In this document: one piece after another, positions 1-64,000 of the stretch
Position numbering within the stretch: position 1 is the first letter of the stretch
Layout of the letters: the number at the start of each line of letters is the position of its first letter
NCBI RefSeq assembly: GCF_945957525.1
Contig: NZ_CAMFLA010000010.1
Location: forward strand, 62,001-126,000
Origin: an uncultured Aquitalea sp.
GTDB lineage: Bacteria > Pseudomonadota > Gammaproteobacteria > Burkholderiales > Chromobacteriaceae
Direction: 5' to 3'
DNA: 64,000 nt
Program-made: the position numbers and the translations under genes
The notes under the pieces: model-generated
The model's input: only the letters and a program-made list of their open reading frames with translations
Told to the model about the DNA's origin: nothing
The model's database searches: none

Positions 1-720
1 CGGCGACAGCGCGATCCAGCCCATCAGCGGCAGCGCCAGCAACGGAATGCACAGCGCGGATTGCACAAAGCGGCTATCGCGCAGCAAGGCGAGGTAAGCA
101 CCGCCCATACGCAGCAGCGGGGTCTTGTCGGCGCCGGCTTGCACGGTTTCCGGCATTTTCCACCACAGCCCCACCAAGGACAGGCCGGACAGGGCGGCAA
201 TCACCACGAAGCAACTGCGCCACGGCGCAACTTCCACCAGCGCGGCGCCGGCCAGCGGGCCGACCAGCGGCGCAATCAGCGCCACATTGGCCATGAGGGC
301 GGTCACCTTGACGGCGGCCTTCTCTTCAAAGGCCTCCTGCACCGCCGCATAACCCACGGCATTGATAAAGCACAGACCCACACCCTGCAGCACGCGCAGC
401 AGCATGAAGGACTCGATGGAGTTGACCCACCAGGTGGCAAGGCAAGCCAGGGTGAAATACACCACGCCGCCCAGCAACACTGGGCGACGGCCGATGCGGT
501 CGGACAAGGGGCCGGTCAGCCAGGGCAGCAAAGCGCCGCCGATGAGAAAGGCGGTCATGGCGGCAGGCACCCAGGAGGCATCCACCAGAAACTCGCGGGT
601 TACCATCAGCATGGCGGGCTGCACCATGTCGTTGGCGATGTAAACGGAAAATTCGAACAGCACCAGCGCCAGGGGAAACAAGAGGTTGGCGGGACTGAGC
701 ACGGCATGACGGGACTGCAT
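1..720 (-). CDS. mdfA: MdfA-type MFS multidrug exporter (3' end cut off by window)
   Basis: The minus strand reads open from an ATG at 720 to the window edge, giving 240 residues of an inner-membrane major facilitator transporter. The N-terminus follows E. coli MdfA closely in order and spacing: a first helix containing LFPLALVLFEFSVYIANDM, then the loop motif GPLSDRIGRRPV, then LLRVLQGVGLCFINAVGYAA and TALMANVALIAPLVGPLAGA. MdfA exports cationic and neutral drugs in exchange for protons. About six of the expected twelve helices are in view; MdfA is about 410 residues, so roughly 170 are missing. The gene is divergent from mrp. The family is clear; the substrate range is inferred. Confidence 0.9.
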   Translation of the reverse strand, partial: MQSRHAVLSPANLLFPLALVLFEFSVYIANDMVQPAMLMVTREFLVDASWVPAAMTAFLIGGALLPWLTGPLSDRIGRRPVLLGGVVYFTLACLATWWVNSIESFMLLRVLQGVGLCFINAVGYAAVQEAFEEKAAVKVTALMANVALIAPLVGPLAGAALVEVAPWRSCFVVIAALSGLSLVGLWWKMPETVQAGADKTPLLRMGGAYLALLRDSRFVQSALCIPLLALPLMGWIALSP

Positions 721-1061
721 GGAGGGTAAAGCCTTTCGTAACCTAAAGATCGTGGCCTGCGGCCTGACGGGGCCGAGCCTGACGCCGCGCAAACGCTATC
801 GCGTCGCGGAAGAAAAAACGATCAATTCTACGCGTCTGCGTCCGGCCCGGCAAGAAAACTCCAGATGAAGCTATTTGGCGAGAGCATGAGCAAGGCCAAT
901 AGCCATGCCGGCAGCGCGGGAGTAACATGGCGCATCCGACCGACGGAGAACCGATGCCAAACCGCGACTGAGCGACCTCTGCGGCGGCTTGGCCGGCGCC
1001 TGCCAGGACGACCGGCGAAAAACAGATTAAAATAGTCGGGTATTCACCCGGAACACCCACC
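721..1061. other. Divergent intergenic region between mdfA and mrp
   Basis: About 340 bases separate the two divergent starts. A 127-codon minus-strand frame crosses the region, but it runs into mrp and looks unlike a protein. No clear hairpin, operator or RNA gene was seen. An AT-rich stretch around 1024-1040 may hold the mrp promoter. No convincing -35/-10 pair could be assigned. Confidence 0.4.
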
Positions 1062-2216
1062 ATGCTTTCCAAATTGACCCAATGGTTCGGCGGCAAGCCG
1101 GACTCAGCCAGCGACAATACCGCCATGAACCTGACCGACGCTCAAGTGATCGAGGCCGTCTCCAGCCTGATCGACGACAACACCGGCAAGCCCTACACCG
1201 CCGCCAAGGCCGTGCGCAACATCAAGCAGAGCACCGACGCGCTCTCTCTGGACGTGGTGCTGGCCTACCCCGCTAACAGCCAGTTCGACAGCGTGCGCCA
1301 GCGCTTCATTGACGCGCTGACACCGTTGGCCGAAGGCCGCCGGGTGGAAGTGACGGTCAGCAGCCAGATCACCAGCCATGCCGCCCAGCGCGGCGTGCCG
1401 CTGCTTGACGGTGTGAAAAATATCATCGCCGTGGCGTCCGGCAAGGGCGGCGTGGGCAAATCCACCACCGCCGTCAACCTGGCGCTGGCTTTGGCCGCGG
1501 AAGGCGCGCGCGTGGGCATTCTGGACGCCGACATCTACGGGCCGTCGCAACCCTTGATGATGGGCCTGCAAGGCCAACGCCCGGAAACGACGGACGGCAA
1601 AAGCCTCAAGCCCATCGAAAATTACGGCATCCAAACCATGTCCATCGGCTATCTGGTGGACACCGACCAGGCCATGGTGTGGCGCGGCCCCATGGTTAGC
1701 CAGGCATTGCAGCAGCTGCTCAACGACACCCGCTGGGACAACCTCGACTATCTGGTCATCGACATGCCGCCAGGCACCGGCGACATCCAGCTGACGCTGT
1801 CGCAAAAAGTACCGGTTACCGGCGCGCTGATCGTCACCACGCCGCAGGACATCGCCCTTCTGGACGCGCGCAAGGGCGTCACCATGTTCAACAAGGTAGG
1901 CGTGCCGATTCTCGGCATGGTGGAAAACATGGCCATTCACGTCTGCAGCCAGTGCGGCCATGCCGAACACATCTTTGGTGAAGGCGGCGCGGCGCGCATG
2001 GCGGCGGATTTCGGTGTGGACGTGCTGGGCTCGCTGCCGCTGGACATGGGCATCCGCCTGGCCGTGGACGAAGGCAAGCCCACCGTGGCTGCCGATCCGG
2101 ATGGCGCCGTGGCCGCGCTCTACAAAGACATCGCCCGCAAGGTGGCGGTGAAAGTGGGCGAGAAGGCGCAGGATTTCTCCAGCAAATTCCCCAAGATCGT
2201 CATTCAGAACAACTGA
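1062..2216 (+). CDS. apbC: Mrp/ApbC P-loop ATPase, iron-sulfur cluster carrier
   Basis: A cytoplasmic 384-residue protein that binds and transfers Fe-S clusters to apoproteins. Residues about 22-100 form the small MIP18-like (DUF59) domain. The MRP/NBP35 ATPase follows, with the deviant Walker A motif SGKGGVGKST at about 126-135, LDADIYGPSQP near 154, VIDMPPGTGD near 232, and the cluster-binding CxxC at Cys295 and Cys298. Length matches the proteobacterial Mrp family. The ATG at 1062 is used; a second ATG at residue 22 sits at the start of the conserved domain and is a possible alternative, because the upstream ribosome site is weak. murI follows 10 bases downstream. Confidence 0.95.
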   Translation: MLSKLTQWFGGKPDSASDNTAMNLTDAQVIEAVSSLIDDNTGKPYTAAKAVRNIKQSTDALSLDVVLAYPANSQFDSVRQRFIDALTPLAEGRRVEVTVSSQITSHAAQRGVPLLDGVKNIIAVASGKGGVGKSTTAVNLALALAAEGARVGILDADIYGPSQPLMMGLQGQRPETTDGKSLKPIENYGIQTMSIGYLVDTDQAMVWRGPMVSQALQQLLNDTRWDNLDYLVIDMPPGTGDIQLTLSQKVPVTGALIVTTPQDIALLDARKGVTMFNKVGVPILGMVENMAIHVCSQCGHAEHIFGEGGAARMAADFGVDVLGSLPLDMGIRLAVDEGKPTVAADPDGAVAALYKDIARKVAVKVGEKAQDFSSKFPKIVIQNN

Positions 2217-2226
2217 TCGCCGCCGC

Positions 2227-3012
2227 ATGATCGCAATGCACGACTCGGGCCTGGGCGGGCTTTCCATCTGGCGCGCGGTGCGCGCCGCCCTGCCCCGCTG
2301 GCCCATTACCTATCTGGCCGACCAGGCCTACTGCCCCTACGGCCCGCGCAGTCGGCAGGAGATCATCGACCGCAGCCTGGCCATCGGCCATTACCTGATG
2401 AGCCAGGGGGCCACCATTCTGGTGGTGGCCTGCAATACCGCCACCACGGCGGCCATTACCGCCTTGCGGCGCGAGTTGCCCATCCCCATCGTTGGCGTGG
2501 AGCCGGCCATCAAACCGGCCGCCGCCGCCAGCCGCACGAGACGCATCGCCGTGCTGGCCACCCAGGCCACGCTGGCCAGCGAGCGGGTGCAAACCTTGCT
2601 GGACACCCACGCCAACGGCGTGGAAGTGTTGCGCCGGCCCGGCCACGGCTGGGTGGAACAAGTGGAAGCCGGCGAGCTGGACAGCCCCCTCACCCGCCAA
2701 GTGGTGGCCGAGGTGGTATCGCCGCTGCTGGCGCAAAACATCGACCACATCGCACTGGGCTGTACCCATTACCCCTTTCTCGCGCCTTTGATCCGCGAGC
2801 TCACCGGCGACGCCATTGCACTCTACGACCCGGCCGAGGCTATCGCTCGCCGTGTGGTGTCGCAGCTGAAACAGCATGCCAGTGACAGCCAGGCCGATCA
2901 TTGCTACCGTTTCATCACCACCGCCGACGATGCCGGGCCGATGGCGCGCATGCTGCCCATCCTGATCGGTCGACACGACGCGGTGGAATCCCATCCTCTG
3001 GAGACGCCATGA
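2227..3012 (+). CDS. murI: Glutamate racemase
   Basis: Converts L- to D-glutamate for peptidoglycan synthesis in the cytoplasm. The 261-residue protein has the family signature DSGLGGLS at its N-terminus. The two catalytic cysteines lie in VACNTATT (Cys69) and ALGCTHYPF (Cys179). Length is normal for MurI. A second ATG three codons in is equally possible. The stop codon overlaps the start of the following ribonuclease gene (ATGA), so murI, the RNase and the barstar gene are probably translationally coupled. Confidence 0.95.
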   Translation: MIAMHDSGLGGLSIWRAVRAALPRWPITYLADQAYCPYGPRSRQEIIDRSLAIGHYLMSQGATILVVACNTATTAAITALRRELPIPIVGVEPAIKPAAAASRTRRIAVLATQATLASERVQTLLDTHANGVEVLRRPGHGWVEQVEAGELDSPLTRQVVAEVVSPLLAQNIDHIALGCTHYPFLAPLIRELTGDAIALYDPAEAIARRVVSQLKQHASDSQADHCYRFITTADDAGPMARMLPILIGRHDAVESHPLETP

Positions 3013-3461
3013 CACGCCTGCCCGCCCTGATCGCCTCGCTGATGCTGTTTTGCCTGCCATTGACGCCGGCGTTTGCCGCCAGCTGTACAGACGTGGCGGT
3101 GGACGTGAACCGGCAAGCCGGCAACCGGCTGGACAACCAAGAACTGGCCAGCGTGATTGCCAGCCTGGGCAAAACCGGTCGCCTGCCGGACAAATTCGTC
3201 AGCAAACGCCAAGCCCAGGCCGCCGGCTGGCAGCCCGGCCGCAGCCTGTGGAGCGTGCCGGGCCTGCAGGGCAAGTCCATCGGCGGCGACCGCTTCGGCA
3301 ATTTCGAAAAACGTTTGCCGAAAGGGCAATGGCAAGAGGCGGACCTGAACTATAAAGGAGGCAAGCGCGGCGCTTACCGCATCGTCTTCTCCCGCGACGG
3401 CCAGCGCTTTGTCACCGTCGACCACTACAACCGCTTCATCGAGGTGCCGGCATGCCAATGA
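3009..3461 (+). CDS. Secreted barnase-type ribonuclease
   Basis: A 150-residue guanyl-preferring RNase of the N1/T1 (barnase) family. Residues 1-24 form a signal peptide ending in AFAA, so the mature enzyme should be exported. The mature part aligns motif by motif with barnase: LPDKFVSKRQAQAAGW, GKSIGGD, WQEADLNY (catalytic Glu110), RIVFSRDG (Arg124) and DHYNRF (His139). The start at 3009 is chosen because it begins the signal peptide and overlaps the murI stop. The barstar-type inhibitor gene overlaps its 3' end, as expected for a toxic nuclease with an intracellular antidote. A role in nutrient acquisition or in competition cannot be told apart from sequence. Confidence 0.92.
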   Translation: MTRLPALIASLMLFCLPLTPAFAASCTDVAVDVNRQAGNRLDNQELASVIASLGKTGRLPDKFVSKRQAQAAGWQPGRSLWSVPGLQGKSIGGDRFGNFEKRLPKGQWQEADLNYKGGKRGAYRIVFSRDGQRFVTVDHYNRFIEVPACQ

Positions 3462-3730
3462 CCACCTGCCACTTGCAGCACATCGCCACCATCGACCAGT
3501 TCTATGATGAACTGACCAAACAGCTCAAGCTGCCGTCGCACTTCGGCCGCAATCTGGACGCGCTGTACGATAGCCTCATCGCCGACGTCAAAGGCCCGTT
3601 CGAGCTGGTATGGCGCGAAACCGATGCCTCGCGCCAGTCGCTGGGCATTGATCTCTACTCCACCTTGCTGGAGATTCTGGAATCGGTCGCAGAAGAACGC
3701 GGCGACGTGATTCTGGACATCCATCACTAA
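3452..3730 (+). CDS. Barstar-family ribonuclease inhibitor
   Basis: A 92-residue cytoplasmic inhibitor of the barstar family, expected to block any RNase that stays inside the cell. The signature LPSHFGRNLDALYDSL keeps the two acidic residues (Asp36, Asp40) that match barstar Asp35 and Asp39, the residues that plug the barnase active site. It starts within the last codons of the RNase gene, with GAGGTG upstream of the ATG at 3452. The second ATG two codons later is also possible. Pairing with the adjacent nuclease is inferred from the overlap and the family match. Confidence 0.93.
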   Translation: MPMTTCHLQHIATIDQFYDELTKQLKLPSHFGRNLDALYDSLIADVKGPFELVWRETDASRQSLGIDLYSTLLEILESVAEERGDVILDIHH

Positions 3731-3805
3731 GAGCCGCCAACCAAGCTTCGCCGCACGCCTGAGCCAAGGCAGGCCCAAGCCGCCGTCCATCTTCCCCCTC
3801 CATGC

Positions 3806-3828
3806 AAAAGGCGCCTTTCGGCGCCTTT
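3806..3828. terminator. Bidirectional terminator between barstar and aminotransferase genes
   Basis: A short perfect stem (AGGCGCC and GGCGCCT around TTTC) is flanked by an A-run on one side and a T-run on the other. It lies between two convergent genes. Confidence 0.75.
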
Positions 3829-3847
3829 GGTGTTTCATGCCCGGCAA

Positions 3848-4999
3848 TCAAGCCAGCTTGCCGATGCGGGCCACCGCTTCGGCCAACCTGTCGATGCCGG
3901 TGGTGTAGGCCACCCTGACATAACGCTCCGGCTGATTAAAGCCAAAATCCGCACCCGGCGTTATCGCCACATGCCCCTCTTCCAGCAAGCGCCGGCAATA
4001 GGCAAAGCTGTCGTCGGTCACTGCGCTGACATCCGCGTACACATAAAACGCGCCTTCCGGCGCGGCAGGCAAGCGCCAGCCCAGTTGCGGCAAGGCCTGC
4101 AGCAGGTAATCACGCCGCCGGCCAAACTCCGCACGCCGCGTTTCCAGCTCGTCCAGCACCTCTGGACTGAAGGCCGCCAATGCTGCGCGCTGCGCCATGG
4201 ACGGCGGGCACAGAAACAGGTTTTGCGCCAGCCGCAGGGCCGGCTCCACCAACTCCGGCGGCACCACCAGCCAGCCCAACCGCCAGCCGGTCATCTGGAA
4301 ATATTTGGAAAAACTGTTGATGACGATGGCGTCCGGCGCCACCGACAACGCCGTAGGCGCGTCGCAACCATATGTCAGCCCGTGGTAGATCTCGTCCACG
4401 ATCAAGGCCCCGCCTCGGACGCGACACGCCTGCGCCAACGCCGCCAGTTCACCAGCGGACAACAAAGTGCCGGTGGGGTTGGCCGGGCTGGCCACCATGG
4501 CCGCCACGCTGCGCGGCGTCCATGCCTGCGCCACATCGCTGGCCAGCAACTGGAACCGTTGTTCCGACCCCACAGCCACGCCCAACGGCCGGCCACCAAG
4601 CAGGCTGACAAAATGGCGGTTGCACGGATACGTGGGGTCGGCCATCACGACCTCATCGCCCTCGTCCACCAACAGGCTCAACGCAATCTGCAAAGCGCCC
4701 GAAGCGCCGGGAGTGACAATCACCCGTTCCGGCGCCACCGCCACACCGTAACGTTGCTGGTAAAAACCGGAGATGGCCTGACGCAGCTCGGGCAAGCCTT
4801 GCGCCGCCGTATAAAAAGTATGGCCGTCGCTCAGCGCCTGGCGACCAGCATCCACGATGGCTTGCGGCGTGGGGAAGTCGGGCTCCCCCACTTCCAGATG
4901 AATGACGTCATGACCATCGGCCTGCAACTGGCGGGCACGCTCGAGGATGGCCATAACCTGAAAGGGCCCGATATCGCCCATGCGGCTGGAGAGTTTCAC
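3848..4999 (-). CDS. Class I/II PLP-dependent aminotransferase
   Basis: A 383-residue cytoplasmic fold-type I aminotransferase. The N-terminal pattern is SDIGPFQVM-like, with HLEVGEPDFPTP near residue 34, TPGASGAL near 97, ASPANPTGT near 170, VDEIYHGLTY near 201, and SFSKYFQMTGWRLGW containing the PLP-binding lysine (Lys232). The GTG at 4999 (read as MKLSSRMGD) is preferred; the ATG six codons later is the alternative. The longer open frame upstream to 5290 lacks protein-like character. It resembles AspC/YfdZ-type enzymes, but the amino-acid substrate cannot be set from sequence. It is convergent with the barstar gene and divergent from the symporter. Confidence 0.88.
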   Translation of the reverse strand: MKLSSRMGDIGPFQVMAILERARQLQADGHDVIHLEVGEPDFPTPQAIVDAGRQALSDGHTFYTAAQGLPELRQAISGFYQQRYGVAVAPERVIVTPGASGALQIALSLLVDEGDEVVMADPTYPCNRHFVSLLGGRPLGVAVGSEQRFQLLASDVAQAWTPRSVAAMVASPANPTGTLLSAGELAALAQACRVRGGALIVDEIYHGLTYGCDAPTALSVAPDAIVINSFSKYFQMTGWRLGWLVVPPELVEPALRLAQNLFLCPPSMAQRAALAAFSPEVLDELETRRAEFGRRRDYLLQALPQLGWRLPAAPEGAFYVYADVSAVTDDSFAYCRRLLEEGHVAITPGADFGFNQPERYVRVAYTTGIDRLAEAVARIGKLA

Positions 5000-5435
5000 T
5001 GATGACTTTCTTTGTCCTGGCGACAGCCGGCTGCGGCATTCCGGCAACGCTTTCGCGCCCGCTGTCTGTCTTCTGATCCCGCCTGCCAGTTTACCCCCCG
5101 CCCCAGCCCCGCTCCAGTCGGCAAGCCGGCGCGCAGCCTGCGCTTGCCCGCACGGCATGCGGCTTCTCGGCAAGGCGCGCCAGGACAAATCCGAACCGCA
5201 GGTTTCGAAAAATGACATTTTAAGGCAGACAGCTTGTCCCACCTTCTCTATAATCACGCCCTTCTTTAGCTCATTGTCTTTTAATAACAATGAGATGCAG
5301 AAAAACGGCTCACGATTTCACAGAAAATCAACACAACAACAAAGCCGGTTTCGAATCCAACGGCATCGTTTTCGATCAGACAACACGCCGCGGATTCCTT
5401 GACGCTCCCCCTTACAAACACTGCAGAGACACTCT
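5000..5435. other. Divergent intergenic region upstream of the symporter
   Basis: This 436-base gap becomes clearly AT-richer from about 5210 to 5400. A perfect TATAAT lies at 5249-5254, reading toward the symporter, with no good -35 at standard spacing, so the promoter may need an activator. The implied leader of about 170 bases shows no hairpin or leader peptide that I can support. Confidence 0.45.
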
Positions 5436-6665
5436 ATGAAGTCCAAGAAACTGACTACCTTCATTCTGCTGGGCATGGTGCTGGGCATTCTCACCGGCTA
5501 TCTGGTGCGCGAACTGGCAGGCACCGAATCCGCCATCAAGTCTTTCGCCGACACCATCTCCATCCTCACCGATATCTTCCTGCGCCTGATCAAGATGATC
5601 ATCGCCCCGCTGGTATTCTCCACGCTGGTGGTGGGCATCGCCAAAATGGGCGACGGCAAAGCAGTAGGCCGCATCGGCGGCAAAACCATGCTGTGGTTCA
5701 TCTCCGCCTCGCTGATGTCGCTGACACTGGGTCTGATCATGGTGAACCTGCTGCAACCGGGCGTAGCGCTCAACCTGCCCTTGCCGGACCTGCACGCGGA
5801 CAGCGGCATCAAGGCCAGCGCCATCTCCCTGAAGGACTTCGTCACTCACGCCATCCCCAAGAGCGTGTTTGAAGCCATGTCCAACAATGAAATCCTGCAA
5901 ATCGTGGTGTTCTCCGTCTTCTTCGGCAGCGCTATGGCCGTGCTGGGCGACGTGGCCAAGCCGCTGATTCACATCATCGACGTGGTGGCCCACGTGATGC
6001 TGAAGGTGACGTCCTATGTGATGAACTTCGCCCCGCTGGCGGTATTCGGCGCCATCGCCGCCACCGTGGCCAAGGAAGGCCTGGGCGTGCTGGGCGTGTA
6101 CGGCAAATTCATGGCCGAGTTCTACCTGGCCATCGGCGTGCTCTGGCTGCTGCTTATCCTGGCCGGCGCCATGTTTGTCGGCCGCCGCGTCTGGAGGCTG
6201 ATCGGCATGATGCGCGAACCGCTGCTGCTCTCCTTCACCACCGCCAGCTCCGAAGCCGCCTACCCCAAAACGCTGGAACAACTGGAACGCTTCGGCTGCT
6301 CCAACAAGATCGCCAGTTTCGTACTACCCATGGGCTACTCCTTCAACCTGGACGGCTCGATGATGTACTGCACCTTCGCCGTCATCTTCATCGCCCAGGC
6401 CTACGGCATCGAGCTGACGCTGGCGCAAGAAGTCACCATGCTGCTTATCCTCATGCTCACCTCCAAGGGCATGGCCGGCGTGCCGCGCGCCTCGCTGGTG
6501 GTCATCGCCGCCACGCTGGCGCAATTCAACATTCCGGAAGCCGGCCTCTTGCTGCTGCTGGGCATCGACCACTTCCTGGACATGGGACGCTCCGCCACCA
6601 ACGTGGTAGGCAACTCCATCGCCACCGCCGTGGTGGCCAAGTGGGAAGGCGAGCTCAAGCACTGA
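5436..6665 (+). CDS. Dicarboxylate/amino acid:cation symporter (DAACS family)
   Basis: A 409-residue inner-membrane transporter of the GltP/DctA family, moving acidic amino acids or C4-dicarboxylates with protons or sodium. Features in order: hydrophobic helices from residue 8 on; RLIKMIIAPLVFSTLVVGI near 50; the serine-rich re-entrant loop TASSEAAYP near 270; MGYSFNLDGSMMY near 292; SKGMAGVPRASLVV near 345; and GIDHFLDMGRSATNVVGNS near 380. These cover the substrate and cation sites. The loop reads ASSEAAYP, not the SSSESALP of E. coli DctA, so the substrate is left open. A tRNA-Ser gene with its own promoter follows. Confidence 0.92.
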   Translation: MKSKKLTTFILLGMVLGILTGYLVRELAGTESAIKSFADTISILTDIFLRLIKMIIAPLVFSTLVVGIAKMGDGKAVGRIGGKTMLWFISASLMSLTLGLIMVNLLQPGVALNLPLPDLHADSGIKASAISLKDFVTHAIPKSVFEAMSNNEILQIVVFSVFFGSAMAVLGDVAKPLIHIIDVVAHVMLKVTSYVMNFAPLAVFGAIAATVAKEGLGVLGVYGKFMAEFYLAIGVLWLLLILAGAMFVGRRVWRLIGMMREPLLLSFTTASSEAAYPKTLEQLERFGCSNKIASFVLPMGYSFNLDGSMMYCTFAVIFIAQAYGIELTLAQEVTMLLILMLTSKGMAGVPRASLVVIAATLAQFNIPEAGLLLLLGIDHFLDMGRSATNVVGNSIATAVVAKWEGELKH

Positions 6666-6697
6666 GCGGCGCCGGCAGATTCTCTTCGGCCAACGTC

Positions 6698-6726
6698 TTG
6701 ACAGCCGACGGGACCCTGCCTACAAT
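6698..6726 (+). promoter_or_regulatory. Sigma-70 promoter of tRNA-Ser
   Basis: A consensus TTGACA at 6698-6703 is followed by 17 bases and TACAAT at 6721-6726. The tRNA begins 16 bases after the -10. One copy of the 11-mer GTTGGCCGAAG (minus strand) sits just upstream at 6684-6694. Confidence 0.85.
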
Positions 6727-6741
6727 CGCCTGCTCTGAGTC

Positions 6742-6837
<96 letters not shown>

Positions 6838-6843
6838 GCAATT

Positions 6844-6872
6844 AAGCCCTTGAGAAATCAAGGGCTTTTTTG
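6844..6872 (+). terminator. Rho-independent terminator of tRNA-Ser
   Basis: The stem AGCCCTTGA/TCAAGGGCT with loop GAAA is followed by six T residues. The same terminator is carried, nearly unchanged, behind both downstream copies of the tRNA 3' half (8662 and 10699). Confidence 0.92.
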
Positions 6873-6915
6873 TTTTCCAATCTCAAGAAATTTACAATTT
6901 CTGTCGCAGACTCCC

Positions 6916-7033
6916 TTCTACAAAACGCATTTTTCTTCTACAAAACCACTTCATTGATGACTTACATGTAGCTGATTTCTTTGAAATTAGTCGCTGAAAT
7001 CAGTCAGGTAGATACGATCCGTTTTTTGTAGAA
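6916..7033. repeat. TTCTACAAAA repeats at the left end of insertion 1
   Basis: Exact copies of TTCTACAAAA lie at 6916-6925 and 6936-6945, and an inverted copy at 7024-7033. More copies are found at 8478-8487, 8537-8546 (inverted), 8734-8743 and 8754-8763. They cluster at the ends of the insertions, where arm-type recombinase or excisionase sites would be expected. That role is inferred. Confidence 0.7.
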
Positions 7034-7084
7034 TGCCAATTGGATCACCCTACCCTACTTGACCTTTGAACTCTCTACTCGAGG

Positions 7085-8461
7085 ATGCGAATAATATTGG
7101 GCACGGCTAAATTCAAGACTCCTTACATTCCGCATTACTTCAAAGATAAGGCTCAGGAGTTCATCGGCAATCGCCTTGGGTGGTTTACCGCAGGAGTCTC
7201 CTCGTCCATCGCATGGCCACAAGAGGATGTTCTTGTTGTCTACGACGGAACAGAGTTCTTGTTGCGTGGTTGTGCGGTAGGTGGCAAGCAGGAACCGCCC
7301 TGCATCAGCACTCCTTGCCCTAGTGACAACTTCGACGATGCCTTTGCCCGAATACTTCGATTTGTGTCAGTTCTGGGCTGGTTTAAAGGTGGCTATGTTG
7401 ATGTGTCGGGCTACACATGGAGTACCCATCCTATTCGCTATGGCCACCTACAAAACTCCTTCACAACTATGACTCAGGGTGGTCCACATTGCTTCGACTG
7501 TACCTACATGCCCATCATCGAGGACGACCGGGTCCGCAAAGCGCTGGCGTTTTGTAGGGAAGGTCGCAGACTAAGGTATGCGCACGAGGCGTACTCATTC
7601 CTGAGTTTTTTCAAGGTGCTGGAATCGCAGTTCAAGAAAAAGGAAGCAAAAGATAGAGTTGCTTGGATCGAACGCAATCTCGACAAACTAGATGGTCATG
7701 CAGCAAAGCGCGTCGCCGAATTACGATCTCAAGGTGTCAACGTGAGCAAGCATCTCTTCGACTCAGGACGCTGCGCGGTGGCGCATGCCAGCCTTGATGG
7801 GGACATTGTTGACCCCGACATTCCAGCAGACCGCAGGCAAATCGGCGCAGATCTTGACATCATCGAAGGCTTAGCCAATCGGTATCTCGCTGAGGAAGTC
7901 TGCGTGCCCACAGAGATGACGGTCTACCGCACGCGTGACAGATTGGAACCTTGGTACCCCCTGATGGATGCTGATGGACTGGTGAAGCTGAAGGCTGGCG
8001 AGGAAATCACTGACGCAGCTGAGCTTGGGCAATTGGCGGGTGCCAAAGTCACTGTTCGACTTTGGCCGCGTGAGCCTGATGAGAACCTTAAGGACATGAC
8101 CATAATTCCTTTCGAATCTGGGCCTAGCCTAGTGAAGTTCTACGCCGTTAATCAGCGAGAAACAATTCTCCTGACATTCGGCCTAGATGCAAACGAAACA
8201 CGTATGCATGCGCTACTTGATGAAGGAGGAATAACCGAACAGACCAATGAACTCACAGAGGATGAGGTTGCCACATACACCCGCTACTTGCACAGCGTGG
8301 TGGGTAATGCGCAAGTTGAACTGTTGATTGATGGTGTCGAACCAGTCCGCTGTGAAATCATCATCCCCACGAACATCTTCCCACGCAACCCAGAAGAGGC
8401 CGTGCTAGAGTCGGTTGAAGCCTTTCGGCACAAACGAGGACACCAAAAATCCCAAGCCTAA
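7085..8461 (+). CDS. Large protein with HEPN-like RX4H motif, cargo of tRNA-Ser insertion 1
   Basis: A 458-residue protein with no signal peptide or membrane helices. The middle part (about 148-240) is helical in appearance and reads like an ApeA/MauJ-type HEPN segment: LRYAHEAYSFLSFFKVLESQF near 163-183 and GRCAVAHA near 228-235. The latter contains Arg229-X4-His234, the RX4-6H signature of HEPN ribonucleases. Residues 1-145 and 245-458 match nothing I recognise. A stop lies in frame six codons upstream, so the ATG at 7085 is the first start; GAGG abuts it with little spacing. Base composition is poorer in GC than the flanking chromosome. The family call is tentative. A defence or toxin role is inferred from the motif and island setting. 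Confidence 0.7.
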   Translation: MRIILGTAKFKTPYIPHYFKDKAQEFIGNRLGWFTAGVSSSIAWPQEDVLVVYDGTEFLLRGCAVGGKQEPPCISTPCPSDNFDDAFARILRFVSVLGWFKGGYVDVSGYTWSTHPIRYGHLQNSFTTMTQGGPHCFDCTYMPIIEDDRVRKALAFCREGRRLRYAHEAYSFLSFFKVLESQFKKKEAKDRVAWIERNLDKLDGHAAKRVAELRSQGVNVSKHLFDSGRCAVAHASLDGDIVDPDIPADRRQIGADLDIIEGLANRYLAEEVCVPTEMTVYRTRDRLEPWYPLMDADGLVKLKAGEEITDAAELGQLAGAKVTVRLWPREPDENLKDMTIIPFESGPSLVKFYAVNQRETILLTFGLDANETRMHALLDEGGITEQTNELTEDEVATYTRYLHSVVGNAQVELLIDGVEPVRCEIIIPTNIFPRNPEEAVLESVEAFRHKRGHQKSQA

Positions 8462-8477
8462 ATTCCTTGCCAGACCC

Positions 8478-8546
8478 TTCTACAAAATTTAGCGCACCCA
8501 CGCAAAATAAGGCAGAAATAGGTAGCAAAGGTGGTATTTTGTAGAA
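8478..8546. repeat. TTCTACAAAA inverted pair at the right end of insertion 1
   Basis: TTCTACAAAA at 8478-8487 faces its inverted copy at 8537-8546, between the cargo gene stop and the second tRNA 3' copy. This mirrors the arrangement at the left end of the same insertion. Confidence 0.65.
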
Positions 8547-8590
8547 TGAAAATTGAGATAACAACCTGATTCTGTTGAATTTGCAACCAA

Positions 8591-8655
<65 letters not shown>

Positions 8656-8661
8656 ACATCT

Positions 8662-8689
8662 AAGCCCTTGAGAAATCAAGGGCTTTTTT
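8662..8689 (+). terminator. Copy of the tRNA-Ser terminator, junction of insertions
   Basis: The same AGCCCTTGA stem-loop and T-run as behind the intact tRNA. It should also stop read-through from insertion 1 into insertion 2. Confidence 0.85.
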
Positions 8690-9046
8690 GCTTTTCCCGC
8701 TCCAGGAAACGCCGGTTTCCGTCCCTAATTCCGTTCTACAAAATCTACAAATGTTCTACAAAAACTGTTCGTAGCCACCATTCAAGGCATTGATTTTCAA
8801 GAAATTGTTACCTGAAAATCAGTCAGGAGCATGCATCAGGCACAGACAACAAGAAAAATCAATCCTTTGCATGCATCCAATCACCCGCCCTTAAGTTCAA
8901 ATCAGTCATGCCAATGCGCCATCATGGCAGCTCTCGGCCAGCAGTAGTCATTCCTAGAATTTGTGGTTAATAGAAGGCCGCCCCATGATGTCTTATTCGT
9001 TTTTGGTGCTAAGCTTGCGCTTGTCATTAACATGCAAGGAGCGTCG
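8690..9046. other. Left-end region of insertion 2
   Basis: These 357 non-coding bases hold TTCTACAAAA copies at 8734-8743 and 8754-8763 with a partial copy between them. A short motif near 8811-8826 (GAAAATCAGTCAGG) is shared with the left end of insertion 1 (GAAATCAGTCAGG near 6996-7008). This suggests that both insertions belong to one element family. Confidence 0.55.
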
Positions 9047-10036
9047 ATGCACACCCTAACCTTCTTCAACCACAAAGGAGGGGTCGGCAAGACTACCCTC
9101 ACGCTAAATGTCGCAGATATGTTGGTGGATCTTGGACTACGTGTCTTGATGATCGATGCTGACCCACAGTGCAACCTGACATCGTTTTACTTGACTGAAG
9201 ACGAGCTTGACACCCTCCTTGGCGAATCAGACGACGTCAACGGAGGAACGTTGTGGTCAGCCATTAAGCCAGTCGTAGATGGTAAAGGCCCCATCAAACA
9301 AATCGATGCATACGAGATTAGGTCGGGCCTATACCTGTGCCCAGGTGACGTACTACTTGCTGATTACGAGGAAGAACTTCCCGCAGCCTGGACCGGTTCT
9401 TTTGCGCGCAAGGAGCGAGACTATGACGTCATGTGCGCGCTGTCCCGAGCAGTACGAGAGATGGGGGAACGCTACAACGTCGACATCGTCATGTATGACA
9501 TAGGACCAAATGTCGGGCCACTGAACCGCGCAGTTCTGCTTGACTCGGATTTCTTTGCTACGCCTGTTGCGGCAGACTTATTTTCACTCCGAGCCCTGTC
9601 AACCGTGGGACGATCCGCCACACGCTGGATCACCGATTGGAAGACTATTCGCGGCCTAGCAACACCCGACAACCAGAAAACACTATTGCACGGCAACCCC
9701 GTCTACCTCGGCTACATTACTTCGGCCTACAAGGTCTCTTCTGGTAGAAGCTCCACTCGCCCACACGAGTATTGGGAGAGCAAAATTGCGCCACGCGTAA
9801 GTACGCGAGTTGTCAGCGCACTCCATACGATCGATCCCGCTCTTGTTCCGTTCTCCTCGAACAAGCTGGCTTCAATCAAAGACTTTCACAGTCTCTCGCC
9901 TCAGGCTCAAGACTTCGGCTTGGCAATTGGGAAGCTGCGCGGCAAGGTGAACTCCGGATACAACGCCCAGGTGGCAGAAGCCGCCGACGAATTCCTTGGG
10001 TTGGCCAACGAGATTAGGAGCCGGATGAACGTGTAA
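9047..10036 (+). CDS. Orphan ParA/MinD-type ATPase, cargo of tRNA-Ser insertion 2
   Basis: A 329-residue deviant Walker ATPase. FNHKGGVGKTTLTLNVADML near residues 7-26 is the ParA-type P-loop with the signature lysine, followed by LMIDADPQCNLTSF near 34-47 and IVMYDIGPNVGPLNRA near 151 for the Walker B region. The start at 9047 is chosen because AAGGAG lies five bases upstream; an in-frame GTG at 8963 would add 28 unconserved residues. No ParB-like gene or parS cluster is adjacent, so a classical partition pair is not supported. Composition is low in GC compared with the chromosome. It could be a remnant partition gene of a mobile element or part of a defence module. Confidence 0.85.
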   Translation: MHTLTFFNHKGGVGKTTLTLNVADMLVDLGLRVLMIDADPQCNLTSFYLTEDELDTLLGESDDVNGGTLWSAIKPVVDGKGPIKQIDAYEIRSGLYLCPGDVLLADYEEELPAAWTGSFARKERDYDVMCALSRAVREMGERYNVDIVMYDIGPNVGPLNRAVLLDSDFFATPVAADLFSLRALSTVGRSATRWITDWKTIRGLATPDNQKTLLHGNPVYLGYITSAYKVSSGRSSTRPHEYWESKIAPRVSTRVVSALHTIDPALVPFSSNKLASIKDFHSLSPQAQDFGLAIGKLRGKVNSGYNAQVAEAADEFLGLANEIRSRMNV

Positions 10037-10122
10037 AACCTGGCTAGACGTGTATTAGAGAATACCGGACGTACATTCTTTGAGCACGATCTGGCTCTGA
10101 TCAGGTATCGACCAGACAACAA

Positions 10123-10150
10123 AAAAGCCAACCGGACTCGGTTGGCTTTT
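10123..10150 (+). terminator. Terminator after the ParA-type gene
   Basis: The stem AAAAGCCAACC/GGTTGGCTTTT followed by a T-run lies about 90 bases past the stop codon. Confidence 0.85.
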
Positions 10151-10273
10151 CTTTTTTGTCCGATATGGCGCTGGTCAAGTATCGCGATGAAAAGCCACTC
10201 TACTCAGACATCGGCCATTGCGGCCTCGATGCTGTGCACACTCTCTCACTCGTTAACATCTACTTCTTCATGC

Positions 10274-10486
10274 GGGCGTGTACTGAATTTTGTGTAAACG
10301 GACATTTGGCAGGAAACTGCCACCTAGTCTGGAGACACAATGAGTTCGAAGAAACACGACGTACCTGACACACTACTGGATAGCTTGCTGGCCGACTACC
10401 AGAAGCCCGAAGACCTCATCGGCAAGAGCTGCCTGTCCACTAGTGGGTGGAAAACAACTGGATTACACAGAATTATGGACAGGCTC
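10274..10486 (+). mobile_element. Internally deleted IS256-family element (213 bp)
   Basis: The left end at 10274-10301 (GGGCGTGTACTGAATTTTGT onward) matches the typical IS256-family terminal repeat. The right end at 10460-10486, read on the minus strand, aligns with it at about 19 of 27 positions. Between them only the first 28 or so codons of a transposase remain. No target duplication is evident. The remnant resembles a MITE made by internal deletion. Confidence 0.75.
10340..10426 (+). pseudogene. IS256-family transposase, N-terminal fragment
   Basis: An ATG preceded by GGAGA opens a frame whose first 28 residues, ending in LLADYQKPEDLIG, match the N-terminus of IS256-type (mutator) transposases. 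After that the match stops abruptly, and the catalytic DDE core of about 370 residues is absent. The frame runs on to 10591 by chance. Confidence 0.75.
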
Positions 10487-10630
10487 CTAGTAGCTGCCCA
10501 AAGAAAAGCCCTAAACCTTCTAATATTTTCCCCAGAAGCCAGCTATAGCGTGGCTTTCATGGCTATTATTTTCGTTTTTATTAGAAGGTAAAGCACCTCA
10601 AGTCTTTGAAATTGTTGCATTTTCAACCAA

Positions 10631-10692
10631 ACTCGAAATCAGGCGTAGGTGCGAGCCTACCGAGGGTTCGAATCCCGCCCTCGCCAGACCAC
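10631..10692 (+). repeat. Attachment-site direct repeat, copy 3 (decayed tRNA-Ser 3' half)
   Basis: Matches the tRNA-Ser 3' half but has a substitution and a three-base loss in the acceptor region. It is preceded by the same CAACCAA heptamer as copy 2 and followed by the terminator at 10699-10726. It marks the right end of the tandem insertions. The decay fits a displaced, unselected original 3' end. Confidence 0.88.
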
Positions 10693-10798
10693 GCAACTAA
10701 GCCCTTGAGAAATCAAGGGCTTTTTTGTTTACCCCGGTCTAACCTCTTGTACTGCCATCCCGCCTGCGCGCTACCGGATTTGCCTGTATCCTGCTCCG

Positions 10799-11572
10799 AT
10801 GAATTTGCTTGTCTTCAAACTGATCGTCACTCCTCTGTTACTGCTGTGCGCCACGCTGGCGGTAAGGCGCAGGGGGGAAGCGTTGGGTGGTTTCATGGTG
10901 GGTTTGCCGCTCACCTCCGGGCCGATCTCCGCTTTTCTGGCCCTTGAGCACGGACAGGACTTTGCCAGACAGGCCACTACAGGTTCCTTGACTGCCACGG
11001 TGGCGCAAGCCGGCTTCTGCCTGACCTACTGCAAACTGGCCCGGCGCGGTTGTTTGCCGGCGCTGGGCGGGGCATGCCTGGCATTCACAGCCATAGCGCT
11101 GCTGCTGCGCGCTAGCGGTGTGGGTCAGACGGCCTTGTTTGTCATGTCGGCGGCGGCGGTATCTCTGGCCTTGCGGTTCATTCCCAGGCAGCTGGCCGGC
11201 ATAGGTGGGGCTGCATCGCCTTGGTGGGATTTGCCCGCCCGCATGGTGCTGATTGCCGGACTGGTGGCCGGCGTCACCGGCCTTGCGCCCTTGTTGGGGC
11301 CGGATTTCAGCGGCGTGCTGGCGTCCTTCCCCTTTATGGCCATCATCCTGACGGTGTTCGCCCATCGCGCTTCCGGCCACGCCGCAGCGTGTGCGGTGAT
11401 GCGCGGCATGGCTGCCAGTTTGTTCGGTTTTGCCTGTTTCTTCTACGTGACCTGCCTGACGCTGGGCTGCCTTGAGTTGCCGCTGGTCTACGGCAGCGCC
11501 ACGCTTTGCGCGCTCTGCACCCAATGCCTGTCACTGCGCCGTTTGAGCGCAGTCGGGACCGCGCGCGCCTGA
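10799..11572 (+). CDS. Integral membrane protein of unknown function
   Basis: A 257-residue protein made almost wholly of hydrophobic segments, with about eight predicted helices starting at residue 3. A basic turn (RRRGEALGGFMVGLPLTSGP) lies near 23-42. No recognisable transporter signature, metal site or catalytic motif was found. The layout suggests a small permease-like or AbrB-like membrane protein, but I cannot name the family. It is the first chromosomal gene to the right of the tRNA-Ser insertions and has normal host composition. Confidence 0.7.
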   Translation: MNLLVFKLIVTPLLLLCATLAVRRRGEALGGFMVGLPLTSGPISAFLALEHGQDFARQATTGSLTATVAQAGFCLTYCKLARRGCLPALGGACLAFTAIALLLRASGVGQTALFVMSAAAVSLALRFIPRQLAGIGGAASPWWDLPARMVLIAGLVAGVTGLAPLLGPDFSGVLASFPFMAIILTVFAHRASGHAAACAVMRGMAASLFGFACFFYVTCLTLGCLELPLVYGSATLCALCTQCLSLRRLSAVGTARA

Positions 11573-11782
11573 CTTCGCGCCCGGCATCTGTACAGCCCAG
11601 CCCGCGCCCATGAATGCGAGCTGAACGCCATGCGATGTCAAGAAACGTAAATGTCATTAATTCCCATCTGGCCTATACTGCCGGAACGCGACGAACGGTC
11701 GCTGGCTGGCCTGCTGGAAATGGCGGCATTGACTCCGCCCCGCGCGCACCGGCACAACAATGACACAGCAAAGGAACGGATC

Positions 11783-11983
11783 ATGCTCATCGGCGCACTG
11801 GGATCCTTCATGAACACTGTCGGCTCGGCGGCCCTGAGTGCCGCCTCCGCCGTGGCGGAAGATGCGGCGGCGCTGGTGGAGACGCATCCCACCGCCGCGC
11901 TGATTGGCGCCGGCGTGCTGGCTTACGAAGCCTACAACAACAATCCGGCGCATCTGGGCAACCTTATTGATACGCTGATCTGA
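11783..11983 (+). CDS. Small hypothetical protein (66 aa)
   Basis: The ATG at 11783 is preceded by AAAGGA at good spacing. This makes the 66-residue form more likely than the in-frame start at 11651. The protein is rich in alanine, with two mildly hydrophobic stretches (about 1-20 and 34-47) and the ending AYEAYNNNPAHLGNLIDTLI. It could be a small membrane-associated or secreted peptide. No family is recognised and its neighbours do not suggest a role. Confidence 0.55.
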   Translation: MLIGALGSFMNTVGSAALSAASAVAEDAAALVETHPTAALIGAGVLAYEAYNNNPAHLGNLIDTLI

Positions 11984-12103
11984 CACCACTCCAATTTGTG
12001 TTGCACGCCACGCCAGCGGCGTTTTGCATTTTGGCGCATCGCGGCTTGCGCATGACGTCACTATTGCCTACCCTAGCCTTTGCCTTTTATTCCGGATCCG
12101 GCA

Positions 12104-12898
12104 ATGGCCACCCCCTCCGTGCGGGATCACCGCATCAATACCCCTCTGGGCGAAGCGCATGCGCGCCAATGGCTGACGGTTGATGCCGCCGGCAAGGCGC
12201 CTGTGCTCTTGCTGCACGATTCACTGGGCTGCACGGCGCTCTGGCGGCAATTGCCCCTCTTGCTGGCGCAAGCCAGCGGGCGCAGCGTCATCAGCTATGA
12301 TCGCCCGGGCTTCGGCCAGTCCGCGCCGCGCACGGCCCCGCCCTCCTTGGAGTTCGTCGCAGAAGAAGCAGAGCAGGTGTTGCCGGCGCTGCTCGCTCAC
12401 TTTGCGCTGGAGCGCTTCATCGCCATGGGGCACAGCGTAGGCGGCGGCATGGCCGTGCATTGCGCCGCCCGCTATCCCGCCAACTGCGAGGGCCTGATCA
12501 CTCTTGCCGCCCAGGCATTTGTCGAGCCGCGCACGCGTGAGGGGATTGCCGAAGCCAAGCGCCAGTTTGACGACCCGGCGCACTTTGCGCGGCTGGCCCA
12601 CTATCACGGCGACAGGGCGCGCTGGGTGCTGGACGCCTGGACGGCATCCTGGCTGTCGCCCGGTTTTGACGATTGGTCGCTGGATGCGACTTTGCCGGCG
12701 GTACGTTGCCCTGCGTTGGTGATTCATGGCAAGGAAGACGAATACGGCTCCACCGCGCAAGCGCAGCGCATCGCCAGTCTGCTGGGCGGCCCGTCCCGGC
12801 TCTGGCTGCTGGACGGCACAGGCCATGTGCCGCACCGCGAGCAGGAGGCCTTGGTCCTGGACGGCATCGTCCGCTTTCTGGCCGCCTTGCCGGCATGA
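12104..12898 (+). CDS. Alpha/beta hydrolase
   Basis: A 264-residue soluble alpha/beta hydrolase of the enol-lactonase/esterase type. The oxyanion region is LLLHDSLGC near residue 35, and the nucleophile elbow is GHSVGG (Ser111). The likely acid is Asp212 in HGKEDEYGS, and the histidine is His241 in GTGHVPHRE. The ATG at 12104 is preferred; an in-frame TTG at 12080 is weaker. The GNAT gene downstream overlaps the stop (ATGA), so the two are coupled. The substrate is unknown. Confidence 0.85.
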   Translation: MATPSVRDHRINTPLGEAHARQWLTVDAAGKAPVLLLHDSLGCTALWRQLPLLLAQASGRSVISYDRPGFGQSAPRTAPPSLEFVAEEAEQVLPALLAHFALERFIAMGHSVGGGMAVHCAARYPANCEGLITLAAQAFVEPRTREGIAEAKRQFDDPAHFARLAHYHGDRARWVLDAWTASWLSPGFDDWSLDATLPAVRCPALVIHGKEDEYGSTAQAQRIASLLGGPSRLWLLDGTGHVPHREQEALVLDGIVRFLAALPA

Positions 12899-13503
12899 GC
12901 ATGCAGTCCCATCAGGATGACAAGCTGCCGGCCTCCGGCTGGCCCGGCGTGGCAGTCCGCGTGCTGACATCTGCGGATATCGCCTTGCTGCAGGGTTTCT
13001 TTGACGCCAACCCCGCATACTTTCTCACCGTATTCGGTCGACCGGCCCTACTGGACGAAGCCGCGCAAGAATTCCACGAACGGCCGCCTGCCAGTCTGCC
13101 CTTCGGCCAACATTGGCTGTTGGCTTATCTGGATCAGGGCGGCTCGTTGATTGGCGTGGCCTGCGTGCTGTCCGATCTGCCTGCCCCCGCCATCTGGCAC
13201 ATCAGCCTGTTCATGTTGGCCGAAGCGCTGCATGGCAGCGGCGCAGCGCAAGCCATGCATGCGGCGCTGGCGGACTGGGCCTGTGCGCGAGGCGCACAAT
13301 GGCTGCGACTGGGCGTGGTAGAGGGCAATGCCAGAGGCAAGCGCTTCTGGCTGCGACAGGGATATCTGCCGGCGCGCCAGCGACACGGCATAGAGATGGG
13401 CGGGCAGACTCATAGTCTGACTGTGATGTGCAAGCCGCTGACCGGCGGCGATATCGCCGGCTACTACGCGCTGGCGGCGCGAGACAGGCCCGACGGCGAC
13501 TGA
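12895..13503 (+). CDS. GNAT-family N-acetyltransferase
   Basis: A 202-residue protein with a GNAT fold pattern. The acetyl-CoA-binding region is around LHGSGAAQAMHAALADWACARGA (about 113-135), followed by WLRLGVVEGNARGKRFWLRQGY, the common C-terminal GNAT motif (Asn and the FWxRxGY element). The start overlaps the hydrolase stop. The target molecule cannot be inferred. It is convergent with the GGDEF-EAL gene just downstream. Confidence 0.82.
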   Translation: MSMQSHQDDKLPASGWPGVAVRVLTSADIALLQGFFDANPAYFLTVFGRPALLDEAAQEFHERPPASLPFGQHWLLAYLDQGGSLIGVACVLSDLPAPAIWHISLFMLAEALHGSGAAQAMHAALADWACARGAQWLRLGVVEGNARGKRFWLRQGYLPARQRHGIEMGGQTHSLTVMCKPLTGGDIAGYYALAARDRPDGD

Positions 13504-13511
13504 AACTGGCC

Positions 13512-15746
13512 TCAGTCCCGCACAGGCCACGCCGCCAGTAAGACGGCAAACTCACCGGCCGGCAAGGGGCGGGAATAGTGATAGCCCTGTACTGCGTCGC
13601 AGCCAGTAGCGCGCAGGCTGTCCAGCACGGCCTGATCTTCCACGCCCTCCGCAATGGTAAACAGGTTGAGCGTGTGGCCCATCTGCACAATGGCGGTGAC
13701 AATGGCGGCGGCGTCGCTGTCGCTGGCCATGTCGCGCACGAAAGATTGGTCGATCTTGAGGCTGTCCACGCGAAATTGCTTGAGGTAGGCAAGGCTGGAA
13801 TAGCCGGTGCCGAAATCGTCGATGGACAAGCGCAGGCCCAGCGCCTTGAGGCGGGCGATCAGCGCCGGCATGCGCTCCATATCATGCAACAGCGCCGATT
13901 CGGTCAGCTCGATTTCCAGCCAGCGACTCTCCAGCCCGCTGTCCGCCAGCGCACGCGCGATGGTGTCTTCGATATTGCCGCGCCTTAGTTGCACGGCGGA
14001 AAGATTCACCGCCACCATCAGCGGCGGCAGCCCGGCAGCCTGCCAGGCAGCTGCCTGACGGCAGGCTTCGGCCAACACCCACTCGCCCAGAGGCACGATG
14101 GCGCCGGTCTGCTCGGCCAGCGGAATGAAGGCGGCCGGCGACATCATCCCGCGCGATGGATGCCGCCAGCGCACCAGCGCCTCCGCGCCGATCAGCCGGC
14201 CGCTCGCCAGATCCACTTGCGGCTGGTAATGCAACACCAGCTGTCCGGCACCGATGGCTTCGCGCAGTTCGTGCGACAGGCTGAGATGCTCCAGACTGTT
14301 GCCGTCCATGTGCGGCTCGTAAAAACACCAGACGTTGCGTCCCATTGCCTTGGCGGCGTCGCGCGCCTTGCCGGCCCTGGGCGTCAGCGCATCCACGTGA
14401 TCGCCATCGCGAGGACAACGCGCCACCCCCAGCGAGCAGGACAGCGACAGCGGCCGGCCGTCCAGCAATATGGGCATGGCAACCAGTTCCTGCAGCTTTT
14501 GCAGCCGTGACTCCAGCGCCTGCCCATCTTCCAGCATCATGCCCAGCAGAAACTCGTCCCCTCCCTGCCGGCAGGCGATGTCCACCTCGGCACAGGCGGT
14601 AATGCGCTTGGCCACTTCCACCAGCAGGCTGTCGCCGGCGGCATGCCCCAGCGAATCGTTCAGCAGCTTAAAATGATCGATGTCCAGCGTCACCAGCGCC
14701 GCGTCGGCCCCAGTGGCAGCGGCCTGACGCAACAAGGCGGCAAAGCGTTCGCGAAACTGCTGTCGATTGGGCAGGCCGGTGAGCGCGTCGTGGGTGGAAA
14801 GAAAGCTGATGCGCTGCTCGGCATGCTTGCGCTCCGAAAGGTCGCTGAAAATGCCGATGTAGTGGCTGATCACGCCGTCGTCATTGCGCACGGCGGTGAT
14901 GTTCAACCACTCAGGAAATATTTCACCGTTGCGGCGCCGGTTCCATATTTCACCGCGCCAGTGACCCGCGCTGGCCAACTGGCGCCACATGTCTTCATAG
15001 AAGCCGGGCGCATGACGGCCCGAGGAAAAGATGCGCGGCTGACGCCCGATGACGTCTTCTTCGGCAAACCCCATCAGACGGCATAGCGCCTGATTCACAT
15101 AGAGGATGTCGGTGAGCGCATCGGTAATGAGGATGCCTTCTTCGCTGCCCTTGAACACCTGCTCGAACAATTTGAGCGAGGCTTCCGATTGCTTGCGCTC
15201 CAGTGCAATGCCCACCAGCGCGGCGCCGATCTCCAGCAGTTTGCGATGGAAGGGCGCAGGCTGGCGGTGCTCGAAACTGGACAAGGCAAAACTGCCCACC
15301 ACCTCGCCCTGGGCAGAAAACACCGGCATGGACCAGCAAGAGCAAAGATTGAAATCATGCGCGAGGTGGCGCAGGTCGCGCCAGCGCTCATCGGTGAAGG
15401 TGTTTTGCACGAATTGCGGCTGGCAACTGTAAACCGCGTTGCCGCAAGAGCCGGCATGCGGCCCCGGGCGCAAGCCGTTGAGGCGGGACGCGCTATCCGC
15501 CGGAATGCTGGGGGCGGCGTAAACATTGAGCGCCTGCCGGTTTTTATCCAACAGCATCACCGTGCCGACCGAATTGGGCAGCAGCTGTTCTTCCAGCTGA
15601 CAGAGGCGGCTGATTACGCCATGCGCCTCCCCGCCCAGGGCCATCGCCTCCAGAATAATCTGCTGCACCTGCAGGATATGCACCTGCTCTTCACTGCTTA
15701 GCTCGCTGTACTCGCTACTGGCGATGGCTGCGCTCACCTTGATCAT
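13512..15746 (-). CDS. GAF-PAS-GGDEF-EAL cyclic-di-GMP enzyme
   Basis: A 744-residue cytoplasmic signalling protein. Domains in order are GAF (about 30-182), PAS/PAC (about 190-310), GGDEF (about 315-475) and EAL (about 490-740). The diguanylate cyclase motif GGDEF is intact at 395-399. The phosphodiesterase motifs are also intact: EAL at 522-524, ELTES, DDFGTGYSS and KIDQSF. No RxxD inhibitory site precedes GGDEF. The segment after the GGDEF core (ALTPRAGKARDAAKAMGRN) departs from the usual ADxAMYxAK pattern. It may run both reactions or only the EAL one. The GAF domain has several Cys residues (Cys49, 101, 108, 135, 137), so redox or small-ligand sensing is possible. Confidence 0.93.
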   Translation of the reverse strand: MIKVSAAIASSEYSELSSEEQVHILQVQQIILEAMALGGEAHGVISRLCQLEEQLLPNSVGTVMLLDKNRQALNVYAAPSIPADSASRLNGLRPGPHAGSCGNAVYSCQPQFVQNTFTDERWRDLRHLAHDFNLCSCWSMPVFSAQGEVVGSFALSSFEHRQPAPFHRKLLEIGAALVGIALERKQSEASLKLFEQVFKGSEEGILITDALTDILYVNQALCRLMGFAEEDVIGRQPRIFSSGRHAPGFYEDMWRQLASAGHWRGEIWNRRRNGEIFPEWLNITAVRNDDGVISHYIGIFSDLSERKHAEQRISFLSTHDALTGLPNRQQFRERFAALLRQAAATGADAALVTLDIDHFKLLNDSLGHAAGDSLLVEVAKRITACAEVDIACRQGGDEFLLGMMLEDGQALESRLQKLQELVAMPILLDGRPLSLSCSLGVARCPRDGDHVDALTPRAGKARDAAKAMGRNVWCFYEPHMDGNSLEHLSLSHELREAIGAGQLVLHYQPQVDLASGRLIGAEALVRWRHPSRGMMSPAAFIPLAEQTGAIVPLGEWVLAEACRQAAAWQAAGLPPLMVAVNLSAVQLRRGNIEDTIARALADSGLESRWLEIELTESALLHDMERMPALIARLKALGLRLSIDDFGTGYSSLAYLKQFRVDSLKIDQSFVRDMASDSDAAAIVTAIVQMGHTLNLFTIAEGVEDQAVLDSLRATGCDAVQGYHYSRPLPAGEFAVLLAAWPVRD

Positions 15747-16240
15747 CCCGCTTCGGCCAACCTTGTTGTCCGGTTGGTCCGGTTGTCTGATTTGTTTTTA
15801 TACGACGCTTATCGTCCTTTAAACGACATCTTACCGCAGCAGCCCGTTTGGAAAAGTGATTTCTGCACCGGCCTTGTGGTTTTTTACAACGAATGCAATG
15901 CATGTTGCACTGCAAAAATCAAGCTATCGCGGCAAAATTTCACCCCTTCGTAGCAACTTTCCAACAAGGCATTTTTCACAAGTAAAATGACAAAGACAAG
16001 CATTAAATACCCATCAAATTGGAAAAGCGAGCATTCTGCATTTACCAAATAAGTAGTTTTATTACTACACAAAAACCATGCTCAATGTAGTAACTTTACT
16101 ACAAAAACATTTGTTGACCCGTTAACATCTGCTCACAAAAATGTCCGTGCCATGACAGCCATTTGACAACGCTGTAACACAGCAACAGAAATGGCTGCCA
16201 AGTAGCAAAACAACATAACGAGACAGTTCGGAGACAACAG
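15747..16240. other. AT-rich regulatory region upstream of the porin
   Basis: These 494 bases are distinctly AT-rich from about 15900 on. They contain the two TAGTAA-type palindromes described separately. A possible promoter is TTGACC near 16114 with AAAAAT 17 bases later. Position 15752 carries a copy of the 11-mer GTTGGCCGAAG. No gene or RNA is evident. Confidence 0.5.
16053..16103. promoter_or_regulatory. Two palindromic operator candidates upstream of the porin
   Basis: Site 1 (16053-16068) is GTAGTTTTATTACTAC, an imperfect dyad. Site 2 (16086-16103) is TGTAGTAACTTTACTACA, a perfect dyad with a two-base centre. The half-site TAGTAA is shared, and the centres lie about 34 bases apart, near three helical turns. 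Both are just upstream of a candidate -35 (near 16114). The binding protein is unknown. Confidence 0.6.
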
Positions 16241-17269
16241 ATGCAACGCAAACTCATCGCCCTGGCCGTCATGGCGGCCGCCTCCCATGCCTATGCCGAT
16301 ACCGCCAGTGATTCCGGGGTCGTGATTTCCGGTTACGTGCGTGCCGGCGTCCTGGTGCAAAATGCCGCCGCCAACAGCGTTTGGGGCTATACCTCCACCC
16401 CTAGCGCTGTTTCCACCACCAACGTGGTAGGCCGCGCCAACATCAACTTCAACGGCACCGAAAACCTGGGCAACGGCCTGAGCGCCATCTGGCAGGTCAA
16501 CAACCGCTTCTCCCCCACCGGCAGCAACTACAGTGAAAACGGCCTGCAGGCCAACGGCTTCGCCACTGACGACAGCTTCCTCGGCCTGAAGGGTGGCTTC
16601 GGCACCTTGCGCATGGGCAAGGGCACCGGCAACGTGGAAGACGGCAAGTTCGACTACAGCATCTGGGCAGGTCCGGACAACCGCCTGGGCTGGTTCGGCG
16701 GCGGCACAGGCAACAATATGGTGCGCTATGACCTGCCGGAAAACTTGGGCGGCTTCTATGGCTCGCTGCAATGGTCCACCGACGAAAACAAGACCAGCAG
16801 CTTCGGCGGCACCAACCGCACGGCAGTGCAAGCCGGCTTCGCCGGCAGCATCTGGACCATCTCCGGCAACTACGCGGTCGTCACCAACCAGACCAACCAA
16901 TACGCGCTCAACCCGACCCACCTGGGCAGCAACAAGCAGATTCACCTCACCGCCAACGTCAAGCCGATCGACGCGCTGGAACTGGCCGTGGAATACCAGC
17001 GCAACAAACTGCCTGACGACAGCACCCAGACAGCCACCGCGCTGTACGCCTACTACACCCTCGGCAACACCCAGCTGGGCGTGCAAACCGGCGTGCGCAA
17101 GGACAACTCCCCGGGCCTAGTATCCGGCAACGAGAAGTTCGTCAACCTGCTGGTGCACTACAACTTCAGCAAGCACACCATGGGCTATATCGAAATCCTG
17201 AACGACAAGCCGCAAGACGGCGGCAGCAGCCGCAACGGCACCCTGGTGGGTCTGGTGAAAAACTTCTGA
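16241..17269 (+). CDS. General porin (betaproteobacterial Porin_4 type)
   Basis: A 342-residue outer-membrane beta-barrel. Residues 1-19 are a signal peptide ending AYA before Asp20. The mature protein begins with the usual first strand (SGVVISGYVRAGV). NGTENLGNGLSAIWQVNNRF follows near 76-95, and then FLGLKGGFGTLRMGKGTG near 112-129, which is typical of the trimeric porin family. The last residue is Phe, as required for barrel insertion. Length is normal. A strong terminator follows. It is preceded by an unusually AT-rich region with two palindromes, suggesting regulated expression. Confidence 0.93.
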   Translation: MQRKLIALAVMAAASHAYADTASDSGVVISGYVRAGVLVQNAAANSVWGYTSTPSAVSTTNVVGRANINFNGTENLGNGLSAIWQVNNRFSPTGSNYSENGLQANGFATDDSFLGLKGGFGTLRMGKGTGNVEDGKFDYSIWAGPDNRLGWFGGGTGNNMVRYDLPENLGGFYGSLQWSTDENKTSSFGGTNRTAVQAGFAGSIWTISGNYAVVTNQTNQYALNPTHLGSNKQIHLTANVKPIDALELAVEYQRNKLPDDSTQTATALYAYYTLGNTQLGVQTGVRKDNSPGLVSGNEKFVNLLVHYNFSKHTMGYIEILNDKPQDGGSSRNGTLVGLVKNF

Positions 17270-17300
17270 TCATTTCAACGCGCCATTCCTTTCTGCGTTC

Positions 17301-17327
17301 GGCCTGCCCTCCCGGCAGGCCTTTTTC
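17301..17327 (+). terminator. Porin terminator
   Basis: The stem GCCTGCC/GGCAGGC with a short loop is followed by five T residues, about 30 bases past the porin stop. Confidence 0.88.
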
Positions 17328-17431
17328 ATGCCAGAATGGCCGCACTCCCCGGATTTGACCGCAAGCAGCGGCAAGACCATCCCGTTTGCCATCGCTAGGC
17401 TGGGAACCTCCAACACCACGGAGCGCGCGTC

Positions 17432-18508
17432 ATGACCCTTACCCCACCCACCGCCGAAGACCCTCGCTGGCAACAAGTGCTGCAACGGGACCGCGCCGCC
17501 GACGGCCAGTTCTGGTATGCGGTAAGCACCACCGGCATCTACTGCCGCCCTTCCTGCCCTTCCCGTCACGCGAAACCGGAACATGTCCGCCTGTTCGACA
17601 AGGTGGAAAGCGCACGAGATGCCGGCTACCGCCCGTGCAAGCGCTGCAAACCGGACGATGCACCGCTGTGGCAACGCCAGCTGGCGCTGATTGAGCAAGC
17701 CTGCCGCCGCATTGAACAAGCGGAAACGCCGCCGCCGCTGGACAGCCTTGCGCAAGAGGCCGGCTTGAGCGCCTGGCACTTTCATCGCCTGTTCAAGGAG
17801 ATCACCGGTCTCACCCCGCGCGCCTACGGACGCGCCGGTCGGGCGGAGCGCTTGCGCAGCCGCCTGCAAAGCGGCCGCAATGTCACCGAGGCAATGTACG
17901 ATGCCGGCTATCAATCCAGCGGCCGCTTTTATGCCGAGGCCGAGTCCGTTCTGGGCATGCCGGCGCGGCAATACCGCGAGGGCGGGAAACGCAGCAGCAT
18001 CCACTTTGCCCTCGCCCAATGCAGCCTGGGTTCGGTACTGGTGGCGCAAAGCCCGCTGGGCTTGTGCGCCATCTCGCTGGGTGATGACCCCGCCCTTCTG
18101 CTGGAGGAGCTGCAAGCGCGCTTTCCGCATGCCGAGCTGATTGGCGCCGACCCGGGCTTCGAAAGCACGGTGGCCCGCGTCATCGGCTTCATCGAGCGCC
18201 CTTCACTAGGGCTGGATCTGCCGCTGGACATTCGCGGCACGGCCTTCCAGCAACAGGTATGGGAGGCGCTGCGTCGCATCCCGCCAGGCGAAACCATCAG
18301 TTATGCGGAGCTGGCGCGACGCATCGGCAAACCCGCCGCCGTGCGTGCGGTAGGCAGCGCCTGCGGAGCCAACGCGCTGGCGGTGGCCATCCCCTGCCAC
18401 CGGGTAGTGCGCACCGACGGCGACCTGTCAGGCTACCGCTGGGGCCTGCCGCGCAAGCGCGAGCTGCTGCTGCGCGAATCGGCGCAGAAAGAAGAAAGCA
18501 CGCCATGA
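17432..18508 (+). CDS. ada: Ada: bifunctional alkylation-response regulator and DNA methyltransferase
   Basis: A 358-residue protein with the full three-part Ada layout. The N-terminal zinc domain keeps Cys38, Cys42, Cys69 and Cys72, the same positions as in E. coli, with Cys38 accepting methyl groups from phosphotriesters. An AraC-type helix-turn-helix follows (about 83-182). The C-terminal O6-methylguanine methyltransferase has the IPCHRV active site at Cys322. Methylated Ada normally activates ada and alkB. Here alkB overlaps the ada stop (ATGA), which fits that regulon. A GCAAG direct repeat lies about 60 bases upstream, but no clear Ada box can be claimed. Confidence 0.96.
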   Translation: MTLTPPTAEDPRWQQVLQRDRAADGQFWYAVSTTGIYCRPSCPSRHAKPEHVRLFDKVESARDAGYRPCKRCKPDDAPLWQRQLALIEQACRRIEQAETPPPLDSLAQEAGLSAWHFHRLFKEITGLTPRAYGRAGRAERLRSRLQSGRNVTEAMYDAGYQSSGRFYAEAESVLGMPARQYREGGKRSSIHFALAQCSLGSVLVAQSPLGLCAISLGDDPALLLEELQARFPHAELIGADPGFESTVARVIGFIERPSLGLDLPLDIRGTAFQQQVWEALRRIPPGETISYAELARRIGKPAAVRAVGSACGANALAVAIPCHRVVRTDGDLSGYRWGLPRKRELLLRESAQKEESTP

Positions 18509-19152
18509 TGGAGGATCTGTTCGCCAGCCAGACCGACAACCCGACGCCATTGCGGCTTGGGGAGGGCGTGATGCTGCTGCCAGGCTACGCCAGGCAACTG
18601 GCGGATGACTTGCTGGGCGACATTGATCTGCTCACCGTCACAGCCCCCTTCCGTCACATGCTGACGCCGGGCGGGCAGGCCATGTCGGTGGCAATGAGCA
18701 ATTGCGGCGAATTAGGCTGGATCAGCGACCGGCGCGGCTACCGCTACAGCCCCATTGATCCGCATAGCGGCCTGCCCTGGCCCGCCATGCCCGCCCACTG
18801 GCGCGACTTGGCCGCCACTGCCGCCCAGCTGGCGGGCTTTGCCGGCTTCAACAGCAATGCCTGTCTGATCAACCGCTACGCGCCCGCTTGCCGCATGGGC
18901 TTGCATCAGGATCGGGACGAACGCGACTTCAATCACCCCATTGTCACCGTCTCGCTGGGCCTGCCGGCGCGCTTCCTGCTGGGCGGCATGACCCGCAGCG
19001 GCCCCACCAGCAAAATCCCCCTGCTGCATGGCGACGTGATTGTCTGGGGCGGCGTTGACCGCCTGCGTTTTCATGGCATCGCGCCCTTGGCCGAAGGCCT
19101 TCACCCGCGGGCCGGCGCGTACCGTCTCAGCCTCACTTTCCGACGGGCATGA
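18505..19152 (+). CDS. alkB: AlkB: oxidative DNA dealkylase
   Basis: A 215-residue Fe(II)/2-oxoglutarate dioxygenase that removes methyl groups from 1-methyladenine and 3-methylcytosine. Iron ligands are His134, Asp136 (LHQDRDE) and His190 (RFHGI). The 2-oxoglutarate-binding arginine is Arg213 in RLSLTFR. NRYAPACRMGLHQD matches the family's nucleotide-recognition region. The start at 18505 overlaps ada; the adjacent ATG three bases on is also possible. Coupling to ada is as in E. coli. Confidence 0.95.
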   Translation: MMEDLFASQTDNPTPLRLGEGVMLLPGYARQLADDLLGDIDLLTVTAPFRHMLTPGGQAMSVAMSNCGELGWISDRRGYRYSPIDPHSGLPWPAMPAHWRDLAATAAQLAGFAGFNSNACLINRYAPACRMGLHQDRDERDFNHPIVTVSLGLPARFLLGGMTRSGPTSKIPLLHGDVIVWGGVDRLRFHGIAPLAEGLHPRAGAYRLSLTFRRA

Positions 19153-19178
19153 AAAAACCCCGCTGCGCGGGGTTTTTT
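19152..19178. terminator. Bidirectional terminator between alkB and the ketosynthase gene
   Basis: A perfect stem (ACCCCGC/GCGGGGT) lies between an A-run and a T-run. It starts at the last base of the alkB stop and serves both convergent genes. Confidence 0.9.
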
Positions 19179-19197
19179 CATGATCAATGCCTTTGGC

Positions 19198-20424
19198 TCA
19201 GGCATCAAAGCGACGCAACACCAACGTGGCGTTGGTACCGCCGAAAGCAAAAGAATTACTGATGGCCGCGCACAGATCCGGCGCATCCACACCTTCGCGC
19301 ACATGATTGACCGCGCACTCGTCATCCAGCTGCTCGCTATTGGCGGTGGGCGGTACGCGGCGCTGATGCAGAGCCAGTGTGGTGAGCAAGGCCTCCAGGG
19401 CGCCGGTGGCGCCAAGAAGATGGCCATGCACCGACTTGGTGGAGCTGACGCGCAAGCCCGGAGTACCTTCACCCCAGATCGCGTTCAATGCCGCGCACTC
19501 GACGCCGTCGCCCACTTTGGTGGCCGTGCCGTGAGCGTTGCAGTAGCCCACTTCTTCCGCCCCGATGCCAGCGTCGCGCAGCGCGGCGCGCATGGCGCGC
19601 TCCTGCCCGACGGCATCCGGCTTGGTAATGTGAGTGGCATCACAACGGTTGGCGTAGCCGTCCAGCGTGGCGTAAATACGCGCGCCGCGCGCCACGGCGG
19701 CATCCAGCCGTTCCAGTACGAAAAAGGCAGCGCCTTCGGCCAACACCAGCCCGGAACGACGCACGTCGTACGGACGGCAAGAGGCTTCCGGACGCTCCGC
19801 ATCCGGCGTAGCCAGCACTTGCATGGATTGCCAAGCTCCGATGATACCGGGCATCAGCATGGCTTCCGTCCCGCCGGCGATGGCGCACTCCACCTCGCCG
19901 GAGCGGATGGCGCGCATGGCTTCGCCCAACGCAATGGCGGAGGACGCGCAAGCAACGGAATAGGTCATGCCGGGGCCGGTAATGCCCAGGCGCATGCTGA
20001 TGTGGCCGGCCGGCGCATTGGCCATGCTGGCGATCACGGTAAGCGGCGAGATGCGGCTCTTATCCGCATAAAAACTCTGGAAACCCTTGTCCAGGCTGCC
20101 TGCGCCACCCATGCCGCAACCCACGTAAACGCCAACAGCGCTCTTGTCTTCCGGCAGGGTGATGCCTGCATCGTCCATCGCCATCAGGCTGGAGGCCACC
20201 GCCATCTGACTGACCTTGTCCAGACCGCTCAACTGCATGCGGTTGAACCACGGCGCCGGATCAAACGACACTTGCGCGCCGACGGTCGGCTTGGAACCGG
20301 CCAGCGATTCATCCAGCAAGGCGATGCCCGACTCGCCGGCCATGGCGCGCTCGAAAGCCTGGGCAGGATCGTTGCCCAGCGGCGAAATCAGCCCGAGGCC
20401 GGTAATGGCGACGCGATGACTCAT
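19198..20424 (-). CDS. Beta-ketoacyl-ACP synthase (FabF-like), paired with a dedicated ACP
   Basis: A 408-residue condensing enzyme with the thiolase fold. The catalytic triad is present: Cys159 (SVACASSA), His298 (NAHGTAT) and His333 (SVHGHLLGAT). The C-terminal FAFGGTNA glycine-rich loop is intact. Length and motifs place it with FabF/KS II enzymes. It overlaps the upstream acyl carrier protein gene by four bases, and no other fatty-acid genes are near. This two-gene layout suggests a side pathway, such as a special acyl chain for a lipid or secondary metabolite, and not the housekeeping FabF. The product is unknown. Confidence 0.88.
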   Translation of the reverse strand: MSHRVAITGLGLISPLGNDPAQAFERAMAGESGIALLDESLAGSKPTVGAQVSFDPAPWFNRMQLSGLDKVSQMAVASSLMAMDDAGITLPEDKSAVGVYVGCGMGGAGSLDKGFQSFYADKSRISPLTVIASMANAPAGHISMRLGITGPGMTYSVACASSAIALGEAMRAIRSGEVECAIAGGTEAMLMPGIIGAWQSMQVLATPDAERPEASCRPYDVRRSGLVLAEGAAFFVLERLDAAVARGARIYATLDGYANRCDATHITKPDAVGQERAMRAALRDAGIGAEEVGYCNAHGTATKVGDGVECAALNAIWGEGTPGLRVSSTKSVHGHLLGATGALEALLTTLALHQRRVPPTANSEQLDDECAVNHVREGVDAPDLCAAISNSFAFGGTNATLVLRRFDA

Positions 20425-20663
20425 TGTTTGGCCGCCAGGTGGCGGTCAACCAGATTGGCCAGCTCTTGCAGATTGGCCACATGCGCTTCGGCTTCGGGAA
20501 TTTCCACGCTGAAGTGTTCTTCGATGGCGAACAGCAGTTCAATCTGACCCAGCGAATCCAGGCCGTACTCGGCCAGCGGACGCTCGGGGCTCAGTTCGTC
20601 GGCACTAACGCCGAACTTGCTGCTGATCACGGAATTGATTTGTTCAAGTGTTGTAGTCATCAA
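20421..20663 (-). CDS. Acyl carrier protein
   Basis: An 80-residue four-helix carrier protein. The phosphopantetheine attachment serine is Ser37 in the GLDSLGQIEL motif. The acidic helix II (IELLFAIEEHFSVEIPE) is typical for docking to a ketosynthase. The start codon is the first of two ATGs. It overlaps the downstream ketosynthase gene and is most likely that enzyme's partner. It is distinguishable from housekeeping AcpP by its sequence around the Ser and by context. Confidence 0.92.
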   Translation of the reverse strand: MMTTTLEQINSVISSKFGVSADELSPERPLAEYGLDSLGQIELLFAIEEHFSVEIPEAEAHVANLQELANLVDRHLAAKQ

Positions 20664-20885
20664 GGAAACCCTGATTGCGCCGATTCCCGTCTTGCCTTTG
20701 CCCGGGCCGGCGTCGTTGATTTGAGTTGAGGTGGGCGACCTGCATTTTACCTATCCTCCTGCAGCCCGGCACGGTATTTCTATAGGACTATTGTGGCAAT
20801 TGATGACAGTAGCCACTAATGACCTACACGGAGGATTGACGGGATGATCGCCGCAGCGCGGTCGGCACCCCGCCGTTTCACTGCG

Positions 20886-22313
20886 TCACACCGATTCGAC
20901 GTCGTTATGAACTTCGCTTTCACGCAACACTTCCTGCGCCCAGACCACGGAATCCAGATAATAGCGGTTGGCCTGGTCCACTTCGAAATTCAGCACCTTG
21001 CACAAGGCCCCGATACGCGCGTCGTCGCCTTGTTCACAAGCCACGGCCAAGGCGAGATAGGGGCTGAAAATACCCTTGTTGTCTATCACCGCGTCGCGCA
21101 CCGTGGGCGGCAGTTCCAGCGCATCCAGCACGTCGGGGAAAGGCAGGTGGAGCAACACATCCAGCAGGCTGAACATGCCGGTCAGGAACAAGTGCTCGGC
21201 TTCGACGCGGTTGCCGCGATAACTGCCCAGCCGCTCGAGAAAACGCGCGCGAATCAGCGACTTCTCCAGCAAGGCCAAGGCACTGCCATCTTCTTTCTTG
21301 GCTGTAAACAACAACATGGACAGCCACTTGAACAAGGTATCCCGACCCAGCAGCATCAGGGTTTCCTCGATGGTCTGCACCTTGCGCGACAAACCGTTGA
21401 CCGGCGAATTGATGAAGCGCAGCAGCTTGAACAGCAACACCGAATCCAGCTTGAACTGCCCTTCGATTTCCTTCGGGTCCGCATTGGCGCGCAGGAGCCG
21501 CATGATATGCAGCACGCGCGTCTGGTTGGTGTCCACCTTGCCGCTTTCCAGTGTGCGCACCATGGAAAGGAAAGGGCCGTGGAACAAGGCAAACCGGTTG
21601 CTGCCGGGCGCGCGCAGACAGACGTCCAGATCTTCCGCGGTGCCCACATTGCAGGCCATCCAGCGGGCATTGGGATAACGACGGGGCAACTGATCCAGAA
21701 TAGGCGCCAGCACACGGGTGGACGGCGCGGCAAAATCCAGCAGCATGAAATCCACGCGGTTGAACAGTTCCGGCTGCAAGCGCTCCACCAGCACCGAACC
21801 GTCGAAAGCCGCCGGCTCAATGGCGAAACGCAGGCCCTTCACCTTGAGATCGTCCAGCTTCTGGATGGTTTGGCTGGTGATGGGTTCGTTCTGATCCGGC
21901 TCCAGCACAAAGATGACGCTCTTGAGCGGCATCTGCTGCAGCATGGGTTCGTCCAGCGAACTGATGGACACATGAACGAAGGCGCGACGGTAAGCCAGCA
22001 GGCGGAACACTTCCATGTTGAGCATGGTGTTCAGCATCAGCCGGTCGAACTCCTGACGCTTGGCCGTGCCCTGCTTTTGACCCGATTTGACAAAGAACTG
22101 GTAGGCCACCACGCGATGCTGTCTATCCAGCACCGGCTGGTGTGTGACGAAGCCGAGAGTGGGAGGCAGTTCGCCAACCGGCTCTTCGGCCGAATCGCGT
22201 CTGCCGTTTTCCATGGCCTCCAGCTCACGCTCGACGGCGGCGGTTTCATCCGCTTCGGCGTCCTCGCTCTTTTTCAATCGGCCGGCAAGACCGCCAATCA
22301 GGTTCTTCAACAT
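20886..22313 (-). CDS. EAL-HDOD (YuxH-type) signalling protein
   Basis: A 475-residue cytoplasmic protein. Residues about 55-265 form a degenerate EAL-like domain (QPVLDRQHRVVAYQFF, MLLDFAAP, ACNVGTAEDL) that lacks the catalytic EAL motif, so it is probably not an active phosphodiesterase. Residues about 270-460 form an HDOD domain (LDSVLLFKLLRFINSPVNG, IEETLMLLGRDTLFKWLSMLL). The N-terminus (1-50) is charged and likely disordered. Such proteins act as regulators in motility or c-di-GMP networks; the partner is unknown. It stands alone between acp and aroC. Confidence 0.88.
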   Translation of the reverse strand: MLKNLIGGLAGRLKKSEDAEADETAAVERELEAMENGRRDSAEEPVGELPPTLGFVTHQPVLDRQHRVVAYQFFVKSGQKQGTAKRQEFDRLMLNTMLNMEVFRLLAYRRAFVHVSISSLDEPMLQQMPLKSVIFVLEPDQNEPITSQTIQKLDDLKVKGLRFAIEPAAFDGSVLVERLQPELFNRVDFMLLDFAAPSTRVLAPILDQLPRRYPNARWMACNVGTAEDLDVCLRAPGSNRFALFHGPFLSMVRTLESGKVDTNQTRVLHIMRLLRANADPKEIEGQFKLDSVLLFKLLRFINSPVNGLSRKVQTIEETLMLLGRDTLFKWLSMLLFTAKKEDGSALALLEKSLIRARFLERLGSYRGNRVEAEHLFLTGMFSLLDVLLHLPFPDVLDALELPPTVRDAVIDNKGIFSPYLALAVACEQGDDARIGALCKVLNFEVDQANRYYLDSVVWAQEVLRESEVHNDVESV

Positions 22314-22363
22314 GGTTTTGGTCTTTCAAGTGGGCTGGGGGCCTGCCAGCCCCCTGTCATAGT

Positions 22364-23464
22364 CTAGCTGATTCGACCAGGAATTTTCGGAGTATCCACC
22401 ACCACATCGCCGCACTGGGCGCGATGACGGAGGGCATGATCCATCAATACCAGCGCCAGCATGGCTTCGGCGATGGGCGTGGCGCGGATGCCGACGCAAG
22501 GATCATGACGGCCATGGGTTTCCATTTCTACCGGATTGCCGTGCAGATCGATGGAGCGGCGCGGTTGGGCGATGGAGGAAGTGGGCTTGATGGCGATGGA
22601 AACTTCGATGTCCTGACCGGTGGAAATACCACCCAGAACGCCACCGGCGTGATTGCTGGCGAAGCCTTGCGGCGTCAATTCGTCGCCGTGCTCGCTGCCG
22701 CGCTGGGTCACGCAGCCGAAGCCGGCGCCGATTTCCACGCCCTTGACCGCGTTGATGCTCATCATGGCGTAGGCGATGTCGGCATCGAGGCGGTCGAATA
22801 CCGGCTCGCCCCAGCCCACCGGCACGTTTTCCGCCACCACGCGCAGTCGCGCGCCAACCGAGTCAAGGCTCTTGCGGATGCTGTCCATATAGGCTTCCAG
22901 CGCCGGCACCACGCTGTCGTCGGCGGCAAAGAAGGGGTTGGCCGAAACCTGCTCCCAGCTGGCGAAAGGAATGGCGATGTCGCCGATCTGGGTCATGTGG
23001 CCGCGCACCACTACACCGTAACGTTCTTTCAGCCACTTTTTGGCGATGGCGCCGGCCGCCACGCGCACCGCGGTTTCACGGGCGCTGGAACGACCGCCGC
23101 CGCGCGGGTCGCGAATGCCGTACTTGTGCCAGTAGGTGTAATCGGCATGACCCGGACGGAATGTCTGGACGATATTGCCGTAATCTTTCGAGCGCTGGTC
23201 GGTGTTGCGGATCAACAGCGCGATGGGGGTGCCGGTGGTTTTGCCTTCATAGACCCCGGACAGGATTTCCACGGTGTCCGGCTCGCGACGCTGGGTGACA
23301 TGACGACTGGTGCCGGGCTTGCGGCGATCCAGTTCCAGCTGGATGTCGGCCTCGGTGATGGCCAGCCCGGGCGGGCAGCCATCCACCACGCAGCCGATGG
23401 CCGGGCCATGGCTTTCGCCGAAGGAGGTTACGGTGAACAGCTGTCCCAGGGTGTTGCCTGACAT
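22364..23464 (-). CDS. aroC: Chorismate synthase
   Basis: A 366-residue FMN-dependent enzyme converting EPSP to chorismate, the last step of the shikimate pathway. The family signatures are present: [15 protein letters not shown] near 15, RPGHADYTY near 103, [11 protein letters not shown] near 121, EHGDELTP near 262 and RHDPCVG near 320. Length is standard. It is followed by the EAL-HDOD gene on the same strand after about 50 bases and preceded by a 2OG oxygenase gene. Confidence 0.97.
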
Positions 23465-23528
23465 CGTGTATTGTCCCTTGTCATGTGGTTTTGCCGTTTG
23501 ATTCTAACACGGCGAAACCCGGAACAAA

Positions 23529-24170
23529 TTACCATGACAAGTCGCCGAGCCGGCGGCGGAACCAGCCCGTAACGGAAAGGCGTTGATGCCCGGCCGGCAG
23601 TACTTCATGCCAGAAGCGGTCCGACAGGAACAACACCAGCGTGCCGGCTTCGGGGCGCACATCAAGATGGCGCACGCAGGTGTCGTCCAGATACAGCCGC
23701 ATCTCTCCGCCGGCGTCCTCCGGCCAATCCTGGTTGAGGTACAGCACAGCCGTGAGGGTGCGCGCGTCGTCATTGCGAAAGCGGTCCAGATGTTTTTTGT
23801 AGAAGGCGCCCCGGGGGTAAACGGCAAAGTGGGATTCCAGATCCTCCAACCCCAGATACAGGCTGCGATTGACCGCCTGCCGCACCTGATCCAGCCGGTC
23901 GAAATACAGTTGCACCGCCTCGCCCCCGCGCCCCGGCTCCAGCCACAATACGGAGTCGGAACGAATTTCGATGCGCCGGTCTTGTTGCATCCCCTTGCCT
24001 ACCGCCGCTTCGTGGAAACGACCCTGCTCCCAATCGGCCAGGCAGGCTTCGCGCAAGCGGGCGATGTCCTCAGCGGAAAAAATACTGCGATCTACAATCC
24101 AGCCCTTGTCGGCCAACGTATCCACCACGCTGTCCAGAATGTCCTGCGAAATGATTTTGCTATCAGTCAT
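23529..24170 (-). CDS. 2-oxoglutarate/Fe(II)-dependent oxygenase (SM-20/prolyl hydroxylase-like)
   Basis: A 213-residue double-stranded beta-helix dioxygenase. Iron ligands are His127 and Asp129 (YKKHLDRF) and His188 (FWHEVLP). Arg197 (RLSVTGWFR) is placed to hold 2-oxoglutarate. This ending is characteristic of the SM-20/PHD-like bacterial group, which hydroxylates proteins such as EF-Tu in some bacteria. The target here is unknown. It lies upstream of aroC on the same strand after 65 bases. Confidence 0.88.
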   Translation of the reverse strand: MTDSKIISQDILDSVVDTLADKGWIVDRSIFSAEDIARLREACLADWEQGRFHEAAVGKGMQQDRRIEIRSDSVLWLEPGRGGEAVQLYFDRLDQVRQAVNRSLYLGLEDLESHFAVYPRGAFYKKHLDRFRNDDARTLTAVLYLNQDWPEDAGGEMRLYLDDTCVRHLDVRPEAGTLVLFLSDRFWHEVLPAGHQRLSVTGWFRRRLGDLSW

Positions 24171-24229
24171 GGATGATTCTCCCGGTGCGGCTTTCTAACA
24201 CATGCACTTGATCCGGAGAATGACTTTGC

Positions 24230-25162
24230 TCAGAAATTGCTGATGATTTTGTCAAAATTGCCTGACAACCAATGCAGCACCAGCGGAAAGTGATCTCGCG
24301 CCGCGTCCGGATGCGTCAGCAGGGAAACGTGATCGTAGTTGTGCCAGTGCCCCTTGGCTTTGCCCAGCAGCCGCAAGCGCGCCAGATGCGGGCCGGACTC
24401 TTCGGCAAACCTTTTCACATCCTCCGCGTGGCCGCGACAGGGATCGTTCACGGCGGCGAAATACAGCGCCGGCGGCAAGGACAAGCGCCGGGCCGCCGCG
24501 GCGTAATCAAAGCCGTCGTCGCTGTCCGTCCAGGGGTTCTGCTTGGCCCAGACCTTGCTCTGCTGGTGGCTCTTGTCGGTTTCATCATCCGCCCCCAGGC
24601 CCAGCTTTCTCGCCGGCAGATAGCCGCAGCAACGGATGGCTATGCGGGCCAGCAGATTCCACACCAGATCCACTTCGACGAGTTTGTTCAGATTGCGCAC
24701 GCCGATGCTGCGCTTGGAACCGAAGTACACCAGTGAAGCGACGTCGGCATTGATGTCGGGAAAGCGCAGCAGGCTGCTGCTCATGTGCACGCCGCCCCAG
24801 GAATGCGCCATCCAGTGCACCGCGGCGTCAGGTCGCAGGCGGCGGATATGCCGATGCAACGCGGGCAGGTCTTCGCAGATGATCTCGGTCTGGCCATGCT
24901 CGGCCCCGCGCGCTATCTTCGGCCAACTTTTGCCCCTGCCGCGCAGGTCCGCGACAAACACGTCGTAGCCGGCCTCGGCCAGGAAGTGTGCCAGTCCCTT
25001 GCCGCTCTCGGAATAGAAAATGCGTCCATTGGCCATCACGCCATGCGCCATCAGGATGGCAGGCCCGTCCTGCCGCCTGCTGATGCGCTTGAGGTAGAGC
25101 TGCTCGCCCTGCCCCACACTGACGAAGATATCCTGCTCCTGTTTATCCACGCTGTTATCCAC
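24230..25162 (-). CDS. Lipase-like alpha/beta hydrolase
   Basis: A 310-residue hydrolase. LMAHGVMANGRIFY near 37-50 forms the oxyanion loop, and AHSWGG holds the nucleophile Ser121. The ending contains HWHNYDHVSLLTHPDA, which supplies the catalytic histidine. The pattern resembles serine aminopeptidase/S33 or gastric-lipase-like hydrolases. There is no signal peptide, so it is probably cytoplasmic. An ATG four codons upstream is not present, and the start at 25162 begins a polar, unconserved N-terminus. The substrate is unknown. Confidence 0.8.
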   Translation of the reverse strand: MDNSVDKQEQDIFVSVGQGEQLYLKRISRRQDGPAILMAHGVMANGRIFYSESGKGLAHFLAEAGYDVFVADLRGRGKSWPKIARGAEHGQTEIICEDLPALHRHIRRLRPDAAVHWMAHSWGGVHMSSSLLRFPDINADVASLVYFGSKRSIGVRNLNKLVEVDLVWNLLARIAIRCCGYLPARKLGLGADDETDKSHQQSKVWAKQNPWTDSDDGFDYAAAARRLSLPPALYFAAVNDPCRGHAEDVKRFAEESGPHLARLRLLGKAKGHWHNYDHVSLLTHPDAARDHFPLVLHWLSGNFDKIISNF

Positions 25163-25245
25163 GCTTGTTGCGCCTCAGAATTCAAGCAAACGCTTGAATA
25201 ATTCACACAAGCACGCAAAGCGGTCAAGCGCCTTGAGGCTTGCCA

Positions 25246-25274
25246 TGAAAAACGGGCCGCACATGGCGACCCGT
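25246..25274 (-). terminator. pepN terminator
   Basis: On the minus strand, a stem ACGGGTCGC/GCGGCCCGT (one mismatch) is followed by a T-run shortly after the pepN stop. Confidence 0.7.
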
Positions 25275-25299
25275 TGCTGTACTCCCGCGTTGCGCCGGA

Positions 25300-27924
25300 T
25301 CAGGCATTGAGGTTCTTGTAGACGATCTCGTACACATCCTTGGACAACCGGGCTTCCAGCATGCGCTCCAGCTCGGCCTTCATCAGCGCCTGACGCGCAG
25401 GCTCCAGTTTCTTCCAGCGATTGAAAGCGCGCACGATGCGGCTGGCCACCTGTGGATTGATGGCGTCCAGCGCCAGCACCTGATCCGCCAGGAAGCGGTA
25501 GCCGCTGCCGTCTGCGGCATGGAAGTGAGCCATATTGTTGCCGAAGCTGCCAATCAGGGCGCGCGCCTTGTTAGGGTTCTTCAGGTTGAACGCGGGATGA
25601 ACCATGGCGGCGCGCACGTGATCCAGCGTGCCTTCCAGCTGGCTGGAAGCCACCAGCATGAAGAACTTGTCCATCACCAGCGCATCATGCTGCCAACGCG
25701 CGGCGAAATCGGTGTAGCACTCGTCGCGCTCTTCGCCGTCGCGATCGCGCAAGGCTAGCATCGCCCCCATCTGGTCGGACATATTGTCCGCCTCCAGTGC
25801 CTGCTTGCGCGCAGCCTCCAGCGGCCAAGCCACGTCCAGGCGGGTCAGCATCTGCAAGGCACGGTTTTTCAGGTCGCGCTTGCCGGCGTCTTCAGGACGA
25901 TACTCGCGTGTCTGGTGCAGGTTGAACGCTTCATGCCATTCGCCGCGCAAGGCTTGCGCCAGTTCGTCCAGCACAAATTCGCGCAGGCTGTGGATGAGGC
26001 CGGGGTCGGCGGCGTCCACCATCTCCAGGATTTCGGCTTCGGACGGCAGCGTCAGCATCAGCGCCTTGAAGGCCGGATCGGCGGCATGGTCCTTGAGTAC
26101 GGCGCGGAAAGCAGACACATAGGTATCCGGCAGACGCGGCTCGACGCCGGACGCCGCATCGGCGATGAGCTGGCGGAACAAACGGGCGGACAAGGTCTGG
26201 CCGGCTTCCCAGCGGCAGAAACTGTCGCTGTCGCTGGCCATGAGGAAGGCCAGCTGGTCGTCGCGCCAGTCGAAATCCAGCCGCACCGGCGCGGAAAAAC
26301 CGCGCAGCAGCGAGGGCACCGGGGTCTCGGCCACATCGACGAAGGTGAAGGTTTGCTCGGCCGCCTTGATGTCCAGCACGCGGGTGCCCGCCACTGCTTC
26401 CGCCTCACCTTCCAGACGCAGCGGCAGATCGCCGCCATCCGGCCCCACCAGCCCCATGGCCAGCGGAATGTGCATCGGCAGTTTGTCAGCCTGGCCCGGC
26501 GTGGCGGGGATGGACTGCTTCACCGTGAGGCGATACGTGCGGGTGACCGGATCGTGTTCGCCGGCCACGCTCAGCACCGGGGTGCCGGCCTGGCTGTACC
26601 ACAGCGCGAACTGGCCAAGATCGACATCATTGGCGTCGGCCATCGCGGCGCGGAAATCGTCGCAGGTGACGGCCTGACCATCATGGCGCTTGAAGTAAAG
26701 CTCCATGCCCTTGCGGAAGCCTTCACGGCCCAGCAGGGTGTAATACATGCGCACCACTTCCGCGCCCTTTTCGTACACCGTCATGGTGTAGAAATTGTTC
26801 ATCTCGATGTAAGAGTCGGGACGGATGGGGTGAGCCGTGGCGCCGGCGTCTTCGGGGAACTGCAAGGCCCGCAGCGACTTGACGTCGTCGATGCGCTTGA
26901 CCGCGCGGCTGCCCAGATCGGAGCTGAACTCCTGATCGCGGAACACCGTCAGGCCCTCCTTCAGCGACAGCTGGAACCAGTCGCGGCAGGTGACGCGGTT
27001 GCCGGTCCAGTTGTGGAAGTATTCGTGAGCGATGATGGCCTCCACACGCTGGAACTCAGCGTCGGTGCGGGTGTCCTGGCGCGCCAGCACGGCGGAGGTG
27101 TTGAAGATGTTGAGGCCCTTGTTCTCCATCGCGCCCATGTTGAAGTCGCTTACCGCAACGATCATGTAGATGTCGAGGTCGTACTCCAGACCGAAGCGTT
27201 CTTCATCCCACTTCATGGCGCGCTTCACCGCGCCCATGCCGAAAGCCACCTTGTCCTGATCGGCGAGCTCGGTCCAGATTTCCAGCGTCACTTCGCGGCC
27301 GTGCAGGGTGACGAACTTGTCGCGACTGACCGCCAGCTTGCCTGCCACCAGGGCAAACAGATAGGAAGGCTTGCGATACGGATCCACCCATTTCACCCAG
27401 TGGCGCTTCTTGTCCAGCGTACCCTCGCCCACCTTGTTGCCGTTTGAAAGCAGCACGGGGAATTTGTGCTTGTCCGCCACGATGGTGGTGGTGAACTTGG
27501 CCATCACGTCCGGACGGTCCATGTAATAGGTGATCTTGCGGAAACCTTCCGGCTCGCATTGGGTAAACAGATTGCCGTTGGAAGCGTACAGCCCCATCAA
27601 GCTGGTATTGGTGGCCGGGTCCAGCTCGGTTTCCACCTCGAGGATGAAACTGTCCGGCACGCTTTCCAGCAGCAGGCCATTGTCGTCCTGCCGGTAACGG
27701 TCGCTGGTCAGACGCTCGCCGTCCAGCGCCAACGACACCAAGCTGGCCGAACCATCCAGCCAGAGACTGCCGCCGGGAGCGGCCTTGTCGTTGCGATTGA
27801 TCACCAGCCGGGAGTGGACGCGAGTGGCCTCCTCGCCGATGTCGAACTTCAGATCGACGCGGTCGATCAGGTAGGCCGGTGCGGCGTAGTCTTTCAGGTA
27901 ATGGACTTGCGGCTGCTGCGCCAT
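25300..27924 (-). CDS. pepN: Aminopeptidase N (M1 family)
   Basis: An 874-residue cytoplasmic zinc aminopeptidase that trims N-terminal residues from peptides. The substrate-binding GAMEN motif is at 264-268. The zinc site HEYFH is His300, Glu301 and His304, with the third ligand Glu323 in [10 protein letters not shown]. The DUF3458 immunoglobulin-like and ARM C-terminal domains follow, and the total length is typical of E. coli-type PepN. The start at 27924 gives the usual MAQQ-type N-terminus. The gene is downstream of an M61 peptidase gene on the same strand. Confidence 0.97.
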
Positions 27925-28061
27925 ATGCTTCTCTCTATTCAGATTTCGTCAGCCGGTTGGTACCGGTCTTGCTCGCATGACAGGGCGGGATCGCCGCCCC
28001 TGTCATCCCTCCGGCCGCCGGCGACATGCACGGCGGCCCGCCCGGAGAGCCGGGCCGTGAT

Positions 28062-29843
28062 TCAGTCTTCCAACCACTTCGCGCCGCCCTCGGCAACGCT
28101 CAAGCGGCAGGTGTCGGCTTCGGCCGACTTGAGCGTCAGCTCGAAGGTTTTCAGTTCGTCCCGGCGGAAAGCATGCACGGTAATCTTGTCGCCAGCGCGG
28201 AAACGGGCCAGCGCCTTGTCGGGATCGACAGCCCTCAGACCATCGAAAGCAATGACGACATCGCCGCCCGACAGACCGGCATGTTGCGCCGCGCCGCCAT
28301 CCAGCACATTGACCAGACGCAGACCCAGCGCATCCGGCACAGTCTTTGCGCCCAGTGTCAGCCGCGGCTTTTTGCCGGCCTTCGGCACGCCTGTGCCGCC
28401 GCTGTCGGCGGCAGAGTCCGCCGTATCCCACTGCATGCTTACTTGCTGCTGGGCCAACAGTTCAACCAGAGGCAGATCCTGCGTTGAGCGCAACGCATTG
28501 TCGAAAAACGCTTGCAGATCCAGGCCGGTCACTTCCCCGGCGATGCGCTCCCACTCGTCCTCGGCCAAGCCTTGGCGATCTTTTGCCCACTTGGCGTACA
28601 GCGCGCGCATCACATCGTCCAGCGAGCGCTTGCCGTCACTTTCCCGACGGATGGTCAGGTCCAGCGCCAGCGCCGCCAGCGAACCCTTGGTGTAATAACT
28701 GACGATGCTGTTGGGGCTGTTCTCGTCCTGACGGTAGTACTTGATCCAGGCATCGAAGCTGGATTCCTCCAGCGTCTGCTTGAGACGACCCGCGCCGCGC
28801 TGGACGCCGGAAATCGTCTGCGCCAGCAGGCCCAGATAGCGTTGGGCATCGATGAGTCCGCAGCGCACCAGCGTCAGATCATCATAGTAAGAAGTGATGC
28901 CCTCGAAGGCCCACAGCAGGCGGGTGTAGCCTTCGCTGCGCAGGTCGTAGGGAGCGAACGCGGCCGGCTTGACGCTTTTTACATTCCAGCTATGGAAATA
29001 CTCGTGGCTGATCAGGCCCAGCAACTTCAGATAACCGTCACTGATGGCCTCCTCGCCCTCGGCCGGCAAATCATCCCGATTGGCCACCAGCGCGGTACTG
29101 GCGCGGTGCTCCAGCCCGCCATAAATATCCTTGCCCACATACAGCATGAAAACGTAACGGTCGAAAGGCGCAGGTTTGCCGAAGAACTTGATCTGGTATT
29201 CGCAAATGCGTTTGGTGTCGCGCGCCAGGCGCTTGAGGTCAGCCTTGAAACGGCCGGAGACAACGAATTCGTGCGGGATGCCGCAAGCCTTGAAACTGAT
29301 GCGCTCGAAACAGCCCAGCTCTACCGGGTGATCAAGCAGCTCGTCGTAATCCGCCGCGCGGTAACGCCCGAAGCCGCTCTTTTTCACCTCCGCCACGGGC
29401 AGGCTGGTAGCGACTTTCCAGTCGTCAAAGCGCTTGCCCTTGGGCGGCAGGATATCCACGCTGCAAGCACTGGATTCGTAGCCCTCCGCCGCCAGAAATA
29501 CAGAACTGGCATTGAAAAAGCCGCGATCCTCATCCAGATAAGCGCCGCGAACAGACAGATCGTATGCATAAACCTGATAGCTCAGACGCAACGGGCCCTT
29601 GCAGGAATCCGCCTGCCAGGTGTGCTTGTCCAGCTTTCGCACCCCCACTTCGCCCTCTGCGGAACGGGCGGAAACCGCCCCGATGTGGCGGGCGAATTCA
29701 CGAATCAGATAACTGCCTGGAATCCAGGCTGGAAGCGAAAACACCTGCCCCTTCTTGGCCGGCTTAGCCACTTCGACCACCACCTCGAACAGGTGGGCGG
29801 CGACGGAAACGGGGCGGATGCTGTAATGGACTGGCGCGATCAT
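28062..29843 (-). CDS. M61-family metallopeptidase with PDZ domain
   Basis: A 593-residue protein of the glycyl aminopeptidase (M61) family. The zinc motif HEYFH (His280, Glu281, His284) and the downstream Glu314 in AFEGITSYYDD mark the catalytic domain. An N-terminal beta-sandwich precedes it (about 1-165), and a PDZ domain follows near 485-580 (GLRLVNVLDGGAAQHAGLSGGDVVIAFDG). The ATG at 29843 is preferred to the in-frame GTG at 29888, whose ribosome site is too close. No signal peptide is seen, so it is probably cytoplasmic. It is divergent from the cbb3 oxidase operon. Confidence 0.9.
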   Translation of the reverse strand: MIAPVHYSIRPVSVAAHLFEVVVEVAKPAKKGQVFSLPAWIPGSYLIREFARHIGAVSARSAEGEVGVRKLDKHTWQADSCKGPLRLSYQVYAYDLSVRGAYLDEDRGFFNASSVFLAAEGYESSACSVDILPPKGKRFDDWKVATSLPVAEVKKSGFGRYRAADYDELLDHPVELGCFERISFKACGIPHEFVVSGRFKADLKRLARDTKRICEYQIKFFGKPAPFDRYVFMLYVGKDIYGGLEHRASTALVANRDDLPAEGEEAISDGYLKLLGLISHEYFHSWNVKSVKPAAFAPYDLRSEGYTRLLWAFEGITSYYDDLTLVRCGLIDAQRYLGLLAQTISGVQRGAGRLKQTLEESSFDAWIKYYRQDENSPNSIVSYYTKGSLAALALDLTIRRESDGKRSLDDVMRALYAKWAKDRQGLAEDEWERIAGEVTGLDLQAFFDNALRSTQDLPLVELLAQQQVSMQWDTADSAADSGGTGVPKAGKKPRLTLGAKTVPDALGLRLVNVLDGGAAQHAGLSGGDVVIAFDGLRAVDPDKALARFRAGDKITVHAFRRDELKTFELTLKSAEADTCRLSVAEGGAKWLED

Positions 29844-29920
29844 GGAAGTAGGCCTGCGGAAGATGGCGTAAACCTCAGATTTTATCACTCCAACCCGACT
29901 AGGGAAGCGCCGTTGTCGGT

Positions 29921-29961
29921 TTGATCCAAGTCAAGGGACTCGCCAAGCATGACAATATAAT
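29921..29961 (+). promoter_or_regulatory. FNR/ANR-type class II promoter of ccoNOQP
   Basis: TTGATCCAAGTCAA at 29921-29934 matches the FNR/ANR consensus TTGAT-N4-ATCAA with one change. A perfect TATAAT lies at 29956-29961. The dyad centre is about 31 bases from the centre of the -10, as in class II FNR activation (site at about -41.5). The predicted transcript starts near 29968, leaving a leader of about 330 bases. Control by low oxygen fits a cbb3 oxidase. Confidence 0.85.
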
Positions 29962-30300
29962 TCGCACTAAGCCGCATCAGGTTCACCAACCCTGGCGCGG
30001 CGCGCTTGAAATGACAGTCAAGGCAGACAAAAAAATCCCGCAGACATTCAGTGATCAACTGGCCGCTACTGGGCAATTGATTTAGAATGACCTGTTGAAT
30101 TGTGGGGAATTGCGTGTGCATCAAACCAGCCGGCCGGCACGATGGGGCGGGGTCTGGGCAGCACGGGTCAAACGCATCGGTCTCACCCGGGACCATCCCC
30201 GACGACTTGCAGCCAATTGATCAGGTTGGGGCGGTTGGCTGGGAAAACAAGTCACCCTGGTTTGTCACGTTCTGAGTTAGCAACCTTGGAGAAAACCTTA

Positions 30301-31728
30301 ATGGAAACGCAATCCACTTATAACTATAAGGTGGTGCGCCAGTTTGCCATCATGACCGTTGTATGGGGCATTGTAGGCATGCTGGTGGGCGTCATTATTG
30401 CGGCCCAGCTAGTGTGGCCAGAGCTCAATTTCGGGCCCTGGTTTCACTTTGGCCGCCTGCGCCCGCTGCACACCAACGCCGTGATCTTCGCCTTTGGCGG
30501 CTCTGGCCTGTTCGCCACGTCTTACTACGTGGTTCAACGCACCTGTAACGTCCGCCTCATCTCGGACAAACTGGCTGCTTTCACCTTCTGGATGTGGCAG
30601 CTGATCATCGTGCTGGCCGCCATCACCCTGCCGCTGGGCATCACCTTCGGCAAGGAATACGCCGAACTGGAATGGCCGATCAAGCTGATGATCGCCATCA
30701 CCTGGGTGGTGTATGCGATCGTGTTCTTCGGCACCATCGCCATTCGCAAGGTTAAGCACATCTATGTGGCCAACTGGTTCTACGGCGCCTTCATCCTGGC
30801 CGTGGCCCTGCTGCACATCGTGAACAGCGCCTTCATCCCGGTCAGCCTGACCAAGTCCTACTCCGTGTACGCCGGCGCAGTGGACGCCATGGTGCAATGG
30901 TGGTACGGCCACAACGCCGTGGGCTTCTTCCTGACCGCCGCCTTCCTGGGCATGATGTACTACTTCGTACCGAAGCAGGCTGGTCGTCCGGTGTACTCCT
31001 ACCGCCTGTCCGTCGTGCACTTCTGGGCCCTGATCTTCACCTACATGTGGGCTGGTCCTCACCACCTGCACTACACCGCCCTGCCTGACTGGACCCAGTC
31101 GCTCGGCATGGTGTTCTCCCTGATCCTGCTGGCTCCGAGCTGGGGCGGCATGATCAACGGCATCATGACCCTGTCCGGCGCCTGGCATAAGCTGCGCACC
31201 GACCCGGTGCTGAAGTTCCTGGTGGTGTCCCTGTCCTTCTACGGTATGTCCACCTTCGAAGGCCCGATGATGTCCATCAAAACCGTCAACGCCCTGTCGC
31301 ACTACACCGACTGGACCATCGGTCACGTACACTCCGGCGCTCTGGGTTGGGTAGGCTTCATCACCATCGGCTCCATGTACTATCTGCTCCCGCGTCTGTT
31401 CGGCCGCGACAGCATGCACAGCACCAAGCTGATCGAAGCCCACTTCTGGCTGGCTACCGTCGGCGTGGTTCTGTATATCGCCGCACTGTGGATTTCCGGC
31501 GTGACCCAAGGCCTGATGTGGCGCGCGCTGAACCCGGACGGCACCCTGACCTACGCTTTCGTTGAAGCGGTCAAGGCTACCTATCCGTACCACTTCGTAC
31601 GCTTCCTGGGTGGCTTCCTGTACCTGTCCGGCATGCTGCTGATGGCTTACAACACCTTCCGCACCGTTGCTGGCGGCAAGCCGGTTGACGCCAAGATCCC
31701 GGCCGTGAACGCATCGGCTCACGCTTGA
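30301..31728 (+). CDS. ccoN: cbb3-type cytochrome c oxidase subunit I
   Basis: A 475-residue inner-membrane catalytic subunit with heme b and the heme b3-CuB centre, reducing oxygen at high affinity. Twelve or more hydrophobic segments are visible. Histidine ligands occur in [34 protein letters not shown] and [14 protein letters not shown]. The start at 30301 is chosen for GGAGA at good spacing and the [15 protein letters not shown]-terminus. The longer frame from 30100 is not protein-like. It is first of the ccoNOQP operon under the FNR/ANR-type promoter. Confidence 0.97.
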
Positions 31729-31747
31729 GCGGAAAGAGGTAGATAAC

Positions 31748-32362
<615 letters not shown>

Positions 32363-32365
32363 GTC

Positions 32366-32560
32366 ATGGACTGGGTAACTGTAGGGCGCTCCCTGTTTAC
32401 CGTGATGTGCTTCACCTTCTTTGTGCTGGTGTTGTTCATCGCCTACAGCAAGCGCTCGAAAAACCGGTACGACGAGGCGGCCAATGTGCCGTTCCTCGAC
32501 GACGACAAGGTGCAGGAGGCCGACAACCATGACGCGGCCTCTCACGGAGCAAAACAATGA
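32366..32560 (+). CDS. ccoQ: cbb3-type oxidase small subunit CcoQ/FixQ
   Basis: A 64-residue single-helix protein (helix about 8-27), followed by a basic KRSKNRYDEAANVPFLDDD segment typical of CcoQ. It stabilises the assembled oxidase. It lies between ccoO and ccoP; its stop overlaps the ccoP start. Confidence 0.9.
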   Translation: MDWVTVGRSLFTVMCFTFFVLVLFIAYSKRSKNRYDEAANVPFLDDDKVQEADNHDAASHGAKQ

Positions 32561-33471
32561 GTGATTTCGTAAGCGATTTCTGGAGCATCTGGATCACGGC
32601 CATCGTGATCGCAGGCATCGTGGGCCTGGCCCTGCTGCTGTTCACCCAATCCAAGACCACGGTCAAAAAGGGCGAACAAGTCGGCACTACCGGTCATGTC
32701 TGGGACGACAACCTCGAAGAGTACAACCATCCCCTGCCCCGCTGGTGGATGCTGATGTTCTTCATCACCCTGGCGTTTGGCGCTGTCTATCTGGTGCTGT
32801 ACCCGGGCCTGGGCAAGTGGCAAGGCATCCGCGGCTGGACCTCCGTGGGCCAGTACAAGGAAGAGCGCGCTCAAGCCGAAGCCAAGTACCAGCCGCTGTA
32901 CGACAAGTACCTGAAGCAGGATCTGAAGGCTGTTGCCGCTGACCCGCAAGCCAAGGAAATGGGCAAGCGCCTGTTCCAGACCTACTGCGTGCAGTGCCAC
33001 GGCTCCGATGCTCGCGGCGCCAAGGGCTTCCCGAACCTGACCGACAACGACTGGCTGTGGGGCGGCGATCCCAAGACCATCGAAACCACCATCGCTGGCG
33101 GCCGTCACGGCCAGATGCCGGCCTGGGGCGCCGCTTTTGGCGAAGAGAAGGTCAAGGATGTGGCCAACTACGTGATGTCCCTGTCCGGCAAGAAGCATGA
33201 CGCCGAACGCGCCGCTCGCGGCAAAGAGACTTTCACCACCGTGTGTTCGGCTTGTCACGGCCCGGACGGCAAGGGCAACCAGCAATTGGGCGCTCCCAAC
33301 CTGACCGACAACATCTGGCTGTATGGCGGTACTGAAAAGACCATCATCGAGACCATCACCAATGGTCGCAACAACCAGATGCCGGCATGGAAGGACTTCC
33401 TCGGCGACGGCAAGGTGCACGTTCTGGCCTCCTACGTCTGGGGTCTGTCCAACAACACCCAGGCTCAGTAA
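32557..33471 (+). CDS. ccoP: cbb3-type oxidase diheme cytochrome c subunit III
   Basis: A 304-residue protein with two N-terminal helices (about 10-30 and 64-84) and two periplasmic cytochrome c domains. The heme sites are CVQCH at 144-148 and CSACH at 230-234, each with a later Met ligand (GQMPAW, NQMPAW). It takes electrons from soluble cytochromes. The start overlaps the ccoQ stop. A terminator follows at 33484. Confidence 0.97.
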   Translation: MSDFVSDFWSIWITAIVIAGIVGLALLLFTQSKTTVKKGEQVGTTGHVWDDNLEEYNHPLPRWWMLMFFITLAFGAVYLVLYPGLGKWQGIRGWTSVGQYKEERAQAEAKYQPLYDKYLKQDLKAVAADPQAKEMGKRLFQTYCVQCHGSDARGAKGFPNLTDNDWLWGGDPKTIETTIAGGRHGQMPAWGAAFGEEKVKDVANYVMSLSGKKHDAERAARGKETFTTVCSACHGPDGKGNQQLGAPNLTDNIWLYGGTEKTIIETITNGRNNQMPAWKDFLGDGKVHVLASYVWGLSNNTQAQ

Positions 33472-33483
33472 GCCTTGTTAGAC

Positions 33484-33510
33484 ATACTGCCCGCCTTGTG
33501 CGGGCAGTAT
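33484..33510 (+). terminator. ccoNOQP terminator
   Basis: A perfect stem ATACTGCCCGC/GCGGGCAGTAT with a short loop, ending in a T-rich run, 13 bases past the ccoP stop. Confidence 0.85.
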
Positions 33511-33565
33511 TCTTTCCGCAATACAGTATATGTTTTGATATAATAAATTCTCAGCGAGATGCTTG

Positions 33566-33596
33566 CGTAAAGCTCATTTTCCGGGTGAGCTTTACG
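33566..33596. repeat. Perfect inverted repeat in the ccoG leader
   Basis: CGTAAAGCTCA and TGAGCTTTACG form an 11-base stem around a nine-base loop, ending 25 bases before the ccoG start. A TATAAT at 33539-33544 lies just upstream, so the hairpin would fall in the leader RNA. There is no T-run. It may be an operator or an RNA structure. Confidence 0.6.
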
Positions 33597-33621
33597 AAAT
33601 CCTCTTCATAGGGAACAAACC

Positions 33622-35076
33622 ATGTCCGATTCACTAAAAGAAATCAGCGTAAAGGTTGAGCACACTCCTCCCGACCCCAACAGGAACGGGCAAGACAAGG
33701 AGACTGTCTCTCTTTACGAAGCGCAGAAAAAGATCTACCCCCGCAGTGTCAAAGGGGTGTTCAACAACTGGCGCGTTCTTTTCGTGCTCGGCACTCAACT
33801 GGTGTTTCTTGGCCTGCCCTGGCTGACCTGGGGAGGCCGTCAGGCTGTGCATTTCGACCTCATCAGCCGTAAATTCTTCATTTTTGGCCTCACCATCTGG
33901 CCGCAAGACTTCGTCTATCTGGCCGCGCTTCTGATGAGCTGCGCATTCGGGCTGTTTGTCTGGACTACCATTGCCGGACGTCTCTGGTGCGGCTATTCCT
34001 GTCCACAAACGGTCTATACGGAAATCATGCTGTGGATCGAGCATTGGGTGGAAGGCGACCGCAACAAGCGGATCAAGCTCGACAAAGAACCGATGAGCCT
34101 GCGCAAGGCGCGCCTCAAGCTCACCAGTCACGGTCTGATGATCCTGTTCTCGCTGTGGACCGGTTTCTCGCTGGTGGGCTATTTCACCCCCATCCGCGAT
34201 CTGGTCCGGGCCATGCCCACCTTTGACTACGGTCCGTGGGAAAGCTTCTGGATGTTCTTCTACGCCGGCTTCACCTATCTGCTGGCTGGCTTCATGCGCG
34301 AGCAAGTATGCAAATACATGTGCCCGTACGCCCGTTTCCAGAGCGTGATGTTCGACGAAGACACACTGGTCATCTCCTATGACGAAAAGCGCGGCGAACC
34401 GCGCGGTGCGCGCAAAAAAGGCGCCGACTTCAAGGAAATGGGGCTGGGTTCCTGCGTCAACTGCGGTATTTGCGTGCAGGTATGTCCAGTAGGCATCGAC
34501 ATCCGCAATGGTCTGCAATACGAGTGCATCGGCTGTGCGGCCTGTATCGACGCCTGCGACGAGGTAATGGACAAGGTGGGCTACCCGCGCGGACTCATCC
34601 GTTACACCACAGAAGGCGCAATGGAAGGCAAGTATCCGGAAAAAGACATTCCGAAGCGTCTCAAGCGTCCACGCGTAGTGATGTACATGCTGGTGCTGAT
34701 GCTGGTGCTGGGGGCTGCCGCCACCTCCCTGGCGCTGCGCAAGCCTTTCAAGGTGGACATCATCCGCGATCGCGCCAGCCTGGTGCGGGAAACGGATGCC
34801 GGCTGGCTGGAAAACAGCTACACCATCAAAATCATCAATACCACGGAACGCGACCAGCAATTTAAAATCTCAGTCGAAGGCCTGCCCGACATCAAGCTTG
34901 CCGCCGACACCCGACAGGTCAAAGTGAAGGCCACGGAAACGGAGAGCGTCGGCGTCCGGGTGCAGGCCGATCCCCAGTACGCCACCAAGGGCAGCCATGA
35001 AATCCACTTCATCGTGGAAACCGTAGCCACCCCGCCCCTGCGCGTAGAAGAAAAATCCAGCTTCATCGGAGAGTAA
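33622..35076 (+). CDS. ccoG: CcoG/FixG cytochrome oxidase accessory protein (copper reductase)
   Basis: A 484-residue inner-membrane ferredoxin-like protein needed for cbb3 oxidase assembly. Work on the family assigns it a Cu(II)-reducing role. Several helices lie in 52-230. The motif LWCGYSCPQTVYTEI is near 122-135. Two 4Fe-4S sites are formed by Cys278, 281, 284, 288 and Cys302, 305, 308, 312. A C-terminal immunoglobulin-like domain follows (about 375-480). fixH follows three bases after the stop. Confidence 0.96.
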   Translation: MSDSLKEISVKVEHTPPDPNRNGQDKETVSLYEAQKKIYPRSVKGVFNNWRVLFVLGTQLVFLGLPWLTWGGRQAVHFDLISRKFFIFGLTIWPQDFVYLAALLMSCAFGLFVWTTIAGRLWCGYSCPQTVYTEIMLWIEHWVEGDRNKRIKLDKEPMSLRKARLKLTSHGLMILFSLWTGFSLVGYFTPIRDLVRAMPTFDYGPWESFWMFFYAGFTYLLAGFMREQVCKYMCPYARFQSVMFDEDTLVISYDEKRGEPRGARKKGADFKEMGLGSCVNCGICVQVCPVGIDIRNGLQYECIGCAACIDACDEVMDKVGYPRGLIRYTTEGAMEGKYPEKDIPKRLKRPRVVMYMLVLMLVLGAAATSLALRKPFKVDIIRDRASLVRETDAGWLENSYTIKIINTTERDQQFKISVEGLPDIKLAADTRQVKVKATETESVGVRVQADPQYATKGSHEIHFIVETVATPPLRVEEKSSFIGE

Positions 35077-35079
35077 GAC

Positions 35080-35607
35080 ATGCAGCATGCCCAGCACACG
35101 CCCCGCCCGTGGTACAAGGAGCCTTGGCCGTGGATCCTGATCAGCCTCCCCCTGACGGCGGTGATCGTCGGCATCTACTTCCTCAATATCGCCATCAAGA
35201 CTGATGACGGCTTGGTGGTGGACGATTACTACAACAAAGGCAAGGCCATCAATACCGAGCTGCGACGCGACAAGGCCGCAGCCGATCTGGGCATCACGGC
35301 ACAGGTGATGTTCGCCCCCGATGGCCGCACCGTCACCATCAACACCACCTCGACCAAGCCGCTGCCCGATACGCTCACCCTGCGCATCGTGCATCCGGCG
35401 CAGGACGATTTCGACGCTATTACCGAGGTGCACAAGTCCGCCGGCAATCAGTACACCGGCAGTTTGCCGAAGGGGCTGGCCAAGGCCAACCACTGGTATG
35501 TGCAACTGGAGGACAAAGCCAATCAGTGGCGCGTGCAAAGCGAGTGGAAGCCGGGGGATGGCCCGGTGGCGATGCTGGGCCGCCCCAAGCTGGAGCCGGT
35601 GAATTGA
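35080..35607 (+). CDS. fixH: FixH/CcoH family assembly protein
   Basis: A 175-residue protein with one helix near residues 16-37 and a periplasmic domain. The motif DDGLVVDDYYNKGKAIN (about 42-58) is the family signature. FixH proteins help assemble or supply copper to cbb3 oxidase. It is tightly placed behind ccoG and overlaps the start of the next lipoprotein gene. No CcoI copper ATPase or CcoS gene is found here, so those must lie elsewhere. Confidence 0.9.
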   Translation: MQHAQHTPRPWYKEPWPWILISLPLTAVIVGIYFLNIAIKTDDGLVVDDYYNKGKAINTELRRDKAAADLGITAQVMFAPDGRTVTINTTSTKPLPDTLTLRIVHPAQDDFDAITEVHKSAGNQYTGSLPKGLAKANHWYVQLEDKANQWRVQSEWKPGDGPVAMLGRPKLEPVN

Positions 35608-35999
35608 GCCCGCGTCGCCTGGCAGCGATATTGAGCATTGCAACCATCACCGGCCTTGCCGGTTGCGCCTCGCATGCTTACCAGCCTGGCTACGTCAATG
35701 GCACGGTATCGCTGCAACAGGCTTTGCCGCTGCCGCCGGCCACTACCACGGTGCGGGTGCGCCTGCTGGACGCCAGCGGCGATGTCAGCAGCCTGCTGGG
35801 CGAGCAGACGCTGGAAAAACCCGCCCGTTTCCCGCTGGCTTTCTCGCTGTGCTATGACAAGCAGGCCGTCAAGACCGGCGGTCGCTACGTGATCCAGTCG
35901 CAAGTGTATGTAGACGGTGAATTGCGCCTGCAAAACGCGCAGCCGGTGGAAGCCTTCAAGGCCGAGCATCCAGAAGTGAAAGTGGAGCTGATCCGCTGA
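35604..35999 (+). CDS. YbaY/YscW-like lipoprotein
   Basis: A 131-residue predicted lipoprotein. The TTG start at 35604 is chosen because it overlaps the fixH stop (TTGA) and begins a signal sequence with lipobox LAGC (Cys21). The remaining domain has the YbaY-type pattern: VNGTVSLQQALPLPP, VRVRLLDAS, LAFSLCYD and GGRYVIQSQVYVDGELRLQN. YbaY-like proteins are outer-membrane-associated; the exact role is not known. Sitting at the end of the ccoG-fixH unit may be chance. Confidence 0.78.
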   Translation: MSPRRLAAILSIATITGLAGCASHAYQPGYVNGTVSLQQALPLPPATTTVRVRLLDASGDVSSLLGEQTLEKPARFPLAFSLCYDKQAVKTGGRYVIQSQVYVDGELRLQNAQPVEAFKAEHPEVKVELIR

Positions 36000-36015
36000 T
36001 CATCCGTACAGGCAT

Positions 36016-36048
36016 AAAAAACGGGGCAGCCGCGCTGCCCCGTTTTTT
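36016..36048. terminator. Bidirectional terminator between the YbaY-like gene and tnaA
   Basis: The long perfect stem ACGGGGCAGC/GCTGCCCCGT lies between an A-run and a T-run, and serves both convergent genes. Confidence 0.92.
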
Positions 36049-36077
36049 ATTGCCGCCAGCAGCCGGCTATCCCGTCA

Positions 36078-37469
36078 TCAGGCTACCGGCCGCAAACGCG
36101 CAGTGAAATGGCGCAGGATGGGCGGTTCGTAATCAAAGGTCAGACCCTTGATCTCGCCGGCGCGACGTTTTACGTCGATCAGGCAATCGGCGATGTAGTC
36201 CATGTGGTCGTTGGTGTATACCCGGCGCGGGATGGTAAGACGCAATAGCTCCAGCGGCGACGGCTCCTGCTCGCCGGTTTGCGGATTGCGACCAAGCAGC
36301 AACGAACCGATCTCCACCCCGCGAATTCCCCCCTCCAGATACAGCTCGCAGGCTAGCGCGTGCGCCGGGAACTGTTCGGCCGGGATATGCGGAAGCAAGC
36401 GCTTGGCGTCGACAAACACCGCGTGGCCACCGGTAGGCGTCTGGATCGGCACGCCGCCTTCGCGCAAACGCTCGCCCAGATAAGCCACCTGACCGATGCG
36501 ATAGCTCAGATACGATGCGTCCAGCCCTTCTTTCAGCCCGATGGCCAGCGCCTCCATATCGCGCCCGGCCAAGCCGCCATAGGTGACAAAACCTTCCATC
36601 GGCACGCAGCGCACCTGCACCGCGCGGAACAGGTCCTCATCCTCGCGGAAACAGCACAGACCGCCGATATTCACCAGACCGTCCTTCTTGGCCGACATGG
36701 TCAGCATGTCGCCGTAGCTGAAGATTTCCATGACGATCTCGGCAATGCTGCTGCCGGCGTAATCCGGATCGCGCTCGCGGATGAACCAGGCGTTTTCGGC
36801 AAACCTTGCCGCATCGATGATCACCGGAATACCGTTTTCCCGCGCGATGCGACTGGCGGCGCGGATATTGGGCATGGACACCGGCTGACCGCCGGCGCTG
36901 TTGCAGGTTACCGTGACGATGAGGCCGGCCACATTGTGCGCGCCCTCCCGGCCAATCGCCGCTTCCAGCGCCTCCAGATCAAAATCGCCCTTCCAGTCGT
37001 AAGCCGTCTCGGTGTCCAGCGCCTTGGGCGTCAGCACATTGACGGCGCGGGCGCCGGCAATTTCCACGTGGGCCTTGGTGGTATCGAAATGGTAGTTGGA
37101 CAGAAACAGCGGCTTGTCGCCGCGGCAACGCTTTACCAACTCGGGGAACAGTATCTGTTCCGCGCCGCGCCCCTGGTGAGTCGGGATGGTGTGACGATAG
37201 CCGAACAACGCCTGCACCGTGTCGGCCAGGTGGTAGAAATTGCGGCTGCCCGCATAGGCCTCGTCACCCATCATCAGTCCGGCCCATTGGCGGTCGGACA
37301 TGGCGCCGGTGCCGCTGTCGGTCAGGAGGTCGATATAGACATCTTCGCCACGCAGCAGGAAGGGGTTCCAGCCGGCAGCCTGCAGAGCTTCGCGACGGTA
37401 TTCGGGGGTGGTCTGCTTGATGGGCTCAACCATTTTGATGCGGAACGGTTCGGGAATGCGACGTGCCAT
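36078..37469 (-). CDS. tnaA: Tryptophanase (tryptophan indole-lyase)
   Basis: A 463-residue PLP enzyme that splits tryptophan into indole, pyruvate and ammonia. The PLP lysine is in SAKKDGLVN (Lys262). Overall it mixes features of tryptophanase and tyrosine phenol-lyase: [19 protein letters not shown] and [16 protein letters not shown] are TPL-like. The specificity positions point to tryptophanase: FDTT at 128-131 has Asp where TPL has Thr124, and GVEIGS has Ile where TPL has Arg381. The ATG at 37469 has AGGAG six bases upstream. No tnaB permease follows. A tnaC-like leader ORF precedes it. Confidence 0.9.
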
Positions 37470-37580
37470 GATGCTCTCCTTGCCCGGACGGGTAGCCGCC
37501 TGCGCGCGCAATGGGCGCGACAAGCGGCCCGGGTGCGGGCAGTGTCAATTCAATACTGGATGAAAACGAATGGAATGACG

Positions 37581-37598
37581 TTGGCCGAAGGCGGCCAA
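37581..37598. promoter_or_regulatory. Hairpin in the tnaC-tnaA spacer
   Basis: TTGGCCG/CGGCCAA with a four-base loop forms a compact hairpin between the leader ORF and tnaA. It contains one copy of the 11-mer GTTGGCCGAAG. It lacks a T-run, so if the system works like E. coli, termination would be Rho-dependent. Confidence 0.45.
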
Positions 37599-37605
37599 AG
37601 GGAGA

Positions 37606-37713
37606 TCAGGCGCGGGGGAAGTCGTACGCCAGTACGATATCAACGGTGAACCAGCTTTGGGGCAGGCTACCTAGGTTGGCAGCCGCCCGGTCCAAGCTTG
37701 CCAACGTGTTCAT
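37606..37713 (-). CDS. tnaC: TnaC-like tryptophan-sensing leader peptide (35 aa)
   Basis: An ATG at 37713 with GAGGTG upstream opens a 35-codon frame ending about 136 bases before tnaA. Its C-terminus, SWFTVDIVLAYDFPRA, keeps the E. coli TnaC arrest residues at identical spacing: Trp21-Phe22, Asp25 (+4 from Trp) and Pro33 (+12 from Trp), matching Trp12, Asp16 and Pro24. In E. coli, tryptophan stalls the ribosome at the end of tnaC and blocks Rho termination. Here two codons (Arg, Ala) follow the proline before the stop. Function is inferred from the residue spacing and position. Confidence 0.85.
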   Translation of the reverse strand: MNTLASLDRAAANLGSLPQSWFTVDIVLAYDFPRA

Positions 37714-37939
37714 GGGAAACACCTCAGAAAAATCTTGCCGGATGGCGGGAAGAAGATTAACCCCACTCCCCGCCGCCCCGCAAGCGGCGCATTGCGGCGG
37801 TGCCAGTTGGCGTGGCAAAGCGCCGACAAGCGGGCCTTGCCGCCTTGCGCGCAAGGCAGGCCGCCAGCGGATTCGCCACGATGCATAACCAGAGCCCCAA
37901 CACCCCGTGCCAGCCGCGCAAGACGGCGGGGCAGGCGCG

Positions 37940-38443
37940 CTAACGGACGATAACCGTGTTCGACAATTCGTCGCCCGGCAACACGCCATGCTGCGGCGCA
38001 TACCGCACCAGCAGCGCGTGCAAGCGCCACAGCCCCTCCTCCAGCCCGGCCACATGGTTCTCGGCCACGAAAGCGCGTCCCATGACATCGCAAACCTCCT
38101 GCCAGGCCGCAGCCGGGACCCGGCGGGCGATACTGCGATCCGCCACGATTTCTATCTTTCTTTCGGCCAACAGCAAATACACCAGCACACCGCAATTGTG
38201 CTCGGTATCCCATACCCGCAGCTGGCCAAACCATTGCAGTGCGCGCTCCCGCGCCCCCATGCCGGCCAGCGCATCGCGCCAGTGCAAGGAGGACTCGATG
38301 ACGAAACGCAATTGCCCGGCATGCTCCTGCTCCGACTCCTGAATACGGCGCTCCAGCCGCGCCAGCTCTGTGGCCGGAAAGCAGCGGCGCGCCTCAGCGC
38401 TGCTGGTGAATGCGTGTTTCAACGCTCTGGACCACATAGCCAT
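37940..38443 (-). CDS. TPM-domain protein (cytoplasmic/membrane-associated)
   Basis: A 167-residue protein with the TPM_phosphatase fold pattern. The ordered elements are ELARLERRIQESEQEHAGQLRFVIE near 24-48, RERALQWFGQLRVWDTEHNCGVLVYLLLAERKIEIVADRSIA near 64-105, and the C-terminal helices. The start at 38443 overlaps the stop of the upstream TPM gene. No signal peptide is evident. It is the third gene of a lemA-TPM-TPM operon. Such operons are common, but their biochemical role is unclear. Confidence 0.85.
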   Translation of the reverse strand: MAMWSRALKHAFTSSAEARRCFPATELARLERRIQESEQEHAGQLRFVIESSLHWRDALAGMGARERALQWFGQLRVWDTEHNCGVLVYLLLAERKIEIVADRSIARRVPAAAWQEVCDVMGRAFVAENHVAGLEEGLWRLHALLVRYAPQHGVLPGDELSNTVIVR

Positions 38444-39297
38444 TACCAATCTCCCGATGCGCCGCCGCCGCCAAAACCGCCGCCGCCGCCCGACCAGCCG
38501 CTGCCGCCGGAGCCGCCACCCGACCCGCCGCCGCTCCAGCCGCCGCCTCCGCCGCCCCAACTAATGCCGCCGGTACTGGCGATCAACTGGCTAAGCAGCA
38601 CCGACAACACGCCGGCCGCCAACGAAAAAGCCACCATCGCGCCCAGATAAAGCGTAACGGCCACCACCCCGGCACCGAGAATGAAGCTGCCGACAGCGCG
38701 GCCAAACAGCCCGTTGAGCACACCGCCGCCCACCGTGGCGGCAATAACGCAAACCACGATCATGAAGCCGTAGTCCGGTTCATGGTTGGCCGAAGCCGAC
38801 GGCGCCGGCAGCGCTTCGCCCTTGATCAGCCCCTCTATCTGAATCACCGCCGCCTGAATGCCGCCCAGCCGATCGTTCTGCTTCAGCCGTGGCTTGAGCG
38901 TGTCTTGCAAGATGCGCTTGGCGTACGCGTCCGGAATCGCCCCCTCCAGCCCGCGCCCCACCAACAGCTGCGTTTTGTGCTCATCGGCCACGATCAGCAG
39001 CAACACGCCGTCGTCCACGCCTTTGCGCCCCAGCTTCCAGCTGTCCATCACCCGCGCGCCGTAATCAAACGGCGTTTCAGGCGCGATGGCGGGCACAATC
39101 AGCACCGCCACCTGGCTGCCTTTTTCACGGCTGAAATCCAGCAGCTGTCGCTCCAGCGCGGCGCGGTCGCTGTCCTGTAGAAATCCGGCCAGATCCACAA
39201 CCGGCGAGCTGGCAGGCGGAATCGCCGTTTCCGCCCGCGCCAACAGGCAGCAAAAAGCCAGGCAGGCCAGCAGCATTACCCGCAGCAAGACTGTCAT
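38443..39297 (-). CDS. YgcG-type TPM-domain membrane protein with glycine-rich tail
   Basis: A 284-residue protein. Residues 1-22 are a signal peptide (ending ARA). The periplasmic TPM domain spans about 33-160 (VVDLAGFLQDSDRAALERQL, VAVLIVP, WKLGRKGVDDGVLLLIV). Two or three helices lie at about 178-245. The last 40 residues are a Gly/Ser/Trp-rich tail with repeated GGGSGG and GWSGGGGG units. This layout is standard for YgcG proteins next to LemA. The function may concern membrane protein quality or photosystem-like repair in relatives; in bacteria it is unknown. Confidence 0.9.
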   Translation of the reverse strand: MTVLLRVMLLACLAFCCLLARAETAIPPASSPVVDLAGFLQDSDRAALERQLLDFSREKGSQVAVLIVPAIAPETPFDYGARVMDSWKLGRKGVDDGVLLLIVADEHKTQLLVGRGLEGAIPDAYAKRILQDTLKPRLKQNDRLGGIQAAVIQIEGLIKGEALPAPSASANHEPDYGFMIVVCVIAATVGGGVLNGLFGRAVGSFILGAGVVAVTLYLGAMVAFSLAAGVLSVLLSQLIASTGGISWGGGGGGWSGGGSGGGSGGSGWSGGGGGFGGGGASGDW

Positions 39298-39300
39298 CGC

Positions 39301-39948
39301 TTACTGCCCGGCCGAGGCCGCGCCGCCGAAATTGACTGTCGGCGCGGTGGAAATGGCTTTCTCATTCTCCACCGTGAAGTTCGGCCGCGGTGCCAGGCCG
39401 AACATGCGGGCAGTCAGGTTGTTGGGGAAGGTGCGCACGGTGCTGTTGTATGCCTGCACCGCCGTGATGTAGCGATTGCGCGCCAGCGCAATGCGGTTCT
39501 CGGTGCCCTCCAGTTGCGCTTGCAGGTCGCGGAACGCGCCATCGGCCTTCAGCTGCGGGTAGTTTTCCGACACCACCAGCAGCCGGGACAGCGCCGAACC
39601 CAGATCGCGCTGGGCGGACGCGTACTCTTTCAGTTTCCCCTCGTTGGTGGCCATGGCCGGGTCCACCTGGATACTGCCCACCCGTGCCCGTGCTTCGGTC
39701 ACCTGCGTCAGCACCTCCTTCTCATGCGTGGCGTACCCCTTTACTGTATTCACCAGATTGGGGATGAGATCGGCGCGCCGTTGATACTGGTTCACCACTT
39801 CGGACCACGCGGCATTGGCCGCTTCGTCCTGTGTTTGCATCGCGTTGTAGCCACAAGCGCTGAGTGTGGAAGCCAGTACCACGCCCGCAATGAATTTCGA
39901 CAAGATGCGGCCCAAACCACGTACAAATGCCAAAGAAGGATTGCTCAT
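39301..39948 (-). CDS. lemA: LemA family lipoprotein
   Basis: A 215-residue LemA protein. The start at 39948 has AAGGGA upstream. The N-terminus has a signal helix and lipobox LSAC, so it is probably lipid-anchored. The body is a coiled-coil helical bundle with the LemA signatures AAWSEVVNQYQRRADLIPNL, ALSRLLVVSENYPQLKA and ENRIALARNRYITAVQAYN. It heads the operon lemA - ygcG-like - TPM gene, with three bases between the first two. Its role is not established beyond the conserved association. Confidence 0.93.
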   Translation of the reverse strand: MSNPSLAFVRGLGRILSKFIAGVVLASTLSACGYNAMQTQDEAANAAWSEVVNQYQRRADLIPNLVNTVKGYATHEKEVLTQVTEARARVGSIQVDPAMATNEGKLKEYASAQRDLGSALSRLLVVSENYPQLKADGAFRDLQAQLEGTENRIALARNRYITAVQAYNSTVRTFPNNLTARMFGLAPRPNFTVENEKAISTAPTVNFGGAASAGQ

Positions 39949-40163
39949 GTTTTTCCCTTTACATTGAAAGACTTGCACACTGGCACATTTCAAATATGTG
40001 TATGTACTTATAAAGCCAAATGCATGCTTTATTTGCCAAAAAAATTTTCACATCCAAACATTTAATAGCTATTATCGAATACTCGCCACCAGAAGATGGC
40101 AATAAAAAAACAAACGCGTCCTCGATGACGCACTGGTCTCAAGCCACACAAGGAAAACAAGAC

Positions 40164-41540
<1,377 letters not shown>

Positions 41541-41567
41541 CAACGCTCGTGCCATCTTCTGTTGACC

Positions 41568-41591
41568 ACGCCGCCCACTGGGCGGCGTTTT
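41568..41591 (+). terminator. Terminator of the POT transporter gene
   Basis: The stem CGCCGCC/GGCGGCG followed by a T-rich run lies about 30 bases past the stop. Confidence 0.8.
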
Positions 41592-41621
41592 CTTTGCGTC
41601 ATCACCGTTGTGCGGATTAAA

Positions 41622-41729
41622 CGCGGCTAACAGAATCAGCATTACGGCTGAGACAAGGCGCGCCGACGCGGGCAGTACTTGAGTACGGCAAGGAGGCGCA
41701 ACGCAGCATCAGGCGTTTTGTTAGCCGCG
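41622..41729. repeat. 108-bp intergenic repeat with 11-bp terminal inverted repeats
   Basis: CGCGGCTAACA at 41622-41632 is mirrored by TGTTAGCCGCG at 41719-41729. The interior (ACAAGGCGCGCCGACG, CAGTACTTGAGTACGG, GGCGCAACGCAGCATCAGG) resembles dispersed non-coding repeats seen in many betaproteobacteria. A diverged relative lies at 48803-48886. Confidence 0.7.
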
Positions 41730-41836
41730 CCAAGGCGGCGTTAAGACTTGAACGGCCCGCTCATGATAAGCTGTGCGCATTTTTCGCCACCGCCGAACGA
41801 CTGTTTGCCAGACGCTTCGGCCAACCTAGCACCACG

Positions 41837-43312
41837 ATGAAACCGGCTTCCCGATACGACTGGCAACGCACTGCCATTTACGTCCTGCTGGCCTTGCTGG
41901 CCCTGCGCCTCTTGTCCATGTGGGCCATCCCGCTGACGGACACCACCGAGGCGCGCTATGCGGAAATCGCCCGCAAAATGCTGGAGACCGGCAACTGGGT
42001 GACGCCGCTGCATGATTACGGCGTGCCGTTCTGGGCCAAACCGCCGCTGTCCACCTGGCTGTCCGCTGCCGCCATGGGCCTGTTTGGCGTCAACGAACTG
42101 GCCGCGCGCCTGCCCAGCCTGCTCCTCTCCATCGCCACGCTGTGGCTGACCTGGCACGCGGCCTCGCGCCGCAGCGGCCGGGAAGCCGGCATGGCCGCGG
42201 CACTGATGCTGGCCGGCTCGGCTCTGTTCCTCGGCGCGGCCGGTACGGTAATGACCGACCCGTCGCTGATGTTCTGCGTGGCCCTGAGCCAGATCGCCTT
42301 CTGGCGCGCCATGACAGACGACAGCCGGCTGTGGCGCTATCTGTTCTTTGTCGGACTGGGGCTGGGGCTGCTGGCCAAGGGGCCGCTGGCGGTCGTGCTG
42401 GTGGGCATGCCCATTTTTGTCTGGGTGCTGGCGCGCAACGCCTGGCTGGATCTCTGGCGGCGTTTGCCGTGGATCAGCGGCACAGCGCTGATGTTGGCCA
42501 TCGCCCTGCCCTGGTATTTGTGGGCCGAGCACCGCACGCCGGGCTTCCTCAACTATTTCATCATGGGCGAGCACGTCAGCCGCTTTCTGGATTCGGGCTG
42601 GAAGGGCGATAAATACGGCTTTGCCCACGCCACCCCGCGCGGCATGATCTGGCTGTACACGCTGGGTGCCATCTTCCCCTGGTCGGCCGCCATGCTGGTG
42701 TGGTTGGCGCGCCACGGCAAGCAGGCTTGGCGCCTGCGCAAGGATAACGACGGCTGGCTGTTTTACAGCCTGCTGTGGACGCTGATGACGCTGCTGTTCT
42801 TCACCCTGTCCGGCAACATCATCTTTCCCTACTCCTTGCCCATGCTGCCCGGCTTCGCCTTGTTTGCCGCCGAGCTGTGGCAACGCGCCCGCCAACCGTC
42901 CGACATCAGCCGGCTGCCGCTGATCGCACTGATTACCGGCGCGCTGCTGCTGGTCCTGACCGTGCTGCAATGGACACATGGCAATCGCTATTTCCGCACG
43001 CAAAAACAAGTGATCGCCGCCTGGGAACAACAAAAGCCCGCCGCCGACCGACATCTGGTGTACTGGGACAGCCGGCGCGAGTTTTCCGCCGAGTTTTACG
43101 GCCATGGCGCGGTGCGCACCACCGACAAGCCGGAAGCACTGCGCGCCAGTCTCGCCGCCGGCGATGTCCATTTCATCGTCACCGAACAGCGCGACCTGCC
43201 CTCGCTGCCCGCCGATATCCGCGAACGCTTCGCCCCCACGGCCAGCTTCCCGGTGATGAAAGACACCATGCTGCTGCTGCGCGACAAAACATTCGTCGCC
43301 CCGGCGCAATGA
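41837..43312 (+). CDS. GT39/ArnT-family lipid-linked glycosyltransferase
   Basis: A 491-residue inner-membrane protein of the PMT/ArnT family, which moves a sugar from an undecaprenyl-phosphate carrier to lipid A or another acceptor in the periplasm. The N-terminal loop PLTDTTEARYAEIARKM (Asp35, Glu38) and FWAKPPLSTW near 65-74 match the ArnT active-site loops. About eleven helices follow, then a small periplasmic domain (about 400-490). It heads an overlapping set with GT2, GtrA and YdjC/ChbG-type genes, which suggests an aminosugar modification pathway. The acceptor is inferred, not shown. Confidence 0.88.
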   Translation: MKPASRYDWQRTAIYVLLALLALRLLSMWAIPLTDTTEARYAEIARKMLETGNWVTPLHDYGVPFWAKPPLSTWLSAAAMGLFGVNELAARLPSLLLSIATLWLTWHAASRRSGREAGMAAALMLAGSALFLGAAGTVMTDPSLMFCVALSQIAFWRAMTDDSRLWRYLFFVGLGLGLLAKGPLAVVLVGMPIFVWVLARNAWLDLWRRLPWISGTALMLAIALPWYLWAEHRTPGFLNYFIMGEHVSRFLDSGWKGDKYGFAHATPRGMIWLYTLGAIFPWSAAMLVWLARHGKQAWRLRKDNDGWLFYSLLWTLMTLLFFTLSGNIIFPYSLPMLPGFALFAAELWQRARQPSDISRLPLIALITGALLLVLTVLQWTHGNRYFRTQKQVIAAWEQQKPAADRHLVYWDSRREFSAEFYGHGAVRTTDKPEALRASLAAGDVHFIVTEQRDLPSLPADIRERFAPTASFPVMKDTMLLLRDKTFVAPAQ

Positions 43313-43325
43313 TCAAGGAGACACG

Positions 43326-44333
43326 ATGCCCAACGCTGCCGACAGCGCCTTCGTTCCCCCTTTCCTGCTCAGCCAGCGCTCGGCCGAACGGCCGACGGAC
43401 CCGCTGATCAGTTGCATCCTGCCCGCTTACAACGAGAGCGAAAACATCGTGCCGATGTTGCAGACCCTGCACGCGCTGCTCGCCGATGCGGGTTATCGCC
43501 ACGAATTCATCGTGGTGGACGACGGCAGCCGCGACGATACCGTCGCCAAGGTGGCTGGCCAACTGGAGCTGCTGCCGGTGACGCTGGTGCAGCTGTCGCG
43601 CAACTTCGGCAAGGAAATCGCCCTCACCGCCGGCATCGACCACGCCCACGGCGACGCGGCGGTGCTGATAGACAGCGATTTCCAGCATCCGCCGGAGATG
43701 GTGCCGGAATTCCTGCGCCAATGGCGAGCCGGCTACGACATGGTGTACAGCGTGCGCTCCAGCCGGGACAACGAAACCTTCGGCAAACGTCTGTTCACCC
43801 GCGTGTTCTACACCCTGCTCAACAGCGGGGCCAAACATAAGATTCCGGAAAACACGCAGGACTTCCGCGTACTGGACCGCCGCGTGCTGGACGCGCTGCG
43901 CCAGATGCCGGAGCGCAACCGTTTCATGAAGGGGCTCTACAACTGGGTGGGTTTTACCCAGTTGCCGGTGGAAACCCACACCCAGGACCGCCGCGCCGGC
44001 AAGAGCAGCTTCAACTTTTTCAGTCTGCTCAACCTCGGCCTTACCGGGCTCACCGCCTTCTCCAATGTGCCCTTGCGCATGTGGACGCTGATTGGCAGCA
44101 GTATTTCCTTCGCCTCCATCCTGTATGCGGTGTGGGAATTCCTGCATACCCTGCTGTGGGGCAACGATCAGCCCGGCTGGCCCACGCTGGCGGTGGCCAT
44201 CTTCTTCCTGGGCGGCGTGCAGCTGCTGTCCATCGGCATTCTGGGCGAATACATCGGCCGCATTTACAGCGAAGTGAAACAGCGCCCGATTTATCTAGTG
44301 AGCCAGGTGCATCGCAAGCAGGACCAGCGATGA
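43326..44333 (+). CDS. GT2 polyprenyl-phosphate glycosyltransferase (ArnC/FlmF2/GtrB-like)
   Basis: A 335-residue membrane-bound GT-A glycosyltransferase. CILPAYNESENIVPML near residues 30-45, VVDDGSRDDT near 61-70 and LIDSDFQHPPEMV near 115-127 are the nucleotide-sugar and metal-binding motifs of the DPM1/ArnC group. Two C-terminal helices (about 236-262 and 280-305) anchor it. It should charge undecaprenyl phosphate with a sugar for the GT39 enzyme encoded upstream. The stop overlaps the GtrA gene start (ATGA). Confidence 0.9.
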   Translation: MPNAADSAFVPPFLLSQRSAERPTDPLISCILPAYNESENIVPMLQTLHALLADAGYRHEFIVVDDGSRDDTVAKVAGQLELLPVTLVQLSRNFGKEIALTAGIDHAHGDAAVLIDSDFQHPPEMVPEFLRQWRAGYDMVYSVRSSRDNETFGKRLFTRVFYTLLNSGAKHKIPENTQDFRVLDRRVLDALRQMPERNRFMKGLYNWVGFTQLPVETHTQDRRAGKSSFNFFSLLNLGLTGLTAFSNVPLRMWTLIGSSISFASILYAVWEFLHTLLWGNDQPGWPTLAVAIFFLGGVQLLSIGILGEYIGRIYSEVKQRPIYLVSQVHRKQDQR

Positions 44334-44716
44334 GCCGCGAGCTGTTCTGGTTTGGCGTGGTAGGCGTCTCGGCCATGCTGGCGCATTTCGCGCTGGTGGC
44401 CGCCGTGCTGGTGCCCGCCGGGCTGCCGCCGCTGGCCGCCAATGTGGCCGCTTTTCTGCTGGCTTTCCAGATCAGCTACTGGGGCCACCGGCGAAAAACC
44501 TTCGAGGCCGATCACATCCCGCACCGACAGGCCTTGCCGCGCTTTTTCATGGTGTCTTGCAGCAGCTTCGCCCTCAATGAGCTGATGTACTTCCTGCTGC
44601 TGCGTTTCACCGCGCTGGACTATCGTGCGGCGCTGATCATCGTGCTGTTTGCGGTGGCGGTATTTACCTTTGTCCTCAGCAAGCTGTGGGCGTTTTCCTC
44701 GGCGAAACCGGCATGA
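44330..44716 (+). CDS. GtrA-family membrane protein (putative polyprenyl-sugar flippase)
   Basis: A 128-residue protein with four hydrophobic segments (about 5-28, 33-52, 70-90, 98-122), the GtrA/DPMS layout. The motif FGVVGVSAMLAHFALV and the final KLWAFSS (compare xxWxF) fit the family. GtrA proteins are thought to flip undecaprenyl-phosphate sugars across the inner membrane. Overlaps at both ends tie it to the GT2 and deacetylase-like genes. Confidence 0.88.
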   Translation: MSRELFWFGVVGVSAMLAHFALVAAVLVPAGLPPLAANVAAFLLAFQISYWGHRRKTFEADHIPHRQALPRFFMVSCSSFALNELMYFLLLRFTALDYRAALIIVLFAVAVFTFVLSKLWAFSSAKPA

Positions 44717-45522
44717 ATGGCAAAGCGCTCACCCTCTGCGCCGACGATTTCGCCCAATCGCCCGCCATCAGCGACGGCATTCTCGCCCTGCTGCAGGCCG
44801 GGCGCTTGAGCGCCACCTGCGCCATGAGTCAATCGCCGCACTGGTCGGCCCTGGCCGACAGCCTCAGGCAGGCAGCCGTCCGCGCCGACATCGGCTTGCA
44901 CATCAATCTCACCCATGTCTTTCCCGCCAGCCGCGATAGCATCAAACCGCTGTCGCACTGGCTGCTGATGAGCCAGCTGCGACAGCTGGACGTGGCCGCG
45001 CTGACCGACGCCATGCTGCAACAGATAGACCGCTTTGCCGATGTCTACGGCGCGCTGCCGGACTTCCTCGACGGCCACCAGCATGTGCATGCCCTGCCGC
45101 AAGTGCGAACCGCCCTGTTTGCGGCCATCGGCCAACGTTGGCCGAAGACGCTGCGCCCCTGGTTGCGTGCGCCCGACAAACTGGGTCATGCCGGCGACAG
45201 CGCGCTCAAAGGGATGATCCTGAAAACTGTCTGCCACGGCTTCGCCAGACAGGCCACGGCGCAAGGCTTTGCCGTCCCTGCCTGGTTTGGCGGTTTGTAT
45301 TCATTGACGGCGGAAGCGGATTTCCCCGGCCTGATGGCAAGCTGGCTGGCGGCCTGCCGCGGGCACAGCGTGATGATGTGTCACCCCGGCCTGCTGGCGG
45401 AAGACGCGGCAGACCCCATCGGCCCCGCGCGGGCGCAAGAATACGCCTACCTTGCCAGCGACAGGTTTGCCGAAGACCTCGCCCGCCATGGCGTATCGCT
45501 CAGCCGCTTCCTGCCGGCCTGA
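44713..45522 (+). CDS. YdjC/ChbG-family carbohydrate deacetylase (NaxD-like)
   Basis: A 269-residue metal-dependent deacetylase of the YdjC family. LCADDFAQSPAIS (Asp11, Asp12), GLHINLTH (His63) and LDGHQHVHALP (His122, His124, His126) provide the metal and catalytic residues. Family members remove acetyl groups from chitobiose-type sugars (ChbG) or from undecaprenyl-phosphate-GalNAc (Francisella NaxD). The overlap with GtrA and the GT2/GT39 genes favours the NaxD-type role. The start at 44713 overlaps the GtrA stop. Confidence 0.87.
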   Translation: MNGKALTLCADDFAQSPAISDGILALLQAGRLSATCAMSQSPHWSALADSLRQAAVRADIGLHINLTHVFPASRDSIKPLSHWLLMSQLRQLDVAALTDAMLQQIDRFADVYGALPDFLDGHQHVHALPQVRTALFAAIGQRWPKTLRPWLRAPDKLGHAGDSALKGMILKTVCHGFARQATAQGFAVPAWFGGLYSLTAEADFPGLMASWLAACRGHSVMMCHPGLLAEDAADPIGPARAQEYAYLASDRFAEDLARHGVSLSRFLPA

Positions 45523-45565
45523 ACGCGCGCGCAGCCCGGACTCGCCCCCGCAAGCAGGTTCACGA

Positions 45566-46255
45566 TCAGCCCTTGCCCGGCAACGCCGGCCAGGGCAATT
45601 GCCAAGGGGCGGCCAGTTCGCCGCCCAATAAGAGCGCCAATTCGGGCAACTGGAACGCCTGCCCGATGGAGGGCGGACAAACAAAGGCAAATGCCTCCTC
45701 GCCCAGCGTGAAGCGCAAGGCGTAAGCGTGCAGATAGCCGCGATCCGCCGCCTCGCCGCCATACAGCACATCGCCGAGAATGGGCGCGGATTGCGATTTC
45801 ATCGCCACCCGCAATTGATGTGTGCGCCCGGTGCGAGGACGCAGCAAAAACAGCCGCAGCCCAGGCCGCAGCGAGTAGCTGAAAAACTGCGTCACGGCCG
45901 GCTGTTCCAGCGAAGGCAGCAAGCGCCAGGCACCGCCCCTCCCTTTCAACATGTCGCCGCGAATCAGTCCCTGTTTTTTCTGGGGTTTGCGCTCGCTCAG
46001 CGCCAGATAGTATTTTTCCACCTCGCGCCCAGCCAGCGCCTCCCCCAACTCTCGCGCCACCTCGGCGGAACGCGCCAGCAGGATCAAGCCGGAAGTGATG
46101 CGGTCCAGCCGGTGTACCGGCCACACCGCCGCGTCGCCCAATTGCGCGCGCGCCGCGTCCACCAAGCCGGCCTCGCCGTCTTCGCGGTGAAAGCTGACGC
46201 CCGGATGCTTGTCCAGCAAATAAAAACGCGGATCGGTGTGGACGAGAGTAAACAT
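45566..46255 (-). CDS. RluA-type pseudouridine synthase
   Basis: A 229-residue RNA pseudouridine synthase. The catalytic aspartate is Asp51 in VHRLDRITSGLILLA, and GRTHQLRVAM is the second family motif. There is no S4 domain, so it is a short RluA-like form. The target base in rRNA or tRNA cannot be assigned. The start at 46255 gives MFTLVHTDPRF; the longer frame is not conserved in appearance. Confidence 0.88.
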   Translation of the reverse strand: MFTLVHTDPRFYLLDKHPGVSFHREDGEAGLVDAARAQLGDAAVWPVHRLDRITSGLILLARSAEVARELGEALAGREVEKYYLALSERKPQKKQGLIRGDMLKGRGGAWRLLPSLEQPAVTQFFSYSLRPGLRLFLLRPRTGRTHQLRVAMKSQSAPILGDVLYGGEAADRGYLHAYALRFTLGEEAFAFVCPPSIGQAFQLPELALLLGGELAAPWQLPWPALPGKG

Positions 46256-46360
46256 GGCCGGGCCTGATGGGGAAAAGCGGCGATTGTAGCCCAGATCCGC
46301 CGCCTGCACGCTGCGGCGGCCCGGCTGATCGCCTGTAAGGCGCGGCCCGCGCCGCGCCGT

Positions 46361-46849
46361 CTAGCTGCTGGCTTGTGCGGTTTTTTGCTGTGCTTCGATG
46401 CGCGATTTCTTGCGGATTTCCGCATCGCGGAAACGCTTTTGCTGCTCGGCGCTGTCCAGCGACAAGGGCGGCACCGGCACTGCCTTGCCGTCTTCCCAAG
46501 CCACCATGGTGAAGTAGCAGCTATTAGTGTGGCGCACCGTGCGCCGCGCAATGTCCTCCGCCTCCACGCGAATGCCCACCTCCATCGAGGTGCGGCCCAC
46601 ATGATTGACACAGGCGCGGAAGGTAACCAGCTCCCCCACGTGAATGGGCTGCTTGAACAGCACCTGATCCACCGACAGCGTGACTACATAGCAGCCGGCG
46701 TAGCGGCTGGCGCAGGCGTAGGCCACCTGATCCAGCAGCTTGAGCAAGACGCCGCCGTGCACATTGCCGGAAAAATTGGCCATATCCGGCGTCATCAGCA
46801 CCGACATCGTCAATTCGCGCTGATTGCCCGTCTGCACCTGATTCGTCAT
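46361..46849 (-). CDS. Hotdog-fold acyl-CoA thioesterase (YciA/Acot-like)
   Basis: A 162-residue cytoplasmic thioesterase. MSVLMTPDMANFSGNVHGGVLLKLLDQVAYACA (about 15-47) is the conserved hotdog active-site helix, with Asn29, His31 and Asp40 as in Acot-type enzymes. It hydrolyses fatty acyl-CoA to the free acid and CoA. The C-terminal 40 residues are charged and variable. The gene stands between the pseudouridine synthase and the divergent ABC exporter. Confidence 0.9.
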   Translation of the reverse strand: MTNQVQTGNQRELTMSVLMTPDMANFSGNVHGGVLLKLLDQVAYACASRYAGCYVVTLSVDQVLFKQPIHVGELVTFRACVNHVGRTSMEVGIRVEAEDIARRTVRHTNSCYFTMVAWEDGKAVPVPPLSLDSAEQQKRFRDAEIRKKSRIEAQQKTAQASS

Positions 46850-46923
46850 ATCCCTGCTTTCATTCCGGTTAAAAATGGCGACGTCATCGCTTACACTGGC
46901 GGATTGCCTTTACGGTTTCCGCC

Positions 46924-48675
46924 ATGCACGCCCTGACACGCCTGTTTCATCACGCCCGCCAGCATCGCAAGGACGCGCTGCTGGCCAGTCTCTATTCTGT
47001 ACTCAACAAATTCTTCGACATATTGCCGGAAGTCCTGATTGGCGTGGCGGTGGATGTGGTGGTGAACCGCAAAGCCTCCTTCCTCGCCTCGCTGGGCCTG
47101 ACCGACACCTTGACCCAGCTGTGGTGCCTGGGCCTGATCACCATCCTGATTTGGGGCGGAGAATCCTTCTTCGAATACTGCTACCAGATCAAATGGCGCA
47201 ATCTGGCGCAGAGCCTGCAACACGGCCTGCGGCTGGACGCCTATCGCCATGTGCAGCAGCTGCCGCTGTCCTATTTCGAGGACAAGAGCACCGGCAATAT
47301 GATGTCCATCCTCAACGACGACATCAACCAGATGGAGCGCTTTCTCAACGGCGGCGCCAACAGCATCATCCAGGTGCTGTGCTCCACGGTGATGGTGAGC
47401 GCGGTGTTCTTCTGGCTGGCGCCGCAACTGGCCGTGCTGGCGCTGGCGCCGGTGCCGCTGATCCTGTTCGGTACTTTCTGGTTCCAGAAGCGGCTGGCAC
47501 CCCGCTACGCCGCCGTGCGCGAGGCGGCCGGGGTGGTTAATGGCCGGCTCAACAATAATCTGCTGGGCATCGCCACCATCAAGGCCTTCACGGCGGAAGC
47601 CTTCGAAGCGGCGCACATCGACGACGCCAGCCAGCGCTACCGTTCGGCCAACGCTCACGCCATCCGCCTGTCGTCCGCCATCATTCCGGTCATCCGCATG
47701 GCGATTCTGGCCGGCTTTGTGGTGACGCTGGTCTATGGCGGCTATCTGGCCGTGCACGGCGGCATCGGCGTGGGCAGCTACTCGGTGCTGGTTTACCTGA
47801 CCCAGCGCCTGCTGTGGCCGATGACAGGGCTGGCCGACATCGCCGATCTCTACCAACGCTCCATGGCCTCTATCGAACGCGTGCTGAGCGTGCTGGAAAC
47901 CCCCATCGCCATCCCTTACCACGGCAAGGCACTGCCGCTGGGCCAGGTGGCCGGCGCGCTGACGGTAGACAAGGTGGATTTCGCCTATGGCGAAGCCCCG
48001 GTACTGAGCGGGGTGTCGCTCACCGTAGCACCGGGACAAACGGTGGCTTTTGTCGGCAGCACAGGGTCAGGCAAGAGCACATTGGTAAAGCTGCTGCTCC
48101 GTTTTTACGAACCCAACGCCGGCAGGCTGCTGCTGGACGGACAGGACATCCGCGAGCTGTCGCTGACCGACTTGCGCCGCGCCATCGGCTATGTGAGCCA
48201 GGACGTTTTCCTCACCGATGGCACGGTGGCGGACAATATTGCCTATGGCCAGCCCGACGCCAGTCGCGACGCGGTGATCGCCGCCGCCCGCGCAGCGGAA
48301 GCGCACGACTTCATCAGCGCCTTGCCCGAGGGTTACGACACCCGTATCGGCGAGCGCGGTCAGAAATTGTCCGGCGGCCAGCGCCAGCGGCTGGCGCTGG
48401 CACGCGCCATCCTGAAAAACCCGCCCCTGCTGGTGCTGGACGAAGCCACCAGCGCGGTGGACAACGAAACCGAAGCCGCCATTCAGCGCTCGCTGGACGT
48501 GGTGTCGCGCGGGCGCACCACGCTGGTGATCGCCCACCGGCTGTCCACCGTGCGTCACGCCCATGCCATCCATGTGATGGAGCAAGGACGCATTGTTGAA
48601 TCCGGTACTCACGACGCCCTGCTGGAACGCAATGGCGTTTACGCCGCGCTGTGGCGTCTGCAAACCGGAGAGTAA
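46924..48675 (+). CDS. ABC transporter, fused permease-ATPase (exporter)
   Basis: A 583-residue half-transporter of the MsbA/LmrA-type exporter family. Residues about 15-310 form the six-helix transmembrane domain, with an NNLLGIATIKAFTAE coupling region near 211. The nucleotide-binding domain follows: Walker A GSTGSGKST at 378-386, the LSGGQRQRLALARAIL signature near 481, LLVLDEATSAVD Walker B near 502 and the switch His in IAHRLSTVRHA. It should act as a homodimer. The substrate (lipid, peptide or drug) is not evident. Confidence 0.92.
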   Translation: MHALTRLFHHARQHRKDALLASLYSVLNKFFDILPEVLIGVAVDVVVNRKASFLASLGLTDTLTQLWCLGLITILIWGGESFFEYCYQIKWRNLAQSLQHGLRLDAYRHVQQLPLSYFEDKSTGNMMSILNDDINQMERFLNGGANSIIQVLCSTVMVSAVFFWLAPQLAVLALAPVPLILFGTFWFQKRLAPRYAAVREAAGVVNGRLNNNLLGIATIKAFTAEAFEAAHIDDASQRYRSANAHAIRLSSAIIPVIRMAILAGFVVTLVYGGYLAVHGGIGVGSYSVLVYLTQRLLWPMTGLADIADLYQRSMASIERVLSVLETPIAIPYHGKALPLGQVAGALTVDKVDFAYGEAPVLSGVSLTVAPGQTVAFVGSTGSGKSTLVKLLLRFYEPNAGRLLLDGQDIRELSLTDLRRAIGYVSQDVFLTDGTVADNIAYGQPDASRDAVIAAARAAEAHDFISALPEGYDTRIGERGQKLSGGQRQRLALARAILKNPPLLVLDEATSAVDNETEAAIQRSLDVVSRGRTTLVIAHRLSTVRHAHAIHVMEQGRIVESGTHDALLERNGVYAALWRLQTGE

Positions 48676-49025
48676 ACCCCTCCCATCCGACGGCTGGTGC
48701 CCGGCCCCTCCGGGCGCAGGCCTTTTCAACCCCGCCAGCACGCGGCACATCACGGGTTAAAGCCCTTCCACTGCGCGCCGTTCACAACGCAGCGCAGAAA
48801 CCCTGAGCCAAGGCGCGCCGAGGCAGACAACACCCGGCGTACGACAAGTCTGCGCAAGGCAGGATCAGGGGGTTTGTTAACGGGTCTTGGCGGCCCTGCA
48901 TGCCGGGCGACATACTGGCCGCCCATGCAGCCCTTGCGCTTCATCAAGCAGCTTTTCTCTTTCCATTCAGTGCATTGCGCCAATTTGGGCTACACTGAAG
49001 ATACCCCTTCCCCCTTGACAGCATC
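48676..49025. other. Intergenic region with a decayed copy of the dispersed repeat
   Basis: About 350 bases lie between the ABC exporter and the SprA-related gene. Positions 48803-48886 align loosely with the repeat at 41650-41729: CTGAGCCAAGGCGCGCCGA near its start and GGATCAGG plus TTTGTTAAC near its end. The terminal inverted repeats have been lost. A GC-rich stem near 48700-48725 may end the ABC transcript. No gene is supported. Confidence 0.5.
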
Positions 49026-49655
49026 ATGAGCATTTCGTCGATTGGCGGCTCACATGGCTATCAGCCGGCGAGCTATGGCGGACATGGTTCCAACTGCAAT
49101 TGCCCCGCGTGTTCGGCGGCAAGGCTTGCGGCTGTCGCCACGCCGGTGCCCGGCGTCAGTACGCCCGCCGGCACAGGGGCGGCCCCCGGCAAACCGCTGT
49201 CGCCCGACCAGCAAAAACAGGTCAACGAACTCAAAGCCCGCGATACCGACGTGCGCCAGCATGAACAGGCCCACATCGCCGCCGGCGGCGCCATCGTCAG
49301 CGGCGGCGCCAATTACACCTATCAGGAAGGACCGGACGGCAAACAGTACGCCATTGGCGGGGACGTCAGCATCCGCATGGGCAGCGGCGACACCCCGCAG
49401 GAGCAGCTGGATAACGCACGCAAGGTAAAAGCGGCGGCGCTTGCCCCCGTAGACCCGTCCGGGCAAGATCAGTCCGTGGCCGCGCAGGCCGATCTGCTGA
49501 TCTCCCAAGCCGAATCCCAGGTCAATGCGCAGCAAGCGCAACAGTTGCAGCAATCACAGAACAATCCGGTGACCGCCACCGCTACGGCCATCTTCCAAGC
49601 CATTGCCAATCCCTCCGGCGGCAAGACCGGCAAATCGGTTGATACCTACGCCTGA
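49026..49655 (+). CDS. SprA-related protein with HEXXH motif
   Basis: A 209-residue protein of the SprA-related family (putative metallopeptidase). LSPDQQKQVNELKARDTDVRQHEQAHIAAGG (about 58-88) contains the HEXXH motif His79-Glu80-His83, and GGANYTYQEGPDGKQYAIGGDVSI follows. The N-terminus is Gly/Ser-rich with three close cysteines (Cys24, 26, 29). The C-terminus is Gln-rich (about 150-180). There is no signal peptide. Substrate and location are unknown; catalysis is inferred from the motif only. Confidence 0.82.
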   Translation: MSISSIGGSHGYQPASYGGHGSNCNCPACSAARLAAVATPVPGVSTPAGTGAAPGKPLSPDQQKQVNELKARDTDVRQHEQAHIAAGGAIVSGGANYTYQEGPDGKQYAIGGDVSIRMGSGDTPQEQLDNARKVKAAALAPVDPSGQDQSVAAQADLLISQAESQVNAQQAQQLQQSQNNPVTATATAIFQAIANPSGGKTGKSVDTYA

Positions 49656-49693
49656 CCGGCGGCATTGCACCGCCCGCCTCGGCATTGTTTGGC

Positions 49694-52171
49694 TCAGGCC
49701 CCATCCGGCAGTTTTCGCGTCAGTCGCAAGCCGTTGCCGATCACCATCAAACTGGCGCCCACATCGGCAAACACCGCCATCCACAAAGTCGCCTCTCCGC
49801 TCAATGCCAGCCCAAAAAACACCAGCTTGATCAGCAAGGCCACCGCAATATTTACCTTCAGCACGCCCGCCGTGCGCCGGGCATGTTTGAGCAAGGCCGG
49901 CAACTTCTCCAGCCTGTCGTCCATCAACGCCACGCCGGCGGTTTCCAGCGCGGTATCCGAACCGGCCGCGCCCATGGCCACGCCCAGTTCCGCCTGCGCC
50001 AGCGCAGGCGCGTCGTTGACGCCGTCGCCCACCATAGCCACCTTGCCCTCGCCCTGCAGCTGGTGGATGCGCGCCAGCTTGTCTTCCGGCAACAGGCCGC
50101 CGTGCGCCTCGCTGACGCCGGTCAGTCTCGCCACGCGCGCCACTACCGCCGGATTGTCGCCGCTAAGCATGACGGTGCGCACGCCCATGGCCTGCAGACG
50201 CGCCACCGTGTCTTGCGCTTCCGGGCGCACGCCGTCGGCGACAGCCAACACCCCGAGAGCGCGAGCGCCCTCCAGCAGCACCAGCGCGCCCTCGCCCTGT
50301 GCGTCAAGGCTGTCCAGCGCCAAGCGCAAGGCATCGCTCATCGCGTCCTGCTCTTCGGCCAACCTAGCGCTACCCAAGGCCAGCGCGCGCCCAGCCACAC
50401 TGCCGAAGACGCCGCGCCCCGCGCGTTCGTTCACCTCGTTGGCCGCCTGCGGCGTCATGCCGCGTTTGGCCGCTTCGTCCAGCACCGCCCGCGCCAGCGG
50501 GTGAGTGGAATGCGCATCCAGCGCGGCGGCCAGCGCGACAATCTCGCCCTCGTCCGCGGTCAGGGCCAATACCCGGGTTACTTGAGGTTGGCCGAAAGTG
50601 AGGGTGCCGGTCTTGTCAAAGCAGACCGTGTCGATGCGGGCAGCCACCTCCAACGGTGCCCCCCCCTTCACCAGCATGCCGGCGCGGGCTGCGGCGGCCA
50701 ATGCGCTTACCACACTGACCGGCGTGGCTATCACCAGCGCACAGGGGCAAGCGATCACCAACATCACCAGCGCGTTGTAAACGGCTTCGCGCAGCGGCAT
50801 CAGACCCAGCAACGGCAACAGCACGGCGCAGGCCGCGGCCAGCCCCACCACCACCGGCGTGTACCAGCGGGCAAAGCGGTCGATGAAACGTTGCGTGGGT
50901 GCTTTGCTGGCCTGCGCACTGCGCACGGTGTCGATAATGCGCGCCAGCACACTGCCCGAGGCCGCCGCCGTAACGCGCACTTCCACCAGCCCGCCGCCAT
51001 TGATGCTGCCGGCAAACACGCTGTCGCCCACCCGCTTGTCCACCGGCAGACTCTCGCCGGTGATGGGCGCTTCATTGAAACTGCTGTCGCCGGCGACGAT
51101 CGTTCCGTCCAGCGGCACGCGCTCGCCCGGGCGCACGCGCGCCACACTACCAATGCTGGCCCCGGCTACCGGCGTTTCGAGCCAGCCGCCATCGGCTTGT
51201 CGCAGCCAAGCGGTTTCCGGCGCCAGCGCCATCAGCTGCCGCACCGCTTCGCCGGCGCGGGCCAAAGACATAGCCTCCAGCTTTTCCGCAATGGCGAACA
51301 AGAACAGCACCATGGCGGCTTCCGGCCATTGGCCGATGGCCACCGCGCCGATCACCGCTACGCTCATCAGAAAGTGAATGTTCATGGCGCCGGAGCGCAG
51401 GGCAATCCAGCCCTTGCGCAAGGTGGGCAGGCCGGCAATCAGGATGGAGGACAGCGCCAGCGCGGCCACAACCACGCCCTTGTCCGCGCCGCTGAACCAG
51501 GCCCAGCCCTCGGCCCCGGCAGCCAGCAAGCCGGATGCCGTCAGCTTGAGCATGTCATTGCCAGCCGGCACCGGTGCGGCCGGAGCAACCCGATCACCCT
51601 CCAAGGACACGGCCTGCATACCCACCCGGCCAATGGCTGTCTGGATGGCCTCGGCATCCGCGCCGTCGTGACGCACGATCAGCACGCGCTCGATGAAGTT
51701 GAAGTCCAGCCCGGCCACGCCATCCACCTTGGCCAAGGCCTTTTCGATCAGCGCCGCCTCAGTGGGGCAATCCATGGCATCGATGCGGAAGCGGTAGCGT
51801 TGCGCCCCCGCAGCGCCTTCGGCCAACTGGCGTTGCAGCGTGGCTGCGGATTCACAGGCGCAACCCTCGGCCTGCGCCTGATCATGCGCGTGATGGGCAT
51901 GGTCATGGTCGTGGCTGTGATCATGGGCATGGTCGTGCCGATGCGCTTGGCTTGCATCGTCACGACCATGCTCCGACTCGCCGCCGCAGCCGCTTACGGG
52001 CGAGTGCGCGGGTTCGCCCTGGCTTCGGCAAACCTCGCCTGTATTTTTCAAGTTTTTATTGCTACATTTATCATCAAGTATTGAATGTAGTTTCGCATCG
52101 CCGCAGCAGGCGCCGGAACCGGTCTGGTGCGGCGGATTGTGGCGATGTGTAGCGTTCTGATGCTGGGACAT
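49694..52171 (-). CDS. zntA: P1B-type heavy-metal ATPase (Zn/Cd/Pb exporter, ZntA/CadA-like)
   Basis: An 825-residue inner-membrane metal pump. A long N-terminal tail carries a His/Asp-rich stretch (about 77-96, ten His) and several Cys pairs. An HMA domain with MDCPTEA (Cys135) follows, the form seen in Zn/Cd/Pb pumps. The core has TGES (371-374), the CPC metal site at 475-477 and the phosphorylated Asp519 in DKTGTLT, then GDGVNDAPAL. The gene is divergent from a CadR-type MerR regulator, and the shared operator spans its promoter. Cd or Pb is favoured by the regulator; zinc is also likely. Confidence 0.95.
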   Translation of the reverse strand: MSQHQNATHRHNPPHQTGSGACCGDAKLHSILDDKCSNKNLKNTGEVCRSQGEPAHSPVSGCGGESEHGRDDASQAHRHDHAHDHSHDHDHAHHAHDQAQAEGCACESAATLQRQLAEGAAGAQRYRFRIDAMDCPTEAALIEKALAKVDGVAGLDFNFIERVLIVRHDGADAEAIQTAIGRVGMQAVSLEGDRVAPAAPVPAGNDMLKLTASGLLAAGAEGWAWFSGADKGVVVAALALSSILIAGLPTLRKGWIALRSGAMNIHFLMSVAVIGAVAIGQWPEAAMVLFLFAIAEKLEAMSLARAGEAVRQLMALAPETAWLRQADGGWLETPVAGASIGSVARVRPGERVPLDGTIVAGDSSFNEAPITGESLPVDKRVGDSVFAGSINGGGLVEVRVTAAASGSVLARIIDTVRSAQASKAPTQRFIDRFARWYTPVVVGLAAACAVLLPLLGLMPLREAVYNALVMLVIACPCALVIATPVSVVSALAAAARAGMLVKGGAPLEVAARIDTVCFDKTGTLTFGQPQVTRVLALTADEGEIVALAAALDAHSTHPLARAVLDEAAKRGMTPQAANEVNERAGRGVFGSVAGRALALGSARLAEEQDAMSDALRLALDSLDAQGEGALVLLEGARALGVLAVADGVRPEAQDTVARLQAMGVRTVMLSGDNPAVVARVARLTGVSEAHGGLLPEDKLARIHQLQGEGKVAMVGDGVNDAPALAQAELGVAMGAAGSDTALETAGVALMDDRLEKLPALLKHARRTAGVLKVNIAVALLIKLVFFGLALSGEATLWMAVFADVGASLMVIGNGLRLTRKLPDGA

Positions 52172-52200
52172 GGCTGAGTCCTTTCTTGATTCACGCTATC

Positions 52201-52231
52201 ATTGAAAACCCTGAAGTGGCTATAGGGTCAA
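52201..52231 (-). promoter_or_regulatory. MerR-type promoter and operator for the metal ATPase
   Basis: On the minus strand, TTGACC (52231-52226) and TTCAAT (52206-52201) are separated by 19 bases, the long spacer typical of MerR-family promoters. The spacer holds the dyad ACCCT/AGGGT at 52208-52228, matching CadR/PbrR-type operators. Metal-bound regulator would untwist this spacer to activate the ATPase gene. Confidence 0.88.
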
Positions 52232-52250
52232 GCACCATTTGGAGAACATC

Positions 52251-52721
52251 ATGCTGATAGGCGAATTGGCCAAGATGACCGGCTGCGAAGTAGAGACGAT
52301 TCGCTACTACGAGAAAGAAGGCTTGCTGACGCCGCCAGCGCGCACGCCTTCCGGTTATCGGCGCTACACCAACGACCAATTGGGCGAGCTCAACTTCATC
52401 CTGCACTGTCGCAGCCTGGGGATGCCGCTGGCCGACATCCACACGCTGGCGCGCTTCAAGGCGGACAGTTCGCTGGCCTGCGACGATATCAACGAGCTGA
52501 TCGATCAACAGATCGGCAAAGTCCATCGCCAACTGGAAACCCTGCAACTACTGGAACAACAATTGCTGTCCTTACGCCGCAAGTGCCATGACCACAATCA
52601 GGGCGAACCCTGCGGCATCCTGCAAACGCTGGTGGAGGCCTCCGAAGGCAGCCCCTGCCCTTGCCACACCCCGTTCGATCAGGAGCCGCATCCCGCTCAT
52701 CGCCACGGCGTGCACGAGTAG
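52251..52721 (+). CDS. cadR: MerR-family Cd(II)/Pb(II)-responsive regulator (CadR/PbrR-like)
   Basis: A 156-residue metal sensor. MLIGELAKMTGCEVETIRYYEKEGLL is the MerR winged-helix start, and the dimer helix follows to about residue 112. Metal-binding cysteines Cys77 (LACDD), Cys112 (RKCHDH) and Cys121 (GEPCGIL) match the CadR subfamily. The tail adds CPCH and a His-rich end (HPAHRHGVHE), as in CadR proteins. The ATG at 52251 has GGAGA upstream; an in-frame TTG at 52239 is less likely. Divergent from the ATPase it should control. Confidence 0.93.
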   Translation: MLIGELAKMTGCEVETIRYYEKEGLLTPPARTPSGYRRYTNDQLGELNFILHCRSLGMPLADIHTLARFKADSSLACDDINELIDQQIGKVHRQLETLQLLEQQLLSLRRKCHDHNQGEPCGILQTLVEASEGSPCPCHTPFDQEPHPAHRHGVHE

Positions 52722-52760
52722 CCCTCCCGCGCTGTCTCTCAAGCCGCGGACAAAAAAAAT

Positions 52761-52782
52761 GGGCCGGCTGTATAGCCGGCCC
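52761..52782 (-). terminator. Terminator of the lrgAB operon
   Basis: The perfect stem GGGCCGGCT/AGCCGGCCC with loop GTAT is followed, on the minus strand, by a run of T residues. It lies about 140 bases past the lrgB stop. Confidence 0.8.
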
Positions 52783-52920
52783 GAACAACGCTCGTTTGGG
52801 AGAACAAGAGGAGAGACACCCCGCATCACTCCCGATGATGCAAGGCTTACAGATAATCTTGGCGAATACGCCGCCTTCGCGTTTCACCCATCAAGACCCG
52901 CCGGTTGGCGCAGTGCTGGC

Positions 52921-53604
52921 CTACATGAAATGGCTGATCAGCGGCGCGGCAAAAATGGTGAACACACCGCCCAGCATCATGGTGAGACTGGCCACTACAC
53001 CTTCTTCAGAGCCGATTTCATTGGCTTTGGCCGTACCTGCACCATGCGCTGCAGCACCCAGCAAAGCCCCGCGCGCCAAGCGGGAACGCACCGGCAGCAG
53101 CAGCAGCATCGCTTCGCCCAACAGCATCCCGCACACGCCGGTCATTACCACGAACACCGCCGTCAGATCCGGCGCGGCCCCCAACGAAGGCGCGGCGGCC
53201 AAGGCGAAAGGCGTACTGATGGAACGCGGCGCCAAGCTTTTTTGCAGCAGATCGGACAGATCAAACGCACGCGCCAGCCAGACCGAACTCAATACCGCCA
53301 CCGGCATGGCCACCAGCACGCCGCCGGTCAGCGACAAGGCATGCTTGCGGATCATGGCGCGCTGCTCATACACCGGAATGGCGAAAGCCACCGTGGCCGG
53401 GCCCAGCAACCAACCCAGCCAGTGCGTATCCAGCGCGTAAGTCTGGTAGGGAATCCGCCACAGCATCACCATGGCGATCACCAGCACCGGCACCGCCAGA
53501 ATCGGCGCAAAAATCCAGTGGTGCGTCTTGCGGTACAAACGCTTGGCCAGACCGTACAACACCAGTGTCAGCAACAGGCACAGCAGCGCAGTGAGATTAA
53601 ACAT
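52921..53604 (-). CDS. lrgB: LrgB/CidB family membrane protein
   Basis: A 227-residue inner-membrane protein with about seven hydrophobic segments. Family features include TYALDTHWLGWLLGPATVAFAIPVYEQ near 53-80, KSLAPRSISTPFALA near 121-135, TGVCGMLLGE near 153, and the ending GAAAHGAGTAKANEIGSEEG. LrgAB/CidAB pairs affect murein hydrolase activity, or pyruvate and overflow-metabolite movement in some bacteria. The start at 53604 overlaps the lrgA-type gene by eight bases. Confidence 0.9.
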   Translation of the reverse strand: MFNLTALLCLLLTLVLYGLAKRLYRKTHHWIFAPILAVPVLVIAMVMLWRIPYQTYALDTHWLGWLLGPATVAFAIPVYEQRAMIRKHALSLTGGVLVAMPVAVLSSVWLARAFDLSDLLQKSLAPRSISTPFALAAAPSLGAAPDLTAVFVVMTGVCGMLLGEAMLLLLPVRSRLARGALLGAAAHGAGTAKANEIGSEEGVVASLTMMLGGVFTIFAAPLISHFM

Positions 53605-54025
53605 GGCTGGCCGCCTCCCGCAGTCGACGGCGACGCTTGAGCACCACTTCCAGCTTGTAGCCGGCATCCACCACCCAGGCCGTCACCGCCATCACCAGCA
53701 CGGTCGAGAGCAGGATCACCAGCAGAATGCGCAGGCCGGAGGCCATCATCAATTCGCGGTACTGCACCACAGCCACCGTGGCCGGAATGAAAAACAGCAG
53801 CATTTCAGCCAGCAACCAGCGCGCGCCCTGGCGACACCAGGACAAGGGCAGCCAGCCTGAAGCCAGCGCCATGAATACGGCAAACATGCCCAGCACGCCC
53901 GCCGGCACCGCCGGCAGAAACCGATGACTGACACCATTGGCCAACCACCATACGCCGCACAGCAGCAGCACTTGCGAAAGCGTGGCAAGCTTGCCTGCAA
54001 GTACATGTTCCATAAGGCGTTTCAT
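53597..54025 (-). CDS. lrgA: LrgA/CidA family holin-like membrane protein
   Basis: A 142-residue protein with four hydrophobic segments (about 12-30, 39-56, 68-88, 95-118). RFLPAVPAGVLGMFAVFMAL and the AEMLLFFIPATVAVVQY motif (family pattern LxFIPAxVGV) identify it as CidA/LrgA. The start at 54025 is preferred; an ATG four codons later is possible. It is divergent from the LysR regulator, whose product probably controls it. Confidence 0.9.
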   Translation of the reverse strand: MKRLMEHVLAGKLATLSQVLLLCGVWWLANGVSHRFLPAVPAGVLGMFAVFMALASGWLPLSWCRQGARWLLAEMLLFFIPATVAVVQYRELMMASGLRILLVILLSTVLVMAVTAWVVDAGYKLEVVLKRRRRLREAASHV

Positions 54026-54108
54026 GGCGAAGTCCGGTAAAGCATCAAGTGGATTCGAGTATAGACTTCTCCGCAGCATTCAAAAAATGAATTAAAATTA
54101 TTCCATTC

Positions 54109-54123
54109 ATTCCATATTGGAAT
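54109..54123. promoter_or_regulatory. LysR-type palindrome between lrgA and its regulator
   Basis: ATTCCATATTGGAAT is a perfect 15-base palindrome of T-N11-A form just upstream of the regulator start. A partial repeat (ATTCCATTC) lies directly upstream in an AT-rich stretch. It fits an autoregulatory LysR site. Confidence 0.65.
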
Positions 54124-54127
54124 CAAA

Positions 54128-55018
54128 ATGGACGCCAAAGCCCTGCGTTACTTTGTGGAAGTGGTCAAACAGCAAAGCTTCACCCGCGCTGCCGAAGCCT
54201 TGTTCGTCACCCAGCCCACCATCAGCAAAATGGTCAAACAGCTGGAAGAAGAACTGGGCATGCCCTTGGTGCTGCGCGAAGGGCGCGGCTTCCGGCTGAC
54301 CGATGCCGGCAAGGTCACCTATGAACGCGGACTGGATGTGCTGTCCGCCATGAGCCAGCTCAAGCACGAGCTGGCCGACTTGGCCGGTCTGGGCAAGGGC
54401 GAACTGGTGGTGGGCTTGCCGCCCATGGTGGGCGTGGCTTTCTTTGCGCCGGTGGTGGGCGCTTTCCGCCAACGCTATCCGGGCATTGAGCTCAAGATGG
54501 TGGAAGACGGCGCGCTTGCCATTGAAAACAGCATTCGCGGCGGCGAGCTAGAAATCGGCGTGGCGGTATTGCCGGTGGACAACAGCATCTTCCAGCAATT
54601 TGCCGTGGTGCGGGACCCGCTGTGCCTGGTGGCGCCGGCCGGCTCTCGCTGGCAAGGCAAGTCCGCCATTACCCTGCCCGATATCGCTGACGAATCGTTT
54701 GTGCTGTATCCGGAAGACTTCACCCTCTCCAGTCGCATTCACCACGCCTTCCGCGAAATGGGCAAGCCGCTGAACGTGGTTGGCCGAAGCGCGCACTGGG
54801 ACTTCATCGTAGAACTGGTCACCGCCCGGCTGGGCGTCACCTTGCTGCCGCGCAGCGTGGTGGGCAGGCTGGACCGGGAACTCTATGATGTGATTCCGGT
54901 ATCCAACCCCTGGTTGATCTGGCACCTTGCCCTGATCTGGCAAAAGGACGGTTATTTATCCCATGCCGCCCGCGCCTGGCTGGCCGTTACTCGCGACGTG
55001 CTTGGCGGGCTCGAATAA
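54128..55018 (+). CDS. cidR: LysR-family regulator, CidR-like
   Basis: A 296-residue transcription factor. The N-terminal winged helix (YFVEVVKQQSFTRAAEALFVTQPTISKMVKQLEEELG, about 8-44) is followed by the effector-binding domain. Divergence from lrgAB/cidAB identifies it as CidR-like; in other bacteria CidR responds to acetate or related overflow metabolism. The start follows the palindrome by four bases, suggesting autoregulation. Confidence 0.9.
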   Translation: MDAKALRYFVEVVKQQSFTRAAEALFVTQPTISKMVKQLEEELGMPLVLREGRGFRLTDAGKVTYERGLDVLSAMSQLKHELADLAGLGKGELVVGLPPMVGVAFFAPVVGAFRQRYPGIELKMVEDGALAIENSIRGGELEIGVAVLPVDNSIFQQFAVVRDPLCLVAPAGSRWQGKSAITLPDIADESFVLYPEDFTLSSRIHHAFREMGKPLNVVGRSAHWDFIVELVTARLGVTLLPRSVVGRLDRELYDVIPVSNPWLIWHLALIWQKDGYLSHAARAWLAVTRDVLGGLE

Positions 55019-55030
55019 AGGACGCTTTTC

Positions 55031-55477
55031 ATGCTGAGAAAACTGCTCGTACTTGCCGCACTGCTCGGTCTGGCCGCTTGCGCCGGCCTGGGTCTGAAAA
55101 AACCCGACATCAGTCTGGCCGACATCAAACCCGTCAGCGCCAGTTTGCTAGAGCAAAGCTTTGACGTGACGCTGCGCCTGCAAAATCCCAACAACCTGCC
55201 GCTGTCGGCGGATGGCCTGCAATTCGACCTGCTGCTGGCCGGCAACAAACTGGCTACCGGCGTCAGCAACCAGCCCATCAAAGTGGCGGCGCTCGCCGAC
55301 ACCACCTTTACCGTGAGGGTGCACACCTCGCTGACCGGCTGGCTCAAGCAGGTGGGCAAACTGATGGACGGCAACACCCGCCAGCTGGACTACCAGATCA
55401 ATGGCCGGCTGGAAGGTCTCAACGGCTTTGGCAGTCTGCCCTTCACCAGCAAGGGCGAATGGAAGCTGCCGCAATGA
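55031..55477 (+). CDS. LEA14-like (WHy domain) lipoprotein
   Basis: A 148-residue predicted lipoprotein with lipobox LAAC (Cys17). The mature part is a LEA type 2/WHy beta-sandwich: DISLADIKPVSASLLEQSFDVTLRLQNPNNLPLSADGLQFDLLLAG, then TSLTGWLKQVGK and a final strand. Such proteins are widespread in Gram-negative bacteria, and some are linked to envelope stress. It lies 12 bases after the LysR gene on the same strand, possibly co-transcribed. Confidence 0.85.
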   Translation: MLRKLLVLAALLGLAACAGLGLKKPDISLADIKPVSASLLEQSFDVTLRLQNPNNLPLSADGLQFDLLLAGNKLATGVSNQPIKVAALADTTFTVRVHTSLTGWLKQVGKLMDGNTRQLDYQINGRLEGLNGFGSLPFTSKGEWKLPQ

Positions 55478-55520
55478 CAACCCGTCTCCTCATCACCTGC
55501 TGAACCCTGGCCCTGAAAGC

Positions 55521-55554
55521 GCCTTCGGCCAACCTTGTCAGGTTGGCCGAAGGC
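55521..55554. repeat. Perfect 15-bp inverted repeat built from two GTTGGCCGAAG motifs
   Basis: GCCTTCGGCCAACCT and AGGTTGGCCGAAGGC flank a TGTC loop between two convergent genes. It should form a strong hairpin and may terminate transcription in both directions, although no T-run follows. Each arm holds one exact copy of the dispersed 11-mer. The layout recalls Neisseria terminators formed by paired uptake sequences. Confidence 0.85.
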
Positions 55555-55578
55555 TGACAGGACGCTATCCAACGAGCT

Positions 55579-56013
55579 TTACTGACGCGGCGGCGCCAGG
55601 CAGTTGTTGCCCTCGAAGCTCACCGACTCCACCTCCTGCGTCTTCTTGTCCACCACAAAGTTGGTGACGCAGCGGTAAGTCATCACACCGCCCCCAGTCA
55701 TGCCGTCGTACACCCAGCGCCCCGGCGTTTCAATCACGCGGGACTGACCGTTGTCGTTCACCGTGATGCGGGTGCCCGGCTCATAACGGCGGTTCTCGAA
55801 CATCGGCTGCTGCTGGACGGAAGATTTGTTGTAGGTGTAGAGGGTATTGCCGTTGGGCATGGTCATCGTCTTGTCCGGCGCCCCCCAGGTGGCCAGCAAC
55901 TCATTGGCGTCCCTGCCTTGCCACGCATATACCTTTTGCGCATAGCCCTCCTTGGTGGGCAGGCTGCCGCAAGCGGCGGTCAACAAGGCCAGCAGGCCTA
56001 TCCATTTTTTCAT
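55579..56013 (-). CDS. Hypothetical lipoprotein (144 aa)
   Basis: A predicted lipoprotein with lipobox LTAAC (Cys15). The start at 56013 is chosen because AAGGGA lies at proper spacing upstream; two earlier in-frame ATGs are too close to it. The mature part includes AWQGRDANELLATWGAPDK and LYTYNKSS, a pattern seen in small SmpA/BamE-like or DUF-type envelope lipoproteins. I do not recognise a named family. It stands alone between convergent and terminator-bounded neighbours. Confidence 0.75.
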   Translation of the reverse strand: MKKWIGLLALLTAACGSLPTKEGYAQKVYAWQGRDANELLATWGAPDKTMTMPNGNTLYTYNKSSVQQQPMFENRRYEPGTRITVNDNGQSRVIETPGRWVYDGMTGGGVMTYRCVTNFVVDKKTQEVESVSFEGNNCLAPPRQ

Positions 56014-56099
56014 GCGCATTCCCTTCAAAAACTATTCCCAAAGCTTAGCCCAATGGGCCGGCAAACCCCATAGACCAGCGCAAACGATGCCGGTTCAGC

Positions 56100-56128
56100 C
56101 AAAAAAAACGCCGCCCGAAGGCGGCGTT
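56100..56128 (-). terminator. sucD terminator
   Basis: The stem ACGCCGCC/GGCGGCGT with loop CGAA (plus strand) is followed on the minus strand by eight T residues, about 25 bases beyond the sucD stop. Confidence 0.9.
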
Positions 56129-56151
56129 CTTGCGTCAGGCGTGAAGCCGGA

Positions 56152-57036
56152 TCAGATCATGCCCTTGGACTTCAAGAGTTCAAACATGGTCTTGCCGATT
56201 TCAGCCGGGCTGCGGGTGTAAGCAATGCCAGCCTTCTCGAAGGCCTTGAACTTCTCTTCCGCAGTACCCTTGCCGCCGGAGATGATGGCGCCGGCATGGC
56301 CCATGCGCTTGCCCTTCGGCGCAGTAACACCGGCGATGTAGCCAACTACCGGCTTGGTCACGTAGGCCTTGGCGAACTCGGCCGCTTCTTCTTCGGCGGT
56401 GCCGCCGATTTCACCGATCATCACGATGGCGTCGGTGTCCGGATCGTCCTGGAACAGCTTCAGGGCGTCGATGTGGCTAGTGCCCGGGATCGGGTCGCCG
56501 CCGATACCGATACAAGTGGACTGACCCAGACCCAGCGCGGTGGTTTGCGCCACGGCTTCATAGGTCAGGGTGCCGGAACGGGACACGATGCCGATACGGC
56601 CCGGGTTGTGGATGTGCCACGGCATGATGCCGATCTTGCACTCGCCCGGGGTGATGATGCCGGGGCAGTTCGGGCCGATCAGGCGTACGCCGGCTTCGTC
56701 AACGGCCTTCTTCACGTACAGCATGTCCAGGGTGGGCACGCCTTCGGTGATGCAGACAATCAGCTTCACGCCGCTGTCCACGGCTTCCAGGATGGAGTCC
56801 TTGGCGAAAGCCGCCGGAACGTAGATCACGGAAGCGTCAGCCTGGGTTTGACGCACGGCGTCCTTCATGGTGTTGAACACCGGCAGACCCAGATGCTCGG
56901 AACCGCCCTTGCCCGGCGTTACGCCGCCCACAACCTTGGTGCCTACCTTCAGCGCCTGTTCAGCGTGGAAAGTGCCGTTCTTGCCGGTGAAACCTTGCAC
57001 CAGCACTTTGGTGTCTTTGTTTACCAATACGCTCAT
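56152..57036 (-). CDS. sucD: Succinyl-CoA synthetase alpha subunit
   Basis: A 294-residue subunit of the TCA-cycle enzyme that makes ATP or GTP from succinyl-CoA. The CoA-binding Rossmann domain starts with [21 protein letters not shown]. The phosphohistidine is His247 in [22 protein letters not shown] near 121 is also conserved. Length is standard. The sucC gene is 27 bases upstream on the same strand. Confidence 0.98.
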
Positions 57037-57063
57037 TTTGAAATCCTTATGCGGTGCAGGTGA

Positions 57064-58233
57064 TTAGAGGGCAGCCACGGCGGCGACGATTTTCTCGGCG
57101 GCGTCGTTCAGACCTTGGGCGGAAACCAGCTTCAGGCCGGATTCATCCAGCAGCTTGGCGCCCAGTTCGGCGTTGTTGCCTTCCAGACGAACCACGACCG
57201 GCACGGTCACGTTCACTTCCTTCACTGCAGCGATAATGGCTTCGGCAATCATGTCGCAACGCACGATGCCGCCGAAGATGTTGATCAGCACGCCCTTCAC
57301 GGAGGTGTCGGCCAGAATCAGCTTGAACGCTTCGATCACGCGTTCCTTGGTGGCGCCGCCGCCCACGTCCAGGAAGTTGGCCGGCTGGCCGCCCTTCAGC
57401 TTGATGATGTCCATGGTGGCCATAGCCAGGCCGGCGCCGTTCACCATGCAGCCGATGTTGCCTTCCAGCGCCACGTAGTTCAGGTCGAATTCGGAAGCCT
57501 TCACTTCACGCTCGTTCTCCTGGCTCTTGTCGCGCTGAGCCAGCAGGGCCGGGTGGCGGTACAGGGCGTTGGAATCGAGGTTGATCTTGCCGTCCACGCA
57601 AGCCAGCTGGCCGTTTTCGCGCAGCGCCAGCGGGTTTACTTCGAACAGGGCGAAGTCGTTTTCAACGAAAGCCTTGTAAGCGCCCAGCATCAGCTTGGCG
57701 AAAGCGGCAACCTGGTCGCCCTTCAGCTCCAGCGCGAAAGCCGCGTCGCGAGCCTGGAACGGCTGCATGCCGACCAGCGGATCGATTTCGATCTTGATGA
57801 TCTTTTCCGGGGTCTCTTCGGCAACCTTTTCGATTTCCACGCCGCCTTCGGTGGACACCATGAACACCACGCGCTGGCTGCCGCGGTCAACCACGGCGCC
57901 CAGGTAGAGTTCGCGCTGTACCGGGTACATGTCTTCGCATACCAGCACGCTGTTCACCGGCTGGCCGGCTGCGTCGGTCTGGTAGGTCACCAGATTGGTG
58001 CCGATCAGGCCTTTGGCGATTTCCGCGGCTTCTTCGCGGCTCTTTACCACTTTCACGCCACCTGCCTTGCCGCGACCACCGGCATGCACCTGGGCCTTGA
58101 CGACGGCGAATTTGCCGCCCAGTTTGTCGTAAGCAGCAGCGGCTTCTTCCGGCGTGGTGGCCAGAATGCCCTGTTGTACCGGCAAGCCGTATTTGGCCAG
58201 CAGCTCTTTCGCTTGGTATTCGTGCAGGTTCAT
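57064..58233 (-). CDS. sucC: Succinyl-CoA synthetase beta subunit (ADP-forming)
   Basis: A 389-residue ATP-grasp subunit. [19 protein letters not shown] opens the grasp domain. [16 protein letters not shown] near 46-61 and [30 protein letters not shown] near 264-293 are the nucleotide and phosphate-binding signatures, and [13 protein letters not shown] follows near 323. Length and motifs match proteobacterial SucC. It is followed by sucD. Confidence 0.98.
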
Positions 58234-58332
58234 CTATGGTTTCCTTTCGGTGGAAATCAGATGGAGGCTCGGCCCCATCCTAATCTGCTTCCGCCGCATT
58301 TGCGGCAGTCATTTTTATTGTGGGGAAACGTT

Positions 58333-58584
58333 TTACCACCTTGTCAGTCCCCATAACAAGAGAGTTCCGACAAGCGCTACCCCCAGCGGCAAAGGCAGGC
58401 GGCCTCTCGCCTTTCCTGAACAGATAAACACCGAACAGGGAAAACTAAGGGCCGCCACAAGCAACATAAGTCCATGCAAGCCATCAAGCGTACCCGCCTC
58501 GTCAAAGGCGATCTTTATCACCCAGATCAGCGCGCCCACCATCAACAAGATCGCGATAATGGCCAAATACATGGTGATACTCAT
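58333..58584 (-). CDS. Small membrane protein between sucC and lpd (83 aa)
   Basis: An 83-residue protein with two or three hydrophobic segments (about 3-27, 38-55 and 65-80) and a short basic loop (GKARGR). No family is recognised. It lies 17 bases after lpd on the same strand, with about 100 bases before sucC, so it is probably co-transcribed with the dehydrogenase genes. No function can be assigned. Confidence 0.65.
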   Translation of the reverse strand: MSITMYLAIIAILLMVGALIWVIKIAFDEAGTLDGLHGLMLLVAALSFPCSVFICSGKARGRLPLPLGVALVGTLLLWGLTRW

Positions 58585-58601
58585 GCAAGTTCCCGCCTAA
58601 C

Positions 58602-60035
58602 TTAACCGTGCAGCGCGCGCTTGTCGGCCGCCAGGGCAGCCTCGTGCACCACTTCGGACAAGGACGGGTGAGCATGGATGATGCGGGCCAAGTCTTCGCT
58701 GGCCGCCTTGAATTCCATGGACACCACGCCTTCGCTCACCAGTTCGGACACCATCGGGCCAATCATGTGCAGGCCGAGGATGCGGTCGGTCTTGGCGCAA
58801 GCGAGGAGCTTCACCGTACCTTGCGCATGACCCATGCCCAGCGCGCGGCCGTTGGCGCCAAAACCGGAAGTGCCCTTCTTGTACTCGATGCCTTCGGCCT
58901 TGAGCTGTTCTTCGGTCTTGCCCACCCAGGCGATTTCCGGGCTGGTGTAGATCACCCACGGAATCACGCCGAAGTCGACGTGCGGCTTCTGACCGGCGAT
59001 GCGTTCAGCCACGGCCACGCCCTCTTCGGACGCCTTGTGCGCCAGCATCGGGCCGCGCACCACGTCGCCGATGGCCCAGATGCCCGGCAAGTTGGTGTGG
59101 CAGTGATCGTCCACGGCGATGAAGCCGCGCTCGTCCAGTTGCAGACCGACATTGTCCGCGCCAAGGCCGGCAGTGTTGGGCACGCGGCCGATGGAAACGA
59201 TCAGCTTGTCAAACTCGACAGCGTGGCTTTCACCATTCAGCTCGTAGTTAACGGTAACGTGTTTCTTGGTGGCCTTGATCTCGCCAATCTTCACGCCCAG
59301 CTTGATATCCAGACCGGTATCCTTGGTCAGGGCCTTGAAGGCTTCCTTGGCGATCTGCTGGTCGGCTGCGGCGAGGAAGGTCGGCGCGGCTTCGAGGATG
59401 GTGACCTCCGCGCCAAGACGCTTCCACACGCTGCCCATTTCCAGGCCGATGACGCCGGCGCCGATCACGCCCAGGCGCTTGGGCACGGCGGAAAGCGCCA
59501 GCGCGCCTTCGTTGTCCAGCACCATGTGGTTGTCGGTGGGCACGCCCGGCAGCTGGCGCGGCGTGGAACCGGTAGCCAGAATCACGTGCGTGGCTTCCAG
59601 AGTGTCTACCACGGCGCCGTTGTCGCTCACTTCAATCAGCCACTTCTCGCCCTGACGGGCTTTCAGCGTGCCAAGACCGTGGATATTGGCGACCTTGTTC
59701 TTCTTGAACAGGAAGCTGATGCCGGCGGCGTTCTTGCTGATGATGCCGTTCTTGCGTTCCAGCATCTTGGCCACGTCGATCTTGGCGCTGGAAGCGGTGA
59801 TGCCGTGATTGGCGAACTCATGCTGGATGGCATGGAAGTTTTCCGAAGACTGCAGCAGCGCCTTGGAGGGAATGCAACCCACATTCAGGCAGGTGCCGCC
59901 GAGGCTGGGCTTGCCTTCCGGGTTCTTGAAAGCATCCACGCAAGCGGTGCTGAAGCCGAGCTGGGCAGCGCGGATGGCCGCCACATAGCCGCCAGGGCCG
60001 CCGCCGATCACTACCACATCAAACTGTTGGCTCAT
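58602..60035 (-). CDS. lpd: Dihydrolipoyl dehydrogenase (E3)
   Basis: A 477-residue FAD-dependent disulfide oxidoreductase that re-oxidises the lipoyl arm of 2-oxoglutarate dehydrogenase. The FAD motif [10 protein letters not shown] is at 11-20, and the redox disulfide [13 protein letters not shown] uses Cys49 and Cys54. The NAD-binding [13 protein letters not shown] is near 192, and the C-terminal catalytic [13 protein letters not shown] is present. It lacks a lipoyl domain. It sits in the sucA-odhB-lpd block, so it serves that complex; use by others cannot be excluded. Confidence 0.97.
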
Positions 60036-60052
60036 TGGTTCGTCCTTGTTTT

Positions 60053-60238
60053 TCAGATCTTGCCGACTTTGAACAGCAAGAGGCCGAAAGCGATCATGAA
60101 CAACGCGATGATGATCTTGCCAACGAAGGTGTAGGTGTCTTCGCGAATGCCGCGCTGCCGTTTTTTCCAGGTGAGGAAGCCGATTGCGACACCGGCGAGC
60201 AGGGAGGCCACGGCGTAAAGCCAGTCGGGCAGGATCAT
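60053..60238 (-). CDS. Small membrane protein between odhB and lpd (61 aa)
   Basis: A 61-residue protein with two hydrophobic helices (about 4-23 and 38-58) separated by a strongly basic loop ([11 protein letters not shown]). It has the look of a real small membrane protein: start codon, length and hydrophobic profile are coherent, and it fits the gap between odhB and lpd on the same strand. No family is recognised. Confidence 0.7.
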
Positions 60239-60292
60239 TGCGTCTCCATTACAGGTTCGAAAGGGCCGGAAGCGCGCTTCCGGCCTATGTGA

Positions 60293-61540
60293 TTACAGGT
60301 CGAGGATCAGGCGGGCCGGATCTTCAATGGCGTCCTTGATGGCCACCAGGCTCAACACGGCTTCGCGGCCGTCGATGATGCGGTGGTCGTACGACTGGGC
60401 AAGGTACATCATCGGGCGCACCACCACTTGACCATTCTCAACCACAGCGCGCTCCTTGGTGGCGTGCATGCCGAGAATGGCGGACTGCGGCGGGTTGATG
60501 ATCGGGGTGGACATCATGGAACCGAAGGTGCCGCCGTTGGAGATGGTGTAGGTGCCGCCGGTGAGCTCTTCAACGGTCAGCTTGCCTTCCTGGGCACGTT
60601 TGCCGAAGTCGGCGATCTGCTTTTCGATCTCGGCCAGGCTCAGCTGGTCGGCGTTGCGGATCACCGGCACCACCAGACCGCGCGGGCTACCCACGGCCAC
60701 GCCGATGTCGAAGTAACCGTGGTAGATGATGTTGTTGCCGTCCACGGACGCATTGACGATCGGGTACTTCTTCAGCGCGGAGACCACGGCCTTCACGAAG
60801 AAGCCCATGAAGCCCAGCTTGATGCCGTGCTCTTTCTCGAACTTGTCCTTGTACTTGTTGCGCAGGTCCATCACCGGCTTCATGTTCACTTCATTGAAGG
60901 TGGTGAGGATGGCATTGGTCTGTTGCGACAGCACCAGACGCTCAGCCACGCGCTGGCGCAGGCGGGACATCGGTACGGCCTGCTCCGGACGGCCGGCCAG
61001 CATGCTGGACACGTTCACGGCGGCCGGCGTGGTGCTCAGCGCGGCGCCGCCCACTGCGGCAGCCGGGGACAGCACCGGGCCGGCCTGGGCCGGGGCAGCC
61101 GGCTTGGCGGCGGCGGCCACGTCTTCCTTCAGGATACGGCCGTCGCGGCCGGAACCGGCCACGTTGGCCAGGTTGACGCCGGTTTCAGCGGCCAGTTTGG
61201 CCGCGGACGGCATGGCCGGCGCGCCTGCGGCGGCAACCGGAGCCGGCGCGGCGGCGGCCGGAGCAGGAGCGGCAGCGGCCGGAGCGGCTGCGCCTGCGGT
61301 GGCGGCGGTGTCGATACGAGCGATCAGTTGGCCGGATACCACGGTAGCGCCGTCCTGTTCGATGATTTCAACCAGCACGCCGGCTTGCGGCGCCGGCAGT
61401 TCCAGCACCACCTTGTCGGTTTCCAGATCGATGACATTTTCGTCGCGGTTGACGAATTCGCCGGCCTTCTTGTGCCAGGTCATCAGGGTGGCTTCGGAAA
61501 CGGATTCCGGCAGTTGGGGGACTTTGACTTCAATCAGCAT
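60293..61540 (-). CDS. odhB: 2-oxoglutarate dehydrogenase E2 (dihydrolipoyl succinyltransferase)
   Basis: A 415-residue core subunit of the complex. The lipoyl domain carries Lys43 in [10 protein letters not shown]. An Ala/Pro-rich linker (about 80-115) leads to the E3-binding domain ([32 protein letters not shown]). The catalytic domain ends with the active-site [13 protein letters not shown]. The ATG at 61540 has GGAG seven bases upstream; the in-frame ATG four codons earlier is less likely. The sucA stop lies about 60 bases upstream. Confidence 0.97.
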
Positions 61541-61603
61541 GTTCTTCTCCATGGCGGGGCGGCTGGCGGGCCGCCCCCATCTTTTGACTGGTTAGGCGAG
61601 AGC

Positions 61604-64000
61604 TTACTTGGCAACCGACATGGCTTCTTCGACGAAGGACTTGAGCTGGGCGATGTGCTTGCTCATGTAACCCACGGCCGGGGAAGCGGACGACGGACGG
61701 CCGGCGAAGGACAAGAACTGCTTGCCGATCAACAGGCCCTCAAGGCGATGGCGGATCTGGTACCAGGCACCTTGGTTGCGCGGCTCTTCTTGCACCCACA
61801 TCACTTCCTTGGCTTGCGTGTAGCGCGCCAGTTCGGCGGCCACTTGCTCGGTCGGGAAGGGATACAGCTGTTCCACGCGCACAATGGCGATGTCGTCTTC
61901 CAGGCCCTTTTCCTTGCGGGCGGCGGCAAGGTCGTAATACACCTGGCCGGCGCACAGCAACACACGCTTCACTTTCTTCGGATCCTGTGCCGTGCTGTCG
62001 CCGATCACCGGGCGGAAACTGCCGCTGGTGAAGGCTTCGATCGGGCTCATGGAGTCCTTGAAGCGCAGCAGGCGCTTGGACAGGAAGATCACCAGCGGCT
62101 TGCGGTACGGGCGCAGCACCTGACGGCGCAGCACGTGGAACATCTGGCTGGCTTCGGACGGCATCACGATCTGCATATTGTGCTCGGCGCACAGTTGCAG
62201 CCAGCGCTCCAGGCGGGCGGAGGAGTGCTCCGGACCCTGGCCGTCGTAGCCGTGCGGCAGGATAGTGGTCAGGCCGCACAGACGGCCCCACTTGGTCTCG
62301 CCGGAGGAAATGAACTGGTCGATGGCCACCTGGGCGCCGTTGGCGAAGTCGCCAAACTGGGCTTCCCAGATCACCAGCTTGTCCGGAGCGGAGCAGGCAT
62401 AGCCGTATTCATAGGCCAGTACCGCTTCTTCGTTCAGGATGGAGTCGATCACCAGGAAGTCGCCCTGGTTGTCGGACAGATTGCGCAGCGGCACATAAGA
62501 GCCCTGATCCCAGCGCTCGCGGTTCTGGTCGTGCAGCACGGCATGGCGGTGGGAGAAGGTGCCGCGGCCGGAGTCTTCGCCGGACAGACGTACACCGAAA
62601 CCGTTGGTCACCAGACTGGCGTAAGCCAGCGTCTCGGCCATGCCCCAGTCGGCGTTTTGTTCGCCGGCGGCCATCGCCTTGCGGGCGGCCAGTACTTTTT
62701 GCACGGTCGGGTGCGGCTTGAAGCCTTCCGGCACAGCGGTCAGCTTGTCGGTCAGGCGGATGATGTCGGCCTGCGGCAAGGAGGTGTCGGTCGGGTGCGC
62801 CCAGTGCGTGCCCATGTACTGGCTCCAGTCCAACGCATGTTCGCGGCGGTAGTTGGTGAGGGCGGTCTGCTCCACGTGCTCGCCCTTGTCCAGCGCATCG
62901 CGGTAGGCCTGGATCATGGCCTCCGCTTCTTCCGCCTTCAACACGCCTTCCTGCACCAGACGCTCGGCGTACATGGCGCGCACGCCCTGATGCTTGGCGA
63001 TCTTCTTGTACATCATCGGCTGGGTCAGGAAGGGATCGTCGCCCTCGTTGTGGCCCAGTTTGCGATAGCACACCAGATCGATCACCACATCCTTGTTGAA
63101 GGTCATGCGGTAATCGAGCGCGGCCTGCATCACGTAACAGACGGCTTCCGGATCGTCGCCATTAACGTGGAGGATCGGAGCCTCCACCATTTTGGCCACG
63201 TCGGTACAGTACAGCGTGGAACGCATGTCGCGCGTGTCGGAAGTGGTAAAGCCCACCTGGTTGTTGATCACGATGTGAATCGTGCCGCCCGTGCCGTAGC
63301 CGCGGGTTTGAGACAGGTTGAACGTACCCTGGTTGACGCCCAGGCCCCCGAATGCGGAGTCGCCGTGAATCAGCACAGGCACGCAGGATTTGCGATCGTT
63401 GTCCTTGCGGCGGTCCTGACGTGCGCGCACGGAACCTTCCACCACTGGGTTGACGATTTCCAGATGGGACGGGTTGAACGCCAGCGACACGTGCATCGGA
63501 CCATTGGCGGTCGGGATGTCGGAGGAGAAGCCCATGTGGTACTTCACGTCGCCGGACGCCATTTGCTGGGCGGCCTTGCCTTCGAATTCGGCAAACAGGT
63601 CGCGCGGCAGTTTGCCCAGCGTGTTGACCAATACGTTCAGACGGCCGCGGTGGGCCATGCCGATGATCAGTTCTTGTACGCCCTGGCCGGTGCCGGCCTG
63701 AATCAGGTAGTCCAGCGCTGCAATGGTGGATTCGCCGCCTTCCAGCGAGAAGCGCTTCTGGCCCACGTACTTGGTGTGCAGGTAGCGTTCCAGCGTTTCG
63801 GCCGCGGTAATCTGCTTGAGGATGCGCTGCTTCTTGGCCGCGTCATAGCGCGGGGTGGACAGATCGCCTTCAAAGCGTTTCTGCACCCAGTGCTTTTCGT
63901 CGGACTTGGTGATGTGCATGAACTCCAGACCGATATTGCCGCAGTAGGTCTGTTTCAGGCGGGAAATGATGTCGGACAAGGGCAGCTTCTGCGGGCCCAC
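61604..64000 (-). CDS. sucA: 2-oxoglutarate dehydrogenase E1 (N-terminus cut off by window)
   Basis: The window holds the last 799 or so codons of the thiamine-diphosphate E1 subunit; about 130-140 N-terminal residues are missing compared with E. coli (933). Visible motifs are IGMAHRGRLNVLVN, HGDSAFGGLGVNQGTFNLS, the ThDP-binding GTIHIVINNQVGFTTSD, and the C-terminal QEEPRNQGAWYQIRHRLE. It decarboxylates 2-oxoglutarate and succinylates the E2 lipoyl group. Open frame continues to the window edge. Confidence 0.97.
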   Translation of the reverse strand: MGPQKLPLSDIISRLKQTYCGNIGLEFMHITKSDEKHWVQKRFEGDLSTPRYDAAKKQRILKQITAAETLERYLHTKYVGQKRFSLEGGESTIAALDYLIQAGTGQGVQELIIGMAHRGRLNVLVNTLGKLPRDLFAEFEGKAAQQMASGDVKYHMGFSSDIPTANGPMHVSLAFNPSHLEIVNPVVEGSVRARQDRRKDNDRKSCVPVLIHGDSAFGGLGVNQGTFNLSQTRGYGTGGTIHIVINNQVGFTTSDTRDMRSTLYCTDVAKMVEAPILHVNGDDPEAVCYVMQAALDYRMTFNKDVVIDLVCYRKLGHNEGDDPFLTQPMMYKKIAKHQGVRAMYAERLVQEGVLKAEEAEAMIQAYRDALDKGEHVEQTALTNYRREHALDWSQYMGTHWAHPTDTSLPQADIIRLTDKLTAVPEGFKPHPTVQKVLAARKAMAAGEQNADWGMAETLAYASLVTNGFGVRLSGEDSGRGTFSHRHAVLHDQNRERWDQGSYVPLRNLSDNQGDFLVIDSILNEEAVLAYEYGYACSAPDKLVIWEAQFGDFANGAQVAIDQFISSGETKWGRLCGLTTILPHGYDGQGPEHSSARLERWLQLCAEHNMQIVMPSEASQMFHVLRRQVLRPYRKPLVIFLSKRLLRFKDSMSPIEAFTSGSFRPVIGDSTAQDPKKVKRVLLCAGQVYYDLAAARKEKGLEDDIAIVRVEQLYPFPTEQVAAELARYTQAKEVMWVQEEPRNQGAWYQIRHRLEGLLIGKQFLSFAGRPSSASPAVGYMSKHIAQLKSFVEEAMSVAK

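What the first reader, a model, noticed from the sequence alone, without database searches (positions are those of the whole stretch)
1326..55551. Strong excess of the 11-mer GTTGGCCGAAG: a candidate uptake-type dispersed signal
By eye I find 18 exact copies on both strands (core positions 1326, 3878, 6685, 13102, 13216, 14067, 15752, 19735, 24918, 37581, 38786, 41816, 45138, 50354, 51818, 54780, 55524, 55543), plus several near matches. A composition-based estimate expects well under one. Six are intergenic, three form inverted or self-complementary arrangements, and coding copies use different reading frames. The core genes at 25-36 kb and 56-64 kb lack it. This behaves like a DNA uptake sequence, but it differs from the known Neisseria DUS dialects that end in CTGAA. 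I know of no description for this group.
Basis: partly seen in the sequence, partly recalled or inferred. Interest (0 to 1): 0.78.

Follow-up and report, generated by a model that had tools for sequence, protein, structure and literature searches.

The report
New DNA-uptake-type signal in Chromobacteriaceae
This environmental bacterium and many of its relatives carry hundreds to thousands of copies of a short DNA word that looks like a 'take up my own DNA' tag, in a bacterial family where a survey had reported no obvious tag of this kind.

Summary
All 18 exact copies of GTTGGCCGAAG are in the window (0.07 expected). The whole genome has 1069, split 520/549 between strands; the same word read backwards occurs 5 times. 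Codon usage does not explain it: coding copies of GTTGGCCGAA number 119 against 7.8 after synonymous shuffling, and 63 kb of non-coding DNA holds 35.

The organism is a Chromobacteriaceae member, sister to the other Aquitalea. In that family 23 of 61 genomes carry one of three dialects, GTTGGCCG-AA (8), -AG (2) or -CA (13); the other 38 stay near background. Among 291 genomes outside the family none exceeds 47 copies of the AA form.

This is the pattern of a DNA uptake sequence, but without the CTG core of the described Neisseria dialects. A 2013 survey saw no obvious DUS in strain 2002 (P. ferrooxidans); I count 1104 copies of the 10-mer there.

A ComP-like minor pilin is a plausible receptor. 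It lacks ComP's second disulfide, and motif-free relatives have it too. Uptake itself is untested.

The parts
1325..1335 (+). GTTGGCCGAAG copy, inside a Mrp/NUBPL-type P-loop NTPase gene (1062-2216 +)
3877..3887 (-). GTTGGCCGAAG copy, inside an aminotransferase gene (3848-5290 -)
6684..6694 (-). GTTGGCCGAAG copy, intergenic, 48 bases before a tRNA-Ser gene (6742-6831 +)
13101..13111 (-). GTTGGCCGAAG copy, in a called gene without Pfam match (13048-13530 -)
13215..13225 (+). GTTGGCCGAAG copy, antisense in the same called gene
14066..14076 (-). GTTGGCCGAAG copy, inside a GGDEF/EAL-type gene (13512-15746 -)
15751..15761 (-). GTTGGCCGAAG copy, intergenic
19734..19744 (-). GTTGGCCGAAG copy, coding; the aligned 10 bases in Aquitalea magnusonii and A. 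palustris read GCTGGCAGAA
24917..24927 (-). GTTGGCCGAAG copy, inside an alpha/beta-hydrolase gene (24230-25162 -)
37580..37590 (+). GTTGGCCGAAG copy, intergenic
38785..38795 (+). GTTGGCCGAAG copy, antisense in a TPM-domain gene (38443-39297 -)
41815..41825 (-). GTTGGCCGAAG copy, intergenic
45137..45147 (+). GTTGGCCGAAG copy in a YdjC-like gene, with an inverted one-mismatch copy at 45126-45136
50353..50363 (-). GTTGGCCGAAG copy, inside a metal P-type ATPase gene (49694-52171 -)
51817..51827 (-). GTTGGCCGAAG copy, same gene
54779..54789 (+). GTTGGCCGAAG copy, inside a LysR-type regulator gene (54128-55018 +)
55523..55533 (-). GTTGGCCGAAG copy, left arm of an inverted pair between convergent called genes
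55542..55552 (+). GTTGGCCGAAG copy, right arm of the inverted pair
55521..55554 (.). hairpin formed by the two inverted copies (15-bp stem, 4-base loop, -31 kcal/mol)
29174..29184 (+). secondary form GTTTGCCGAAG (8 in the window: 15059, 24400, 29174, 35462, 43778, 45465, 52023, 60598)
35462..35472 (+). secondary form GTTTGCCGAAG
60598..60608 (+). secondary form GTTTGCCGAAG, within the sucB gene (60293-61552 -)

Best explanation
GTTGGCCGAA(G), consensus about A-N-GTT[G/T]GCCGAA-G, is the DNA uptake sequence of this bacterium and one dialect of an uptake-sequence family (core GTTGGCCG, dialects -AA, -AG, -CA) of the Chromobacteriaceae. Proposed mechanism: a surface DNA receptor of the type IV pilus machinery, most likely the ComP-like minor pilin encoded with other minor pilins beside polA, binds this word in free DNA. 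DNA of kin is therefore taken up and recombined preferentially, and over generations the word accumulates by mutation wherever protein or spacer tolerates it. Shown here: the excess, strand balance, placement, independence from codon use, one dialect per genome, single-base differences at some homologous sites, and presence of generic uptake genes and a ComP-like pilin. Inferred: that the word works in uptake, how it accumulates, and which protein reads it.
For: Genome-wide excess of 1069 against 5 for the reversed word, 520/549 by strand. The highest-ranking over-represented 9- to 13-mers in 464 kb are this word, its parts and its extensions. Excess over synonymous shuffles, 119 against 7.8, and 35 copies in 63 kb of non-coding DNA. 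Six close pairs, all inverted with 16-19 bases between starts, against 2.1 expected in any orientation; three folded, all hairpins. One dialect per genome in 23 of 61 family genomes; on a PepN tree CA and AG are one clade each. Leu-Ala-Glu is coded TTGGCCGAA in 72 of 187 cases here, 2 of 71 in motif-free Aquitalea, and TTGGCCGAG in 37 of 72 in the AG dialect. Four of 10 gap-free homologous Aquitalea sites differ by one base, GCTGGCCGAA. ComEC domain in 59 of 61 genomes, DprA and two HHH_3 proteins, one in a 153-aa frame as expected of ComEA, in this genome. ComP-like pilin whose best three solved relatives are the ComP entries. Its loop signature N[TVA]Dx[GD] is in 22 of 23 motif-bearing and 0 of 34 motif-free genomes' best hits.
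Against: No uptake or binding experiment exists. ComEC, DprA and HHH_3 are weak evidence: they also ring in 10, 11 and 11 of 14 control genomes, E. coli among them. ComP-like pilin and ComEC are also present in motif-free Aquitalea and Chromobacterium, so the machinery does not predict the motif. Two Vogesella drafts with over 2000 copies gave no ComEC match (G073, G074). The pilin lacks the four-cysteine DD region, and its net charge is near neutral in motif-bearing genomes (-4 to +6 in 23; this genome +6). The P. denitrificans pilin lacks the loop signature and falls beside non-ComP pilins. Profile scores of the Paludibacterium-group and several Vogesella hits (88-136 bits) overlap that of an Aquitalea pilin of another class (128 bits, G003:C139), so their orthology is not secured. 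Weak tilt to the locally G-rich strand, 88 against 65.
Confidence: 0.85

Rival explanations
1. A cytoplasmic chromosome-maintenance signal (Chi-like, KOPS-like, or a binding site of a nucleoid or segregation protein) dispersed over the chromosome.
For: Dispersed, short, genome-wide; weak tilt to the locally G-rich strand, 88 against 65.
Against: Nearly equal on both strands genome-wide, 520/549, and 46/48 on contig C1 with 49 orientation changes in 93 steps; polar signals are strongly skewed (recalled). Inverted pairs. Dialect replacement between genera and background counts in sister species would be odd for an essential cell function.
Confidence: 0.06
2. Codon-pair or amino-acid context artefact (Leu-Ala-Glu and Ser-Ala-Asn written with preferred codons).
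For: 95 of 118 coding copies are in those two contexts.
Against: Synonymous shuffling within genes leaves 7.8 of 119; 35 copies in 63 kb of non-coding DNA; Aquitalea, Chromobacterium and Paludibacterium samples write Leu-Ala-Glu mostly as CTGGCCGAG/A.
Confidence: 0.01
3. Remains of a short mobile or REP-type repeat, or binding site of a transcription regulator or methylase.
For: Many copies; some form hairpins in spacers.
Against: Conservation fades within about 3 bases on either side of 153 copies; 118 of 153 copies are in genes and 95 of those in two codon registers; 4 of 10 gap-free homologous Aquitalea sites differ by one base (sites with alignment gaps were dropped by that script, so insertion was not tested fully); not a palindrome.
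Confidence: 0.03
4. It is an uptake signal, but the receptor is another surface protein, not the ComP-like pilin.
For: The ComP-like pilin occurs in motif-free genomes, lacks the DD region and is not generally basic. Other pilins were not tested for association with dialect.
Against: Of the two pilin classes compared with solved structures, only this one has ComP as best match (against 56). Its loop, by alignment the beta1-beta2 loop that contacts DNA in N. subflava ComP (PMC4906244, passages), varies with motif presence.
Confidence: 0.35

Closest known systems
DNA uptake sequence (DUS) of Neisseriaceae
   Same: Short non-palindromic word, many hundred to about three thousand copies per genome on both strands, some as inverted pairs forming hairpins (for Neisseria recalled), dialects that differ by one or two bases; NCBI order Neisseriales; a ComP-type pilin is present.
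   Different: No CTG on either strand; shared core GTTGGCCG. Found in Chromobacteriaceae, for five of whose genomes Frye et al. 2013 reported no obvious DUS and, for C. violaceum, no ComP by BLAST (PMC3630211, passages and one section).
Uptake signal sequence (USS) of Pasteurellaceae
   Same: Dispersed, family-specific uptake word with variants.
   Different: Inner core GCGG (PMC12616744, passages); unrelated sequence and lineage.
ComP, type IV minor pilin and DUS receptor
   Same: Pfam ComP_DUS above its cut-off; best three solved matches are ComP of N. meningitidis (two entries) and N. subflava.
   Different: No second disulfide: usually two cysteines instead of the four of the DD region (PMC4906244).

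Membership tests
Neisseria-type DUS | CTG core on one strand | tested here: not met
   Neither GTTGGCCGAA(G) nor its complement contains CTG, nor do the -AG and -CA words; definition from PMC12061091 and PMC12616744 (passages).
Neisseria-type DUS | among the most over-represented words of the genome, on both strands | tested here: met
   (464-kb sample)
Neisseria-type DUS | dialects in related genera | tested here: met
Uptake sequence (functional class) | DNA with the word is taken up preferentially | not testable with these tools
   needs an uptake assay
Uptake sequence (functional class) | type IV pilus and competence genes present | tested here: met
   pilin genes, ComEC domain, DprA and HHH_3; PilQ and PilT not tested; these families also ring in most control genomes
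ComP | class III pilin of the ComP_DUS family, closest to ComP among solved pilins | tested here: met
   a second pilin of the same genome matches geopilin and PilE-type entries, and no ComP at E up to 0.01
ComP | DD region with two disulfides (four cysteines, one pair pinning the C-terminal loop to beta1) | tested here: not met
   2 or 3 cysteines in the 8 AA and 2 AG pilins, 2 in 11 of 13 CA pilins; in the other two CA pilins the extra cysteines are at residues 7, 9 or 9, 43
ComP | binds its own uptake sequence better than other DNA | not testable with these tools
   needs EMSA or SPR
Chi/KOPS-type polar signal | strong skew to the leading strand | tested here: not met
   520/549; 88/65 against the locally G-rich strand; origin and terminus not mapped

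The most novel reading that the evidence does not exclude
Sequence-guided DNA uptake is older than the Neisseriaceae: a ComP-class pilin already guided it in the common ancestor with Chromobacteriaceae, the recognised core was later replaced outright (GTTGGCCG in one family, CTG in the other), and several Chromobacteriaceae lineages (Chromobacterium, crown Aquitalea, Craterilacuibacter, most Paludibacterium) then lost it, leaving a natural series of dialect change and loss.
Probability: 0.35. Interest if true: 0.87.

Novelty: new variant of a known kind. Interest (0 to 1): 0.76.

Why it matters
[quoted passage not shown] A third family, with three dialects and motif-free sister species beside them, would make old questions testable: how uptake specificity starts, changes core and is lost, and which residues of the receptor read the DNA. 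It would also amend a published negative: strain 2002 was listed among genomes without an obvious DUS.

Tried and rejected
Rejected: codon-usage artefact, mobile repeat, polar chromosome signal. More even spacing than random: not supported (variance/mean 0.87 in 10-kb bins of C1; 30% of random sets as low). Depletion in foreign-looking genes: no GTT[G/T]GCCGAA in 14 genes of GC3 under 0.60, but that is only 7 kb, too little to claim.

Led nowhere: Pfam ComP_DUS alone as a receptor marker; it matches 39 of 41 genomes, motif-free ones included. The highest-scoring such pilin of this genome (contig C14) proved closer to geopilin and PilE-type entries. ComEC presence does not separate motif-bearing from motif-free genomes. 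A first PepN tree used wrong frames for some rows and was discarded; the second leaves out P. denitrificans (its pepN is broken in the record) and two MAGs. The pilin tree holds 46 of 61 genomes and three other pilins; 4 rows were not found by its pattern. Those 4 and 11 more (fetched) were read later, so the best hit of each of 61 genomes was read; the four Craterilacuibacter-clade hits, judged other pilins by score and sequence, were left out of the 57 counted. The loop signature was chosen after seeing the sequences and is confounded with phylogeny; a looser N[TVA]D is in 3 of 38 motif-free hits.

Literature: ten searches of open-licence PMC papers found no description of this word. The 10-mer search found 29 papers, 20 listed, none about uptake by title; 9 were not seen. 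Frye et al. list over-represented 10-mers of the 'negative' genomes in Table S1D, which I could not read; this word may be there, unrecognised. Seen: passages of PMC3630211 (and its section 7 whole), PMC12061091, PMC4906244, PMC10715097, PMC12616744; a term search in PMC3868556 gave nothing; the rest are search listings only.
Full report
Observation. The window holds 18 exact GTTGGCCGAAG against 0.07 expected; the largest gap between copies is 12.7 kb, the next 6.4 kb. With one mismatch allowed there are 37 against 1.96. In the 4.05-Mb genome there are 520 + 549 copies and only 1 + 4 of the reversed word. In 464 kb of it (the window and 20 stretches of 20 kb) the highest-ranking over-represented words of 9 to 13 bases are this word, its parts and its extensions. 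GTTGGCCGAA occurs 153 times against 6.8 in a fifth-order Markov model, AGGTTGGCCGAAG 37 against 0.2, and a second form, GTTTGCCGAA, 68 against 5.8. Flanks prefer A at -2 and G at +10, then fade. The second form shows the same preferences, so it looks like the same signal with G or T at position 4.

It is not codon use. Of 153 10-mer copies 35 are non-coding, 23% in 14% of the DNA. Coding copies are mostly Leu-Ala-Glu (sense) or Ser-Ala-Asn (antisense). Shuffling synonymous codons within each of 448 genes leaves a mean of 7.8 of 119 copies. The tripeptides themselves exceed composition (187 against 95 and 49 against 26; Leu-Ala-Glu also does so in motif-free relatives), and one-step neighbours such as GCTGGCCGAA are fewer than shuffled (9 against 20.5). 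Leu-Ala-Glu is written TTGGCCGAA in 72 of 187 cases here and 2 of 71 in motif-free Aquitalea; the AG-dialect sample writes TTGGCCGAG in 37 of 72. Gene calls come from my own script (open frames and third-position GC), not from an annotation.

Layout. Strands are balanced overall and on contig C1 (46/48). All six close pairs in 464 kb are inverted with 16-19 bases between starts, against 2.1 expected in any orientation; five are in non-coding DNA by my calls. Three were folded and form strong hairpins, two of them running into T-rich sequence. This resembles the terminator pairs known for Neisseria DUS (recalled).

Who carries it. PepN is 84% identical to Aquitalea magnusonii and A. palustris; on a PepN tree the window's genome is sister to the other Aquitalea. 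Counts over all 61 genomes of the family that the tool holds: GTTGGCCGAA in 8 (183 to 2168 copies), GTTGGCCGAG in 2 (1590, 1940), GTTGGCCGCA in 13 (1871 to 2895); the other 38 have 10 to 62 AA copies. No genome is high for two words, though G020 (579 AA, 165 AG) and G065 (183 AA, 84% complete) are intermediate, and P. purpuratum and a sister (G024, G063) have mildly raised AG counts (92, 85). By named records at the pepN locus (about 22 kb each), AA is in Gulbenkiania mobilis, Pseudogulbenkiania ferrooxidans 2002, Crenobacter oryzisoli, strain JH1-16 and Paludibacterium denitrificans; AG in Crenobacter luteus; CA in four Vogesella and one MAG. It is not seen in the Chromobacterium, Aquitalea, Craterilacuibacter, TC5R-5 and three other Paludibacterium records beyond 0-2 copies. 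Of 300 genomes drawn from the tool's order, 291 from 50 other families have at most 47 copies of the AA form (G344, control 16). The other two dialects were not searched there.

History. On the PepN tree CA and AG are one clade each; AA sits in four places and motif-free genomes in five groups as drawn. Well-supported branches force fewer changes, at least 2 for each label. An ancestral AA word with dialect changes and losses is the simplest reading; independent gains are not excluded. At 10 motif sites with a gap-free Aquitalea homologue, 4 read GCTGGCCGAA and 6 differ by 2 to 7 bases. Of 5 sites with a homologue in other AA genera, 2 carry the intact word. Sites with alignment gaps were dropped.

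Receptor. A ComP-like pilin lies downstream of other pilin-type genes beside polA (contig C9). Its best solved matches are ComP of N. meningitidis and N. subflava (E 4e-10 to 5e-10; profile of seven relatives, 4e-20 for the best). Another pilin of the genome matches geopilin and PilE-type entries and no ComP at E up to 0.01. Profile hits of this class were found in every genus of the family, but those of the Craterilacuibacter group look like other pilins, and those of the Paludibacterium group and several Vogesella are weak. The loop that by alignment lies between beta strands 1 and 2, a DNA-contact region of ComP (PMC4906244), has N[TVA]Dx[GD] in 22 of 23 motif-bearing and 0 of 34 motif-free genomes. 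This was found after looking, is confounded with phylogeny, and rests on no structure. Against a plain ComP assignment: no DD region, near-neutral charge, and presence in motif-free genomes.

Verdict. A real uptake-type signal family of Chromobacteriaceae, not described in print as far as ten searches of open PMC text show. It very probably guides DNA uptake; function and reader remain to be tested.

Noticed in passing
G000 genome; window 15059, 24400, 29174, 35462, 43778, 45465, 52023, 60598: A second form GTTTGCCGAA is enriched in this genome (147 per Mb in the sample) but not in the sampled relatives (6-16 per Mb): possibly a dialect change in progress.
   Followed up: partly
window 7085-10368: Three called genes with low third-position GC (0.54-0.59), among them MauJ-like and ParA-like proteins, without an exact copy of the word: looks like an acquired stretch.
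   Followed up: no
L115 10001-12623 (Paludibacterium denitrificans): pepN is interrupted by stops or frame changes in this record; the genome is flagged 80% complete, so perhaps sequencing error.
   Followed up: no
G061:C1:465051-465458: Best ComP-like hit of a motif-free Paludibacterium-group genome has an internal TGA stop, suggesting decay.
   Followed up: no
G073, G074: Two Vogesella drafts with over 2000 copies of the CA word gave no ComEC match: recent loss of competence or assembly gaps.
   Followed up: no
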